Positions 1 to 64,000 of a stretch of 64,000 nucleotides of DNA are shown here, in pieces; within the stretch, counting starts at the first letter, position 1; each line of letters starts with the position of its first letter. The translations under genes were made by a program, and so were the position numbers. This DNA is from Patiria pectinifera (lineage: Eukaryota; Echinodermata; Asteroidea; Valvatida; Asterinidae). The stretch covers positions 9,450,863 to 9,514,862 of the forward strand of contig CM057135.1 of assembly GCA_029964075.1 (NCBI GenBank). The letters run 5' to 3'. A model generated the notes under the pieces. The model was not told the origin of the DNA, searched no databases, and saw only the letters and a program-made list of their open reading frames with translations.

Positions 1-350
1 CGACCTGTATATTTGTTTAAATTAATATTAATATTATGCCTAGCCGTTTCTGACATCTCCCTGTTAATTGCATCTATAATTTCCTGTACGGATGTATAAA
101 ATCCGTTCGAAATTCTCGCGTGAGTTTGTACTAGACCATGTTCGCTAAACGTAAAAGAATTGTTCTTCTCTGTAACGTTGTACCAAGTGAAAGGATAACG
201 GATCTCCGTCAGGGCAACCTCCCTATTACCAGATAGATTTATTTGTCTCACAAGACGGGTTGTGTAACTGGACAACGTATTGTCCGGATACATTGACATG
301 GAAGAATTACTAGGCAGCGTCACGTAAAATTGAGTCGATGTTGAGGCCAT
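1..350 (-). CDS. Polinton-type capsid-associated-like protein, partial (runs off the left edge)
   Basis: The minus-strand ATG is at 350-348 and the frame stays open for about 116 codons to the window edge, so the C-terminus is missing. The protein begins MASTSTQFYVTLPSNSS, followed by a YPDNTLSSYTTRL segment and a stretch ending EIRYPFTWYNV. From memory, proteins starting with this FYVTLPSNSS/YPDNT pattern are common near Polinton integrases in cnidarian and mollusc genomes. They are often taken for capsid-associated (penton-like) proteins, but I cannot prove that role here. The start lies only 10 bp after the stop of the chromodomain integrase on the same strand, so the two were probably neighbours in one element. 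Unlike the integrase, this part has no visible break. Confidence 0.6.
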   Translation of the reverse strand, partial: MASTSTQFYVTLPSNSSMSMYPDNTLSSYTTRLVRQINLSGNREVALTEIRYPFTWYNVTEKNNSFTFSEHGLVQTHARISNGFYTSVQEIIDAINREMSETARHNININLNKYTG

Positions 351-360
351 GATTGCGTCC

Positions 361-656
361 TTATTGCTGAACATCCGTCACCCAACTGTTGAACGATGAG
401 GGATACCCTAACCATTTAACGAAATATTCGGTCTTTTTATTTTTACGTCGTTTACGCAGTACTCTTTCAACCCTGTATAAATCATCAAGCTTTTTAAAGA
501 ATTTTTGCAACTCCTCGGTGTAAAAAAAACCACTAATGGGTTCATTTGCATAATCTTTTAATCTATACACCGGTCTTTCTTGTTGCCCTCTACGTTCGGC
601 CACGGTAAATATTTCCTCGGACCATGAGGGGAGGTACGACTTTTCAAACGTTAACC
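361..656 (-). pseudogene. Polinton integrase, C-terminal part with chromodomain (3' half of a split gene)
   Basis: On the minus strand the frame reads from the insertion junction at 656 to a stop at 361-363. It contains an integrase C-terminal module (YLPSWSEEIFTV, then PVYRLKDY) followed by a chromodomain (YRVERVLRKRRKNKKTEYFV, then KWLGYP). The chromodomain normally binds histone tails and steers integration. The frame continues upstream through the junction and would join directly to the segment starting at 3977, so this is one gene split by the 663-3970 insertion. An apparent GTG start at 603 is only where an ORF finder would begin. This part alone has no frameshift. Confidence 0.8.
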
Positions 657-662
657 GCTGTT

Positions 663-1520
663 AGTAGCAGTGGAGGTATACGTCTTGGTACGGTTTGACC
701 TTGGGCCTAGAAATATGTAAAGGTCACATAAATATGGAAATATGGAAATATGTAGATATAAATATGAATGAATGGGGTTATGAAATTCTGGGCACAGTTT
801 GACCTAATGAATGGATGAGATGAATAGGGAATAGGTGTGGGTGTAAGGAATCGGGTACAGTTTGACCTATTCTATGGGAAAGATTGCATAAGGTATGGAA
901 AAAATATATATATATTTTTTATGGTACATTTGGATCTTAGCCCGAATATGAGTTTCATACGTTAGTCCCTGTGAACGACCAGCTGGTTGGATCTTTAATC
1001 CCCCAACAATAGACGGGAGAGGGCGCATGCCAAGTCAGCGCACTAGTATTGTTACGGAGTTAATCCGATCGATACAAAAAAGTAATTGGATTTCCGAATG
1101 CTCGAAAGCAGAAAGCAGCGATAGATGGCAAAAATGAATTTTGCGTTGATCAGACTGAAACGAGCACGATTGTCTATTTGAAGAATTATTTTAAAGTCAT
1201 TTTTATTGGGTTTATGGGTTTTGTGCAACGTTGCGTTTTCCAAGTTATAAACAAACACTCACCGCAGCATACTTGCAGGGTACAACCTGTGCCGGCCATG
1301 GGGGGTATATGATAAATCCACGATCCATAATCCATGCGTCTGAACGGAGACTGGTGGTCGATCACCCCCTCGATGATCGCACCGATCATGGAGCAAATAA
1401 CTCCGTCCGTGCGCCTATATTCCTCTTGTTAATCGATACAATACCAATGGCACTCTTCTACACTGCCACCAGAATCATCCAAGTAAACATATATGTCTGT
1501 GCGCGGTGATCGTAGAAAAG
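663..1520 (+). repeat. Left terminal inverted repeat of the foldback element
   Basis: About 858 bp, inverted relative to 3122-3970 and very similar throughout. For example, the short minus-strand ORF at 1186-1389 has a near-identical plus-strand twin at 3253-3456. The outer 100 bp contains short motifs related to TACGGTTTGACC and several 'gtatgg/atatgg' steps. Confidence 0.85.
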
Positions 1521-1624
1521 TCAACAGTTGAAAACAACTGGACACATTTTAATGTAAATCGAGTCAGCAAAGAGACATTAGGTAAATATACATTAAAATG
1601 TGTCCAGTTGTTTTCAATTGTTGA
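1521..1624. repeat. 104-bp hairpin (possible nested MITE) inside the foldback element
   Basis: The two ends, TCAACAGTTGAAAACAACTG and its near-perfect inverse at about 1605-1624, pair over roughly 36 bp around a 30-base loop. It lies immediately inside the left TIR and has no counterpart at the right TIR, so it looks like a separate small insertion. No target duplication is obvious. Confidence 0.65.
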
Positions 1625-1784
1625 TATTATATTGTTACTTGTATGGTAATGTAAAATAGTTTGGAATAAAAAAAAAAGAGTAATAGAAAAAGATGACCCA
1701 TCTCAAACGTTTTATTATTGCAACTACTTCTGCGTGTACATTACAGGTTACAGAGAATAAGTGAATTATCAGAAATGAGCACGG

Positions 1785-2385
1785 AATCCGAAGAGCGGGC
1801 TGAGCACGGAATGGAGTAAGCTGAGCACGGAATAGAGTAGGATGAGCACGGAATGGAGTAGGATGAGCACGGAAAAGAGTAGGATGAGCAGGGAAAAGAG
1901 TAGGATGAGCAGGGAAAAGAGTAGGATGAGCACGGAAAACAGTAGGATGAGCAGGGAAAAGAGTAGGATGAGCAGGGTAAAGAGTAGGATGAGCAGGGAA
2001 AAGAGTAGGATGAGCAGGGAAAAGAGTAGGATGAGCAGGGAAAAGAGTAGGATGAGCAGGGAAAAGAGTAGGATGAGCAGGGAAAAGAGTAGGATGAGCA
2101 GGGAAAAGAGTAGGATGAGCAGGGAAAAGAGTAGGATGAGCAGGGAAAAGAATAGGATGAGCAGAGAAAAGAGTAGGATGAGCAGGGAAAAGAGTAGGAT
2201 GAGCAGGGAAAAGAGTAGGATGAGCACGGAAAAGAGTAGGATGAGCAGGGAAAAGAGTAGGATGAGCAGGGAAAAGACTAGGATGAGCAGGGAAAAGAGT
2301 AGGATGAGCAGGGAAAAGACTAGGATGAGCACGGAAAAGAGTAGGATGAGCAGGAAAAAGAGTACGATGAGCACGGAATTAAGAG
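1785..2385. repeat. 21-bp minisatellite, about 25-28 units
   Basis: The unit is GAGTAGGATGAGCAGGGAAAA, with variants such as AGCACGG. Because 21 is divisible by three and the unit lacks stops in several frames, long ORFs appear on both strands: a plus frame repeating SRMSREK and a minus frame repeating LLILLFS. I treat neither as a gene. Confidence 0.95.
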
Positions 2386-3121
2386 CGCACAGGCACGCAG
2401 AGAGCATGCGCAGGGGAATGTGGAAAATAGCTCAAACAGACAGGTCTCGGCACAATATATATTACAATGACGATATAATTGCGAAGAAATACATTGGGAC
2501 AGACAAATAAAAACACGAGTGTTTTAATAAAGCAATAATAAAGTCAATAAAGCAATAATGTCATAACGTCTATACTTTCTGTAGTTGTATTTTTCTTTGT
2601 TTGTGTTGTCTTATCAATCGTAAAAGCCTACTCTCAGTCATAAAATTAGCGCTTGGACACGCCCTCTAAATAACCCCCGTAAAATGGTCGTAGATAAAAC
2701 CCAGTCATCCTCGATTTTGTAAACAAATCCGGCACGGAGGTACAACTAGGGTTCGGTGCATTCTTGTCCAGACAGCGTTAAAGGGGCACCATTTTTACCA
2801 CGTTACGATTAAATTTTTAACTATGGATAGGCTATAGCTTGGTTTTGGGGTCGTTCTAGTACGAAATATTACAAAATGCACAATGATGGTGGTGTTATTC
2901 CGATACACACTCAATCGGGCACTGTCCAGGCCGTAGTTCCCTTTAAAAAACACATGCCCGCACGTTTTGTTATGGCTTTAAACCACTGAATCAATTCCTT
3001 CTTGTACGCGCCTCTGCAGACGGATTAAGAACACTTGAGCGCTATCTGATCGGACGGCCGTAATGTATACAGTAGTGTGCATGTGTACTAGCATTTGCTC
3101 TGGCTGATGTCAAAACCTTCC

Positions 3122-3970
3122 CTTTTCTACGATCACCGCGCACAGACATATATGTTTACTTGGATGATTCTGGTGGCAGTGTACAAGAGGGCCATTGGTA
3201 TTGTATCGATTAACAAGAGGAATATAGGCGCACGGACGGAGTTATTTGCTCCATGATCGGTGCGATCATCGAGGGGGTGATCGACCACCGGTCTCCGTTC
3301 AGACGCATGGATTATGGATCGTGGATTTATCATATACCCCCCATGGCCGACACAGGTTGTACCCTGCAAGTATACTGCGGTGAGTGTTTGTTTATAACTT
3401 GGAAAACGCAACGTTGCACAATACCCATAAACCCAATAAAAATGACTTTAAAATAATTCTTCAAATAGACAATCGTACTCGTTTCAGTCTGATCAACGCA
3501 AAATTCATTTTTGCAATCTATCGCTGCTTTCTGCTTTCGAGCATTCGGAAATCCAATTACTTTTTGTATCGATCGGATTAACTCCGTAACAATACTAGTG
3601 CGCTGACTTGGCACGCGCCCTCTCCCGTCTATTGTTGGGGGATTAAAGATCAAACCAGCTGGTCGTTCACAGGGACTAACGTATGAAACTCATATTCGGG
3701 CTAAGATCCAAATGTACCATAAAAAATATATATATATTTTTTCCTTATGCAATCTTTCCCATAGAATAGGTCAAACTGTACCTGGTTCCTTACACCCACA
3801 CCTATTCCCTATTCATCTCATCCATTCATTAGGTCAAACTGTGCCCAGAATTTCATAACCCCATTCATTCATATTTATATCTACATATTTCCATATTTCC
3901 ATATTTATGTGACCTTTACATATTTCTTGGCCCAAGGTCAAACCGTACCAAGAAGTCTACCTCCACTACT
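3122..3970 (-). repeat. Right terminal inverted repeat of the foldback element
   Basis: About 849 bp, inverse of 663-1520. The inner limit is where CTTTTCTACGATC at about 3122 stops matching the inverse of 1508-1520. A few substitutions and small indels separate the two arms. Confidence 0.85.
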
Positions 3971-3976
3971 GCTGTT

Positions 3977-4757
3977 TACTAATCCGAGCCTGATCCCCAA
4001 CTTTAAACTGAAATTTCTCGGGTGTTTTAGACGATGAATACAGATGTTTCCAGACTTTGCTTTCATTCTCACCGTTAACTTCCACGGGTTTCATTTTGAT
4101 GGAACGATGGTAGGAATGATTATACGCCCTCACCAGTTGCTGCAACACATCGATGTATATCAAAGTATTTTTATACGTAAGATACCGCCACATTTTAGAC
4201 TTAAAAGTGCGATTAAATCTTTCCTCAACGGATGCTTTTACTTCGCTGTTTGTCGTATAGAAATGGATGCCTTCAGCTTTGAGCGCATCTTGAAACAAAC
4301 GTTTTGTAAATCGCTGCCTTTATCGGTGTGAATCATAACCGGAGATCTATTACTAGACTTGACATTAGTTTTGAAAGCTTCCAACAATGCCTTTCCTGAC
4401 TTGTTTTTGAAAGCAATCACCCAGGCGTATTTAGAAAAAAACGTCGATCCACGTCAGCAAGTATTTGTATCCCTTGTTGTACTTTGATAAGTTAGAAACA
4501 TCCACCAAGTCCAACTCGTGTATCTCGTCCCGTCCCACGGCCAAAATTCTATTCCTCGGATATCTCTTTCTAGCGGGCTTATGTTAAGTATACACATCCT
4601 GACCCCTGAGAAAGTCTCGAATTTGTTTTCGCGTTATTTTGTATGTCCCCTCCTGCTTAGCCGCGCGATACAACTTGTCAATACTACCTAAACCGCTTTC
4701 ACGATCTATGTCATAATATAAAGTCTTTAAGTAATCCACCCGTCCTTTATTATCCAT
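3977..4757 (-). pseudogene. Polinton integrase, N-terminal and catalytic part (5' half of a split gene)
   Basis: The minus-strand ATG is at 4757-4755, and the protein starts MDNKGRVDYLKTLYY, typical of Polinton integrases. The core keeps the three acidic DDE-type residues of a retroviral-like integrase: Asp in HELDLVDV, Asp in MIHTDKGS and Glu in VEERFNRT. It ends at the insertion junction in FKVGDQARIS. Breaks are an in-frame TAA after the segment QDVYT (about 4584), a frameshift near 4430, a second near 4290, and then the 3.3-kb insertion. Together with 361-656 this is a full-length but dead integrase. An A-rich TATA-like stretch lies some 45-50 bp upstream. Confidence 0.85.
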
Positions 4758-5193
4758 GATCTTGTCTCATTGGAGCAGAAGTTGAAAAATGACTATCTGA
4801 TATATTTTTGCCCCATTTAATATTATTATTAACAATGAAGTCATCATTTCAAACACCTTTGAAACGTTGTTCTTTTTTTTTGGCCTTTCCTTTTATTTTA
4901 TTCAAAGTAAACACATACAAAATATTTTATTTTTGTGTAAATTAAAAAATTAAAAAATATTTACAAATAAAAAATAACTTGTTTATTAAAGTTTCAAAAA
5001 GTAAACACACGAATATTTACAATCATTAACCCAAAAAATCTTGTTAATTAAAAACAAATGTGCAATTATAGAAACAAACGGAAACATTCAAAATAAAAAC
5101 TATTAATGCAATGAAATAAAAAAAATTAAAAAGCACACAATACAAATTAAATCAGAATCACTATATCTACACGACTGCAACGGCTACATCACA
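4758..5193. other. AT-rich intergenic stretch
   Basis: No gene seen. It lies between the start of the integrase and the 3' end of the spliced gene, and is A/T-rich with several AATAAA-like strings that could serve the minus-strand gene ending at 5194. Confidence 0.5.
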
Positions 5194-6483
5194 TCACACC
5201 CCTACAACGTACGGTTTAAGTTCTGCTTGTGTATGTTGATAAAATAAATCAACACATAAAAAATCAAAAAAATCCAAAATGGCAAAATCTTCGTATAGAT
5301 AGTGAGATCTCAAGAAACCACTGGCTCTCACTCTTTGGAGCCAGTGGGCCAGACACATCTCACTATCTCTACGAAGATCTTCTAGGATGTCAGAAATAAA
5401 CACATCGAATAAATAATCATAATTCGGAACAATACATGTATGTTGTGATTGGGAGGGGTGGTCAATGATGCACCCGTTGCAGTACGTGCAAATGTAGTGC
5501 TGCAGAATAATCCTAATCATTAAGCCAAAATGACACATTAGTTGCCCCCGTACTTCTACTGCGGCATCGAAGGACTGACCAACATCATCATCGTCGTCGC
5601 CAGCATCGTACGGCTGTGGGGGCATCACGGCGGGCGGTGGGCTAGGGACGACGGGGCTCGGAAAGGCAGGGCTGGGGAGCTGTAGACTCGGTGCTGGACT
5701 CGGGCTGTCGGGACTGGACTCATAAAACACCGAGTCCTCCAAGTCGCATTCTGCGGAATAATTACATACAAAAAATAAATAAATATAATGCTTAACATAC
5801 TTACGTTATTTCGTTTCAGGAACGTAACATTTTCAAACGAAAAAAGGGAACCAAAAAGAAAACAACAACAACAACAAAATAGAAACTTTCCGTCATCGGA
5901 TCCTGTGAGATCGATAATTTCAGCCTCCTCCTCGTCTATAAAACCCTGTAGGATCTCCATTTCGTCATCTACGTATTTAAAAGAAAAAAAATATATCTAT
6001 TTAGTATTTTCGAATCGTTTTTGATCATTTGGTAAATTAAAATGTTTACATCACACAGAAAAATTGTTTCGAAACATAAAGATGAAAAAAAAATAACGTA
6101 CCGTCATCTGATCCCGTTAGGTCGATGATTTCAACCTCTTCCTCGTCCTTTAAACCCTGTAGGATCTCCATATCGTCATCTACGTATTTAAAAGAAAAAA
6201 GCGAAAACCATAAAAATACTGGCAAAACGAACGCTCGCATAAACAAGGTACATAGAAGAGTTTTTGATCACTTAAGATGCATTCGGTACAAACGGATATG
6301 GGTTTTGGACTGTACTGTAAATAACAAACACGAAAAAAAACACGATAACTTACCAACTTCCCAACTCGGGCGTGGTGCTGGGGGCCCTTGTCCCCACATC
6401 GGATTGTTGCCCGTGAGAGCGTCAAGTCTCGCCCATTCTTTTTCCGCGTCGAAACTATCATTGAAGAAAATTTGTTTTGCCAT
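5194..6483 (-). CDS. Four-exon gene: duplicated SUMO-interaction-like exon plus Cys/His-rich C-terminal domain
   Basis: Exons on the minus strand are 6483-6354, 6179-6102, 5968-5891 and 5750-5194, all phase 1, total 843 nt (280 aa). The first donor is a perfect G|GTAAGT. Exons 2 and 3 are 78 nt each and encode near copies of the same 26 residues around EIIDLTGSDD, which fits the SUMO-interaction consensus (I/V-I-D-L-T followed by acids). Exon 4 has a Pro/Ser-rich tract, an acidic run and a likely zinc site CTYCNGCIIDHPSQSQHTC. The third donor reads GGAAAG, not GT, so that splice is probably damaged. An ATC/ATG microsatellite precedes the start. The gene sits upstream of the Polinton integrase in the same orientation. 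I do not recognise the C-terminal family with certainty. Confidence 0.6.
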
Positions 6484-6584
6484 GATGATGATGATGATGA
6501 TGATGATGATGCTGCTGTCCTTCACGGTACGTTTTAGATGATCGAGCAAAGTTATGGCCTTGGAGGCCTGCGCCTACTGCCCCC

Positions 6585-6594
6585 CTTTTATCCA
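6585..6594 (-). promoter_or_regulatory. TATA-like box of the spliced gene
   Basis: Minus strand reads GGATAAAAGG about 100 nt upstream of the ATG at 6483. It supports transcription starting between 6483 and 6585. Confidence 0.45.
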
Positions 6595-6595
6595 T

Positions 6596-7330
6596 AAACT
6601 TGTCCATCGGCTCATTGTCTTAGTTTAACCAATGCACAAACCTGCTTCTTCAAGCGCTTCATTAATGGCAGGTATCATTGTCTGCAGCTTATGCCAATCA
6701 GATACGGTGAGGTTGATCCCTCTCCCAGGAAGCAATAAAAATAATATCTAATCTTTACAAAGGGGATTTCGCGAAACTTTTTGACAACCACGTGACGGTT
6801 GTCATTCAATCTTAATCTAATGATGGACGTGTCATCCTCCATGGTGGGTTTAAACAGTTTTGACTTTGATGGCGTCGTCATTCTTTGTTCCAACAATGCT
6901 CTCTTTCTATATGCCTCGCCTGTCTTCAAGTCAGGTTTTTTCAAAGGTTCTTCATAATCTTGTCCATCGGCTCATTATCTTATTTTAACCAATGCAAAGA
7001 TCTGCTTCTTCAAGCGCTTCATTAATGGCAGGTATCATTGTCTGCAGCTTATGTCAATCAGATACGGTGAGGTTGATCCCTCTCCCAGGATCCAATGGAA
7101 ATCCCTCTCGTCTATTATAAAAATAATCTCTAATCTATACAAAGGGGATTTCGCGAAACTTTTCGACAACCACGTGGCGGGTGTCGGTCAATCGTAATCT
7201 AATGATGGACGTGTCATCCTCCATGATAGGTTTTAACAGTTTTGACTTTGATGGCGTCGTCATTCTTTGTTCCAACAATGCTCTCTTTCTAGATTCCTCG
7301 CTTGTTTTCATCAAGTCAGGTTTTTTTCAA
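6596..7330. repeat. Tandem duplication, unit about 360 bp
   Basis: The segment beginning CTTGTCCATCGGCTCATT near 6599 recurs near 6959, and similarity continues to about 7330. The right unit holds an extra ~34 bp (about 7091-7120) that the left unit has lost. The duplication carries the PC4-like coding segment described below. Confidence 0.85.
6625..6944 (-). pseudogene. PC4/p15-like single-strand DNA-binding domain, duplicate 1 (frameshifted)
   Basis: The minus-strand frame has a Lys/Arg-rich lead, then MEDDTSIIRLRLNDNRHVVV, then KKFREIPFVKIR, and in another frame PGRGINLTVSDW ending at TAA 6627-6625. The order (beta hairpin with RLRL, V..F+G/E..VKIR+Y, PGR.GI.L, W) is that of the PC4 C-terminal domain, a transcription cofactor that binds single-stranded DNA. 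A ~34-bp deletion relative to the neighbouring unit shifts the frame in the middle of the domain. It lies on the same strand as the Polinton genes, just upstream of the spliced gene. The family call rests on my reading of the motif order. Confidence 0.6.
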
Positions 7331-7497
7331 AGGTACTTGAGTCAAGAGATTACGCCTATCGATCTCTTCCATTTCTTTACGAAATTCACAGACTTCGTCC
7401 ACACCGCCTGTCGAGTCCCAACTATAGCCCTATTTGACGGCAATGCAGAACTTTTTGGAGACCAAACTGCGCGTATTTTACTATGACTATCGTCCAT
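6985..7497 (-). pseudogene. PC4/p15-like gene, duplicate 2 with original 5' end (nonsense mutations)
   Basis: The likely ATG is at 7497-7495 (MDDSHSKIRAVW), downstream of a canonical TATA box. A frameshift leads into the same Lys/Arg-rich lead and MEDDTSIIRLRL domain as duplicate 1. It keeps the segment that duplicate 1 lost (DYFYNRREGFPLDPGRGINL) but has a TAG in place of a Lys codon after REIPFV and a TGA in place of the conserved Trp after TVSD. Both duplicates are therefore broken in different ways. Confidence 0.6.
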
Positions 7498-7563
7498 TTT
7501 AAATGATATTTTTGTGTGTGATTATTCGTCGACAAAATGTTGAAACTGTCTCCGTTACACGCG

Positions 7564-7573
7564 CTTTTATACC
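7564..7573 (-). promoter_or_regulatory. TATA box of the PC4-like gene
   Basis: Minus strand GGTATAAAAG, a perfect metazoan TATA consensus, 67 nt upstream of the ATG at 7497. Confidence 0.6.
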
Positions 7574-8769
7574 TTTTTACGAGGTGTAGCGCAATTTTGC
7601 GAAATCTTGTGAGGTTAAAAATAAATGATGACGACATTCTTAAAAAATAGATAATGATGACATTGCAAAAGAATTTACGACGGATCAATACATATTGATT
7701 TTATCTTCTATTGTAACGATATTGCAACGCATGGTGCAATCACCACATACAGCTGTTTTGCCAGCTGTAACGATACTAATATTTTGTAACTATTTTTAAA
7801 CAATTAAACACTAAGAGAAAACATAGGCGTGTTATTGCGAGTATGTTTTGGTCTCACATTAATTGGCGTATATAGTTGTCTACCATACGTTGAACACTTT
7901 TAAGCGACTTCCACTGTTGCCTGTTTAGGTGAATACCTTGTTGGTTAGAAATTATACAAAGTCTTCACGTACGGGGGTTCATTTTTGAGCGTATTTCACG
8001 CACGTGCTTATTGATCGGTCAATCGTGTACAACGCTCGCCCTGGCTGGCCAGGTAGCGTCAGGTACCGGGTTTGGTTTTCTCGTGCAAGACCATGGAGAC
8101 AAATTTTGCTCCGTCCAGATTTCTATGCCAACAAACTCAATTTCGGGACCATATCGTTGTCATGCTGCTGTAATTTGTATGGTTTTTTTTATGTATTTAT
8201 TTTATCTTTTTTTTGCCGTTCGCGACCATTACTGCTGTAGTTTTTGGCCGCGATTATCTTTTTTTTATTATTATTTTTTTATCCATCTGTGCACTGCTAC
8301 ATATACTTAAACATTTTTAACCCAATTATAATTATATTCTTGTTAACACGTAGGATTTAACAGTTTTTCTAAATACGTAGATGCGCCAAACACGTTAAAA
8401 GCTGATGCCATGCAGCCGTAGTAATGTGTGTCTGACTGACCATGCGCTTAAATGTGTACATGTATGCATGTACATGCACTTGACTGAAATGGAAACCAGT
8501 GAAATTTGGTGAGGATAATCCCATAGTTTTTTTTGATAATAGGAGGTCAGATATGAATAACTGCTAAATACTGCATTTACAAAAAAATGATGCCATTAGA
8601 CTGATACAAATGCCAATTTGTGTAATGATCCCTTCTTAATTTGAATAATTGAATTGTATGAAGTTTAATCACGAATTGAATCATGAGGCTTATCTGTGAA
8701 AGAATTCACAAGGTGTAGTGGTTTACTGTAAGTGTCAACTTGATGATATAACTATGGACCGACAGACCC
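7574..8769. other. Non-coding stretch
   Basis: No gene or repeat recognised. Two overlapping plus-strand ORFs near 8004-8310 end in low-complexity T-rich DNA and have no recognisable domain. Confidence 0.5.
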
Positions 8770-9290
8770 TACTTCCTGGAGAGATAACATTATCCCAAGC
8801 AGTACTAACTGTACTGAAAGAAAAAAAAACACTACAACGAGAGATAATATTATCCCAAGCCCTACGGACTTCATTGCTGGGATAATATTATCCCAGAGAA
8901 ATCCCACTGCATCACGAGATAATATTATCCCAAGCCCTGCTGACTTCATTGCTGTGATAATATTATCCCAAGTCCTACTGACTTCACTGCAGGGATAATA
9001 TTATCCAAGAGAGACCCCACCGCATCAAGAGATAATATTATTCCAAGCCCAGCTCACTTCATTGGTGGGATAATATTATCCCAGAGAAACCCCACTGCAT
9101 CACGAGATAATATTATCCCAAGCCCTGCTGACTTCACTGCTGGGATAATATTATCCCAGAGAGACCCCACTTCAGCAAGAGAGAAAATTATCTGAAGTCC
9201 TAAGCCCTACCGACTTCACTGTGCGGATGATATTATCCCAGAGAGACACTACTTCACAGACATATATTATTATCCCAAGTCGTACTAACT
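8770..9290. repeat. Satellite of a palindrome, TGGGATAATATTATCCCA
   Basis: About 12 occurrences of GATAATATTATCC or close variants, roughly every 40-55 bp. The best are the perfect 18-bp palindrome TGGGATAATATTATCCCA. Between them two spacer types alternate: one like AGCCCTGCTGACTTCATTGC and one like GAGAAACCCCACTGCATCAC. The higher-order period is therefore about 90-95 bp. The outer copies are degraded. Confidence 0.9.
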
Positions 9291-9433
9291 TGAAGCAGTA
9301 CCAGTTGATGCGTAATACTCACTCCATTGATAACAATGAATGGACAGGCAATACCCATCTCATGTCGGATCGTCTACTGCTACTTCAGGTTTCTTCCCCC
9401 CACCAGAACTCCGTTTCTGAATTGTTCCTTAAA

Positions 9434-9508
9434 TGGAGAGGACATTTCTCGACATTTGATGACATAAGGTAAGGAGAGGACATTTCTCGACATTTGATGG
9501 CATAAGAG
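9434..9508. repeat. Short tandem duplication, about 38-bp unit
   Basis: GGAGAGGACATTTCTCGACA followed by TTTGATG.CATAAG occurs twice in a row. Confidence 0.8.
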
Positions 9509-9678
9509 GACAGTGCCATTTTTAACACAAGTTTCATCTCCGTTTCAATGTCAGAGAAGTAAAAATGACCGTCACTATTTTAAAAAAGCATGGACAAACT
9601 ATCTAAGCACAAATTACACGATTAAATAAAAAAAAACAGAGTTCACATTGGTTCACTTTGGTAATACTTGCTGTTTCA

Positions 9679-10122
9679 ATGCGATCACCATATAATCATC
9701 GAGAATGTTTTTTTAATTTGTGAAACGTGCGGTGAAATAGTTTCACGTTACTTTGATTTTTCGGCAGAAAATGCGCAAGAAGATCGTATCAATTGGTCCA
9801 TTTAAAAATTAAAAATAAAAAGAAACGTGTGGAGCAACTGATTCTGTCTGTGTCTCCAGATGAAGACTCAGAAGATGTCCAAGAAACAGCCAATAAATAT
9901 AACAAGCTCGTTAATTACAAAACATTGAGGGGGAACGGATGCGTAAAACGACCGTTAATATCCGCGTGTTATCATCACGTCGTTGGATTAGACAAAGAAC
10001 GAGTAAGAGATTTATTTAAAATGACTCAAAATCAATTTAATAAAGCACTAAAAAGATACGATGACCGCTACAATAAAGGCGGGGCTGAGGGTGACACCCT
10101 AAGAGGTGAAATAGAGGTATAA
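9679..10122 (+). pseudogene. TFIIB-like transcription factor, copy A (5'-truncated, frameshifted)
   Basis: Homologous to 38951-39439. The first residues are missing and the match starts at CDHHIIIENVFLICETCG, the zinc-ribbon-like Cys-x2-His...Cys-x2-Cys segment. A TAA and frameshift occur near 9806, and the frame then continues as KKKRVEQLILSVSPDEDS to a stop at 10120-10122. The second half (YNKLVNYKTLRGNG, then VRDLFKMTQNQFNKAL) looks like one cyclin-type repeat. In copy A this gene keeps its natural C-terminus, which copy B lost. It converges on the gene ending at 10151. A hairpin with stem CTCGGTA/TACCGAG (about 10123-10160) lies between the two stops. Confidence 0.65.
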
Positions 10123-10150
10123 CTCGGTAGATCGCCTTCATAATAATTAT

Positions 10151-10810
10151 TTACCGAGAATTTGAACTTGTAAGTTTTTTCGATAAGAGATTTTTTTTTT
10201 CCTTTGCCAACCGTTCATCTACCCATTTTTTAACTTCTTTCTCAAAGTCTGTATCGTTTTTAATTTTTTGAAGCTTTGTGCTGGTCTTTGTTCTATTTTT
10301 TTGCTTAAGCTCGTTAAATTTTGCGAGCTCTTTCGTAATCAATAAGAACTCTTCGTGCGATATATCTCCGTCGTTGATGGCTTGAGACACGTATTCTTCA
10401 ATCGTGTTAAGTTTGGAGTCTGCTAATATTTTAATCTGGTCGTGCTTTTTCAGCTTGGCGGATAATCGCTTAGACGCGATTCTAAGCAGAATATCTACAC
10501 CAAAAGCGCCTATAAACGTTCCTTCTAGCACCAATCCAACGGGGGCTGATATAACACCCAAGAGAGCGGGAATACTGACAGCCCCGCTATAGCCCCCAAT
10601 CCTTCTAATCCTATCTCTACGTAATTAATAGTGTCGATCATTCTCTTTATTTTTTTATAAGTGCGCTCTCGGTGGTCTCTCTCTTTCAAGATTAAAGATC
10701 GAATCTCTTCAATCTTTTTAAGTCTGTACACTTTTGTTTCTTCGTTACTATTCAATCGGAGTACATCTCCAGAAATATCGGGGTATAAACGCCTTACTAT
10801 CTATACTCAT
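10151..10810 (-). pseudogene. Coiled-coil/membrane protein of unknown function (copy A only)
   Basis: The ATG at 10810-10808 (MSIDSKAFIP) is preceded directly by TATATTAAAAC. A frameshift follows within about 30 nt, then a Lys/Arg-rich helix (YRLKKIEEIRSL, RERTYKKIKRMIDT), a glycine-rich hydrophobic segment (IGLEGLGAIAGLSVF), a second frameshift near 10555, another hydrophobic segment and a long charged helix with ISHEEFLLITKELAKFNELK. It ends at 10151. Similar proteins (hydrophobic middle, D.ISDEEF-like helix) recur in invertebrate genomes in my memory, but I know no function. Copy B has deleted this gene. It converges on the TFIIB-like gene. Confidence 0.5.
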
Positions 10811-10835
10811 GTTTTAATATAAAAAGATTTTAAAA

Positions 10836-11370
10836 TTAAACGATCTCCAACTCTATCATTATACTCAACCCCTTGTTGTTGATGATCTGTCCTTTTTCAC
10901 CTATGATTGAAAATGTCAGTTTGTCGATTATACCGTTTTTAAGTTTTTTGAAATCCTCGACTCTATCAGGCTGGGGATCGCGCGTACCCACGGGTACGAT
11001 TTTTAAGATATCAGACGGTCGACCATCGAGGAAATGTTCACTCGTACTTAATTGCGGGCAGCGAATAAACAAAAATTTAAACGGATTAACGTTGTAAGAC
11101 CCCGTATACACCACTTTGGGTACCAGTCTTCCTTTGGGTAAATTGAGTAATCGAAAAACTTCTCTGTTTAAACGCAATTTGAGTTTCACGTCGGTTACCA
11201 CCAACGTCACCTTTTTAGATTCTCTAATCATTCGAAAATTTACCCCGGGTATAGAATTTAAAATGAAATCGAACCAATCGACGTCATACCACCCCGGTGG
11301 TATGGTGACCGAACCGGCGACTTCGGCTGGTAAGGGGGGTAAATGACTCGGAGAAATAAATCTAAATCAT
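10836..11370 (-). pseudogene. Candidate minor capsid/penton-like protein (copy A only)
   Basis: The minus-strand frame reads FRFISPSHLPPLPAEVAGSV, then TIPPGWYDVDWFDFILN, then a beta-rich body including LRLNREVFRLLNLPKGR, FIRCPQLSTSEHFLDGRPSD and LTFSIIGEKGQIIN, and stops at 10838-10836. Only the C-terminal 131 residues follow an ATG (11231). The open frame extends upstream to about 11360 with a disrupted start. The layout (VTIP-PG-Y near the N-terminus, a surface loop with CPQL, beta-rich C-terminus) resembles the FYVTLPSNSS family at 1-350, so I infer a capsid-associated protein. Copy B lacks this gene. Confidence 0.45.
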
Positions 11371-11612
11371 CACCCGACACGATAAGACTTCTTCGTATTG
11401 TTACACCAGCCTCTCTTATTGTTCTCACCCTAGGTGTATATATTATATATGTATATATTCTAGCGCTATCTTTTTACCTTAGGAGATTTGATGGTATCTT
11501 TCATATAAATTTCTTAATAAAAATATAAGCGTATTGCGTTTTACACTGTTTAGGGAAGCTTCTCGTTTTTTATTGTGCACAAGTTCATGTGCGTTACTTA
11601 TTTGATTTTTTT
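11371..11612. other. Intergenic segment in copy A
   Basis: No gene seen; AT-rich, with a possible TATA-type string (AATAAAAATATAAGCG) around 11516-11531. Confidence 0.4.
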
Positions 11613-11959
11613 TTACTGGATCGATTCTAAAGCAGAGTCTAGTCTATCTTCTTCGTACGCTTCTATAAGGTCGTTCATAACTCTATTAAAATCATTTTCG
11701 TCGTTAATTAAAAAGGCGTAGGGGTACTCGGGTACCAATTGCGCGATAAAATCTCTATCCGTTCTTATTACCGCATCTGGGTCGAGTTCACTGGGTCTTA
11801 TAGAGTCATCACGTCTTTTAGCTGGTTGTCCGTCTATTTGCGTATACCAATCAATCTCCGTGGCGCTGGAAATATAAAAATGTCCGGGGTTAAACATTAC
11901 CCTACGACGTCTTCTAATTTAAACGTCTGCTCATTTTGAAACAAGTGAAACGAATGCAT
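11613..11959 (-). pseudogene. Acidic protein of unknown function, copy A
   Basis: The start at 11959-11957 (MHSFHLFQNEQTFKLEDVV) is shared with copy B at 38635. A ~35-bp deletion and stop follow, and the main frame resumes as MFNPGHFYISSATEIDWYTQ at 11897 and ends at 11613 with DLIEAYEEDRLDSALESIQ. The second half has a conserved core with RPSELDPDAV and LVPEYPYAFLINDENDF. It is divergently transcribed from the gene starting at 12001, 41 bp away. I know no function. Confidence 0.5.
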
Positions 11960-12000
11960 TTATTTTAAAGTCTTTTTATATTAAAACTGAAACTAAAATA
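11960..12000. promoter_or_regulatory. Bidirectional promoter candidate, copy A
   Basis: Only 41 bp separate the divergent starts at 11959 (-) and 12001 (+). The interval contains TATTTTAAAG and TATATTAAAA (11977-11986) in near-symmetric arrangement. Copy B has the same arrangement in 59 bp. Confidence 0.55.
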
Positions 12001-12415
12001 ATGAGTGATTTTAAGTCGTTAAAAAGCGCATGAACTAGACAGTCCGTAGCTCACAGGCGAACTCGAGATTACGGTCAACGCGTCTAACACGTTTTTAACC
12101 TCGTTTCCCGACTAAATCTCAGACTATAAAATATCTCGCCTCAATACCAACGATGCTTTACTTCGTTGGAAAATAGACCCCATGTCTTTTTATCAAAATT
12201 AGTTAAACTTTGCGATATATTGCGCTACAACGGGCTGTGGTGTTGGAATCGACATTTTAAACTCGAACAACCGTTACGTTGAAGCCTTTTTTTAAAATTT
12301 TATCTATACTTTACGGTAAGAAGGATATTAAACGACAAAATAAGTCTTTTAAACAGACGAGAGATCAAAAGACTTAGGTCGGCTTTTTCTTTGGAACGAA
12401 AACTCAAAATCCATC
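12001..12415 (+). pseudogene. Remnant of candidate capsid-associated gene (MSDFKS...), copy A
   Basis: Begins ATGAGTGATTTTAAGTCG like the minus-strand gene starting at 38575 in copy B. It has an internal deletion and stop after about 10 codons, but then matches copy B through the segment encoding NTNDALLRWKIDPMSF to about 12415. There a large deletion joins it to the 3' part of the oppositely oriented amphipathic gene. Most of the 3' portion seen in copy B (37.4-38.0 kb) is absent. Confidence 0.6.
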
Positions 12416-13592
12416 GTTTTTGTAGGTACGCAAACACCTGGTGTTGGTGCAGGTGTTGGCGATGGCGCGGTTGGGGCATCCACACCTCTCACGCTAGCGA
12501 CGATGCTACTCACTATCGTGCTGATGGCTAAACTAAAGCAGCTAAAATACTCACTATGGTCACACCTTGTTCTCTAAACAGAGTTCTAATCTTTTCCGCC
12601 AGAGTCGTGTCACCGCCTAATATTTTAATAATCGTTTCTTTGATTCTAGCGATCTGGCTTTTGAGCCCTCGTTCGTTGGTTTTTGCGGCTTCTAATCTGG
12701 CGATCTTTCAACGTTCAAGTCGCTCAATTTATCGTTTAACTCTCGTCGACCCTCTTCGCTTTGCGCTTCGTCGAGTTCTTGTCTCGTGGCTGCAATCTCT
12801 TGGTCTAGTACTGTGGGACGCGCTAAATTAAGTTCTACGTTACCTCTCAACGTCTGAAGACTTTTGTCTAAACCCTGGAGTTCTCTGTAATTCAATCCTT
12901 CCGTTTGAGCGCCGGTGTCTTGTTCTAAATCGTCTATAATCTCGATTACCTCATCGGTGACGCTGGGTAGTTCTGTCACGGGGATACTCTCGGGTTGCAT
13001 CGATCGCAGTTGTTGACTTTGATCGTCACTGAGTGTCTTACGTTCGTAATGCGTAAAACCTAATTTGTTTCTAATAAAATCTCTACCATTTAAACCCATC
13101 TTTCTTACATTTTTCTCTATTGACCTCAGAGTCAAACATCTGTTTGGGTTTCTTTGATCCGTTAACCTTACTAAGTCTTTACCAGTGTCATAAAATAAAC
13201 CGTCTGTTTAGAGAATACATTTTTCGTATCTCGGGGATATTGGTTTATTGTATATGTTATAAGTATCGTAAAACTCATCAACGCGGCCATTAATGAACAT
13301 GCTTCTTCCTTGATCTAAAACGTCATCTATGTCGGCATTAGTATCAAACGTATCGTCCCAATCCAGATTGGTCTCTGCTATATCATCATCGTCGTAATCA
13401 TCATCGTAAAACTCATAAACGCGGCCATTAATGACCATGCTTCTTCCTTGATCTAAAACGTCATCTATGTCGGCATTAGTATCAAACGTATCGTCCCAAT
13501 CCTGATTGGTCTCTGCTATATCATCATCGTCGTAATCATCATCGTAATCGTAATCATTAATGGGGGTCAAAGTCGAATCCTCCCTCAGCCAT
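12416..13592 (-). pseudogene. Acidic/coiled-coil/membrane-active-like protein, copy A (C-terminus deleted)
   Basis: The ATG at 13592-13590 (MAEGGFDFDP) is followed by a frameshift, an Asp-rich region and the segment YDTYNIYNKPISPRYEK, another frameshift near 13205, then SIEKNVRKMGLNGRDFIRNK and a long coiled coil (LDKSLQTLRGNVELNLA). The Asp-rich block of about 150 nt is duplicated in tandem (DDDDIAETN.DWDDTFDTN appears twice), which copy B does not show. After the Pro/Thr linker a deletion removes the amphipathic and membrane segments present in copy B at 36880-37060. It lies immediately upstream (in transcription) of the deletion junction near 12416. Confidence 0.6.
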
Positions 13593-13614
13593 TTATTTAA
13601 TAAACCTATTTAAA

Positions 13615-13857
13615 TTACGCCGTTTTAATTATACTGCCCGGTAGTATACCCTGGGTTATCAACCAATTTTGCGTGGCCAGAGCTACACTTATTATACCCG
13701 TCAATTTAACAACATCTTCTACGCTTAGTTTGTATAAATCCGGCGCTTTCATTTTGAGCAGTTTATTTCCTACCATGGCGTATCCCATCGAAAGACCCAA
13801 TATGACGGCTCCGTGATAAATCGTATTTGCTATTCCGTTGGTGTCAAAGTTACTCAT
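13615..13857 (-). CDS. 80-aa protein with two hydrophobic segments (intact in copy A)
   Basis: The ATG at 13857 and stop at 13615 give an intact frame beginning MSNFDTNGIANTIYHGAVIL. Hydrophobic helices lie at about residues 14-31 (HGAVILGLSMGYAMVG) and 50-66 (LTGIISVALATQNWLI), separated by KMKAPDLYKLSVEDVVK. TATATTAAAAACG precedes the start by a few bases, the same promoter-like string used by other genes of the element. Copy B keeps only the last 53 codons (35654-35815). It probably encodes a virion membrane or scaffold protein by position in the late block, but that is inference. Confidence 0.6.
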   Translation of the reverse strand: MSNFDTNGIANTIYHGAVILGLSMGYAMVGNKLLKMKAPDLYKLSVEDVVKLTGIISVALATQNWLITQGILPGSIIKTA

Positions 13858-13889
13858 CGTTTTTAATATAACAATTTTTAAATTGCTGT

Positions 13890-14105
13890 TTATTCCATGT
13901 CTAGCGTTTTGGGGGCGCTGGGTGTAGTGGGTTGTGTTACTACCGGCACTTGCTGTACTACCGGCGCAGTTGCCTTACTTTTTAGTACAAGCAACCCCAC
14001 TCCTATTATCGACGCTATAGCTCCCCACATCGCCCAAGAGTTGTAGTCTGGTGAGCTCGTAGCGTCGTCCGATGTTACATCCATTTTTGCTACTTTTAAT
14101 TTCAT
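13890..14105 (-). CDS. 71-aa single-TM protein
   Basis: Frame MKLKVAKMDVTSDDATSSPD, then one hydrophobic helix (AMWGAIASIIGVGLLVL) and a Pro/Thr/Val-rich tail ending KTLDME. The start ATG overlaps the stop of the preceding small gene as ATGA (14102-14105). Copy B lacks this locus, although the unrelated 74-aa protein at 37188-37412 has the same style (Pro/Thr-rich plus one TM) in the opposite order. Confidence 0.5.
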   Translation of the reverse strand: MKLKVAKMDVTSDDATSSPDYNSWAMWGAIASIIGVGLLVLKSKATAPVVQQVPVVTQPTTPSAPKTLDME

Positions 14106-14272
14106 CTGTCTATTGTGCTCACTAAAGCTTTACCCTGCTATATTCGTCTAGGATTTTTAGTCTTGGTCACTCTCGTTACCGTCGGTGATGGCGTTGTTTT
14201 TATCGGTTTAGGTGTCTCTGTCTCTGCTGGTTGGGCCGCAGGCGTTGCTGTCGCTGCTTTCTGATCTTCCAT
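14102..14272 (-). pseudogene. Small Pro/Thr/Lys-rich basic protein (in-frame stop)
   Basis: The ATG at 14272 (MEDQKAATATPAAQPAETET) leads to PSPTVTRVTKTKNPRRI, then TAG at 14140-14138, then QGKALVSTIDR and TGA at 14104-14102. Without the single TAG it would be 56 residues. Its 3' end overlaps the next start as ATGA and its 5' end overlaps the end of the upstream gene, the tight packing expected of a virus. A basic, disordered protein of this kind could bind DNA or the capsid interior; that is inference. Confidence 0.45.
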
Positions 14273-14713
14273 TTATTATATTAGGTTTATTAAATTTCAA
14301 ATAATTTGTTGTGATAATCGTAGCAACTAGGGGTGATATTAAGGTTCCGTACTTGTAACAAACGTCGCTCAACATAGCAGCCATACTCGAGCTTATAATA
14401 GGATCAGAACTCAAGTCGTTGGTGAGTTCTTCTTCAGAATCTATAGTGACGTTATATCCTAAAACTTGTACTGGTGTAACAACGGATAACACTCGCGAAA
14501 ACAGACTTAAAGTGTATTTACCAACGGTTTGAACAATTTCATTTCCAAATTTAGTTTCGTACAGATGATATAATTTGTCTAGTTCTTTACTGTCAAGAGC
14601 TTCGATATGTTTAACGGTGTATTCCTTTCCCAAGTACTTTCTAGAGTTTCCGGCTGCTACGATGATGATGATGATAATAGCCCAAACTGCAAATACTCGA
14701 ATATTGCTATCAT
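14208..14713 (-). pseudogene. Membrane-anchored protein of unknown function (KEYTVKHIEAL family), copy A
   Basis: The likely start at 14713-14711 (MIAIFEYLQF) matches copy B at 35273, followed by a hydrophobic run (WAIIIIIIVAAG) and a frameshift. The main body is GKEYTVKHIEALDSKELDKL, YETKFGNEIVQTVGKYTLSL, EEELTNDLSSDPIISSSMAA and a second hydrophobic stretch (ISPLVATIITTNYL). The true C-terminus probably lies near 14280, because the next gene starts at 14272 and the remaining frame is its shadow. The element-wide order places it right after the ATPase. Confidence 0.5.
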
Positions 14714-14716
14714 TTT

Positions 14717-15075
14717 CTCTTTAATCTTTTAAAACGCTGTTGTACTTTTGAGTCAATAACCAACAGCTGTGATTTACGTGTCTTCCACTAAACGCCATCT
14801 TTCTTAGTGCACACGTCTTTTTACGATATTTAATCTCTTGATCCGAAGAGCAATCGTCCACGATAAACAACGTGGGAAGACCTTCGAATTCTTTCCTGTA
14901 AAAACCGATCGCTTCGTTGAGCGTCATCTTGTACAATTCCGGATCGCAGAGATATACCTCAGGATCTGCTTGAACCCACTTTCTTTCGATGCACGTTTTA
15001 TTTTTGAAAACGGTAGGGCAAATGATGACTATCGCTTCAAATTTTTATAGTCTGACTCTAACAGATCCAAAATCC
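14717..15075 (-). pseudogene. A32/FtsK-like packaging ATPase, copy A (N-terminus and Walker A deleted)
   Basis: Homologous to 34665-35075. A ~45-bp deletion across the capsid/ATPase junction removed the start and most of the P-loop, leaving ...SGKKPNGFWI fused to the end of the capsid frame. The Walker B motif (LFIVDDC) and the later SGRHVNHSCWLLTQKYNSVL segment survive. The natural C-terminus KYNSVLKD is present here but replaced in copy B. A one-base frameshift occurs near 15045. Confidence 0.65.
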
Positions 15076-16162
15076 ATTTGGTTTTTTACCCGAATGTGTA
15101 CTTAAGAGATTTAAATTTCCGTCTTCCAAGTTCAATTGAGCATCCATGACCAAAAATACGTACATCGTGAGGTCACCTTGACTTTCGGCTTCTCTGTTAA
15201 ATTGAATGTTGATGCCTCCTCCGTCTCCGAGTTTCCTACCGGATCCGTGAGCAGAATTGTCGTCGTTACTTCTAAAATCGAGCCACCACAGACCGTACTT
15301 GTTTTTTAGATAGTCTCCGAGGTCAAGACCCGTCAAATTTAAGTCTTTGGATACTCTGCGCCCAAAATACCCTTGAGACTCCTGATGGGTTGATTGACGC
15401 TGACGTTCCAAAGCGTGTCCGATCCGTTGACGGATCTAACTTCTAGCGAGTGGATTTTATCAAACAGATATTTCATTAAACCCTGGTGTTTATTCCTGAT
15501 GGTGATAGCTAGGTCTCTGTTGGTCACCACTTCGTATTCGAGAGACAAGTCTGAAATAGAATACATCGCCGCTGTATCTGAACTGTTGACTACTTTATCG
15601 TGATAGTTAAACTTCATCTCGTACGTCAGAGGTTGTTTTAAACCGCTGGGGTAAAAAGGGTGATGCGAAGTCAGTATGTCAATGTCTAGGGGAATACAAT
15701 ATCTGTTACCATAGGCATCCGCGATACCTTGATCTTTACCGTTGTTGGCGCCCGCGAGTTCTCGAGCCCCAGTTCTTAGTTTAGACACGTTTTCTTTTTC
15801 TATGCCCGAGTACGAGTCTTGCCCGAGTCTTTAAAGTTGTGATACACGTCGGCGTGACGATAACTCATGATTTCGTTACCTTGAAGTCTGACGCTGATTT
15901 CGCTGACTACATTTCTGGCCAAATTGCCAAAAATTGTTCAATTGTTGTCACCTCCACCTTCGAATCTAAATTGAAAGCTAGTTTACAAGTGCCGGGTATG
16001 ATCACGTCGTCTACGCCCAATTGAGGAAACTTCCCTCAGCGTTTGCCCCGCCGATATACTACTAGGATTATGGGTAATGACCACCTCTTTTCTCTCACCC
16101 TTGATAGATCTGGGTATTTTTAATAGCCTGCTGGGATTGAGCTTTTTTCCATACGCATTCAT
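15076..16162 (-). pseudogene. Candidate major capsid protein, copy A
   Basis: The start at 16162-16160 (MNAYGKKLNPSRLLKI) matches copy B at 33419. Homology continues to NIQFNREAESQGDLTMYVFL and AQLNLEDGN near 15110, where a deletion removes the stop. Frames switch near 16000, 15810 and 15390. Between 15390 and 15330 about 170 bp present in copy B is absent, joining SLKGIL directly to the segment GRRVSKDLNLTGLDL. The length (about 415 aa when complete), beta-rich composition and position before the ATPase fit a double-jelly-roll capsid, but fold prediction is needed. Confidence 0.6.
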
Positions 16163-16184
16163 TTTATTTATACGAGTTTTAAAT

Positions 16185-16606
16185 TTAAAGGTATCTGTAA
16201 GCCAAGTAACCCACCAATAGCGTTCCTCCCGCGATAAACACGAGTTCTCTTTCTATTTGTTGGTCGCTAGGCACGTAAAAATCTTCGAGTTTGGGTTCGT
16301 GGGGTAATTCGACGTTTTCTCCGGTCATTTCGTTGTAGTAACGCAACGCTTGGTCAACGTCGTAAAATGCTTGTTTAGAAACATTTTGCTTTCTGATACG
16401 TTCATTGAGAAAATCGAGTCGTTTCGTTTGTTCTCGTTGCCAATGATCTCTGGCGGCCGAGAGTTGTTCTTCAGCTAAATTGTGTCTCTTACGCTCCTCA
16501 TCGGCATCACTCTGTTTCAGACTTGAAAATAAAAAAAGTTTGAACCCGTAAAAGCTAAGGCGTTGACGATCGCACCTCCTATCATCATTACAACAGCTGA
16601 CGCCAT
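16185..16606 (-). pseudogene. Two-TM coiled-coil protein, copy A
   Basis: Begins MASAVVMMIGGAIVNALAF, a hydrophobic N-terminal helix, then a frameshift in a T run (two extra T relative to copy B near 16538). A charged helix follows (ERKRHNLAEEQLSAARDHWQ, REQTKRLDFLNERIRKQNVS), then YNEMTGENVELPHEPKLEDF, and a C-terminal hydrophobic helix (ELVFIAGGTLLVGYLAYRYL) that ends at 16185. The N-in/C-in architecture with a coiled coil suggests a virion membrane or scaffold protein. It is divergent from the integrase, 38 bp away. Confidence 0.6.
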
Positions 16607-16644
16607 CTATTTAATGTATAAAGCCTTTTAAATTATTATAATAA
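16607..16644. promoter_or_regulatory. Bidirectional promoter candidate between integrase and two-TM gene, copy A
   Basis: Only 38 bp between divergent starts. It contains GGCTTTATACATTAAATAG on the minus strand (TTTATAC as TATA-like core) and an AT-rich ATTATTATAATAA on the other side. Copy B has the equivalent at 32937-32977. Confidence 0.55.
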
Positions 16645-17448
16645 ATGATGGATAAACTTCAAAAACTGTATTATATAGCCCGAGCGGTTATTGGCGAGGT
16701 GACAGCGCCGTCGACCATTTACACGATAAAACAAAAATCGATAAAAAGGTAATCAGAGATTGGCTTAAAAAACAAGCGATGTGGCAAATGTATTTACCGG
16801 GTCCTGCGTATGTACCCAGGCCTACGAGTACTTCGCGAGAGTTTGAAACACCAAACGACTTTCACCAAAATGGATGTGCTATACCTACCCTGAGATAAAG
16901 TAAAATGCAAGACTTATAAATACGCATTGACGGTTGTCGACGTTGCGAGTCGATACCACGAAGCAGAACCTTTGGTTTCTAAAACGGCGGATTCCACGCA
17001 GGATGCTATCGTCAAGATTTACGCGAGATCTCCTTTGAGTTACCCCAAAACGTTGAGAGTAGACGCTAGCCAAGAGGCTGTTTGGACATCAGTACGCTCA
17101 AGAAATATTAAATCCCGAGAGTAGAAATACGCAATGGGTCGAGCGATTACTCAGCGTGATTAAGGCTATAAACGATGAAACGACAAGATTAATAGCTAAA
17201 GCGCCGTCACAGGCGGTTAAACTAGAACAGGTCCGGCAATCGCCGGCTAACCCCGTTAAAACAAAAGAGCAACAATTACCGCAAGACGCCATGGTTAGAT
17301 ATTTATATAAACGAGTCAATTTAAAATGATTGACGGTAAAAAAGTCACGACGGGTCCTACTCTTTATTAACTTCAAAACGGGCCAAAAAGGAGTTTTGTG
17401 AGACAAGAGCTTCAAGTCGTACCCGAGGACACGCAATTACCGCCTTAG
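16645..17448 (+). pseudogene. DDE integrase of the virus-like element, copy A
   Basis: The start ATGATGGATAAACTTCAAAA at 16645 (second ATG 16648) gives MDKLQKLYYIARAVIG. Early frameshifts follow, then the catalytic region with Asp in FTKMDVLYLP, the segment YALTVVDVASRYHEAEPLVS and Asp in LRVDAS. At about 17075 a ~130-bp deletion removes the region holding the catalytic Glu, joining LRVDA directly to the sequence encoding VWTSVRSRN. Later pieces include NDETTRLIAKAPSQAVKLEQ and the C-terminal NGPKRSFVRQELQVVPEDTQ, ending at 17448. This integrase is clearly different from the chromodomain type at 361-4757. Its 3' end overlaps the polymerase 3' end. Confidence 0.75.
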
Positions 17449-17835
17449 TGACCAAAAGCCAGCGTGTTTATACCGTCCGGCAAAATGTACCTCTTTGTGT
17501 CCAACGGACTCAACGATAGTTTATTCTGAGATATGGTGTAAAGGATGTGATTTTCCGATTTAATGTGAGTCATGGTTTCGTAATGAGATTTCTTGTTTAA
17601 AATGCAGTCGTAGCAGTGTCGGTGTTTTAATTTTAATTAGAGGTGACCGATTTTGTGACACCCTTGGCTTTTTTGAGGTTGATGTCAGCGGTTAAAATGG
17701 AGTGTATTTACCGATCACTTTCTTATTGGTTGGATCGTACAAAGGATGATCCGTCGGATAATTCGAAAGGTCGTATTGTTGTCCGTTTTGCTGCATATCT
17801 TTGTATACGTCGTCCGTGTGCACTACGAGTACCAA
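17412..17835 (-). pseudogene. Family B DNA polymerase, C-terminal piece, copy A
   Basis: Minus-strand pieces match copy B: VYKDMQQNGQQYDLSNYPTD, the segment corresponding to NKKSHYETMT, DTKRYILPDGINTLAFGH, then a stop at the position where copy B has Tyr-Gly. Several stops and frameshifts are present. Relative to copy B about 110 bp between IGK and the PLTST segment is missing. The match ends abruptly at 17835 where foreign DNA begins. Confidence 0.7.
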
Positions 17836-18462
17836 GCGCCCGATGTCCAAAACAGTTACAATTCGTGCACTTATGAGTGAATTTACAATTCGCCTGGTTA
17901 AAGGCTAAGCAGAAGCCACCGCCTTTGGAGGTACAATGCGCAAAAGTGGCACCAGAACTAGGTGGTGCAGATGGAGTGGAATTGGCGAGTACGGCAGCGG
18001 CTGCTACCGTAACCCACAACTCCATGTCAATGCCCCCCAGGAACGGTTCGGATAAGCTTCTTGGCGCAGACGAAACTGTTCGTCATACGCGTGCCATCCT
18101 AAGCCGCTAAGCTGGGAGGCAACCATTCTCACCGTCTCCGCGTATTTGAGTAATTCGCCTACCCGGAGAGGGTGGCGCACCGCATAAATGGCAGTTAAGG
18201 TGTGAAAGGCAGTTAGCCATTTATCAATGGTATCGAGTTTCCTTTTGGGAGACTCGGGCATGCAGACAATAGCCCCATTTTCAAGCGCTAACTTTAAGGT
18301 TTTATCATTTGGCTGCACCAGAAAAGTCGCAGCCGGATCATGAAAAAGTGAAGACAGATCTTCGTACTTCCCACTCCATACTTTCTCTTTAATCCCAATG
18401 AGTACTCGAAACCCTAATGGAGCCTCGCCCTGGCCTGAAAAGACCGAGTTGGGCCTAGACAA
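17836..18462 (-). pseudogene. Gag-like protein with Cys/His zinc motif
   Basis: The upstream frame (18462-18004) reads ...GFRVLIGIKEKVWSGKYEDL and WLTAFHTLTAIYAVRHPLRV, ending in WHAYDEQFRLRQEAYPNRSW. After a frameshift it continues with a hydrophobic/Ala-rich linker and GFCLAFNQANCKFTHKCTNC, a Cys-x5-Cys-x3-His-x-Cys-x2-Cys cluster. The order 'W.TAF..Y..I...P.R..ELL.Y', 'YD..FR', then a C3H-like knuckle resembles Gag-like fragments of DIRS-type (tyrosine-recombinase) retroelements common in invertebrates. I could not place the family with certainty. Confidence 0.55.
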
Positions 18463-19081
18463 AGACTGCTCAAGTGCTGGGGCCGGTACAGGCCGAGTAT
18501 CGCCAAGCTGGGAGACGGAACCGTCAACCCGTGCAAAATTAGTAGAACTATTAATACTACCACTACTATCTAGTGAGCCAGTCGTGGCTGGCTCGCAAAA
18601 AGAAGCGCGATAATAATGTTCATTGCAGGCAATGATGACACCCCAGACTCATCCCGCCTTGCTCGTTGGCTCTCAGCTCCACTCGTTCCTGGTGCAGGTT
18701 CGATCGGCAGCTCCGGTTATTCTAACGCTGGCTGCTGACTTCTAACTACCGGCGTTGGCACATCGTCAATCCGAACACGACGTGCCCTCACCCCAGACTG
18801 CGTAGCCCATGTACGGGGTCTCCCACGCATGACATTCGGAAGTATAAACTTGAAGCTGAACAGGAGAATAGCAATAACTATGTTTCCACATTCAGTTACT
18901 GCAACGAAGTGGTCTTCTCCACGTGACAACAGCCCACACCTTGCCTCTGTCTAACCACGTTGCTGCTGGGCTAGCCAATCCGCTCATTAATGCATTATTC
19001 ATGATCTCCAATCCATCCCTTAAACATAAAACCCATTCGTGCTGCGTGTAAAATATTGTATCGTTCAGTCGATAAAATTGA
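17836..19081 (-). mobile_element. Retroelement fragment replacing the centre of the copy A polymerase
   Basis: At 17835/17836 and 19081/19082 the alignment to the copy B polymerase breaks. About 2.6 kb of polymerase (29.10-31.69 kb in B) is replaced by 1.25 kb of unrelated sequence that encodes a Gag-like protein on the minus strand. No target duplication is visible, so this is a deletion plus insertion, not a clean transposition. Confidence 0.7.
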
Positions 19082-19958
19082 TTATCCGTGTACAATCCTA
19101 AGGCAGCTCTCAAACACCATCTCAAACACTCATTATCTTCGTTTTGTATGTTGATCATCGCCTGTTTAATTTTAAGATGTTCGGGTAGATTTATGTAAGA
19201 ACCACCTCTCGCGGGGTTCAACCTGCTTACGTTGATGTATAACGCGAGTGTTTTATCGACTACCCAACCCGATCCTTGATTCGTATACCTTCCACCCTTT
19301 TTTTAATAGCTCATCGGTCGTTTTATTTGACTTTGATTTTAAACGGCTCTCTGCTTGCTATAATGAATAGCTTACATCGTTTCGATTATATCGTCTTGTT
19401 TGGTTTGTTGATACCTTATTTTTAGTACAAGCTCTATTTTTAAACCTCTGAGCTCTCTCAATTTCGACTTGATTTTACTTCCTATTTGTTCCTTGTGAGA
19501 ATAATAAAAAACTTGACTAAATCGTTGTTATAACGTCTTGGGTTTAATTACCAGTTTCTATCCCTAACAGTCCTGAATATTCCAATTTAAATATGATTTT
19601 GCATACCCCCTAGGGAGTTAGGGTTAAAGTATTTTTTAAACCTCGTTTCTCTAAAAGCTGCCTCTGTGAAGTCTTTGGGTTGTCTATAATTTTTAATCGC
19701 CGAGATTAGATCTTTTTTTTTTTTTTTTTAAATCGGCCTTCTAGATTAATTCTAGATTATGATCGTCTACAATTGTTTTAAGTTGACGTAGCGTCCTTTA
19801 TTCAAGTTTATAAATTGACTCTCATAATTGTTAATCCCCTCGATATACACTTTACGAGACATTTTCATTGTGCGGCATTTTAATTATCGTTGCACATAAT
19901 CACGCAGCGTTACTTTATTCCATCGAGAAAATCCTTTAACGGTCGGTCTGATTATATT
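19082..19958 (-). pseudogene. Family B DNA polymerase, N-terminal piece, copy A
   Basis: Minus-strand segments match 28267-29090 of copy B: NKVTLRDYVQR, RKVYIEGINNYESQF, ALYINVSRLNPARGGSYINL and NIQNEDNECLRWCLRAALGL. Frames are heavily shifted, and there are two long T runs (about 19711-19730). Here the codon that is TAA in copy B (29026) is still CAA, showing the stop in B is secondary. The homology begins near 19958 with GGATTTTCTCGATGGAATAA. Confidence 0.65.
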
Positions 19959-21191
19959 TCTTTATATTTTATATTATGTCAATATAATTTTTTTTCTCTC
20001 ATTTTTTCTGGAAGACGGACCGATTATTTTATAAACAATGCGACCTCGACTGTCGTGGGAATTCCCTTTTTTTTATCCCCGCGTTTCAAGGTAGCGTTGT
20101 TAACGCCAAATTTCTATTGTGTTTCAAGGTCGTATTGTTAAAGCCAGATTTATAGAAATTTGACGCCGGGGGATTCCCCTTTATTTTTTTAGAAACGAGA
20201 GCGGCGCGTCCAGGCTTGCCACATATTTTTCCATTTTGATCCCGAACCTGTACGTTCCCTACTACTTGTCACTATTGTAAATGACTAGTTTAGTTATTCA
20301 GGCATGATCATTCCAAAGAAGTCGCTCTAGCTAAACGTTACACGTCTGAATCTGAGGAGTATCTTCGTTTTTCTCCTTTACCTAGCATCTAGAAAATCCA
20401 ACCTTTTAAAAACAAATCCTTCGCAGCGCTCTATATAGTCTAGGGTCTGGACGTCTTTTTTTTTTTTTTTTATACGCGATAACCCGCCGCCGCGCCGCCG
20501 CTGTCTGCAGGGCGGGGGGTTCGAGCGAACGTTTGTATCCTGCATGCTACGTTACAGGTGATGCATAACCTATGCAAGGCGAACTTAAAGGGATCAGCTT
20601 TCCCCGCATCCTGTATGCATGGCGGGGGAACTAGCGAACAGTCATTGTCACCATTATCATATGAACCTGCAAGTTTCATTTCCAAATCACAATTTGCATA
20701 CTTTTTTATTTGAAATTTACTACATACTCTTCCAGTCCACGAACAGACTGTCTTTCTAAATGCGAACCCTCACTCAATTCTTTACAAAAACAAAATGTTT
20801 GTTGTCGTGCGCACATCATAGACATGAAGACCGACATCAATTTTTAATTCACAAAAAACCGCTACATTGCAAAATTGTTACTTTCAGCAAGTTAGTTGCA
20901 TCCTAAAATGGGCCCCCCTAAAATAAATGTTACATACCTGTAAACACCTGTTTAGTTCCGTGCATAACAATCTTTTATAACGAAATACAATGTACATGTA
21001 TCAAAACAAACATTCTGGCAAACATCATTTAAGAGTTCACATTTACAAATAACCTCCTTTTTAAACTGTCCATAGGCAAACATTTCACATCAAACTAGAT
21101 ACATCATAAGCATGTGCATATAAAAATATAAGTTTCCTCAATTCAAAAATTACATCTACTCATGATGCCAAAGACATTCACTCACATCATT
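19959..21191. other. Non-coding stretch after copy A
   Basis: No gene seen. It includes a degenerate tandem duplication around 20088-20165 (units GTTTCAAGGT.G..TTGTTAA), T runs near 20456-20471 and a GC-rich patch (GCCGCCGCGCCGCCGCTG) near 20489. A short GGTTCGAG string near 20518 recalls a B box, but I do not see a foldable tRNA or SINE head. Confidence 0.4.
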
Positions 21192-21199
21192 TCAAAAAC

Positions 21200-21331
21200 G
21201 GTTACACCTCTATGTTCCGACACCCCTATGTTCCGACTGCACATATTCCTTTTCCTAACCCTAACCCTAACCGGGAGTAACACAATCTAGGTTGTCGGAA
21301 CATAGGGGTGTCGGAACATAGAGCAGTCACC
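21200..21331. mobile_element. 132-bp MITE with 8-bp TSD and telomere-like core (copy 1)
   Basis: Flanked by TCAAAAAC at 21192-21199 and 21332-21339. The ends GGTTACACCTCTATGTTCCG and the inverse of GGTGACTGCTCTATGTTCCG pair over about 38 bp, and each end contains two copies of CTATGTTCCGACA. The middle contains CCTAACCCTAACCCTAACC. A second copy is at 51761-51886. Confidence 0.85.
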
Positions 21332-21399
21332 TCAAAAACTACCAACGCATTACATTACCTCTGCATCAGATTTTATTCGTTGATGCCAAACTATTAGAG

Positions 21400-21526
21400 C
21401 AGGCGCGGTTCTAAGTGTCTGGGAAAAATAACCGGTCTACATTTCAGCACGCCTCCCTGAAAAAAATTCTTGATCCACCGTGCTAGCCCCCCCCCCCCCA
21501 AAATATTGGTTCTAGAACCGCGCCTG
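21400..21526. mobile_element. 127-bp hAT-like MITE
   Basis: The termini CAGGCGCGGTTCTA and TAGAACCGCGCCTG are perfect inverse repeats. Flanks are TATTAGAG (21392-21399) and TATTATAG (21527-21534), an 8-bp duplication with one mismatch. A C run (about 21487-21499) lies inside. Confidence 0.75.
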
Positions 21527-21534
21527 TATTATAG

Positions 21535-22799
21535 ACTGTTTTACCCATTTCAAAGGTTTTCCAAAGTTTCTATACATGCACTCCCAAACACTGTATACAA
21601 TCTTCATTGCAATGCTTTTTACAGATGAGTTTACTCACACATCCCTTCATCTCCAAATATCATGTCAAAAGATCTAAAGAATTAATAATCAATGACACAG
21701 CTAGCGAAGCAACCCAGCCTCTATTATAACCACAGCGACCACATACATGTAGAAGCTCGCATAATATATGTATCATACACAAACCTTGAAACACCAATTT
21801 TTTTTTTTTTTTAATAAATGACCCAGCAAAAATTATGAAAAACATTTTTTAAAACTCAACATTTTCAAACAATTTGTCTTTCATCAACAATTCCCATTCG
21901 AATTTCTCAAATGCATTTTGTTTAGATAAAGGCCCAAAAAAGTTCGGGCTCTGGTCAGCACACGCATTAATTTTGATCAAATTTTCGGTGGTAGCTACAA
22001 CAACTCGATTGCCGCACTGCCACAAAATTGTCGTGGCCAATTTTTATTAGCAGCTCGACCCGGGAAAGGGGAAGTCCATCGGAGGGCACGAAGGCAAATG
22101 GAGGACACGAGGTACATATGACACAAAATACCAAAACAGTACACACCTTGTCCGTACAATCCAAGCTTGGAAAAAATGCTGCATCTATTCCGGAACCTTG
22201 GTGTGACCAGAGTGTGAATCTTTATTATTATTATTATTATTTTTTGGGAGGGGTGGGGAGCCCTTAAAAGAGAACATGCAACATTAGCAAACATAAAAAA
22301 TGAAAGTACCTAATTCTATTACACCTTACTGGCCTGTAAGGGCATTCTGTAAAATCATGGCAGCTAATGTGCCGTTTAAAATTTAAAAAAGCAATATATT
22401 TCTATCAATTTCCAACGCCATAAGGCCAACCAGCGTTGGAGAATACTTTGTCCCTTGAAATAGTACCCCAAATTAACCACATTTACTTTATAGTCCACAT
22501 TTTGTTTATAGTCCACATTTTGTTTGCAATGGATTATACACATATATGAAGATGCTACGCTGCTTCACTGACCTTACCATTCTCTGGCGTCTATAAATTG
22601 CCAGTAATAACAGATAAAGGTTTGTTTTTCTTGGTTTGTCAGCTATTTACCAACACAAATAACAAAAAAAAAAAACCAGTGCGGTATTACCCCCAAAAGT
22701 CATCCACATAACAAAATCAAAAATGTATGTTCCCTTTCAACAAAACTTAACAGTGTTTTAGTCGAATCCATTACATGTCCCTGCAAGTCCACCACAAGT
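21535..22799. other. Non-coding stretch with a (TTA)n microsatellite
   Basis: No gene seen. A TTA microsatellite is at about 22221-22242. Short ORFs on both strands lack recognisable domains. Confidence 0.45.
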
Positions 22800-25700
22800 C
22801 ACGGCAGTTTCACGCATAAAAAAGTACGCCCTCTGTTGGCGAGATGGAGTTAGTAGTAATACCACGTGACACCCTAGCGCGATGTAAATAAACATTACGC
22901 GCAGCGATCCCTTTGTTTCGTTGGTGGATTTAAATAACCCGCGAAAGATATAAAAATTGATTGGTTTATTAACATGAATATGCAACAGATTACCAAATAA
23001 GGCTTAACAAACCATCAATGAAGCTATGTACGGTCGACAGTTGCCATCTAGCGTGCACAAATTATGATAATGTGTATTTTTTATGCAGCGTGTGACTTGT
23101 GACCTGGTACGATTTAGCGTTTTCGTGCCCTCATTTCCACTTCGAGAAAACATCATTTATATAAAGTAAGACGCAATTTTGTGACGCATACTTGGTCAAT
23201 CTCAATAAATGAGTTATCTAGGTTCACGTTGATATGGACGAAAGGTTTGGGACAACATGCTTTCGTGAGATTTTAGCCAATATTGAGGGTGAATAAAACA
23301 GGAATTCGTCAAGTCGCAACGTACGAAGTGTACATGCAGTGTCATGGCGTGACGAGTGGGGACCTTCGTGGCCATGTTTTGGCATGATTTCGGAGATTCA
23401 GACGGAAATCTCAAAGGTAAGCCTACAGATTATGTATTTACTCTGCTCAGAAGATGTAGTTTTTGTAGTTTCTCCTTGTTTTTAGCCTGCGACACAAGGA
23501 TTTTGTGTACAATGTACGTACGCCGCGCCATGACAGGAAGTCATTACAGTAATGTCGTACATGAAACAGTAGTAGCGTAGGCGCCTTGAGCTATCCCACA
23601 GCACGCACTTTTGGACGACGCAACGACTCGTGTATGTAAAAGACTTTCATCTAAGAAATATTTCTGCCCAGTGTGCCTTGCTAGTTGCAATTACCCAGAA
23701 AATAGTATTCGTAATAAATAATCACAATGCTTAATCCTAACATTAACAGTCCTGAATCCTCCAATTTCATTGTGATTTTTAAATTTCATGTAAAATTTGG
23801 TCAGCGTGGTCAGGATTTGCTGGCATGCATCATGCAGGAACATGAATGATGTCTTGATCATGTTGATGATGGACAATGGAGGAATGGGGGTCATTCTTTG
23901 CAGGCAGGAGCCTGACATTGCTCATTTAATTAATGTTCTTGAAAACTTCTCAAGGAAACTGTGTACTGTACATGTATGTTCTAATCTAAATGCGTACACA
24001 AAGGATTTGACATGTAGGCCCTACATGCAAGTTACATTGCCAGGGCCGTCAATACATTAGGCTATTTCTTTTTTGCCCTCACTCAGTCATATAATTGTAG
24101 AGTATTTTTTTTTCCATTTATTTCAAATTTGACCTGGGACTAAAATGACTTGAGACTTACCCCCTTGGTTGACATTGGACCGACTTTTATACATTTGTAC
24201 CTGGGACCAAGTTGACCTGGAAGTGGAACTGAGTTGGCCATGCTGTCTCAGACGGTCAGACCCGTCTGTTAGGGACCGAGTCGGTAACAGTCTTGTGGTT
24301 AATTTTTGGGTACGGAGTTTACTCGAAACCCATGTAATGCATGCTCTTGTTCGTGTACAAACACAAACGTCACGTAACTGTACATGAACTTGAATGTGTA
24401 CTTTAATTTGCCATCTAGACCTATTGGTTGTCTCTCGGACGCTGTGGAGGAGGTTGGCCTACATTTCTTCTTATGCGGAGTGTACGGCATTCCACCATGA
24501 CACGCAGATGACGTACCCTGCCCTGACGAAGGATACCTTCAGAAAATTTGACAATTTTCATCGGTGAGCATCTTGATATTATTTTACTTAGAAATTGATC
24601 ATGGCATGTAAGTACATGTTTACATGTACATGTATATGTCTGTGCCTATAGAAAAAGATAAAATATGAAACTTTCTTATCTTCTACAGTTTTTAACACTC
24701 ATATTCCAGTACTGTCATATTCAATGCAAGAAAAATCCCATCAAAGGCACAGACAACAATCTTGAAAATAACCTGGCAATAATTTTCAACAGAGACTTTT
24801 GAGACGCTTCCTTTTACCTGTCCTTTTCATTTTTTTTACGTCACATTTAACCTAATGTGCACATGTTCAAATTGACGTCAACACCAGCAAAGGACTGGTG
24901 TATTTGCTGCCACCATGCATCACAAAGTATCCCATTGACTTTGTTGCATTTGTTATATTCTTGTTGTGCTTTCAGGTTTTGAAGAGTTTCTTCCTATTTC
25001 TGGATTGAAGATGGCAATGACATGCATGGCCGGGTATAATGGACGAACTTATGATTCCTCCGCATCTGATCTGTACTACCCACCCATTGCGATTAAACTC
25101 CGTATCAGTTCCTGACGATGCCATGACATGGCCATGTTCATTCAAACAGCCCAACCCCCACTCTAAACCTTTCCGATAGTCCATGGTGTGGAGTACATGT
25201 ACAAATATTTTTAGTGTGATCTGAATTGGGAGTGGTAGGTGTAGTCTGTTAGCTGCCTCCCTGTCCCAGATGCTTGAATAACATAGTTGACGTAAACATT
25301 TCATAATGAATATCTTACTGCCGGGGGTGGGGGGGGGGTGAGAGAATTGAAATAGTTTGGGCATTTCGGAGATAACTGGAGGTAATCTTTGATCATGACA
25401 GTTTCTGTTTTGTCCTTATTGCCATTTCAGATGGTATATATCTTGTCAATGTCACCACAAACTGACACTTGCGCACACATGAGTATTTACAGATTCGGAA
25501 TATTTTTTGTTTCACAAACTGACGTCCCCCACAGAGCGACACTATTAGAGCGCACCCATGCATTTTCGGTTTCACGAACTGACACTGATCTTAGTTTTAC
25601 CAATTAAATCGCTTTTTAATGAAAATGTGTACATGTATAATCGCACAAGTACACGGATATTGCCGCATCATGCTTGGGTGTCAGTTCGTGAAAACAAAAA

Positions 25701-27581
25701 TGTACAGGGTGCGCTCTAAAAGTGCGGGTGCGAGAGTGTCGTTCGTAGTGACGATGACAATCTGTACCTGATTTCATGAAACTTATTGTAACGTACGATG
25801 CATCGTTGTATCCCTAGGATGACGCATCCTGTGATTCATTTCACAAAATATGCTGTAAGTGCGACACGTCGTATTGTATTTAAAGGACAAAAGGTGACTA
25901 CATGTACATGTTCATGTATTTTCATGTTATGTATTTATTCAAAGAACAGTAAATAGTCGTTGAAAAGTCAACAAAGAGTCGTCGATTGTACTTGTGAAAA
26001 CTTTTCTAAAATATTTAACAAAATTGACGATGTATGATGCATTCACACTGGAAAAGAACTTCACAGTAGACTGTGTTTGCATCAAATTGTGAAGTGATGT
26101 AGTGCTTTGTAAATCTGCGGGTGCAGGTCATCCAGGTACGTGTACACGTACGTATGTGAAATTTTAATTAAGCGAAAATTTGAAACCTGAAATTGCCATC
26201 ACCACCACTTATGAAATAGTGCAGTTGAACTGCAGTGCAAGCTCCTTTCTCCAACAAAATATTAATAATAAATACATATTAAAAAAAACCTTTACTGTCT
26301 TCAGGTGTAAGGGTATGCTTAAATCCATTTGCCCTTTCATAAAGTTGAATTTTTGAATCACTTTCTTGAATCAACTGCAACTACCCTACTTATTTTTTCA
26401 GACTTTTCATAGTTTTATAATTTGCCAAACCTGATTTCACTAGTTGAGTTCATGCCTGCATTACATGTGCACTTTATTTACTTGTAAAATATGGCTGTTG
26501 TGAAGTTTCACTTCTGTAAATGAAACTTTTGTTTTTAAATGATATGGATTGGTTGTGAAATAAAGAATGCGTTTATTGCCAAACAAAAACCTATTTGTTA
26601 TTGTTTTGTTTAAGCTATAGATCCAATTAATTGTCAGCAACTTCCCCAGAAAATTAAGAGGATAGGATGTCTAGCTATACTGATGGCAAATTCATGCTTG
26701 GTTTTGGATTGGGCTGCTTTAATATGCTGTACAACACTCACTCACTGTACAACACTAAACATTTGTGAATTTCGGATTGTGTGTTTATTTTGTCCACAGT
26801 GAGTGTTTTCATCTAAAGACGGATATAGATGGTTCTTTATTTCTATGTAATCTGTTTTGCATTTTATGCATTTTTTATTCAATGTCTTTCGATTGTCCCG
26901 AATGCGATGGTTTTACGTACACATGTACAATGTACATGTACATGTACGTGTACACGTTGTACGGCGCTTTTGTGTACACAACACACGCGGCGCTAGGCCA
27001 GTTGGTACCTGCGCGCCAGTTTGCATGTATTAGTGGGATACTAGATCGTGAACCAGCGATGCAGCAGCCCGAATTCTCAGCGAAGCTTTGGAATTGTAGT
27101 CTGACTTTCAACGTCTATATTTTATTTTAAAATGTCGACCCAACCAGGAAAAAGTATGATTTGGCTATTTTCATAACTGAATAATGGTATCAACATAAAG
27201 ATTTCTTCTGAAATTGTGCGTTTCGCTTTTATTGAAGGTTTTTAAAAGTCTTCGATACGCGAATAAATTCATCCCGCATTGCAAAAATGTTGGCGAAAAT
27301 TCCCCTAAAACACACCTTAGCATATAAGTTATACCCCTTTCTCATTTATTTCCTAAGGAAAACATCATATCCCGTCATTGCTTGTCATTTATGATAATAA
27401 AACATATTTCTAAAGTGTCTAATTTTGACATTATTTGGGACGAAACATCGATGTTTTTTTTCTGTATGTGGACGGCGCCATGTTGTGTGACGTCACCTGC
27501 ATCATTGGAGTTCACAAATACAGAACTAACGCATTACAGAACCTTTTTGTGTGTACGCGCTATGCATGTGGAACTGCCGTG
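22800..27581. mobile_element. 4.78-kb non-autonomous DNA transposon, CACGG ends (copy 1, uninterrupted)
   Basis: It begins CACGGCAGTTTCACGCATA and ends with the inverse, TATGCATGTGGAACTGCCGTG trimmed to the same core. It is flanked by AAGT at 22796-22799 and 27582-27585. A second, inverted copy lies at 44083-57912, and after removing its three insertions the copies are almost the same length (about 4.75 and 4.78 kb). CAC-starting ends with a 4-bp duplication suit the CMC group (Chapaev/EnSpm-like). No transposase ORF is seen. It contains many TGTACATG steps and, near 25456-25745, a large imperfect inverted repeat built from TTTCACGAACTGACAC. Confidence 0.75.
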
Positions 27582-27585
27582 AAGT

Positions 27586-28248
27586 CCTTCAGTCTCAAGT
27601 CACTAGCTATTCAAATGACCAGTGACAAAGCAATTCCTTTTTAATTGTTCACCCCTTACTTGTGACTGGACTGTGAAAAAAACCTCTGATGGACTCAACT
27701 ACAGCCCCTAACTACAGCCCTCAAAATTAAACAATTCCGTTAATAATGAACCATACAGTGCGCAGTGTACTTTTCTTACTGCATTATCCGTTGAAAATTA
27801 CAGCAACATGTTTTCAAACTTTCATTTACTCTCGCCTTACAGACAAAAATGTTTTTTTTTATCAGACCTCCTTTTTAATTCTGTGTAAATGTACACCAGA
27901 CACATACAACACGCATGTGATTGATTGCCTGCAACTGAAAAAAATGCAATGGTGGGGTAAAAAGATAATTCCTGATTTGCTTTAAGTAGGAGGGATGGGG
28001 GGTACGGCGACAAACCCAATAATCTCGCCCCTAGCCCCACCCACTGGTTACACCCCCCACCCTCTGACCCCTCCCAATGATCCCCCTCCCAATATCTCAG
28101 TCTCAGAATCAGGCCAAAACCGGGGCTCCATATCTCTCGTCTTGAAAATCTCCCTCTAGCCGGTGAGTCTGATTGATTATAAATCCAAAATAATGGCCTC
28201 ATCTACTAAAAAAAAATTAAAAATAAATATTATATTGATATATAATAA
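27586..28248. other. Non-coding spacer before virus copy B
   Basis: No gene seen. It includes a C-rich/G-rich stretch (27990-28120). The homology to copy A starts just after 28249. Confidence 0.4.
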
Positions 28249-31200
28249 ATGGTGACCTATACGATCAAGCCAATCGTTAAGGGATTTTCTAGAATAAAGC
28301 GACGCTGCGCGATTACGTCCAGCGATATAATATACCGTACAATCGAAATGTTGCTCTTACGCGTAAAGTCTACATCAACGGGATAAAAAACCACGAAGCT
28401 CAATTTAAAAACTTGAGGAAAAAGACGCTACATGAGCTCAAACAGATTGTAGACGATTATGATCTAGAATATAACCCGTTGGGTTATAAAGGTCGATTGT
28501 TGAAAAAAAAATTTGCTCTCGGCGATTCAAAACTCTAGGCAACCCGAGGATTTTCAAGAGGCTGAGTTTAGAGCGACGAGGAGATTTAGAAACAACTTTA
28601 GAAACCGGGAACTGATTCCTAGACTTTTTAACGACGATTTAGTCAAGTTTTTTGATACGAATAAAGATCAAATTGTCAATAAAATCAAGTCAGAATTGAG
28701 AGAGCTAAGAGGTTTAAAAATAGAGCTCACAATCAAAATAAGATACGAAAAAACCAAACCGGATGGTACGATCGAAACGATCGAAGCTACACATTTTACC
28801 GATCAGAGAGTCGTTTTAAATCAAAGTCAAATAAAACAGGTTTTAAAAGGAGATATCGACCAGATATTTAGAAAGGATGAAAGTTATACGAATCAAGGAT
28901 CGGGTTGGGTTTTAAAAAAGATAATGGCGTTGTATATCAACATCAACAGGTTTAACCCCGTGAGGGGTAGTTCTTATATTGACCTACCAAAATGTATCAA
29001 ACAGAAAACGGCGATGATTAACATTTAAGACAAAGACGACGAGTGTTTGAGATGGTGTTTGAGAGTTGCTCTTGGGTTGTATACGGATAAAGTTAAAAAT
29101 AACATAAAAAAACGATCCTGAACATAAAAATTCATAAACAAGAACCTGTTGTATACACCAAAGACGACGGTCTCAAATTTAAAGGCGTAGACTTATAGTC
29201 ATTATAGAACGCAAGTAAAATTAGATAGACACATGACCGATTGTAACGGTATAGATACACATCCGTCAAAGATTGTATTTCCTACCGCTAAGCGAAAATA
29301 TGTAAATAACGAGTGGATAGTCGACGAAAACGATGTGCCAATATTAGAATTTAAAAACTACAGGTTTAAACAAAAAGCACCGTTTGTAGTTTACGCCGAC
29401 TTTGAATCGATATTAGAAAAAAACTCGGACGACACAAAGGAAAACACGCAAAAGACAAACATTTACAAAGCAAGCGGTTACTCGTTGGTAGTGGTTAGAT
29501 GCGACGGCATCAATGCGTATCAAGAGACTTATAGAGGTAAAGATGCCGCATCAAAGTTCGTAAATAAAATGTTAAAAATACAAAGCGACATAAATTGCAT
29601 ATTTAAAAAAAACCAGCCCATGAAATTTAACAGCGAGCTAAAGAACATCATGATAAAAACAAACACGTGTTGGATTTGCGAGAAACCAATTTATCCCAAT
29701 TACTCGAGCAACTGTCATTGCAAGAAACCCCAAAAACCAAAAACAGAAAAAAACAAATAAAAGAACATCAATACAGAAACAAAAATGGATTTACAGAGTC
29801 TAAATGCCTCGAATGCCAGAAGAAAATAATAAATTTAGAAAGGTGAGAGATCACTGCCATGTCACGGGTAGATATAGAGGTGCCGCGCACGCCTACTGCA
29901 ATCTAAAATTACAAGTTAAACCAGGTTTTACCCCAATACCGGTCGTCTTTCACAATCTGCAAAATTACGACGCTCACTTGATCATGCAGAGTATTTCAGA
30001 ATACGATGACGAAAAGGACAAGTTATCGCTAGAAATTCGGAAAAGTATATTTCGTTTTCGATCGGAAATATGCGATTTATAGACTCGTTTAATTTTATGG
30101 CGTTTTCGTTGGATAGATTATCTAAAGCTTGTCCAAGAGAGTCGTTTAAACTACTCAGAGAACATTTTAATCGTCAAAACATCGACTCGTTGTTACAAAA
30201 AGGAGTTTATCCATTTGAATACATGGACTCGTTTGACAGATTTCAAGAGACCACCCTACCCCCCGTCGAACAATTTTACAGCAGCCTAAAAGACGAAAAT
30301 ATATCGCGAGAGGACTACGACAGAGCTAAACTGACGTGGAACGAGTTTATATTTAAAAACATGGGGGAATATCACGATTTGTACGTCACTACCGATACGT
30401 TAATACTGGCTTGCGTATTTGAAAACTTTAGGCAAACGTGTATTACAAACTACGCGTTAGATCCGGCTAATTACTACACAGCACCAGGATTCAGTGGCGT
30501 CGCCGGGGGGGGGGGCAGGGGGGCACGTGCCCCCCTGGAAAACCTAGTGCCCCCCCGAATGCCCCCCCCCCCATCTGAGATTTGGGTTGGTAACAGAAAA
30601 TATATATATTCACCCCCCATCAAATGCTGGTGGCCCCCATGTGGGCCCCCGACTGAAAAGTCTGGTGACGCCACTGCCGGGATTGTCGTGGGATGCCTTG
30701 TTAAAACACTCGGAAGTTAAACTCGAACTATTGCAAGACGTAGACAAACATTTATTTTTTAAAAAGGCAAAAAGGGGTGGTATCTCGAGCGTGGGTGGCA
30801 TGAGATACCACAAAGCCAACAACAAATACCTACCCGACCATAATCCAAACAAGCCGTCGAGTTACATCACCTATCTCGATGCAAACAATCTGTACGGCTG
30901 GGCCATGAGTCAATACCTGCCGTACAAAGACTTTAAATGGGCGTCTACAAAAACGTTTACCGAGTCCAAGATATTATCTCTCAGGAAAACGTCAAACACC
31001 GGTTACTGCTTTGAAGTAGATCTCGATTACCCGGGCAATCTCCACGACCTACACAACGATTACCCCCTAGCGCCAGAAAATATCGTCATACCAAAAGAAT
31101 GGATGTCTGATTATCAAAACCAGCTATTGGATACCGAACCTAGTAGCAACGTGCAAAAAATAACGTGTACACTTAATCTTAAACAAAAATATCTTATGCA

Positions 31201-32167
31201 CTACGTCACGTTGCAGTTGTATCTCAAACTCGGCTTGAAACTTAAAAAGGTGCATTAAGTGTTGCAATTTAGCCAAGCGCCTTGGATGGCATCTTACATA
31301 GACAAACACACGCAACTCTGAACAAAAGCGACCTCTGATTTTGAGAAAGACTTTTTTTAAACTGATGAATAACAGCGCGTTTGGTAAGACGATGGAAAAC
31401 GTCAGAAACCGGATTGACAGTTACCTACTCAGGGACAGTAACGATGACGATCGAGATAAATACGAAAAAAATATACAGAAACCGAGCTACAAAACGACGA
31501 CGTCATTTTCAGAGTGCAAATTGTCATTTGTCGAAAAGTACAAGACTAAAACCGTGTGAAACAAACCGATCTATTGCGGAGTGAGTATTTTAGATCTATC
31601 TAAGACGCTGATGTACGATTTTTATTACAACCATTTGAAAGACAAGTACAAAGAGAAAATCAGGCTGATGTACACAGATACAAACAGTTTGGTACTCGTA
31701 GTGCGCACTGACGACGTATACAAAGATATGCAGCAAATCGGGCAACAATACGACCTTTCGAATTATCCGACGGATCATCCTTTGTACGATCCAACCAATA
31801 AGAAAGTGATCGGTAAATGTAAAGACGAGTTTGGAGGTAAAATAATCAAAGAAGTCGTTTGCATAAGGCCTAAAATGTACTCCATTTTAACCGCTGACAT
31901 CAACCTGAAAAAGCCATGGGTGTCACAAAATCGGTTACCTCTAAGAAATTAAAACACCGACACTATTACGACTGCATCTTAAACAAGAAATCTCATTACG
32001 AAACCATGACCATGATTGGATCAAAAAATCACATCCTTCACACCGTATCTCAAAATAAACTATCGTTGAGTCCGTTGGACACAAAGAGGTACATTTTGCC
32101 GGACGGTATAAACACGCTGGCTTTTGGTCACTACGGCGATAATTGCGTGTCCTCGGGTACGACTTGA
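28249..32167 (+). pseudogene. Protein-primed-type family B DNA polymerase, copy B
   Basis: Recognisable parts in order: an N-terminal region (RKVYINGIKNHEAQF; RFRNNFRNRELIPRLF; SGWVLKKIMALYININRFNP; CLRWCLRVALGLYTD), exonuclease motif I (VVYADFES, codons at 29398-29406), motif II region (VFHNLQNYDAHLIM), motif III region (YHDLYVTTD), polymerase motif A (YLDANNLYGWAM), motif B (LMNNSAFGKTMEN) and motif C, which reads YTDTNS (about 31671) where an Asp is expected for Asn. It ends at 32167. Breaks: frameshift near 28295, an A9 run at about 28502-28510, TAA at 29026-29028, a deletion near 29100-29170, further shifts near 29760, 29830, 30065, 31256, 31550 and 31915, and a MITE at 30492-30676. Polymerases of this kind replicate Polinton and adenovirus-type linear genomes from a protein primer. 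Confidence 0.85.
30492..30676. mobile_element. 185-bp hAT-like MITE inside the copy B polymerase
   Basis: Ends CAGTGGCGTCGCC and GGTGACGCCACTG are inverse repeats. Flanks CCAGGATT (30484-30491) and CCGGGATT (30677-30684) are an 8-bp duplication with one difference. The interior is rich in C and G runs. Excising it would restore the polymerase frame across the junction, so it inserted after integration of the virus. Confidence 0.85.
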
Positions 32168-32936
32168 AGCTATTGTCTCACAAACCTCTTTTTTGGGCCG
32201 TTTTGAAGGTAATAAAGAGTAGGACGTTTTCCACGTGGAAGATGTCTACGCTCCAAATGGGATCCGTGGCTCTTCTCGAGGTTCCACCCTCTTGGTCGCC
32301 CGGGTAATATAAATATCTAACCATGGCGTCTTGCGGTAATTGTTGCTCTTTTGTTTTAACGGGGTTAGCCGGCGATTGCCGGACCTGTTCTAGTTAAACC
32401 GCCTCTGACGGTGCTTTAGCTATTAATCTTGTCGTTTCATCGTTTATAGCCTTGATCACGCTGGGTAATCGCTCGACCCATTGCGTGTTTCTACTCTCGG
32501 GATTTAACATTTCTTGAGCGTACTGATGACCAAACAGTCTCTCGGCTAGCGTTCGATTAAATCTTTCTACGATACCCTGCAATCTCGACGTTTTTTGAGG
32601 TCAGCCATTTAAAAGCGCCTTTAAATTCGGTACCGGCGTCTACTCTCAACGTTTTAGGGTTATTTATAAGTCTTGCCTTTTACTTTATCCCAGGGTAGGT
32701 ATAGCATATCCATTTGATGGAAGTCGTTTGGTGTTTCAAACTCTCGCAAAGTACTTGTAGGCCTGGGTTCATACGCGAGACCCGGTAGATAAATTTGCCA
32801 AATAGCTTGTTTTTTTAAGCCAATCTCTGATTACCTTTTTATTGATTTTGGTTTTATCATGTAAATGGTCGACGGCGCTTTCACCTCTCCAATAACCGCT
32901 CGGGCTATAATACAGTTTTTGAAGTTTATCCATCAT
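32131..32936 (-). pseudogene. DDE integrase of the virus-like element, copy B
   Basis: Starts at 32936 or 32933 (tandem ATG), giving MDKLQKLYYSPSGYWRGESA, then one extra A in a run (frameshift near 32825), PRPTSTLREFETPNDFHQMD with the first catalytic Asp, and WDKVKGKTYK. A deletion of about 100 bp then removes the segment retained in copy A (YALTVVDVASRYH). It continues with LRVDAGTEFKGAFKWL (second Asp) and GIVERFNRTLAERLFGHQYA (Glu). The C-terminus has MVRYLYYPGDQEGGTSRRAT and an SH3-like tail. The gene converges on and overlaps the polymerase 3' end (32131-32167). Stops occur after APSEAV and QKRGL. Confidence 0.75.
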
Positions 32937-32977
32937 TTATTATAATAATAATTGAAAAGGCTTTATACATTAAATAG
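32937..32977. promoter_or_regulatory. Bidirectional promoter candidate between integrase and two-TM gene, copy B
   Basis: 41 bp between the divergent starts at 32936 and 32978. It contains AAGGCTTTATACATTAAATA as in copy A, plus an ATA/ATT run facing the integrase. Confidence 0.55.
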
Positions 32978-33394
32978 ATGGCGTCAGCTGCTGTAATGAT
33001 GGTTGGAGGTGCGATCATAAACGCCTTAGCTTTTTCGGGTTCAAACTTTTTATTTTCAAGTCTGAAGGATGATGGCAGCGAAGAGCGTTAGAGACACGAT
33101 TTAGTGACAGAACAACTCTCGGCCGCCAGATATCAGTGGCAACGAGAACGAACGAAACGACTCGATTTTCTCAACGAACGTATGAGAAAGCAAAATGTTT
33201 CTAAACAAACATTTTACGACGTTGACAAAGCGTTGCGTTACTACAACAAAATGACCGGAGAAAACGTCGAGTTACCCCGCGAACCCAAACTCGAAGATTC
33301 TTACGAAACTAGCGACCAATAAATAGAAAAAGAACTGGTCTTTTTCGCGGGAGGAACGCTATTGGTGGGCTTCTTGGCTTACAGATACCTTTAA
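32978..33394 (+). pseudogene. Two-TM coiled-coil protein, copy B (one in-frame stop)
   Basis: Begins MASAAVMMVGGAIINALAFS (hydrophobic helix), has TAG after DDGSEER and a TAA after YETSDQ, and otherwise stays in frame to the C-terminal helix ELVFFAGGTLLVGFLAYRYL, ending at 33394. The helical middle (ERTKRLDFLNERMRKQN) fits a coiled coil. About 138 residues in total, as in copy A. First gene of the rightward late block, 24 bp before the capsid candidate. Confidence 0.65.
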
Positions 33395-33418
33395 ATTTAA
33401 AACTCGTATAAAAATAAA

Positions 33419-34663
33419 ATGAATGCGTATGGAAAAAAGCTCAATCCCAGCAGGCTATTAAAAATACCCAGATCTATCAAGGGTGAGAGAAAAAGAGGTG
33501 ATCATTACCCACAATCCTAGTACTATATCGGCGGGGCAAACGCTGAGGGTCAAGTTTCCTCAATTGTGTGTAGACGACGTGATCGTACCCGGCACTTGTA
33601 AACTAGCTTTTAATTTAGAACTCGAAGGTGGAGGTGACAACAATAATTTTTAGCAATTTGGCCAGAAATTTAGTCAGCGAAACCAGCGTCAGGCTTCAAG
33701 GTAACGAAATCGTGAGTTATCATCACGCCGACGTGTATCACAGCTTTAAAGACAATTGGCTCAACAGCTCGACGACTCGAAACATGGCGTACTCGGGCAT
33801 AGAAAAAGAAAACGTGTCTAAACTAAGAACTGGGGCTCAAGATGCTAATTCGGGTGCCAACAACGGTAAAGATCAAGCTATCGCGGATGCCTATGGTAAC
33901 AGATATTGTATTCCCCTAGACATACCCTTTTTACCCCAGCGGTTTAAAACAACCTCTGACGTACGAGATAAAGTTTAACGATCACGATAAAGTAGTCAAC
34001 AGTACAGATACGGCTGCGATGTATTCTATCTCAGACTTGTCTCTCGAATACGAAGTGGTGACCAGCAGAGACCTAGCTATCACCATCAGGAATAAACACC
34101 AGGGTTTAATGAAATATCTGTTTGATAAAATCCACTCGCTAGAAGTTAGATCCGTCAACAAATCGGACACGCTTTGGAACGTTAGCGTCAATCAACCCAT
34201 CAGGAGTCTCAAGGGTATTTTGTTTTTGTTTAAAGATCTCACGGAAAAAAATCCGCAGCGATTTTATAATCCAAAACTAACCAAAACATCGGTGACTGTA
34301 GAAGGTAAGCCAAATCAACTCTACAGTCAAGGCATGTTTCAGTATCAACACTGGAACGAAATTTTAAAGTTCTTTGGAGACAGCGATACCAAAAGCGGGC
34401 GTGGAGTAACCAAAGACTTAAATTTGACGGGTTTTGACCTCAGAGACTATTTAAAAAACAAGTACGGTGTGTGGCTCGATTTTAGAAGTAACGACGACAA
34501 TTCTGCTCACGGATCCGGTAGGAAACTCGGAGACGGAGGAGGCATCAACATTCAATTTAACAGAGAAGCGGAAAGTCAAGGTGACCTCACGATGTACGTA
34601 TTTTTAGTCGTGGATGCTCAATTGAACTTGGAAGACGGAAATTTTAAATCTCTGTTAAGCTAA
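33419..34663 (+). pseudogene. Candidate major capsid protein, copy B
   Basis: Starts MNAYGKKLNPSRLLKIPRSI with GTATAAAAATAAA directly upstream. An extra A near 33493 shifts the frame, a stop occurs near 33652, and about 15 bp is missing near 33935. From 34019 to the stop at 34663 the frame is uninterrupted for 214 codons (SDLSLEYEVVTSRDLAITIR; NPKLTKTSVTVEGKPNQLYS; YLKNKYGVWLDFRSNDDNSA; GSGRKLGDGGGINIQFNREA). It is beta-rich, about 415 residues, located next to a packaging ATPase. I recall similar proteins in cnidarian and mollusc genomes beside the same partners. A double jelly-roll fold is expected but unproven here. Confidence 0.65.
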
Positions 34664-34664
34664 A

Positions 34665-35075
34665 ATGACACAACCGCATTGCGCTTTAATCGTCGGCAAA
34701 ACAAATTCGGGTAAAACCAAATGGATTTTGGATCTGTTAGAGTCAGACTATAAAAACGTATTTGAAGTTATAGTCATCATTTGCCCTACCGTTGTTAAAA
34801 ACAAAACGTACATCGAAAGAAAGTGGGTTCACGCAGATCCGGAGGTATACCTCTGCGATCTGGAATTGTACAAGATGACGCTCAACGAAGCGATCGACAT
34901 TTACATGAAAATATTCGAAGGTGTTGCTACGCTGTTTATCGTAGACGATTGCTCTTCGGATCAAGAGATTAAATATCGTAAAAAGACGTGCGCGCAAAGC
35001 AAAATGGCGTTTAGCGGAAGACACGTCAATCACAGCTGTTGGTTATTGACTCAAACGAGCAACTTGAGTAGCTAG
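34665..35075 (+). CDS. A32/FtsK-like genome-packaging ATPase, copy B (C-terminus replaced)
   Basis: Starts one base after the capsid stop (TAA-a-ATG). MTQPHCALIVGKTNSGKTKW holds the Walker A motif GKTNSGKT (residues 11-18). LFIVDDCSSD is Walker B, followed by FSGRHVNHSCWLLTQ as the sensor-like segment. In copy A the protein continues with KYNSVLKD. Here the last five codons (TSNLSS) come from an inserted 22-bp tandem repeat, so the extreme C-terminus is altered. Otherwise it is the best preserved enzyme in the two copies. Such ATPases pump DNA into capsids in the PRD1-adenovirus and Polinton lineage. Confidence 0.75.
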   Translation: MTQPHCALIVGKTNSGKTKWILDLLESDYKNVFEVIVIICPTVVKNKTYIERKWVHADPEVYLCDLELYKMTLNEAIDIYMKIFEGVATLFIVDDCSSDQEIKYRKKTCAQSKMAFSGRHVNHSCWLLTQTSNLSS

Positions 35076-35185
35076 GTGAGTAGCAATTAATAGCTAGGTG
35101 AATAGCAATTAATAGCTAGGTGAATAGCAATTAATAGCTAGGTGAGTAACAATTAATAGCTAGTTGAGTAGCAACCTACTCAACA
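35057..35185. repeat. 22-bp tandem repeat interrupting copy B after the ATPase
   Basis: About five units of AGCTAGGTGAATAGCAATTA + AT, with variants GTGAGTAG and TTGAGTAG. Absent from copy A at the corresponding place (14717-14745). Further AT-rich DNA with CAACAAGC/CAACAAA strings follows to about 35265. Confidence 0.9.
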
Positions 35186-35272
35186 AGCTACACAGGTATT
35201 ACAATTTGCTAATCAACAAAAATCAGCAATCTATTCAACAAACGTCAACAAAATACATTTTGCTGTTAGTAA

Positions 35273-35653
35273 ATGATAGCAATATTCGAGTATTTGCAGT
35301 TTTTGGCTATTATCATCATATCGCTTAATCTATCGTTTTACACACACGAATACCTTCGATTTTGTAACAAATTTGCAAAAGCTACAACAAAATTAAATTC
35401 GTTTCTAATTAAATGGAGGACCTAAAACTTGCTTGAACGAACGAGCAAGATCACAACGCAGTACATAAAGATCATTTGTGCGGTGTCGTAGCAGCCGGAA
35501 ACTCTAGAAAGTACTTGGGAAAGGAATACACCGTTAAACATATCGAAGCTCTTGACAATAGGAACTCGAAAAGCTGTATCATCTGTACGAAACTAAATTT
35601 GGAAATGAAATTGTTCAAACCGTTGGCAAATACACTTGAAGTCTATTTACGCC
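35273..35653 (+). pseudogene. KEYTVKHIEAL-family membrane protein, copy B (truncated, with insertion)
   Basis: The start MIAIFEYLQFLAIIIIS at 35273 matches copy A. About 150 bp not present in A follows (35325-35480), then VAAGNSRKYLGKEYTVKHIE and a frame-shifted KLNLEMKL segment. At about 35650 it is joined by a deletion of about 0.75-1 kb to the next gene, losing the second half. Confidence 0.5.
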
Positions 35654-35815
35654 ATGGTAGGAAATAAACTACTCAAAATGAAAGCGCCGGATTTAGACAA
35701 ACTAAGTGTAGAAGATGCGGTTAAATTGACGGGTATTATAAGTGTAGCACTAGCCACGCAAAATTGGTTGATAACCCAGGGTATACTACCGGGCAGTATC
35801 ATTAAAACGGCATAA
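35654..35815 (+). pseudogene. Two-TM 80-aa protein, copy B, C-terminal 53 codons
   Basis: MVGNKLLKMKAPDLDKLSVE, then AVKLTGIISVALATQNWLIT and a stop at 35813-35815. Nearly identical to residues 28-80 of the intact copy A protein (13615-13857). The first 27 codons are lost in the deletion at its left side. Confidence 0.6.
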
Positions 35816-35837
35816 TTTAAAAAGGTTTATTAAATAA

Positions 35838-37098
35838 ATGGCTTAGGGAGGATTCGACTTGGATCCCGTTGACGGTTACGATTACGATGAAGATGATTAC
35901 GACGATGATGATGTAGCAGAGACCAATCTGGATTGGGACGATACTTTTGATACTACTGCACCACCAATCCTCACTACCGACATAGATGACGTTTTAGATC
36001 AAGGAAGAAGGATGGTCACTAATGGTCGCGTTGATGAGTGTTACGATACTTATAACATATACAATAAACCAATATCTCCGAAATACAAAAATGTATTATC
36101 AAAACAGACGGTTTATTTTATGACACTGGTAAAGACTCAGTAAGGTGAACGGATCAAACAGATTTTTGACTCTGAGGTCAATAGAAAAAAATGTAAGAAA
36201 GATGGGTTTAAACGGTAGAGATTTTATTAGAAACAAATTAGGTTTTACGCATTATGAACGTAAGACACTCAGTGACGATCAAAGTCAACAACTGCGATCG
36301 ATACAACCCGAGAGTATCCCCATGACAGAACTACCCAGAGTCACCGATGAGGTAACCGATATTATAGACGATTTAGAACAAGACACCGGCGATCAAACGG
36401 AAGGATTGAATCACAGAGAACTCCAGGGTTTAGACAAAAGTCTTCAGACGTTGAGAGGTAACCTAGAACTTAATTTAGCGCGTCTAACAGAACTGGACCG
36501 AGAGATTGCAGCCACGAGACAAGAACTCGACGAATCTCACAGCGAAGAGGGTCGACGAGAGTTAAACGATAAATTGAGCGACTTGAACGTTGAAAGATCG
36601 GCCAGATTAGAAGCCACAAAAGCCAACGAACGAGGGCTCAACAGTGAGATCGCTAGAATCAAAGAAACGATTAATAAAATATTAGGCGACGACACGACTC
36701 TGGCGGAAAAGATTAGAACTCTGTTTAGAGAACAAGGTGTGACCGTAGTGAGTATTTAAGCCGCTTTTAGTTTAGCCATCGGCACGATAGTGAGTAGCGT
36801 CGTCGCTAGCGTGAGAGGTGCGGGTGCCCCAACCACACCATCGCCAACACCAACACCTACACCACCAAAAGGTGGTATCAACGAGTGGATTTCAAAACAA
36901 CTCGCTAATTTTGCATCTGCTCTTAAAAAACTCGGAGCGAGCGCGTTGGGTGCTCTGCCGGGTATCATAGGCAGCGTACTCAGTTGGATATTTAACGCGC
37001 TGAGTAGGTCTGTATCGTGGTTGGCCGAACACGTGTGGGCTTTGTTTTTGGGTGTGGGAGCCTTGGTTTGCGTACCTGCAAAAACGATGGTAGTATAG
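35838..37098 (+). pseudogene. Acidic/coiled-coil/amphipathic membrane-active-like protein, copy B
   Basis: The ATG at 35838 has TAG as its third codon. It continues GGFDLDPVDGYDYDEDDYDD, then the single Asp-rich block and YDTYNIYNKPISPKYKN, with a frameshift near 36140. The frame then stays open through SIEKNVRKMGLNGRDFIRNK, a ~120-residue coiled coil (ELNLARLTELDREIAATRQE) and DDTTLAEKIRTLFREQGVTV to TAA at 36757-36759. That TAA is a single base from Leu, and the same frame continues into a hydrophobic helix, a Pro/Thr linker, an amphipathic stretch (KKLGASALGALPGIIGSVLS) and a final TM (HVWALFLGVGALVCV). The end is at 37098. The order coiled coil, TM, amphipathic, TM suggests a virion membrane-disrupting or internal protein, analogous in position to adenovirus pVI. 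That analogy is inference. Confidence 0.6.
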
Positions 37099-37133
37099 TT
37101 GTAATCAAGTTTAAAAACAAACAGCAACATAAT

Positions 37134-37167
37134 AAGCCTTACCAGCACAAAGCTGGTAAGGCTTTTT
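37134..37167 (+). terminator. Hairpin plus T run between convergent genes
   Basis: AAGCCTTACCAGC, loop ACAAA, GCTGGTAAGGCTT: a perfect 13-bp stem followed by TTT. It lies 36 bp after the rightward stop (37098) and 21 bp before the end of the leftward gene (37188), where a transcription stop for both directions would be useful. Copy A lacks this region. Confidence 0.55.
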
Positions 37168-37187
37168 GTGTGAGATTAGAGTGTGAC

Positions 37188-37412
37188 TTATGGCGTTGCC
37201 TCGTAAGCCAAAATACCCATACCAACGATAGCTATTAATATTCCTACCGTCAACGATATTTTTTCGTCTTGGTGAGTTTGTAGTTTCGTAGGCTCTTGGG
37301 TTAAAACTGTAGGTGTTGGAGTTGGTGTTGGTGCTGGTGTTGGTGCTGGTGTTGGTGCTGGTGTTGGTGCTGGTGTTGGTGCTGGTGTTGGTGATATAAT
37401 ATCGTTCGTCAT
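37188..37412 (-). CDS. 74-aa Pro/Thr-repeat, single-TM protein
   Basis: MTNDIIS followed by about nine PTPA/PTPT repeats (a GTTGGTGCTG minisatellite on the plus strand), then VLTQEPTKLQTHQDEKISLT and a C-terminal hydrophobic helix (VGILIAIVGMGILAYEA). Its ATG overlaps the TGA of the upstream gene as ATGA (37409-37412). The frame is intact. No counterpart remains in copy A. Confidence 0.55.
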   Translation of the reverse strand: MTNDIISPTPAPTPAPTPAPTPAPTPAPTPTPTPTVLTQEPTKLQTHQDEKISLTVGILIAIVGMGILAYEATP

Positions 37413-38575
37413 AGGCTCTGGGGTGTTGGTGGCGCGACGTCATCGGTGTCATCAAAAGAGTCGTCCGGTAGAGGTTGTGAGTTGAAATCTAACACCAAAC
37501 CAGTTTTCATACTCTGGGTAGCGATTTGAAGATTATTGTTATAGCCGTCGTGCGTTCCAACCCTCAAGTTCATATCCGATGGAATTAAATACAACCCCGG
37601 TTTCACGACAAAATGTAAAGGTGTTCTGGCATACTGCAAAGAGGCTTGAAATTGATCGATACTCGTTTCCATGTCGTCTACTGCATCGATGATATCTTCA
37701 ACGATGACGTTAATTTGTGTCTGAGCGTCTAATCCGGTGCCCGGTGATAATACGCTCGTTTTTGTTTGAGCCTGCGCACCGAGTAAAGCGTAGACGTAAG
37801 ATCTGATCGATTCGTTGATCTTTATGATTCCCACGGAGGTAAACGAACTTTTGGAGGGTATAAAATCTAACCAAGCCATTTTGACGATGTTGTCTTGTTC
37901 GAGATAACCCTTTCAATGCTTAAAAATTAAAATCGTCGAGTGTGGTCGTGTTTTTATCATAGTCTAACGGCAAGAGTAAAAACGATTTTGTTTTTTCGTT
38001 CCAAAGAAAAAGCCGACCTAAGCCATAAGTCTTTTGATCTCTCGTCTGTTTAAAAGACTTATTTTGATCGATGGCAAACGTCCGACAGATGTTGGTAAAT
38101 GCTCCATGATCATAGGTGTTTCTGAGAGCGTCAAACGAGTCTTCTCCCGGTATTGCTATGGCCATGTCGTTTAATATCCTTCTAACCGTAAAGTATAGAT
38201 GAAAATTAAATAAGGCTTCAACGTAACGGTTGTTCGAGTTTAAAATATCGATTCCAACACCACAGCCCGTTGTAGCGCAATAGATCGCAAAGTTTAACTG
38301 ATTTGATAAAAAGACATGGGGTCTATTTTCCAACGAAGTAAAGCATCGTTGGTATTGAGGCGAGATATTTTATAGTCTGAAATTAAGTCGGGGAACGAGG
38401 TTAAAAACGTGTTAGACGCGTTGACCGTAATCTCGAGTTCGCCAGTGAGATACGGACTGTCTAATACATGCGCTGGGGTGGTAGCTTGTCGTTTAGCTAC
38501 ATTTTGATTTAATTGTCTCTTTACCTGATAAGCTATCGATTGTATCTGCTTTTTAAACGACTTAAAATCACTCAT
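37409..38575 (-). pseudogene. Candidate capsid-associated protein (about 385 aa), copy B, in three frame pieces
   Basis: Three consecutive minus-strand frames: 38575-38294 (MSDFKSFKKQIQSIAYQVKR ... RWKIDPMSF), 38333-37920 (LSNQLNFAIYCATTGCGVGI ... LFNFHLYFTVRRILNDMAIA ... FLLLPLDYDKN) and about 37900-37409 (DNIVKMAWLDFIPSKSSFTS ... LQYARTPLHFVVKPGLYLIP). The pieces overlap or abut by a few bases at T/A-rich runs. That is best explained by two indels in one gene of about 385-390 codons; three separate genes is the alternative. The first junction is clear, the second less so. It starts at a divergent promoter and is second in size only to the capsid and polymerase genes. Confidence 0.5.
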
Positions 38576-38634
38576 TATTTTAGTTTCAGTTTTAATATAA
38601 AAAGACTTTTAATATAAAAAGACTTTAAAATAAA
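38576..38634. promoter_or_regulatory. Bidirectional promoter candidate, copy B
   Basis: 59 bp between divergent starts at 38575 (-) and 38635 (+). It contains two tandem copies of CTTTTAATATAAAAAGA (38590-38625), where copy A has one. Confidence 0.6.
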
Positions 38635-38968
38635 TGCATTCGTTTCACTTGTTTCAAAATGAGCAGACGTTTAAATTAGAAGACGTCGTAGATAATCTAA
38701 ACGGTAAAAAAAATTGTACGCGTAAAACGGGTAATGTTTAACCCCGGATATTTTAATATTTCCAGCGCCACGGAGATTGATTGGCATACGCAAATAGACG
38801 GACAACCAGCTAAAAGACGTGATGACTCTATAAGACCCAGTGAACTCGACCCAGATGCGTTAATAAGAACGGATAGAGATTTTATTGCGCAATTGGTACC
38901 CGAGTACCCCTACGACTTTTTAATTAACGACGAAAATGATTTCAATGGAGTTATAAACGACCTGATAG
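38635..38968 (+). pseudogene. Acidic protein of unknown function, copy B (3' truncated)
   Basis: Frame MHSFHLFQNEQTFKLEDVVD followed by NLNGKKNCTRKTGNV and a stop; one base later the main frame runs MFNPGYFNISSATEIDWHTQ to LINDENDFNGVINDL (about 38966). There a deletion of about 1.5 kb relative to copy A fuses it to the 3' end of the oppositely oriented TFIIB-like gene. Copy A keeps the natural C-terminus. Confidence 0.55.
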
Positions 38969-39439
38969 ATCCGCCGAGTATACCTTTATTTCACCCTCGG
39001 CCCCGCCTTTATTGTAGTGGTCATCGTATCTTTTTAGTGCTTTATTAAATTGATTTTGAGTCACTTTAAATAAATCTCTAACTCGTTCTTTGTCTAATCG
39101 AACTACATAATAAAAACACGCGGCAATTAACGTCCGTTTAAGGCATCCGTTTCCCCTCAATGTTTTGTAATTAACGAGCTTGTTATATTTATTGATTGTT
39201 TCTTGGACATCTTCTGAGTCCTGCTCTGGACACACAGAAAAAATCAGTTTCTCCACAGTTTTTCTTTTATTTCTCTTTAAAACGGACCAATTGATACGAT
39301 CTTCTTGCGCATTTTCTGCCAAAAAATCGAAGTAACGTGAAACTATTTCACCGCACGTTTCACAAACTAAAAAAACATTCTCGATGATTATATGGTGATC
39401 GCACTTATCCCCAAGTTGCGGCGTCTCAAAGTATTCCAT
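38951..39439 (-). pseudogene. TFIIB-like transcription factor, copy B (C-terminus replaced)
   Basis: Starts MEYFETPQLGDKCDHHIIIE at 39439. A zinc-ribbon-like C13-x2-H16 ... C26-x2-C29 is followed by a charged linker (ENAQEDRINWSVLKRNKRKT) and a cyclin-type helical region (YNKLVNYKTLRGNGCLKRTL, then VRDLFKVTQNQFNKALKRYD). The last 10 or so residues (YSADLSGRL) come from the fused neighbour after a deletion. TFIIB-like proteins bridge TATA-bound TBP and RNA polymerase; a virus-encoded one would act at the element's own TATA-type promoters. The frame is otherwise intact over 150 codons. Confidence 0.65.
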
Positions 39440-39599
39440 CTTTTTGATAAACTTTAAATAAAAACGATTGAATTTTTAAATAAAGAATTAAATATCGCCC
39501 TCTCTTTTTTTTTTATTGAACAGCACCTATCTTATTATAATTGAAATCAGATGTCTTAGTGCTCGTTAATAGCGCCATTTGTTTTTATCGGTACATTAA
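39440..39599. other. AT-rich right flank of copy B
   Basis: Upstream region of the TFIIB-like gene (TTTTTATTTAAAG about 20 nt before its start), then a T run. No gene. Confidence 0.4.
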
Positions 39600-39840
39600 C
39601 CCCTTATCATAAAATTAAATACCGCCCTCTGTTTATAATTGATATCCCCGCCACCAATGAATGGCGCCCTCTGTTGATTTTATTTTATTATAATTGCACT
39701 TGGACTCGATTAATCGATCATTTATTATACCGCCCTCTGTATATATTATTTTGATATCCCTCACCACACAGAAATAGCGCCCTCTATTGATTGTTGATTA
39801 TAATTGAATTTGGACTCGATAAAACGATCATTTATATGTT
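39600..39840. repeat. Degenerate tandem repeat with CGCCCTCTGTT boxes
   Basis: Two to three units of roughly 125-140 bp. Each has ACCGCCCTCTGT, TTGATATCCC, GCGCCCTCTGTTGATT, TTATTATAATTG and GGACTCGATTAA.CGATCA. CGCCCTCTGTTGG also occurs near the left end of the 22800 transposon. Confidence 0.7.
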
Positions 39841-39878
39841 CTCTTTATTTGATATTCATATATTATAATTTATACAGT

Positions 39879-39904
39879 AAAAAACCACTCCGAGTGGCTT
39901 TTTT
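39879..39904. terminator. Hairpin with A/T runs at the right of copy B
   Basis: AAAAAACCACT, loop CCG, AGTGGCTTTTTT: a compact stem with a single bulged C, flanked by A6 and T6, so it reads as a terminator in both directions. It is 440 bp beyond the last recognisable gene of copy B. Confidence 0.4.
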
Positions 39905-40015
39905 CGTTGTTATTCAAATTAGCTCATTTAAATAGCTGTTTGGTTTGTCATATATCAAAAGGTTTTTACTCAAGGTCCACACAGTTGCAAAGCACAGCAT
40001 GTGTCCATTTTGATC

Positions 40016-40954
40016 CTATTTTAAATTACTTCTAAAATAGTTTACAATATGCATTTTATTTTTTCTGAAGAACGTTAGGGGTAGGCAACAGTGAAGTAAT
40101 TGCGGGTACTTCTTGGTGAGGTCGTAAAATTTTCTGTGTATTTTTGCCCCAGTTCTTTTTATCTTACAATTGTTTTTCAACCAAGTGTTGAAGTTTGCTG
40201 AATTTACCTTCCCCCTTTTCTTATCCCGCCGAAAGGTTTTTAAATGATATTTCCAACCAGTGTCCCATTTTAGCTGCATTTCTGAGAGCCCCATTTTCAG
40301 ACATGTTATAAATTTTACTACATGACTTTATACACCCCTCCAAATCAGATAAACTCTTTCCCATATCAACTACGGTTACGCAACCGTGCCATTACCTCCC
40401 TGTTGCCTGTTATAATTTTCTAATTACAGTCTTTCTAATTACAGGAATGTCGGGCTGATTTACCTCCATCTCGTCAATCTCATCTTCGGCATCAATATAC
40501 ATTTTTTTTAAAAAGGGAAATAGAGGCGGATTGACTGAATCAGGCGTTTGTGATAAAACCTGTTTAAGTTCATCAAGCCGTCCAGTTTCCAAAAGTGCCT
40601 TCGCATTCTTCAACTGCTGAGTCAGCTCTCCTATTTTGGCAACGATCCATTCACCCGCAGTGTTGACCACGGCTGTTTGCCAATGTGACGAAATCTTGCC
40701 CGTATGTAACATCTACAACACTAGATGGACAGTTCATCTGAAGAAAAAAAGAGGAAAATAGGCCTTAATAAGTAAATTTTGTTACACACAAAACATACAG
40801 TAATAATAATAATAATTTGGGGGCTAATCATCCTTACTCGCATCTGGCATGCTGAATTGCGAAAGACGCGACTACAACGCGTTCGGGCCGCTGACACGTA
40901 AAGGCGCCTATGGTTGTCGCCTTTACGCACAAGCCACCCTGACATATTGAGCAC
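40016..40954 (-). other. Cluster of minus-strand ORFs of unknown identity
   Basis: ORFs at 40294-40016 (KWDTGWKYHLKTFRRDKKRG; basic), 40712-40410 (EWIVAKIGELTQQLKNAKAL; helical, then acidic) and 40954-40721. A good 3' splice site (polypyrimidine-CAG) occurs at about 40727 and a GTAAGG donor at about 40834, so they may be exons of one gene. I recognise no domain. They may belong to the same gene as the tyrosine-recombinase fragment upstream or to another element. Confidence 0.3.
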
Positions 40955-41699
40955 CTGATGTATAAAAAATACACGTTATAAGCGTATTATAATTACCTTT
41001 GAAAGTTGGTCTGTTGGTAGTTTAGCTGCCCCGTATTTGGAAATGAAGCTATACAGTGTACAGTGCTGTCGAGGCTTGATATGATTTGATCCCACTGAAC
41101 TCCGCCTTATAAATATAGTCAATCCGACTGGCCATCCGCTGTGAGGGCAATTGGCTTATATAGGAACTAAAATTAGCAACCATTGTTTGCTTCTGACGTA
41201 TGCGATGAGTCATATACTGGCTGCCCCAACTAACAAAAGCAATTCAACACGGCCCATTGAATTTCAATAGGTGTTTACCCAAACTGCAGAAGTGCAATGT
41301 CACCCATAGTCACTTTATATTTTGCAAGTCAGGGTTGAAGTAGACTTGTATGAGTCGTATTTATACAGATTTATTTATTTAACACAAGATCAAAAATGAA
41401 AAATATATCTTAAAAAAAGTTAAGAGACAAAAGCAAGACTGAGAGAGATCTTCAATACGAAAGATGTTTGGGGGTTGGCGCCATACCCCTCCCTGGGAGT
41501 TTTGTCTGGTGGGAGAGTGGGGATTTGGTCCGATGTCCTCCTCCCTTGCGGGTCAAAAAAGGTCAATATTTCAAAAATATTGTACTACCCCCACACCTAT
41601 GGCAAAGTCTGGTACCCGTCCCTCTCCCCTACTACGTTGCCAGTGAATGAGCAGTTAGCAAAGAGGGTCTGTGCCGACATCGAAGTCAGATTGACGGCC
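40955..41699. other. No gene recognised
   Basis: Short overlapping frames near 41464-41714 have no domain. Confidence 0.4.
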
Positions 41700-43641
41700 A
41701 CGTTGTCATTGTAGTCGACGGACTCACGGGTCACAACACTTGCACTTGCAGCGGGAACCCTGCTATACGGCACGGTCGCGATCGCCGTCGAAGCTGTGGT
41801 TGGCCGTGGACCCGGATTGTCATCGGTGAGCGCTGGCAGTGAAGTGTCGTCTGCGGAGCGTCGGCTGAAGTCGGGATCAACCACGTTGTGGAGGGCAGCT
41901 GACATTGTCTCTTTCTGTTGTTGGAGGCATCACAGCAGCAGTGCTTGATGGAGGTTTCGTTTCGGTAACCGAACAATGTCATGATGGTGCGGCTGTCCAA
42001 CCCTGCCTCATTCAGCGTTGTGGTTGCCGTAGCTCTGATGCAATGGTTGGTGTTGGTCAGACTCAAGTCAGCTTCTTTGGAGATGTCCTTCATCACGGTA
42101 CCAATTTTGTTCTTGCCGAGCGGTGCTTTGTAGTGCCATGGATGTGCTTCTACTTCCATTGACGAGTACGGTCGCTGGAAAAAAAGCCTGGCCTGGCCGG
42201 GTGAAGCTTTCTCAGGTACAACTTCAGAACTGCAACGGGGCAGACATCGCTCCCTGGCTGTGCGTACATCCGCTTTTCTCCCTCAAAGTCGTGCTGAAGG
42301 TCACTGGGATGATTTTTTGTTTGCCTCCTTATGCGTCATCGTGACATACTCTTTGCCATCTGCATATGTTTTGAAGGCAAAGGGACCCTACTTCAGGAGA
42401 CCCAAACCCTCTCTGCCTCGTCTGCAGAAGAACAGCTCTGTATAAAACTACACCATTCGCGAAGACACCGCTTGAGAACATCTTTTGCATGTCCCCAGCC
42501 CAGGTGGAACTTTTGTGTTGACTTTGGTCATTTCAATCCCTCTTGAGTCGCTTCATGACTGCTTGGAACAGGTTGTTGGCAGACAAGAATTCTCTATCAC
42601 GCAAGATATTGATTGTGCGGCTGTGAGAACTTGTCAGATGGCGATGGATGGCAGCCCTCATTCCTCTTAAAGACTGTAGTGAGTAGGGTGTTCCATTTTG
42701 TTTTTTTGCCTCAGCGTAGAATCGACGCAGAAGTGAGGCCAACTCAATCACATGGAAACCTTCGAAATTTTGACTTTTACCAACACTCTGACACCCATGT
42801 GTCAATTATGAATTAAATAAACATTTATCAAATTAAGTTTGGAAAACTGAAAATACATGTACATTACAATCCTTTGGTACACAATCATATAGATTAGGGG
42901 GCCTACATTCATTTTATTAATCTTTTTGTAGTAGGCAATGATTTGTTCCGAATAATTTTCTGAGGTTACGCTTACAAGACGTAGGCATGCATGCCCTCAA
43001 AATTGTGAAAATTCAAATACAGATAAAAAGTTGGCCTTACTTTTTTTCGTAGCTTCAATAGGCAGCTTTAGTTTTGCTTCATTTTTTTTAAATTGTAATT
43101 CTGGGGCAATCCTGCTAGGCCTAAATGCTTTGACATTTTGGATAAAAAACAAATAATATTTTTTTTTCATAGAGCCTTTAGTTTTGCTTAATTTTTTTTG
43201 GAGATGAGCCTGACAACTGCAATCATTTGACTTCTTGAACAAATCAAAATAAAATAATGGCTTGATAGCTTTGCTACTTGTATAAAAAAAAAGTCACAAA
43301 ATACCCCCAAAAAGTAAATTTGCCCTTACCATATACCTAAGCAATAAAGTAAAAACAAAAAATCTCTCAGACCTACCTCTGAAGATTTTCACACCCAATG
43401 TTATAACATAAGAGGTGCTCTTCTCATTCGTTTGGCCTTCTAATACTGCAAGCTCTGCATCAGGCTCAAATCTAGCACTTTCAGCTCGATTTTCTTCATC
43501 TTTTTCTTTATTTTTTGCTTCTTGACTAGCTATTTCATTCATTGCCATCAATTCATCCTCGGTGATATCGTCAAAATCAAAAGTAAGGTCAAAATATGCA
43601 TTGGGAATGTAGTCTGACATACTGGATGTGAATTGTACCAA
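41700..43641 (-). pseudogene. Crypton/DUF3504-type tyrosine recombinase gene (QRICH1/ZMYM-like), decayed
   Basis: A first exon at about 43641-43382 (MSDYIPNAYFDLTFDFDDIT ... GVKIFR) ends at a CAGAG|GTAGGT donor. After an intron, 42805-42533 encodes the N-terminal DNA-binding-like part (ELASLLRRFYAEAKKQNGTP; RDREFLSANNLFQAVMKRLK). Frame-shifted middle pieces (GPFAFKTYADGKEYVTM; CPVAVLKLYLRKL) follow. The catalytic end at 42159-41900 (WHYKAPLGKNKIGTVMKDIS; TNHCIRATATTTLNEAGLDS; MTLFGYRNETSIKHC) keeps the H-x-x-R and G-[HY]-R box. Tyrosine recombinases of this family derive from Crypton transposons, and related domains were domesticated in QRICH1 and ZMYM proteins. Multiple frameshifts argue for a dead copy or unfinished element. 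Confidence 0.65.
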
Positions 43642-43689
43642 AGTGTTGAAATAAATTGTGAAAATGTGTTTATATAAAAAATTGATAAA

Positions 43690-44082
43690 AAGCAGACGAT
43701 ATTTTCACATGAACAGGCTTGGTCAAAAGGTTTGCATTTATTGCTCTTTTTTTCCCAATGGTTTTAAATTACAATGTATTTAAAAATGGTTTTAATTATA
43801 ACTATTTTCTTACCCCAAATTTCCCTGAACTCCGAAACCCACTTTTTTCGGGTAACAATTTATCTTCTTTCATGAAAGTAAATAATTCTCGAAATTATGA
43901 CGTCACAACAAAAATAGCGCCGAGAAAGCAGACGATATTTTTACATTAACTTTTCGGGCTTTGCCAAAAACATTATATTTATTAATCCATCGTGTATGGT
44001 TTTAAATTACAACTCATTTAAAAAATGGTATTAATCATGATTATTCTCTTACCCCAAAATTCCCTGAGCTTCATAACCCACC
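43690..44082. repeat. Tandem duplication, about 234-bp unit, split by a transposon
   Basis: Unit 1 starts GCAGACGATATTTTCACAT near 43692. Unit 2 starts GCAGACGATATTTTTACAT near 43928. Both run through TGGTTTTAAATTACAA and CCCCAAA.TTCCCTGA. In unit 1 the text after 'ACCCAC' is TTTTTTCGGGTAACAATTTA. In unit 2 the CACGG transposon starts at that point, and the same text resumes beyond its far end (57913: TTCATTTCGGGGCAACAATT), confirming the insertion site. Confidence 0.75.
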
Positions 44083-44483
44083 ACGGCAGTTCCACATGCA
44101 TAGCGCGCACACACACAAAGGTTCTGTAATGCGTTAGTTCTGTATTTGTGAACTCCAATGATGCCGGTGACGTCACACAACATGGCGCCGTCCAGATACA
44201 GAAAAAACATCGATGTTCAATTCAATTCAATTCAATTCAATTCAATTCACTTTATTTTCCACATTAAAAAAAAGAAGACAATCAGAATTAAATATATACA
44301 AAATAAGTGGATGGAGATCCCTAAAAAGCAATGCTTGTCGAGTAGAGATCCCCAGTTACAATCATACAAAACTATGCAAGTTACACACACAAACAACACA
44401 TAAGGACATAACACCAGACATGAATATGGGAATAACATGCAACCCCGTGAAAAAAGAAAAAAGAAAAAAGAGAAACAATTAAG

Positions 44484-47400
44484 TACTTAAATATTTTTTC
44501 AATAATTTATTTTTGTATTTGTGCTTAAAGAGCGAGAGACTGGAGATATTTTTGAGGGAAAAATCAACCGAGCTCCACATTGGGTAAACTGTTAGTGTTA
44601 AGTTGATGCATGAAGGAGCCCAGCTGAAGAGAGTAAATATCATGAACTTTTAGAGTATTGCAATTATAAAAAAAGTGGATTACTATGCTCATGAAAGTCA
44701 ACGTTGTTAATGATACGTAATACTTTTTTCTGTAATTTAAGGATTCCATTAATTTGTCCAGTACCACTATTGCCCCATGCAAGTATTCCATATGTAATAT
44801 AAGGTACAATAAGGGTATTATACAACTTTATTAAGATATCCTGAGGAAAAGTACATTTTAGCTTGGATATAATACCTATGTTTCTAGAAATAACAGTAGA
44901 AATTTGATTAATATGTTTGTTCCAAGAGAGAGTGTCATCAATATACAAACCTAAGAACTTTAAACAATCAGTTTTTATAATATCTGTATTATCGATACGG
45001 ATTGAAAACGGCTGACAGTACTTCCTATTACTGAATAACATATAGTTAGTTTTTTTAATATTAAGAGACAACTTGTTTGCTTTGATCCAGGCAGATACTT
45101 TTTTTAACTCATAATTAGTCGTATCAAAAAGTACATTTACATCATTGTGGCTGTAAAATAGATTACTGTCATCAGCAAAAAGAATAAAAGAAAATACATC
45201 TGAGGATTTATCAAAATCATTAATGTATACAGAAAATAAAAGGGGACCCAAGATAGAACCCTGTGGGACTCCACAAGATATTTCACCATAAGTAGACTGG
45301 GTTCCATTGATAGATACAAATTGCTGACGGTTGGAAAGATAACTCCTGAACCAGTCCAAGGCAACTCCTCTGATTCCATGATGTTCCAGTTTAGATAAAA
45401 GGATGTCATGATCAACTGTGTCGAAAGCCTTGGACAGGTCCAGGAAGATACCAATTGTAGCAAAGGATGCGTCTAAACCAGTTGTTATTTTGTCAATTAA
45501 TTTAATAATAGCATGTGTAGTTGAATGTTGCGCTCGAAATCCATATTGATTATCCGAAATTATACAGTGTTTGTCAAAAAATTCCATGGTACGTTTATAA
45601 ACAACTCGTTCAATAATCTTAGAAAATGAAGAAAGAACTGAAATTGGTCGATAATTACTTGCCATTGTAGGATTTCCACTTTTAAAAATGGGAGTGATTC
45701 TGGCAATCTTCATTTTCTCAGGCACAATACCAGTTGAAATAGATAAGTTGATAATGAAGGTCAGAGGACAGGAGACTGCCAGAATCACTTGTTTAATCAA
45801 TGTGCTGCTAATTAGATCAAAGCCGGCACTTGTTTTGTTGGGTAAATTACTTACAATATCAACTATTTCTTCTTCTGTAACAGGAGATAAAAAAATAGAG
45901 TTAGAGTTTGGATTTGATAAGTAATCAGTAAAGTTCAGGCCACTAGAATTAATTAGACTAGAAAGATTTTTCCCGATATTTATGAAGTAATTGTTAAAGT
46001 GGTCGGCAATAAATTGAGGATTATTGACGTTAGCACCATCAATATGAATGGTATTTATTTTGGATTGCTGCTTATTATGAATTACACTATTGATAATTTT
46101 CCATGTGTTTTTAATATTACCTTTAACTTTTTGGAACTGTTTATTATAATAGTTGTGCTTTGCAATACGAAGAACGTTAGTAAGTGTGTTCTTATAGCGT
46201 ACGTACCTGGAACGATTAAAATTGGAGGGACTGGCAATGTATCTACGATAAAGCTTATTCTTGTGGCAAATTGATTTGCATAAACTGACTGTGATCCAAG
46301 GGCACTTAGGAGTTAATTTGGATGATTTAGATTTATACGGTTTAGAAGTTATATGTTTGTCTAAACCACCATTAAAAATATCTATAAAATTGTTGAAGGC
46401 TGAATTCGCTTCCCTGGCGTTTAAAACTAAACTCCAATCACATGAAGAAAGTTCATGTTTAAAGTTAGCGAGATTTTCACTTGAATAATCACGAGTCATT
46501 ATATGCTGGGGGTTAAAGCGTTTTAATGTAAATGGACAAGATGTAAATATTGGAAAATGATCAGACAAATCAGTGATAATAATTCCAGATTTTGGTTGGG
46601 GTAAGATGTTTGAAAAGATGTTGTCAATGAGTGTGGCAGATGTGGTTGTTACCCTAGTGGGTTTGTGGATTAATGGCAAGTAAGAAGAAGAGTAAATTAT
46701 ATCCAGAAATTCTTGCGGTTGTCTACTATTGTCTGAACTAAGTAAATTTAGATTAAAGTCACCGGTAATAAAACAGTGTTTATTTGCATTAGTAAGTTGG
46801 TTAAATAAGGTTTGAGAACATGTTCAGAAGTTTTCAGCGTTGGCATTCGGGGCTTTGTAAACAACTCCAATAATTATGTTCTTGGTATTGCATGGAGTAA
46901 TAATCTCAGCAAATATACATTCAAAAGAATCATTACCTATATCATTCAAATCCGATCTGGGAATATAGTGTAAATCTGTGGATAAGTACATTGCGACCCC
47001 ACCACCAATCCTAGCATCTCTGTTTTTGCATACTAACGAATAACCAGGTATATTACATTGATTCATACATGATCTTTCGTTTAACCAGGTTTCAGTCAAT
47101 CCAATAACAGAAAAGTTATGATTTAAGGGATGGAGAAAAGTCTTAAGTTGATCAATGTGTTTAGTTAAACTTCGAATATTTAGATGCAAAAGTGAGAAAT
47201 TATCTGTAGGGTCATGATTAAAATGACTAATAAAATTATCAAGTGAATAATAGCACGAATTTCTGGTAATAGGGTTATCCGGATCTTCATCGATTGGTAA
47301 TTCAAGTGAATCAAGATCAAGGTCGATCAAGGTCTCAAAACTCATTGAATAATTTGTACTTGAATTCAAGTCAGTGATAATTGAATCAAATTCATGAGTA

Positions 47401-47603
47401 TCAAGCCAATTGAATGGGAGGGCAGTGCTGAGACACTGGGGACAAAACCAATTTCCATCCTCCTGGGCTAAATTAAAATGGTCAATAAGATCGAGACTAG
47501 TACATTTCAGGTGAGTCCAAAGAGTACAACAAAAACAATAAATACTATTTTGGTTGTTTTTCACGGGGTTACAGCAAACACTACAGGGAAATTTAATAGG
47601 CAT
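44484..47603 (-). pseudogene. LINE ORF2: PHD-like finger, AP endonuclease, reverse transcriptase
   Basis: Starts MPIKFPCSVCCNPVKNNQNS with a PHD/RING-like Cys/His cluster (CSVC, CFCC, H-LKC, CPQC), then the endonuclease (LLHLNIRSLTKH; GLTETWL; GDFNLN; SDHFPI) and the reverse transcriptase (RPISVLSSFSKIIERV; FLDLSKAFDTVDHDIL; GVPQGSILGPLLFSVYIND; FADD). One in-frame TGA at 46826-46824 separates the N-terminal 259 codons from the rest, in the same frame. The main frame stops at 44664. The typical C-terminal motif (SLSLFKHKYKNKLLKKYLST) follows in other frames to about 44484. So only about three lesions. Confidence 0.85.
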
Positions 47604-48102
47604 ACTACATCAAACAACAATCAAACTTAATAACGAAAAAACATGGACCAACATACAACGTGAACTAGTGAAGTCCGAGAGCAAAATAATCGAATACAAT
47701 ACAATACAAGGAATAAGGTATAACACGAAGAGGAGGGTAAATAAATAAATATCATAGACGTAACAGTAACAAATTACAGTGATTCAACAAGGAATGAAGT
47801 TGCACTCTTTGAAGAAATATGATAACAATCATGATGATTAAAAACAGGAAAAAAAGGCAAAATGTTGATAATAAGATAATAACAATTTAGGAAAAGCAAA
47901 AGAAGTTATAATGAGCTGAAAACAATGTGTTTGATGGTGAAAGGTATGACATGAATTGCAACTTAAAGATAGCAGAGGATGAGATATGCGAAGTAAACAA
48001 GATAAGCAAAACAAAATAGTTGCAACCAAAGTAAGCAAAGTAAGCACGGGAATAAGTTAATGGTATGCAGCATGCATAGGCAATGGATGACATGCATGCA
48101 AC

Positions 48103-49032
48103 TTAAAGCTTGTCAAGCTGAGACATGGCTGTGACAGTTACCTTTCGCTTGTTGGGCAGGAGGCAGACGACTCGTCCATCTGTAGTCCAGGCCTTCTCAA
48201 CATGATGATTAGCTTGTGCTGCTGCCTTGAGCAAGGCTAGACGAGTTGCAGTTAAGCTTTCAGTTAACAGCATGCCGGAGCCCTTGAGCAGACGCTTTTG
48301 CCCAAAGACCCTAGCGCGGTTATAGTAACTGATGAATTTGATGATCATCGGTCGGGGTCGTTGTTTGCCTTTGTTGTCGTGGCTTTGTGTTGGCTTTCCC
48401 AGGCGATGGGCCCGATCAATGTCTTTTATAGCCAAGAAGGCCTTTGTTATGACTCTGTTGAGGGTAGAGATTACGCTAAGTTCGGTACCACTGGGGTCGT
48501 TTGCTTCATCAAGCCTGTGCAGGATGAGGCAGTTTTGCCGGCTGTACTGCTCCAGGTCGTCAACTTTACCCAGTAGCTTGCTGTTGGCTTCATGGTAGGA
48601 AGAACATTTGCGCTCCAGGGCTGAGATAGCGTTGTCCTGGCGATCCGTGACCATCTCCAATGACTGGTACATGTCTTGTTTGACATCAGATCCAAGTGCT
48701 TTGGCTACGTTGGAGATGAGGATGTCCGACTGCCCGCGCTTCTCGACAACCGCGCTGATGTGATCCGGGTTGTCTACCAATTTCGCCACCAGGGCATCTG
48801 CCACAGCTGCAGCGATGAGCTTAAGGATAGATGGGTCCGAGAGAATTGCCTTGGTAAGTGTTGATTTTAGTTCGTCGTCCACAGTGGCCTCGCCGGTTGG
48901 GGTGCTGCCGATGGCGTCATCAGGTTTTGGTTTTGGCGCCATGGCCGGCGAACCGCCGCCATCTTTGTTGGTTTCGTTGGCTGTGCGGGAGGATGATCTA
49001 AGCTTGCCTTTTGCCGTCTTTGGCTCACTCAT
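48103..49032 (-). CDS. LINE ORF1 protein, L1-ORF1-like (intact, 309 aa)
   Basis: MSEPKTAKGKLRSSSRTANE: basic, disordered N-terminus; a coiled-coil region (MYQSLEMVTDRQDNAISALE; LLGKVDDLEQYSRQNCLILH); an RRM-like core (DIDRAHRLGKPTQS; RPMIIKFISYYNRARVFGQK); and a C-terminal domain (LLTESLTATRLALLKAA; WTTDGRVVCLLPNKRKVTVT). This is the architecture of L1-type ORF1p nucleic-acid chaperones and is unusual next to a CR1/L2-like ORF2 with its own PHD finger. The spacer to ORF2 is about 500 nt. Confidence 0.8.
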   Translation of the reverse strand: MSEPKTAKGKLRSSSRTANETNKDGGGSPAMAPKPKPDDAIGSTPTGEATVDDELKSTLTKAILSDPSILKLIAAAVADALVAKLVDNPDHISAVVEKRGQSDILISNVAKALGSDVKQDMYQSLEMVTDRQDNAISALERKCSSYHEANSKLLGKVDDLEQYSRQNCLILHRLDEANDPSGTELSVISTLNRVITKAFLAIKDIDRAHRLGKPTQSHDNKGKQRPRPMIIKFISYYNRARVFGQKRLLKGSGMLLTESLTATRLALLKAAAQANHHVEKAWTTDGRVVCLLPNKRKVTVTAMSQLDKL

Positions 49033-51760
49033 TTTTTACTGATGTCGGTTTAAACTTGTTGTATACCGGCAGATACACACGATGAGCCAAATTTTGGCAA
49101 GATCAGCCACTTCTGGACGGATAAATTGGATACTTTCCTGTTATATTTTAAGAGAGCAATAACACACGTCTTTACATCGCGGCGCCCTCAACGATCAGAT
49201 GTTTCGTCCCAAATAATGTCAAAATTAGACACTTTAGAAATACGTTTTATTATCATAAATGACAGGCAATGACGGGATATGATGTTTTCTTTAGGAAATA
49301 AATGAGAAAGGGGTATAATTTATATGCCAAGGTGTGTTTTAGGGGAATTTTCGCCAACATTTTTGCAATGCCGGATGAATTTATTCGCGTATCGAAGACT
49401 TTTAAAAGCCCTTCAAGAAAAGCGAAACGCAGTTTTTCAGAAGAAATCTTTATGTTGATACCATTATTCATTTATGAAAATAGCCAAATCATATTTTTTT
49501 CTTGGTCGGGTCGACATTTTAAAATAAAATATAGACGTTGAAAGTCAGACTACAATTCCAAAGCTTCGCTGAGAATTCGGGCTGCTGCATCGCTGGTTCG
49601 CGGGTACCAACTGGCCTAGCGCCGCGTGTGTTGTGTACACAAAAGCGCCGTACAACGTGTAAATGTACATGTGTACGTAAAACCATCGCATTTTACGGAC
49701 AATCGCAAGACATTGAATACAATTTAAAAATACATAAAATGCAAAACAGATTACATAGAAATAAAGAACCATCTGTCTTTAGATGAAAACACTCACTGTG
49801 GACAAAATAAACACACAATCCGAAATTCACAAATGTTTAGTGTTGTACAGTGAGTGAGTGAGTGAGTGAGTGTTGTACAGCATATTAAAGCAGCACAATC
49901 ATGACAATCCAAAACCAAGCATGAATTTGCCATCAGTATGAGACACTATATATCCTCTTAGTATTCTGGGGGAAGTTGCTGACAATTAATTGGATCTATA
50001 GCTTAAACAAAACAATAACAAATAGGTTTTTGTTTGGCAATAAACGCATTCTTTATTTCACAACCAATCCACATCATTTTAAAAAAATAGTTTCATTTAC
50101 AGAATTGAAACTTCACAACGGCCATATTTTACAAGTAAACAAAGTGCACATGTAATGCAGGCATGAACTCAACTAGTGAAATCAGGTTTGGCAAGTGATA
50201 AAACTATGAGAAGTCTGAAAAATTCAATAGGGTAGTTGCAGTTGATTCAAGAAAGTGATTCAAAAATTCAACTTTATGAAAGGGCAAATGGATTTAAGCA
50301 TACCCTCACACCTGAAGACAGTAAAGGTTTTTTTTATATTTATTTATTATTAATATTTTGTTGGTGAAAGGAGCTTGCAGTTCAACTGCATTATTTCATG
50401 AGTGGTGGTGATGGCAATTTTAGATTTCAAATTTTCATTTCATTAAAATTTCATATATATACGTGTACACGTACCTGGATGACCTGCACCAGATTTACAA
50501 AGCACTACATCACTTTACAATTTGATGCAAACACAGTCCACTGTGAAGTTCTTTTCCAGTGTGAATGCATCATACTTCGCCAATTTTGTTAAATATTTTA
50601 GAAAAGTTTTCACAAGTACAATCGACGACTCTTTGCTGACTTTTCGACGACTATTTACTGTTCTTTGAATAAATACATAACATGAAAATTCATGTACATG
50701 TACATGTAGTCACCTTTTGTCCTTTGAATACACTACGACGTGTCGCACTTACAGCATATTTTGTGAAATGAATCACAGGATGCGTCATCCTAGGGATAAA
50801 ACGATGCATCGTAGGTTACAATAAGTGTCGTGAAATCAGGTACAGATTGTCATTGTCACTACGAACGACACTCTCGCACCCATGTGTGCGCTGTACGCGC
50901 GCGTGTTTACAGAACCGGGATATTTTGGGTTTTACGAACTGACATCCGCAACAGTGCGGCACTTTTAGAGCGCACCCCGTACATTTTTGTTTTCACGAAC
51001 TGACACCCAAGCATGATGCGGCAATACATCTATCCGTGTACTTATGCGATTATACATGTACACATTTTTCATTAAAAAGCAATTTAATTGGCAAAAATTA
51101 AGATCAGTGTCAGTTCGTGAAACCGAAAATGCATGGGTGCGCTCTAAAAGTGTCGCACTGTGGGGGATGTCAGTTTGTGAAACCCAAAATATCCCGAATC
51201 TGTAAATACGCACGCGTGCAGCGCACTCATGTGTGCGCAAGTGTCAGTCTGTGGTGACATCGACAAGATATATACCATCTGAAATGGCATTAAGGACAAA
51301 ACAGAAACTGTCCTGATCAAAGATTACCTCCAGTTATCTCCTAAATTCCCAAACTATCTCAATTCTCTCAACCCCCCCCCCCGGCAGTAAGATATTCATT
51401 ATGAAATATTTACGTCAACTATGTTATTCAAGCATCTGGGACAGGGAGGCAGCGAACAGACTACACCTACCACTCCCAATTCAGATCACACTAAAAATAC
51501 ATGTACAATGTACATGTACTCCACAGCATGGACTATTTAGAAAGGTTCAGAGTGGGGGTTGGGCTGTTTGAATGAACATGGCCATGTCATGGTCAGGAAC
51601 TGATACGGAGTTCAATCGCAATGGGTGGGTAGTACAGATCAGATGCGGAGGAATGCAAAGCTCGTCCATTATACGCAGCCATGCATGTCGTTGCCATCTT
51701 CAATCTAGAAATAGGAAGAAACTCTTCAAAACCTGAAAGCACAACAAGAATATAACAAAT

Positions 51761-51886
51761 GGTTACACCTGTATGTTTCGACACCCCTATGTTCCGACTG
51801 CACATATTCCTATTCCTAACCCTAACCGGGAGTAACACAATCTGGGTTGTCGGAACATAGGGGTGTCGGAACATAGAGCAGTCACC
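51761..51886. mobile_element. 126-bp MITE with 8-bp TSD (copy 2)
   Basis: Same family as 21200-21331. Flanked by TAACAAAT at 51753-51760 and 51887-51894. The homologous position of transposon copy 1 (about 24955) has a single TAACAAAT-like site and no insertion, which proves the boundaries. Confidence 0.9.
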
Positions 51887-53010
51887 TAACAAATGGAACA
51901 AAGTTAATGGGATATTTTGAGATCATGGTGGCAGCAAATACACCAGTCCTTTTCTGGTGTTGACGTCAATTTGAACATGTGCACATTAGGTTAAATGTGA
52001 CGTAAAAAAATGAAAAGGACAGGTAAAAGGAAGCTTCTCAAAAGCCTCTGTTGAAAATTATTGCCAGGTTATTTTCAAGATTGTTGTCCGTGCCTTATCT
52101 TAAACAACTTTGCTGGGATTTGTCTGGCATTCAATATGAGTGTTAAAAACTATAGAAGATAAGAAAGTTTCATATTTTATCTTTTTTCTATAGGCACAGA
52201 CATACATGTAAACATGTACGTGTACATACATGTACATGTACATGATGTACATGTATGTATATGCATGTACATACATGCCATGATCAATTTCTAAGTAAAA
52301 TAATATCAAGATGCTCACCGATGAAAGTTGTCAAATTTTCTGAAGGTATCCTTCGTCAGGGCAGGGTACGTCAATCATCTGCGTGTCATGGTGGAATGCC
52401 GTACACTCCGCATAAGAAGAAATGTAGGCCAACCTCCTCCTCAGCGTCCGAGAGACAACCAATAGGTCTAGATGGCAAATTAAAGTACACATTCAAGTTC
52501 ATGTACAGTTACGTGATTTTTGTGTTTGTACACAACAAGAACAAGAGCATGCATTGCATGGGTTTCGAGTAAACTCCGTACCCAACAACCACAAGACTGT
52601 TACCAACTCGGTCCCTAACTGACGGGGTCTGACCGTCTGAGACAGCATGGCCAACTCAGTTCCAGGTCAACTTGGCCCTAGGTACAAATGTATAAAGTTG
52701 GTCCAATGTCAACTAAGTCTGAAGTCATTTTAGTCCCAGGTCAAGTTTGAAATTAATGGAAAAAATACTCTACAATTATATGACTGAGGGCGAAAAAGAA
52801 ATAGCCTAATGACGGCCCTCGCAATGTAACCTACAGGCCATGTAGGGCCTACATGTCAAATCCTTTGTTTACGCATTTAGAACATACAGTACACAGTTTT
52901 CTTGAGAAGTTTTCAAGAACATTAATTAAATGAGCAATGTCAGGCTCCTGCCTGCAAAGAATGACCTCCATTCCTCCATCATCATGTTCCTGCATGATGC
53001 ATGCCAGCAA

Positions 53011-55454
53011 ATTGGTGACTTTAATTGCGACTCTCTTAAACCTAATGACTGGAAATGGAAGAAACTGTATGGATTAATGTCAACAAGACAATTAACACAA
53101 ATTATATCCGAACCTACAAGGGTTACATGTACCTCAGAAACTCTCATCGACCATGTCTGGACTACCCATCCTAACATGTACTCAGTCAATGGTGTTTTAC
53201 CATTGACTATTAGTGATCATTCTTTTACTTACGCAGTTCGTAAGGCGTGTAAGCTCCGCAAGGGGCCTGCATGTAACATCAGGGCTTGGTCATACCGTAC
53301 TTTCAATGAAAGCAATTTTATCAATGATCTTGAACACATCTTTTGGATTGATGTTGAAACTTCCGGTAGTCCTGATGTGGCCTGGAAAACTTTTGAGACC
53401 ATTTTTACCCAAATGTGTGACAAACATGCTCCTTTTAAACAAATTAAAATTCCTAACAGGACTCTTAACTGGTTCAACGACGAGTACCTTGTTCTTAGAA
53501 AAGAACTGGAACAAACTAAAATTCGTGCTCAAACCACCAAATCTCAAATTGATTGGGATGCTTTTCGTCATTTGAGAAACAGGATCAATAACTTAGCCAA
53601 AAAGTTAAAGCGTGAATTCTATGAATCTTCTATTAATGATGCCGGGTCTGATTCAAAAAAACTTTGGAAGGCAATTAAAACCATTCTGCCTTCCAATAAA
53701 GATGGTCATATAGGCAATTTTAGATCTGGTGATGAAATTTTTACAAACGGATCTGCTGTTGCTATAAACGCATTTAATGATTTTTTTGCTAATATAGGCA
53801 TGAATTTAGCTGATGCTATAAAGGCAAGAATGAGTGTACATGGCGATGTTGATCATATTAACAACCTCACCCAGGGCACGAAAACATTGGAGGAGTTGTT
53901 CCATTTTGTGGGTGTGACTTCTCGTGAAGTATGTAAATTACTGAGTTGCCTTGATACTTCCAAGGCCACTGGGCTTGATGGTATTACCCCCAGGCTGCTA
54001 AAGGTTGGTTGTAGGCAGCTTGTTAAGCCACTAGCCCACATCATGAATTTGAGCTTCTCCACTGGATCCGTGCCCTTAGCCTGGAAGTTGAGTAGAATAT
54101 CCCATATTTACAAAGAAGGGGATCGCCTAGACATTAATAATTATAGGCCCGTTTCTGTACTTCCAACTTGTATGAAAATTTTTGAGAAGCTTGTCCACAA
54201 ACAGTTGCTAGATTATTTGGACCAAAAAATTATTTTAACTGAGAACCAGTCGGGCTTCAGGCCAATGCACTCTACCCAAACTTGTCTTTTGAACGTGTCT
54301 GACTACTTACTGGAAAACATGAACTCTGGGTATTTTACTGGTGCAGTTTTCTTGGATTTAAAGAAAGCGTTCAACACTGTTCACCACGGTTGTCTTATCG
54401 ACAAGCTTAACAACATTGGAGTTCGTGGCCTCGAACTTGACTGGTTCTCCTTATACTTGTCTGGACGGCAGCATTTAACCAAAATTGGTAAAACTATTCT
54501 ACCTTTGCTGGAGTAAATTTTGGAGTTCCCCAAGGATCAACATTGGGTCCACTTCTTTTTACCTTGTATATTATTGACATTATTAATACTGTTTCTCCAG
54601 ACTCTAGGATGTTTGTATACGCTGATGATACGGCTATTTTTACTCGGGCCAAACCTAGTGATGGTATTAACCGAGTTCTTAACAGGGACATGGCCGAAAT
54701 TTTCAAATGGTTGCAGGTGAATTTTTTAACTCTGAATGCTAACAAAACCCAAAGTATGTTGTTCGGTACTCAAGCCAAACTAGATCGAAGCGAGGACAAT
54801 TTACATGTCGAGATCAATAATATTGCCGTTGATAATGTTACTCAGTTTAAGTATCTAGGTGTACTGTTAGATCCATCTGTAACATGGAATGTTCACATTG
54901 ACAAACTGTCAAAGAAAATTAACAAGCAAGTGGGGGTTCTCGGTAGAGTCAGAAATGTTCTGCCTCAGCATACACTAAATTTGTTATACAAAACTCTGAT
55001 TCTCCCGCACTTTGATTATTGTGATGTTGTGTGGGGTAACGCTTCAAAAATGTCCCTCGTCAAGCTTGACAGACTCCAGAGTAGTGCTGGGCGAGTCATC
55101 TTGGGTCTTCCCCGGAGCTCCCCAACAGACTCTGTTTTATCGACTCTGAGGTGGCGTATTTTAGAAGAAAGGCGTACTTTTCACTTGAATACACTTGTCT
55201 ACAAAAGTCTTACCTCGAAATTGCCACCCCAACTATGCAACTGTTTCACTCATACCATGAATGCTCACACACATAACACTAGGTCTGGTTCTCAAGGCAA
55301 CCTTGTTCCCCCATTCAGTAAATCTAAATCAGGTAAACGGAAATTTGTGGTTCGTGGAGCTTATTCATTCAACGCCCTACCTACACCTCTTAAATGCCCT
55401 TTGGCTGCTACTCTTGCCAGCTTTAAAAACGCATACAAAAACCTGCTTTTTTAA
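53011..55454 (+). pseudogene. LINE reverse transcriptase (5'-truncated, one frameshift)
   Basis: Starts with the endonuclease motif GDFNCDSLKPNDWK and SDHSFTY, then the RT domain (NNYRPVSVLPTCMKIFEKLV; FLDLKKAFNTVHHGCL). A one-base shift occurs near 54490. It continues with FGVPQGSTLGPLLFTLYIID, the catalytic YADD and a C-terminal region ending KNLLF at 55454. An N-terminal extension to 52930 in the open frame is host transposon sequence. It differs in sequence from the LINE at 44218-49197. Confidence 0.85.
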
Positions 55455-55774
55455 TGTACTAGTGCAGTACCCATCGATAATGTGCCTGTTATAATGGGGC
55501 AAATTGCTTGACCTCTGGTTTTGGTTGCTTACAGCTTTTTGAGAACTGCTCATCATGCATACAATTTTATGCGCAAGATTTAATATTATTCACGCAGAGT
55601 TTTATGCAGTGCATGGGTGCTGGTGTTTGTTTTTTTTTTCAGTGCAATTCTTTGGGTGTGTGTATCTGTGTTTTGTTTGTTTTTACTGAATGGTCCATGA
55701 TTATTTTTATGCATGTATATTTTAAGTGTTTTTATGTACCAATATTTTACTATTTACTATTTTTCTAAAAATTA

Positions 55775-56825
55775 ATGTGGCCTGACGTTGCGAACTTAGC
55801 AAGTTCTTCTTCAGAGGCTAAAACAGAAATGACAGAGGTACATACATTAACATGGGGGTGCACACAAACATGCAGGGCTGAAAGAAGAAACACAAAAGGA
55901 GGATAAGGTGGGAAAGGTGTGAAAAGATGCAGGGGAGGGTGGATGAGAGAACAAAGAAACAAAGGGAGATGGCAAACCACAAGGGGTCTGATAAAAACAG
56001 GGCAGGGACCAGAAAGGGGAAGGATCAAAGGTCACAGGGAGTGGGAGCGGACAAAAGAGTGTGAGAGTGAAGGGGGATGATGCTGGGGGGGGGGGGTGGG
56101 AACAGTATGGAGGTGGAAAGGGATGAAAGGTGGCGGAAGATGGGTAAACACAAACAAGGAAGACCAGGTGGATTATCTGTAACAGAAGACAATGGAGGAA
56201 GAAAAGGATTAATCATTTCCAAGTTGGATGTTGAAACCATGTGGTTGAATAGTTCGAAGACGATGCATCCACACTTTCTCTCTGCTGAGGCGAACTGAGT
56301 CCTTGCGATGGCCAAGAGATTCAATGCCCTGCAAAATCATATCAAAAATGGAGTGGTTAGGCAGGTTGAAGTGATGACCAACAGGGGTTTCTTCTTGAGC
56401 GTATTCTTAGTCTCACCTACATACTGCACTCCACAGACCCTGCAAGAAATGAGATATATGACATTAGAGGTGTTACAAGTGATGTTACCAATGGTTCTGT
56501 GGGTAGTGACAGAAGAGTGGCCAGAAAAGGAGTCAGACTCCTGGATATGAATCTGGCAGACAACACATCTGGAACTGCACTTGAAAGTACCATGCTGGGT
56601 GGGAGGGCATGCATCTAAGGATGGGACTTCAGCTCGAACAATCAAGTCCCGTAGATTTCGAGGACGCCTGTAAGCCAATGTGGGGCTGTTGGGGATGGCG
56701 CGGGCAAGGCGATCTGAAGTATGGAGGATATGATGATTGTCATTGGTGATTTTGCGAAGGGGAGGGAGATTGGGGTGAAACGTGGTAACCAAGGGAATAA
56801 TGAGTTTGGCCATGGCATCAGGGGC
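55775..56825 (-). mobile_element. Penelope-like element 3' fragment (GIY-YIG endonuclease)
   Basis: On the minus strand from about 56825: LIIPLVTTFHPNLPPLRKIT, RRPRNLRDLIVRAEV (RT C-terminal linker), a Cys-rich GTFKCSSRCVVCQIH segment and the GIY-YIG core (NVIYLISCRVCGVQYVGETK NTLKK split by a shift). Further downstream come HSIFDMILQG-like codons and the 3' UTR around 55800 (SEEELAKFATSGH). Penelope retroelements are the only common animal elements with RT plus this GIY-YIG arrangement. The RT proper is missing. Confidence 0.75.
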
Positions 56826-57912
56826 CTTTCCCGTGAGAGCTAGATTTACTATTTTTAGTGTTTTCTGTAAATGTAGTTTTAAATGAATTGTTCTGTATAA
56901 TTGCTGGGCACCTCTGGAAAACAGTGTACCACTGAGAGGTTTCCCCAGGGGAAATAAGAAATAAATAAAATAAAAATGAAATAAATAAATCCTGACCACG
57001 CTGACTATAATTTACATGAAATGTAAAAATCATATTGAAATTGGAGGATTCAAGACTGTTAGGATTAAGGAATGCATTGTGATTATTTATTACGAATACG
57101 ATTTTCTGGGTAATTGCAACTAGCAAGGCACACTGGGCAGAAATATTTCTTAGATGAGAGTCTACTACATACACGAGTCGTTGCGTCGTCCAAAAGTGCG
57201 TGCTGTGGGATTGCTCAAGGTGCCTACGCTACGACTGTTTCATGTACGACATTACTGTAATGACTTCCTGTCATGGCGCGGCGTACGTACACAAAATCCT
57301 TGTGTCGCAGGCTAAAAACAAGGAGAAATTACAAAAACTACATCTTCTGAGCAGAGTAAATACATAATCTGTAGGCTTACCTTTGAGACTTCCGTCTGAA
57401 TCTCCGAAATCATACCAAAACATGGCCACGAAGTTCCCCACTCATCATGCCATGACACTGCATGTACACTTCGTACGTCGTGACTTGACGAATTCATGTT
57501 TTATTTACCCTCCGTATTGGCTAAAATCTCACGAAAGCATGTCGACCCAAACCTTTCGTCCATATCAACGTGAACCTAGATAACCCATTTATTGATAGAT
57601 TGACCAAGTATGCGTCACAAAACTGCATTTTACTTTAAAAATGATGTTTTCTCGAAGTGGAAATGACGGCACGAAAACGCTAAATCGTACCAGGTCACAA
57701 GTCACACCGTACATAGCTTCATTGATGGTTTGTAGAGCCTTATTTGGTAATCTGTTGCATATTCATTTTAATAACCCAATCAATCTTTATATCTTTCGCG
57801 GGGTATTTAAATCCACCAACGAAACAAAGGGATCGCTGCGCGTAATGTTAATTTACATCGCGCTTGGTTGTCACTTGGCATTACCACTAACTCCATCTCG
57901 CCAACAGAGGGC

Positions 57913-58107
57913 TTCATTTCGGGGCAACAATTTAGCTTCTTTGATTGAAATAAATAGTTCCCGAAATTGTGACGTCGCTCCAAGTACGGAATGATGTGCA
58001 ACGCGGAAGTATGAATAATGGTGACCATGTGCAGGGGCCCCCTTTGTTGCTAACCGGTCTTAAACACTTCTAGCCATGTCGTTATCATCCGTTTAAGACC
58101 AGCCACG
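57913..58107. other. Target sequence and hairpin between transposon copy 2 and the LTR element
   Basis: Continues the tandem repeat seen at 43850-43910. Contains an inverted repeat GGTCTTAAAC ... GTTTAAGACC at about 58053-58101. No gene. Confidence 0.5.
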
Positions 58108-58366
58108 TGACGGGCTCTCGGCCAATACGAATGCGTAAACTGTCTAAGGTGTGTATGGATTAGGGTTCAACGGACTATATAAGACTGGGCGCGGCCGTTT
58201 GAATTCAGTGGCCGTCAGCCTGACCTGGGACGCATCTCACCATGCCTTCATTTCGTTGTGAGTTTTGTTCAATATTAAATTATGTTTGAGATGAGAATTA
58301 GTTTCCAGAGTTATTTTATTTTTTAAGTAGTCACTGTATCCCGTGGCAAAAGAGGCCCACATAACA
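58108..58366 (+). repeat. 5' LTR
   Basis: Starts TGACGGGCTC and ends GGCCCACATAACA. Matches the 3' LTR strongly from ATTAGGGTTCAACGGACTA onward. A TATATAAG box at about 58173 fits the LTR promoter. The outer ~50 bp is more diverged. Confidence 0.65.
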
Positions 58367-58956
58367 TACGGTGGAAGATCCGGGTATGAGATTCTCCTGG
58401 GCGATTTTGGCGATTTTGATGTACATTGAATATATGTCGCAACACACGCAACTATTATCCAACAATTGCTAAGTTGGTTAAACATTTCATTTCATTTTTT
58501 TCATTTCAGAAACATTTATTTCCACATGAATAAGCACTTTCGAAAACAAAACAATTGTTACATGAAAACTACTAAGTTGAGGCATTACACAAGAAGCCTA
58601 AGCTTATAAACGGAATGCCTTAAACACAACAAATATATATATATATATATATAAACAATACTGAAAAAGGAAGACTAAATTCAAAAGACAAAACACAACA
58701 AAACAAAACAATGAAACAGACACTGACAAACAAACGGAGTGGACATTAACTTAATAAACTTTACAGACGGACATACGAAACACACTAGTGATACAACGAC
58801 ACAGTTTATAAAATGGATGATGCAAGCAAAAGAAAGCACAATTAAAGCGAACGGTATGAATGTAGAAAACCCCCCAAAAAAGACAAAGCAAACTATGCTA
58901 TATACTGGAAAAAGAAACTAAACCCTTGCATAAGGAAACTAGCTCTGAAAAAGTCA
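58367..58956 (+). other. Leader region of the LTR element
   Basis: Holds the possible primer-binding site (58372) and an (AT)n microsatellite near 58631-58652. No confident coding sequence; a 60-aa frame at 58739-58921 has no recognisable domain. Confidence 0.4.
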
Positions 58957-59410
58957 TGTCAAAATACGAAGGGCATTTTAAAACTATGTATTCGGGATCC
59001 CCGGATGAAAACTTGGATGTATTTCTGAGCAGATTTGAGCTAAATGCTAAATAACATGATTTCGCTCCCGATAAAATGCATTTGTCATTGAGCCTTAGAC
59101 TAAAAGGCAATGCAGCCATTTGTTGGCAACCATTGAGGAAAGTAAAAAAGCACATATGGAAACTTAAAAACTGCCTTAATTGACAACTTTCAAGGAAAGA
59201 ATCAGAAGTGGGTGAATGAAACCAAATTAGCCTCCCGTGTTCAGAAAGACTCCGAGTCCTTAGATGACCGAGTCCATATCTTTGTTGAGTAATACGTTGC
59301 AAAAGTCAGATCAAGAGAGATTGTGACCCATTTCAATAGGGGCTTACCACCACAAACCAGAGCCTTTGTAATTTCAAAGGAACCTGAATCTTTGAACCGT
59401 GCACAATGGT
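58957..59410 (+). pseudogene. Gypsy Gag (capsid-like) remnant
   Basis: Frame reads SKYEGHFKTMYSGSPDENLD, VFLSRFELNAK, stop, HDFAPDKMHLSLSLRLKGNA, and later FQGKNQKWVNETKLASRVQK and DSESLDDRVHIF, the 'L.RFE.+A......+....LRL+G.A..W' pattern of retrotransposon Gag. Many stops and shifts. Confidence 0.55.
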
Positions 59411-59639
59411 TGAACTAAGATTACAGCGCTGCTACTTAATCCGTCTGATAGGGTCATTGAAGTATATCCTCGTACAAAACTAGGTACACTCTCCATTGTT
59501 AGAAATGAAGATATTCACTCTTTCTCGGCGTCTGTTGAGAATCCTAGTGCAGTGTACACTCAAGCTTCGCAGGATAGTGGTCCACGCTAAACACCTACCA
59601 TGAAACAAACTCAAGAAGTCCTTGAACAGGTAAACATGT

Positions 59640-62240
59640 CAAATGAGAATCTGAATGTAGACCAAAGGCACCAACTTGAGTCGGTTCTTACTGAGTATAC
59701 GGACGTTTTTCAAACATCTAGTATTAACTTGGGATGTTATACGAAGATATAGGCACCCTCCCCACCCACAATCAATCATTAGGGAGCAGGTTCAGCAAAT
59801 GTTGAAAGACAATATAATATACCCATCTACATTACCCTGGTCTAGTGGTATTGTATTGGTGAAGAAGAATGGAACAAACAATTTTGTTTTTGTATTGATT
59901 TCAGGCCGATAAACCAAATTTGGGAACGTGATCATTTCCAACTTCCGAATATCGAAGACTCCATTTACAATTTAGGTCAAATTCAGCCTTTGTATTTCTC
60001 AACGCTTGATATGGCATCTGGCAAATAGCAATGGAAGACAGTTCTGAGAGTAAGACTGCATCTGTCACACAAGAGGGTCAATATGAATTTAATGTTTTCC
60101 CTTTTGGTTTTCATGGAGCCCCTAGCCATTTCAACGTGTCATGCATTACATTCCTCAGAGGTTTGCAATGGAAAATTGCTTGAATTTATCTTGATGATGC
60201 CATAAATTTTTCGAGGTCTTTTGCAGATCATATGGACCATCTTCGACAAATGTTTGATAGGTTTAGATCGTCTGGCCTGAATCTCAAGCCCCAAAAATGT
60301 ACATTTGGAGAGAACAAGGTATGTTACTTAGGTCACGTTATCTCACAAGACGGAGTAGCTACTGATCTGGCAAAAACAAGTATTGTCCAAAATTACCCAG
60401 TGCCTACAAATAATTGTATCCGAAGTTAGATCTTTTTTTTTAGGAATAACTGGACATTACAGGAGAAATGTAAATAACTACAGCCAAATTGCTGAGCCAC
60501 TGACCAAATTGACTAGGAAAGGCGTTCCATTTACTTGGTCTGCTGAATGTTAACAGGTTTTTGAGATACTTAAACAAAAACTCATTGAGCCTCCAATTTT
60601 GGCCTACCCTAAATTTGACGGTTCAAAGTTCATCCTCCAAACCGATGCATCAACTACAGGTTTAGCGTATATACTATCTCAAATTCAGGATGGTTCACAA
60701 AATGTGATCGCATACGGAATAAGGGGTTTGAATAAGGCAGAAAAAACTATTCAATTACAGAACTTGAGGCCTAAGCAGTTGTTGAAGGGGTCAAATAGTA
60801 CTCCTGTTATCTGCTTCATGGACCAAAATTCTAGATAATCACTAATCACCAAGCACTTTGTTGGTTGTTTAGTCGTTAAGCTACAACATGCAGACTTGCT
60901 CGATGGGCGATACTACTGCAGTCTTATGATTATGAAATAATTCACAGACCAGGTAGTTCAATAAAGAATGTTTATTTTTTTGAGTAGGATTCCAGAGAAA
61001 GAAAGATGTCAACCTGAAAAATGCCCAAGTCAAATCCCTGCCATGACAAACAAAGAACAACCTGTAAAGTCTAATCAAACAGGAGAAAAATGTGACAGCA
61101 CAAATTGGATTCCTTTTGATTTTGGAACTCTAGATGATTGTTTTGTTCCTTGCAATTCCAAGCCTCATGTGAATGACACAAGAAATGTACGGTATCAAAA
61201 GGGTTAAAGATTAAGAAATGTGCAAGATGAGGTGTCCACTGAACGTAAACCTAATGTCCATAGGACATTAATTGTTCTGAGTTGAAACTGGCACAGGAAA
61301 AAGATCCGTTTGCAGGTGAAATTATCAGATACCTTAAAACGCAAGATTTTCCAATGATGAGAAAAGAGCTCGTCAGATTGTACTTGAAGCTGAAAGTTTT
61401 TTTTCTTGATGAGAACGCTATACGTACCATGTGCAGCATATTTCAGCGAAAGGTCATATGTTAGAGAAAACCATTACACAATTGTATATTCCCCGTGATT
61501 ACATTGATGATATACTAGTTGCTAATCATGATGAAGTTTTGGCTGCTCATTTTGGAATTCATAAAACGTATGCCAAAATTAGACAAAGGTACATCTGGAA
61601 AGGAATGTATAAAGATATTAACTGGATTAGATCATGTAACTCTTGTTCACGCAGGAAAACTCCTAAACATAAATTAATCGCTCCTCTCATCATTATGACT
61701 GTACAAGGCCAGTTTGAGAGTTAGTGTACTTGGCTTATTACCTGTAACCAGCTGTGGTAATAAGTATGTTTGGTGTTTTACTGATCATTGCACTAGATGG
61801 CCAATTCTTATACCGGTCAAATCAATAGATGCTCGCACAGTTGCCACATGTTTCTATAAAGAGATAGTTTGTAATCATGGCTGTCGTCGATTTTTCTTAA
61901 GCGACAGAGGAACAAACTTTCTCAGTAAACTTATGCTAGAAGTATGTTGCATTAGGAGGACTAATAAGTTGAACACTAGTGCTTATCATCCACAGTGCAA
62001 TGCTGTTCAAGAACGATTTAATGCTGTCATTTTGGATACAATTTCACATTATGTAAACAAGTTTCATACAGATGGGGACGATTACATTCCATCCGTCCAG
62101 TTTGCCTACCGATCCAGCCCGGCAGACAACAGCATCGGCTTCAGTCCATTCTTCCTCCTGTACGGCAGAGAGGCTGTTCTTCCGTTGAACGTTTCACTAC
62201 TAAAATTGGAGGAGAAGGATAGGACTATCCGATAACATCT
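59640..62240 (+). pseudogene. Gypsy Pol remnant: RT, RNase H, integrase
   Basis: RT: YRHPPHPQSIIREQVQQMLK, STLPWSSGIVLVKKNGTNNF, TLDMASGK, then YLDDA (catalytic) and HLRQMFDRFRSSGLNLKPQK. RNase H: FILQTDASTTGLAYILSQ. Integrase: an H2C2 zinc-finger part (AAHFGIHKTYAKIRQRYIWK; CNSCSRRKTPKHK), then the core with Asp in CFTDHCTRWPILIPV, Asp in LSDRGTNFLS and Glu in AVQERFNAVI, then FAYRSSPADNSIGFSPFFLL. At least a dozen stops or frameshifts. No protease was recognised. Confidence 0.8.
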
Positions 62241-62807
62241 TCACCAACTCGTCAACCAGCTGGAGACGTGTGCGAATTATTAAATAATTGAATTAATTAT
62301 GTTTTGAGAAACAATGTACATCAATTCGTCGGTAATTAAAAAAAAAAGAGGAAGAAGAGATCTAAGATTTAATTTTGCTATTATGACAAAATACACATAG
62401 GCCTGTGTATACATGAATTTACTAGTATACATGTATTTGTTATTTTAGACGTGCCCGAAGTAAATCAATTATTTTAATTAAATATGTTTCGGCTTGATGA
62501 GAAAATGTATCATGAATTTGATTTTAAGTGTTTTTGAATATGTACGACAAAATTTGTGTCCCATGACTTCATACAGTGGTCGATCTATCCATGAGTTATG
62601 GTGTGAGAACTGAAACTTCTATAAAGCCCGGCCGGCAGTTTAACATCATAGTTAGAGGTTCTGGATTTACGCAAAACCTAAATGGGAATATCTTGTCTAT
62701 GAATGAGAAAATAATCTTTAATGTTAAAACAAGTTTGAATCTTGTGCTTGTTATTTAATTTCATATTAACATCGCTGGAGTCGCTTTTCGAAGGGGGAGG
62801 CATATAT
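62241..62807 (+). other. 3' untranslated region of the LTR element with polypurine tract
   Basis: No coding sequence seen. GAAGGGGGAGG at about 62790-62800 is the likely polypurine tract, seven bases before the LTR. Confidence 0.5.
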
Positions 62808-63439
62808 TGAGGAACTATTTTGTTACGCCATGCGGACTAACACTTTGCATATTAATTAGGGTTCAACGGACTACTGGGGAGCGGCCGTTTAACCCTAAAG
62901 GGGCCGGGGGCGGAATCCACCCCCCCCCCTCAACATTTTCCGTGATAGCCTCTAAAAAAATCATAAAAATCGGACCACGGGTTGCCGCGTAGCGAAAAAT
63001 TGTCCGGTGCTACGCGCCATGAAAACTGAATTTCCGCATATACGTCGTGTACACAGAGCAGAATTGCCATTCGTACATATGAATAATTAATTAGCCATAA
63101 TTCCAAAACCCTTTGACCTATAGTCATGAAACTTCCTGGGTATGTTTAGGAAGAGTTGCTTTATGCATGTGCCGAGTTTCAAAATTTTTCGTCACTCGAT
63201 GGCCGATATCTTGGGGGGGGGGGGCGGAATCCCCCGGCTGAGAGATGGTCAAAATAACCCGGTCCCTTTAGGGTTACAATCAGTGGCCGTCAGCCTGACC
63301 TGGGACGCATCTCACCATGCCTTCATTTTGTTGTGAGTTTTGTTCAATATTAAATTATGTTTGAGATGAGAATTAGTTTCCAGAGTTACTTTATTTTGAG
63401 TAGTCACTGTATCCCGGGGCAAAAGAGGCCCACATAACA
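62808..63439 (+). repeat. 3' LTR, split by a MITE
   Basis: Pieces 62808-62892 and 63274-63439 match the 5' LTR. The right piece (CAGTGGCCGTCAGCCTGACC to CACATAACA) is nearly identical to 58208-58366. Confidence 0.7.
62893..63273. mobile_element. 381-bp MITE with TTAA-type target, inside the 3' LTR
   Basis: Ends CCCTAAAGGGGCCGG and the inverse of CCCTAAAGGGACCGG. Preceded by TTAA (62889-62892) and followed by TTAC (63274-63277), probably a mutated TTAA. CCC-starting ends with a TTAA target suggest a piggyBac-like family. It is absent from the 5' LTR. Confidence 0.75.
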
Positions 63440-64000
63440 GTATCTTCATGCAACTTTCAGGATTTATTTCCCATATAATGATCCAAGTATGTGCTAAAAG
63501 TCGTTGTGATATATTCCTTACTTTTCGTTAAAATTTAAAAAATAGGCCTCGCTACGTGCAATTTTAAAAATTGTAACACTGGCGTGCGCAATATCTATCA
63601 ATCTTTTCAAGCCTCATGAATATTAGTGAGGTTCCAGCCATTACGGTGAGCAGTAAATAATGGGATAAAAGCCTCCTTCAAGAGTTGTTAATTAACAAAT
63701 ATCACCCTTTTTGCCGGCCTCCATTGGTCGATACCGAGACCCAAACCATGTCACGCCGAGTGACGCTAATGAATATGCTAATATACCCGTCATTATTGTG
63801 TGCTGGGCCGAAACCAGTCAGCCATAGCGCCTACGGCGCTTTGCTGAACAATGCACATGGGTTGGGTTGCGAATTGAATTTTTTTGATCGTCTTCGAAAT
63901 TGTCCGTGGAGATGGTTTACGTTGCCACACTAGCGTCCGCAACAACAGATAAAGCTGAAATTTGGAATATACTTAGATGGTATTAATGTTTAACTACTCG
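63440..64000. other. Right flank, no gene recognised
   Basis: A short ORF at 63685-63933 has no domain. Nothing else seen. Confidence 0.4.

What the first reader, a model, noticed from the sequence alone, without database searches (positions are those of the whole stretch)
9679..39439. Two inverted, independently decayed copies of a compact Polinton-like virus with a TFIIB-like gene
Copies A (9679-19958) and B (28249-39439) share gene order and differ mainly by lesions. Seen in sequence: family B polymerase motifs, a DDE integrase unlike the chromodomain type at 361-4757, an ATPase with Walker A/B, and a zinc-ribbon plus cyclin-like protein. About nine further genes have no function I can assign. 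TFIIB-like factors are well known in giant viruses but not part of the textbook Polinton gene set, and no protease was found. This could be a distinct lineage between Polintons, adintoviruses and Polinton-like viruses.
Basis: partly seen in the sequence, partly recalled or inferred. Interest (0 to 1): 0.88.

Follow-up and report, generated by a model that had tools for sequence, protein, structure and literature searches.

The report
Decayed copies of an abundant Polinton
The window holds two broken insertions of a virus-like mobile element (a Polinton relative) whose capsid gene is unbroken in at least 99 other places of the same genome and which carries a small gene that resembles, at least in part, a host transcription factor.

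Summary
Two inverted, decayed copies share gene order; 11 of 13 blocks are 84-97% identical, the two at the polymerase end 70-75%. Copy B runs to about 40807. Several 'genes' in the finding are pieces of longer ones. The element is of Polinton/Maverick type: family B polymerase with its motifs, rve integrase without a detected chromodomain, A32-like ATPase, and a capsid protein whose relatives hit Capsid_N. New: the window copies are not typical. The genome (613.5 Mb) lists 150 TFIIB-like genes (147 without stops) and 100 capsid genes (99 without stops), both capped, best-first lists; other genes were seen in few loci, some broken. One copy has 199-bp, 99.5% identical inverted repeats starting AGT and a 5-bp flanking repeat. 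The small gene is linked to the element (55 of 100 listed capsid genes) and constrained (pN/pS 0.16). Its TFIIB identity rests on a zinc ribbon: 18 columns beat 60 shuffles, the cyclin part did not, Pfam found nothing. No fold was obtained. A variant of a known kind is likely; a new lineage is not shown.

The parts
9677..10119 (+). Copy A, TFIIB-like gene, N-terminal part broken (2 stops), C-terminal part open
   Evidence: tblastn with the intact 158-aa protein of L006
10154..10794 (-). Copy A, 218-aa gene of unknown function, in two frames
   Evidence: tblastn, 80% and 93% identity; no Pfam family above its cut-off
10842..11959 (-). Copy A, 387-aa gene in five pieces (includes 10839-11366 and 11616-11918)
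   Evidence: tblastn; its C-terminal part has relatives P0122 and P0123
12059..12363 (+). Copy A, remnant of the 471-aa gene
   Evidence: tblastn, two pieces, 2 stops
12695..13609 (-). Copy A, coiled-coil-like and acidic genes
   Evidence: open pieces shared with B
14211..14651 (-). Copy A, helical gene next to the ATPase
   Evidence: tblastn 94% to the partial gene of L055
14691..15041 (-). Copy A, packaging ATPase, N-terminus missing, 1 stop
   Evidence: tblastn 87%, q33-149 of 201
15103..16162 (-). Copy A, major capsid protein, broken (2 stops, frame changes, internal gap)
   Evidence: tblastn 71-92% to the 422-aa protein
16188..16600 (-). Copy A, 140-aa gene upstream of the capsid gene, in two frames
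   Evidence: tblastn
16656..17445 (+). Copy A, rve integrase in four pieces
   Evidence: tblastn 87-94%; PF00665 3.2e-5 in one piece
17448..19961 (-). Copy A, family B polymerase, two ends only; middle lost, unmatched stretch at 17836-19081
   Evidence: tblastn, blastn gap
20145..20266 (.). Copy A, segment matching the polymerase end of one copy and, inverted, the other end of others
   Evidence: 71-79% to L070, L002, L003, L005, L009
28293..32131 (+). Copy B, family B polymerase, eight tblastn matches, insertion at about 30487-30676
   Evidence: tblastn; Endonuclease_7-like piece 7e-4, below cut-off
32134..32924 (-). Copy B, rve integrase in five pieces
   Evidence: tblastn
32978..33391 (+). 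Copy B, 140-aa gene, 2 stops
   Evidence: tblastn
33419..34660 (+). Copy B, major capsid protein, frame changes; open stretch of 247 residues at 33920-34660
   Evidence: tblastn; 790 relatives
34665..35054 (+). Copy B, packaging ATPase, q1-130 of 201
   Evidence: PF04665 Pox_A32 6.6e-8; tblastn 92%
35413..35651 (+). Copy B, helical gene, truncated, 2 stops
   Evidence: tblastn
35847..37095 (+). Copy B, acidic, coiled-coil-like and amphipathic (Pro-rich plus hydrophobic) genes
   Evidence: open pieces, the first two shared with A; no firm family
37197..38575 (-). Copy B, 471-aa gene of unknown function in four pieces
   Evidence: tblastn 46-90%; no Pfam family above its cut-off
38634..38970 (+). 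Copy B, start of the 387-aa gene, rest deleted
   Evidence: tblastn
38993..39439 (-). Copy B, TFIIB-like gene, open, last residues lost in the same deletion
   Evidence: tblastn 88%, q1-149 of 158; 90% to P0121
39440..40807 (.). Copy B, terminal region beyond the TFIIB-like gene
   Evidence: 83% to L032 (to 40807) and 90% to L004 (to 40421)

Best explanation
The two copies are old, separately damaged insertions of a Polinton/Maverick-type endogenous virus that has multiplied in this genome to at least a hundred copies with a capsid gene, nearly all of the listed ones open. The element (about 16 kb in the one copy measured) integrates with its own rve integrase at inverted terminal repeats, copies its DNA with a family B polymerase, probably protein-primed, and packages it with an A32/FtsK-like ATPase into a capsid of the double jelly-roll kind (inferred from family membership, not from a fold). 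At one end it carries a small gene for a zinc-ribbon protein. Its most likely role is a TFIIB-like initiation factor that brings the host's RNA polymerase II to the element's own, probably late, promoters. Shown: genes, copies, inverted repeats in one copy, linkage, constraint. Inferred: capsid assembly, protein priming, and the transcription role.
For: Inverted copies. Polymerase frame of 1329 aa with DFES, DANNLY, NNSVFG and YTDTDS in order. Integrase PF00665 1.5e-11 and ATPase PF04665 1.5e-9, both above cut-off. Capsid piece with 790 relatives; Capsid_N in 26 of 34 aligned sequences scanned. TFIIB-like gene: 147 of 150 listed genomic matches without stops; capsid: 99 of 100. In the one copy whose ends were fetched, TIRs of 199 bp, 99.5% identical, AGT end, TATGC on both sides; a second locus (L007) ends at the same base. 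55 of 100 listed capsid genes have a listed TFIIB-like gene within 12 kb, all 55 on the opposite strand. pN/pS 0.16 (TFIIB-like) and 0.09 (capsid) in the 30 best copies of each; CX2H-X9-CX2C in 30 of 30; ribbon score 24.5 against a maximum of 18.0 in 60 shuffles.
Against: The element's own capsid protein and P0001 have no Capsid_N match, a PDB profile search with the capsid family found no capsid, and no fold was obtained. No Pfam polymerase match to the polymerase. The TFIIB identity has no Pfam support, a PDB search with the gene found no TFIIB at E<=10, the cyclin repeats scored like shuffles, and hhalign's own probability is low (6.7; 25 for the ribbon alone). Both copy lists are capped and best-first, so they overstate intactness, and pN/pS rests on them. 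Among the few loci looked at, other genes are often not whole: the ATPase frame is split in 3 of 4 capsid loci, the integrase frame in 1 of 4, and the 218-aa gene is full length in 1 of 4 TFIIB-side loci.
Confidence: 0.6

Rival explanations
1. The element is as described, but the small gene is a generic zinc-ribbon or helix-turn-helix DNA-binding regulator or replication helper, not a TFIIB relative.
For: Only the zinc ribbon scores (18 columns); the cyclin repeats do not. No TFIIB family in Pfam and no TFIIB chain in PDB. Weak HTH_23 match, 0.11, residues 102-149.
Confidence: 0.4
2. It is a member of an already described invertebrate Polinton group (the cnidarian-type capsid cluster, or mixtures such as Meld23486), in which the small gene has gone unremarked.
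For: 790 capsid relatives exist, many in long contigs. PMC10120064 notes cnidarian capsids outside the main Maverick cluster (passages); PMC11071296 describes adintovirus-like polymerase and integrase joined to poxvirus-like virion genes (legend). AGT ends recall vertebrate Mavericks (passages).
Against: Listings of four library searches show no title or abstract start that reports a TFIIB gene in a Polinton (the papers listed were not opened); the protein search found one relative of the small gene.
Confidence: 0.55
3. A and B arose by one inverted duplication of a chromosome segment rather than by two insertions.
For: Inverted arrangement, about 8 kb apart.
Against: Identity is uneven (70-97%) and each copy has private losses. 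Third codon positions hold 109 of 242 differences (13 of 16 rows; the three polB N rows left out), which suggests divergence under constraint before insertion. Stretches beyond the copies do not match each other. The genome has many dispersed copies.
Confidence: 0.08

Closest known systems
Polintons / Mavericks (as in PMC4028283 and PMC8097293)
   Same: Family B polymerase, rve integrase, packaging ATPase, capsid gene, TIRs with AGT end, short target repeat
   Different: No protease found; penton not identified; target repeat 5 bp in the one copy seen (6 bp reported for vertebrate Mavericks); different gene order; extra zinc-ribbon gene; weak Endonuclease VII-like and LEM-like stretches in the polymerase
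Adintoviruses (definition in PMC11071296)
   Same: Type of element with PolB and rve integrase
   Different: No chromodomain found in the 333-aa integrase; OTU domain not found; hexon similarity not tested against adintovirus references
Meld23486-type mixtures (PMC11071296, figure 7 legend)
   Same: Polymerase and rve integrase joined to virion genes with large-virus affinity (here Pox_A32 ATPase, Capsid_N in capsid relatives)
   Different: No sequence of Meld23486 was at hand; a TFIIB-like gene is not mentioned in the parts read
Nucleocytoviruses with TFIIB-like factors (recalled)
   Same: TFIIB-like factor, A32 ATPase, Capsid_N capsid family
   Different: About 16 kb, integrase with TIRs, no viral RNA polymerase seen in the proteins scanned

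Membership tests
Polinton/Maverick | Family B DNA polymerase of protein-primed type | tested here: inconclusive
   Catalytic motifs present in a 1329-aa frame, but no Pfam polymerase match; terminal-protein domains not tested
Polinton/Maverick | rve integrase | tested here: met
   PF00665 1.5e-11, 44.9 bits against a cut-off of 32.6
Polinton/Maverick | FtsK/A32 packaging ATPase | tested here: met
   PF04665 1.5e-9, Walker A and B-like motifs
Polinton/Maverick | Double jelly-roll capsid protein | tested here: inconclusive
   Capsid_N in 26 of 34 aligned sequences, not in the element's own protein; fold job not finished
Polinton/Maverick | Penton (minor capsid) protein | not tested
   The 387-aa gene is a candidate by eye only
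Polinton/Maverick | Adenovirus-type protease | tested here: inconclusive
   None in ten proteins from other copies and in window pieces; three middle genes not scanned intact. Identified in 74% of 72 Polintons (PMC4028283)
Polinton/Maverick | Terminal inverted repeats and target-site repeat | tested here: met
   One copy examined: 199 bp, 99.5%, AGT end, TATGC on both sides; not found in window copies
Adintovirus | Integrase with C-terminal chromodomain | tested here: not met
   No chromodomain match at E<=0.5 in the intact 333-aa protein
Adintovirus | PolB with N-terminal OTU-like domain | tested here: inconclusive
   No OTU match; weak LEM (emerin) match 0.043
TFIIB family (small gene) | N-terminal zinc ribbon | tested here: met
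   CX2H-X9-CX2C in 30 of 30 copies; hhalign score above 60 of 60 shuffles, though its reported probability is low
TFIIB family (small gene) | Two cyclin-like repeats | tested here: not met
   At 158 aa there is room for one at most; neither human repeat scored above the shuffle mean

The most novel reading that the evidence does not exclude
A compact Polinton carries its own minimal TFIIB (zinc ribbon plus one cyclin-like repeat) that retargets host RNA polymerase II to viral promoters, and this gene accompanies a large, recent expansion in one genome. That would make it the smallest virus known to me (recalled, not searched) with its own general initiation factor.
Probability: 0.3. Interest if true: 0.75.

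Novelty: new variant of a known kind. Interest (0 to 1): 0.55.

Why it matters
If the small gene is a TFIIB relative, a virus of about 16 kb would bring its own basal transcription factor, a trait otherwise linked (recalled) to giant viruses, and one relevant to how Polintons and large DNA viruses are related. Independently of that, a genome with at least a hundred copies bearing open, constrained capsid genes is a good place to ask how Polintons spread.

Tried and rejected
Viral contig scans with the capsid piece, capsid family, TFIIB-like gene, ATPase piece and polymerase piece found no relatives. A genome-contig scan found one 4.6-kb contig filed under an archaeal MAG, with a capsid relative and, by eye only, ATPase, helical and polymerase genes. 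PHROGs gave nothing firm. PDB profile search with the capsid family gave no capsid. TIRs inside the two window copies: none. A first script missed the A-B matches through a filter error of mine; one search replaced it. A first identity count with uncorrected strands was replaced. The integrase of 361-4757 was not studied. Structure prediction: the capsid job was accepted and unfinished; the job for the small protein was never accepted. A TFIIB family search of the genome did not complete.
Full report
Observation. The window compared with itself gives two inverted copies, A 9680-20007 and B 28211-39403, in 13 blocks. Eleven blocks are 84-97% identical. The last two, at the polymerase end, are 74.7% and 69.5%, so the copies differ there by more than recent decay; recombination between related elements is one reading. 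Neither copy shows terminal inverted repeats.

Gene content. Ten proteins read from other copies in the same genome were placed on the window. In B orientation the order is polymerase, integrase (opposite strand), a 140-aa gene, capsid protein, ATPase, a helical gene, acidic and coiled-coil-like genes, a gene with Pro-rich and hydrophobic stretches, a 471-aa gene (opposite strand), a 387-aa gene, and the TFIIB-like gene (opposite strand). A also holds a 218-aa gene that B has lost. The finding counted pieces of the 387-aa, 471-aa and 218-aa genes as separate genes. Each of the ten placed genes is broken or incomplete in at least one window copy. B's TFIIB-like gene is open but lacks its last residues, lost together with the 218-aa gene and most of the 387-aa gene.

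Identity. The integrase (333 aa) hits PF00665 at 1.5e-11 and the ATPase hits PF04665 at 1.5e-9, both above cut-off. The integrase is similar to retroviral integrase cores in PDB. The polymerase (1329 aa) has DFES, DANNLY, NNSVFG and YTDTDS in order, yet no Pfam polymerase match; it shows a sub-threshold Endonuclease_7 match (2.4e-4) and a weak LEM-type match at its start (0.043). The capsid piece of B has 790 relatives. Of the 34 sequences aligned (33 of the 120 listed relatives, plus the window piece), 26 hit Capsid_N, best 4.5e-5, but P0001 and the element's own protein do not. The double jelly roll is therefore inferred from the family. The fold job was still unfinished at the last poll.

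The genome. Once the whole-genome search answered, the window was placed at G000:C7:9450863-9514862 of a 613.5-Mb assembly with 1020 contigs. With P0121 as query, 150 TFIIB-like matches were scored of 704 candidates, and 147 of 150 had no stop. With P0001, 100 capsid matches were scored of 968 candidates, and 99 of 100 had no stop. These are capped lists of the best-scoring matches: lower bounds in number, and biased to intact genes. Of the 100 capsid genes, 55 have a listed TFIIB-like gene within 12 kb, all 55 on the opposite strand. The 30 best copies of each gene are 97.5-99.8% (capsid) and 95.1-100% (TFIIB-like) identical in pairs, with pN/pS 0.09 and 0.16. Other genes were looked at in eight loci only, and there damage is common: the ATPase frame is whole in L040 but split in L041, L055 and L062; the integrase frame is split in L040; of four TFIIB-side loci the 218-aa gene is full length in L006 but shorter in L002, L010 and L022. 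So I do not claim whole intact elements in number.

Ends. In the one copy whose two ends I fetched, inverted repeats of 199 bp are 99.5% identical, begin with AGT, and are flanked by TATGC on both sides. Locus L007 ends at the same base. The end positions, C14:4030279 and C14:4046643, span 16365 bp; the stretch between them was not read through. AGT ends and 6-bp repeats are reported for vertebrate Mavericks (PMC8097293, passages).

The TFIIB-like gene. The intact protein has 158 residues. The protein search found one relative, P0121, on a contig of 5175 bases. P0122, a relative of the 387-aa gene, also lies on a contig of 5175 bases, so the two are probably neighbours there; the genome itself holds 99% matches to P0121, so it may come from the same species. 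A ribbon CX2H-X9-CX2C is kept in 30 of 30 copies. hhalign to human TFIIB aligned 18 columns of the ribbon at score 24.5, against at most 18.0 in 60 shuffles, with a low reported probability (6.7; 25 for the ribbon alone). The two cyclin repeats scored 11.3 and 10.6, below the shuffle mean of 12.9. Pfam has no TFIIB match, and PDB no TFIIB chain at E<=10. By eye the segment around LRGNGC-KR-LIAAC resembles the first cyclin repeat, but that is an impression. So the gene is a constrained zinc-ribbon gene linked to the element; TFIIB is its best single reading, not a result.

Comparison with print. I read the outline and sections 4, 6 and 11 of PMC11071308, the outline and sections 16, 18 and 25 of PMC11071296, part 1 of 4 of PMC4028283, and passages of PMC10120064, PMC10328495 and PMC8097293. 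Term searches for TFIIB within PMC4409740 and PMC7805220 gave no passage. Four library searches joining Polinton or Maverick with TFIIB terms list no paper whose title or abstract start reports such a gene in a Polinton; the papers listed were not opened, and most subscription journals are missing. Mixed elements are in print (Meld23486), as are cnidarian capsids outside the main cluster. By the definition in PMC11071296 this is not an adintovirus, because no chromodomain was found. A claim of a new lineage needs trees that I did not build, having no named references.

Verdict. A real Polinton-type element, seen here in two decayed copies, with many copies elsewhere in the genome whose capsid and TFIIB-like genes are open and constrained. 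The unusual part is the small zinc-ribbon gene. Its role as a TFIIB is likely enough to be worth a fold and a binding test, but it is unproven.

Noticed in passing
G000 contig C7 (holds the window): 36 of 150 listed TFIIB-like genes and 23 of 100 listed capsid genes lie on C7, which is 7.3% of the assembly (binomial p 1.7e-10 and 7e-7; copies may not be independent and the lists are capped).
   Followed up: partly
L010 402-1204, L012 2334-3164: Beside the TFIIB-like gene some copies carry about ten tandem 83-bp units with a palindrome (AAAAAGCCACTC...GAGTGGCTTTTT); copies appear to differ in unit number.
   Followed up: partly
L041, L055, L062 (ATPase region) against L040: The ATPase reading frame is one 201-aa frame in L040 but two frames of 110 and 88-89 aa in the other three loci examined.
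   Followed up: no
17836-19081: Stretch of copy A without counterpart in B, with open pieces such as 18007-18648 that match no Pfam family above its cut-off.
   Followed up: no
22828-27449 and 49198-57912: Another inverted repeat family, 85-94% identical, partly in the spacer between the copies.
   Followed up: no
1801-2378: Minisatellite of 27.5 copies of a 21-bp unit.
   Followed up: no
L001: A 4.6-kb contig filed under a Diapherotrites archaeon MAG carries a relative of the capsid gene (43%), probably a misbinned eukaryotic or viral fragment.
   Followed up: partly
L072 895-1506: Array of about eight 74-bp units near the polymerase end of one copy.
   Followed up: no
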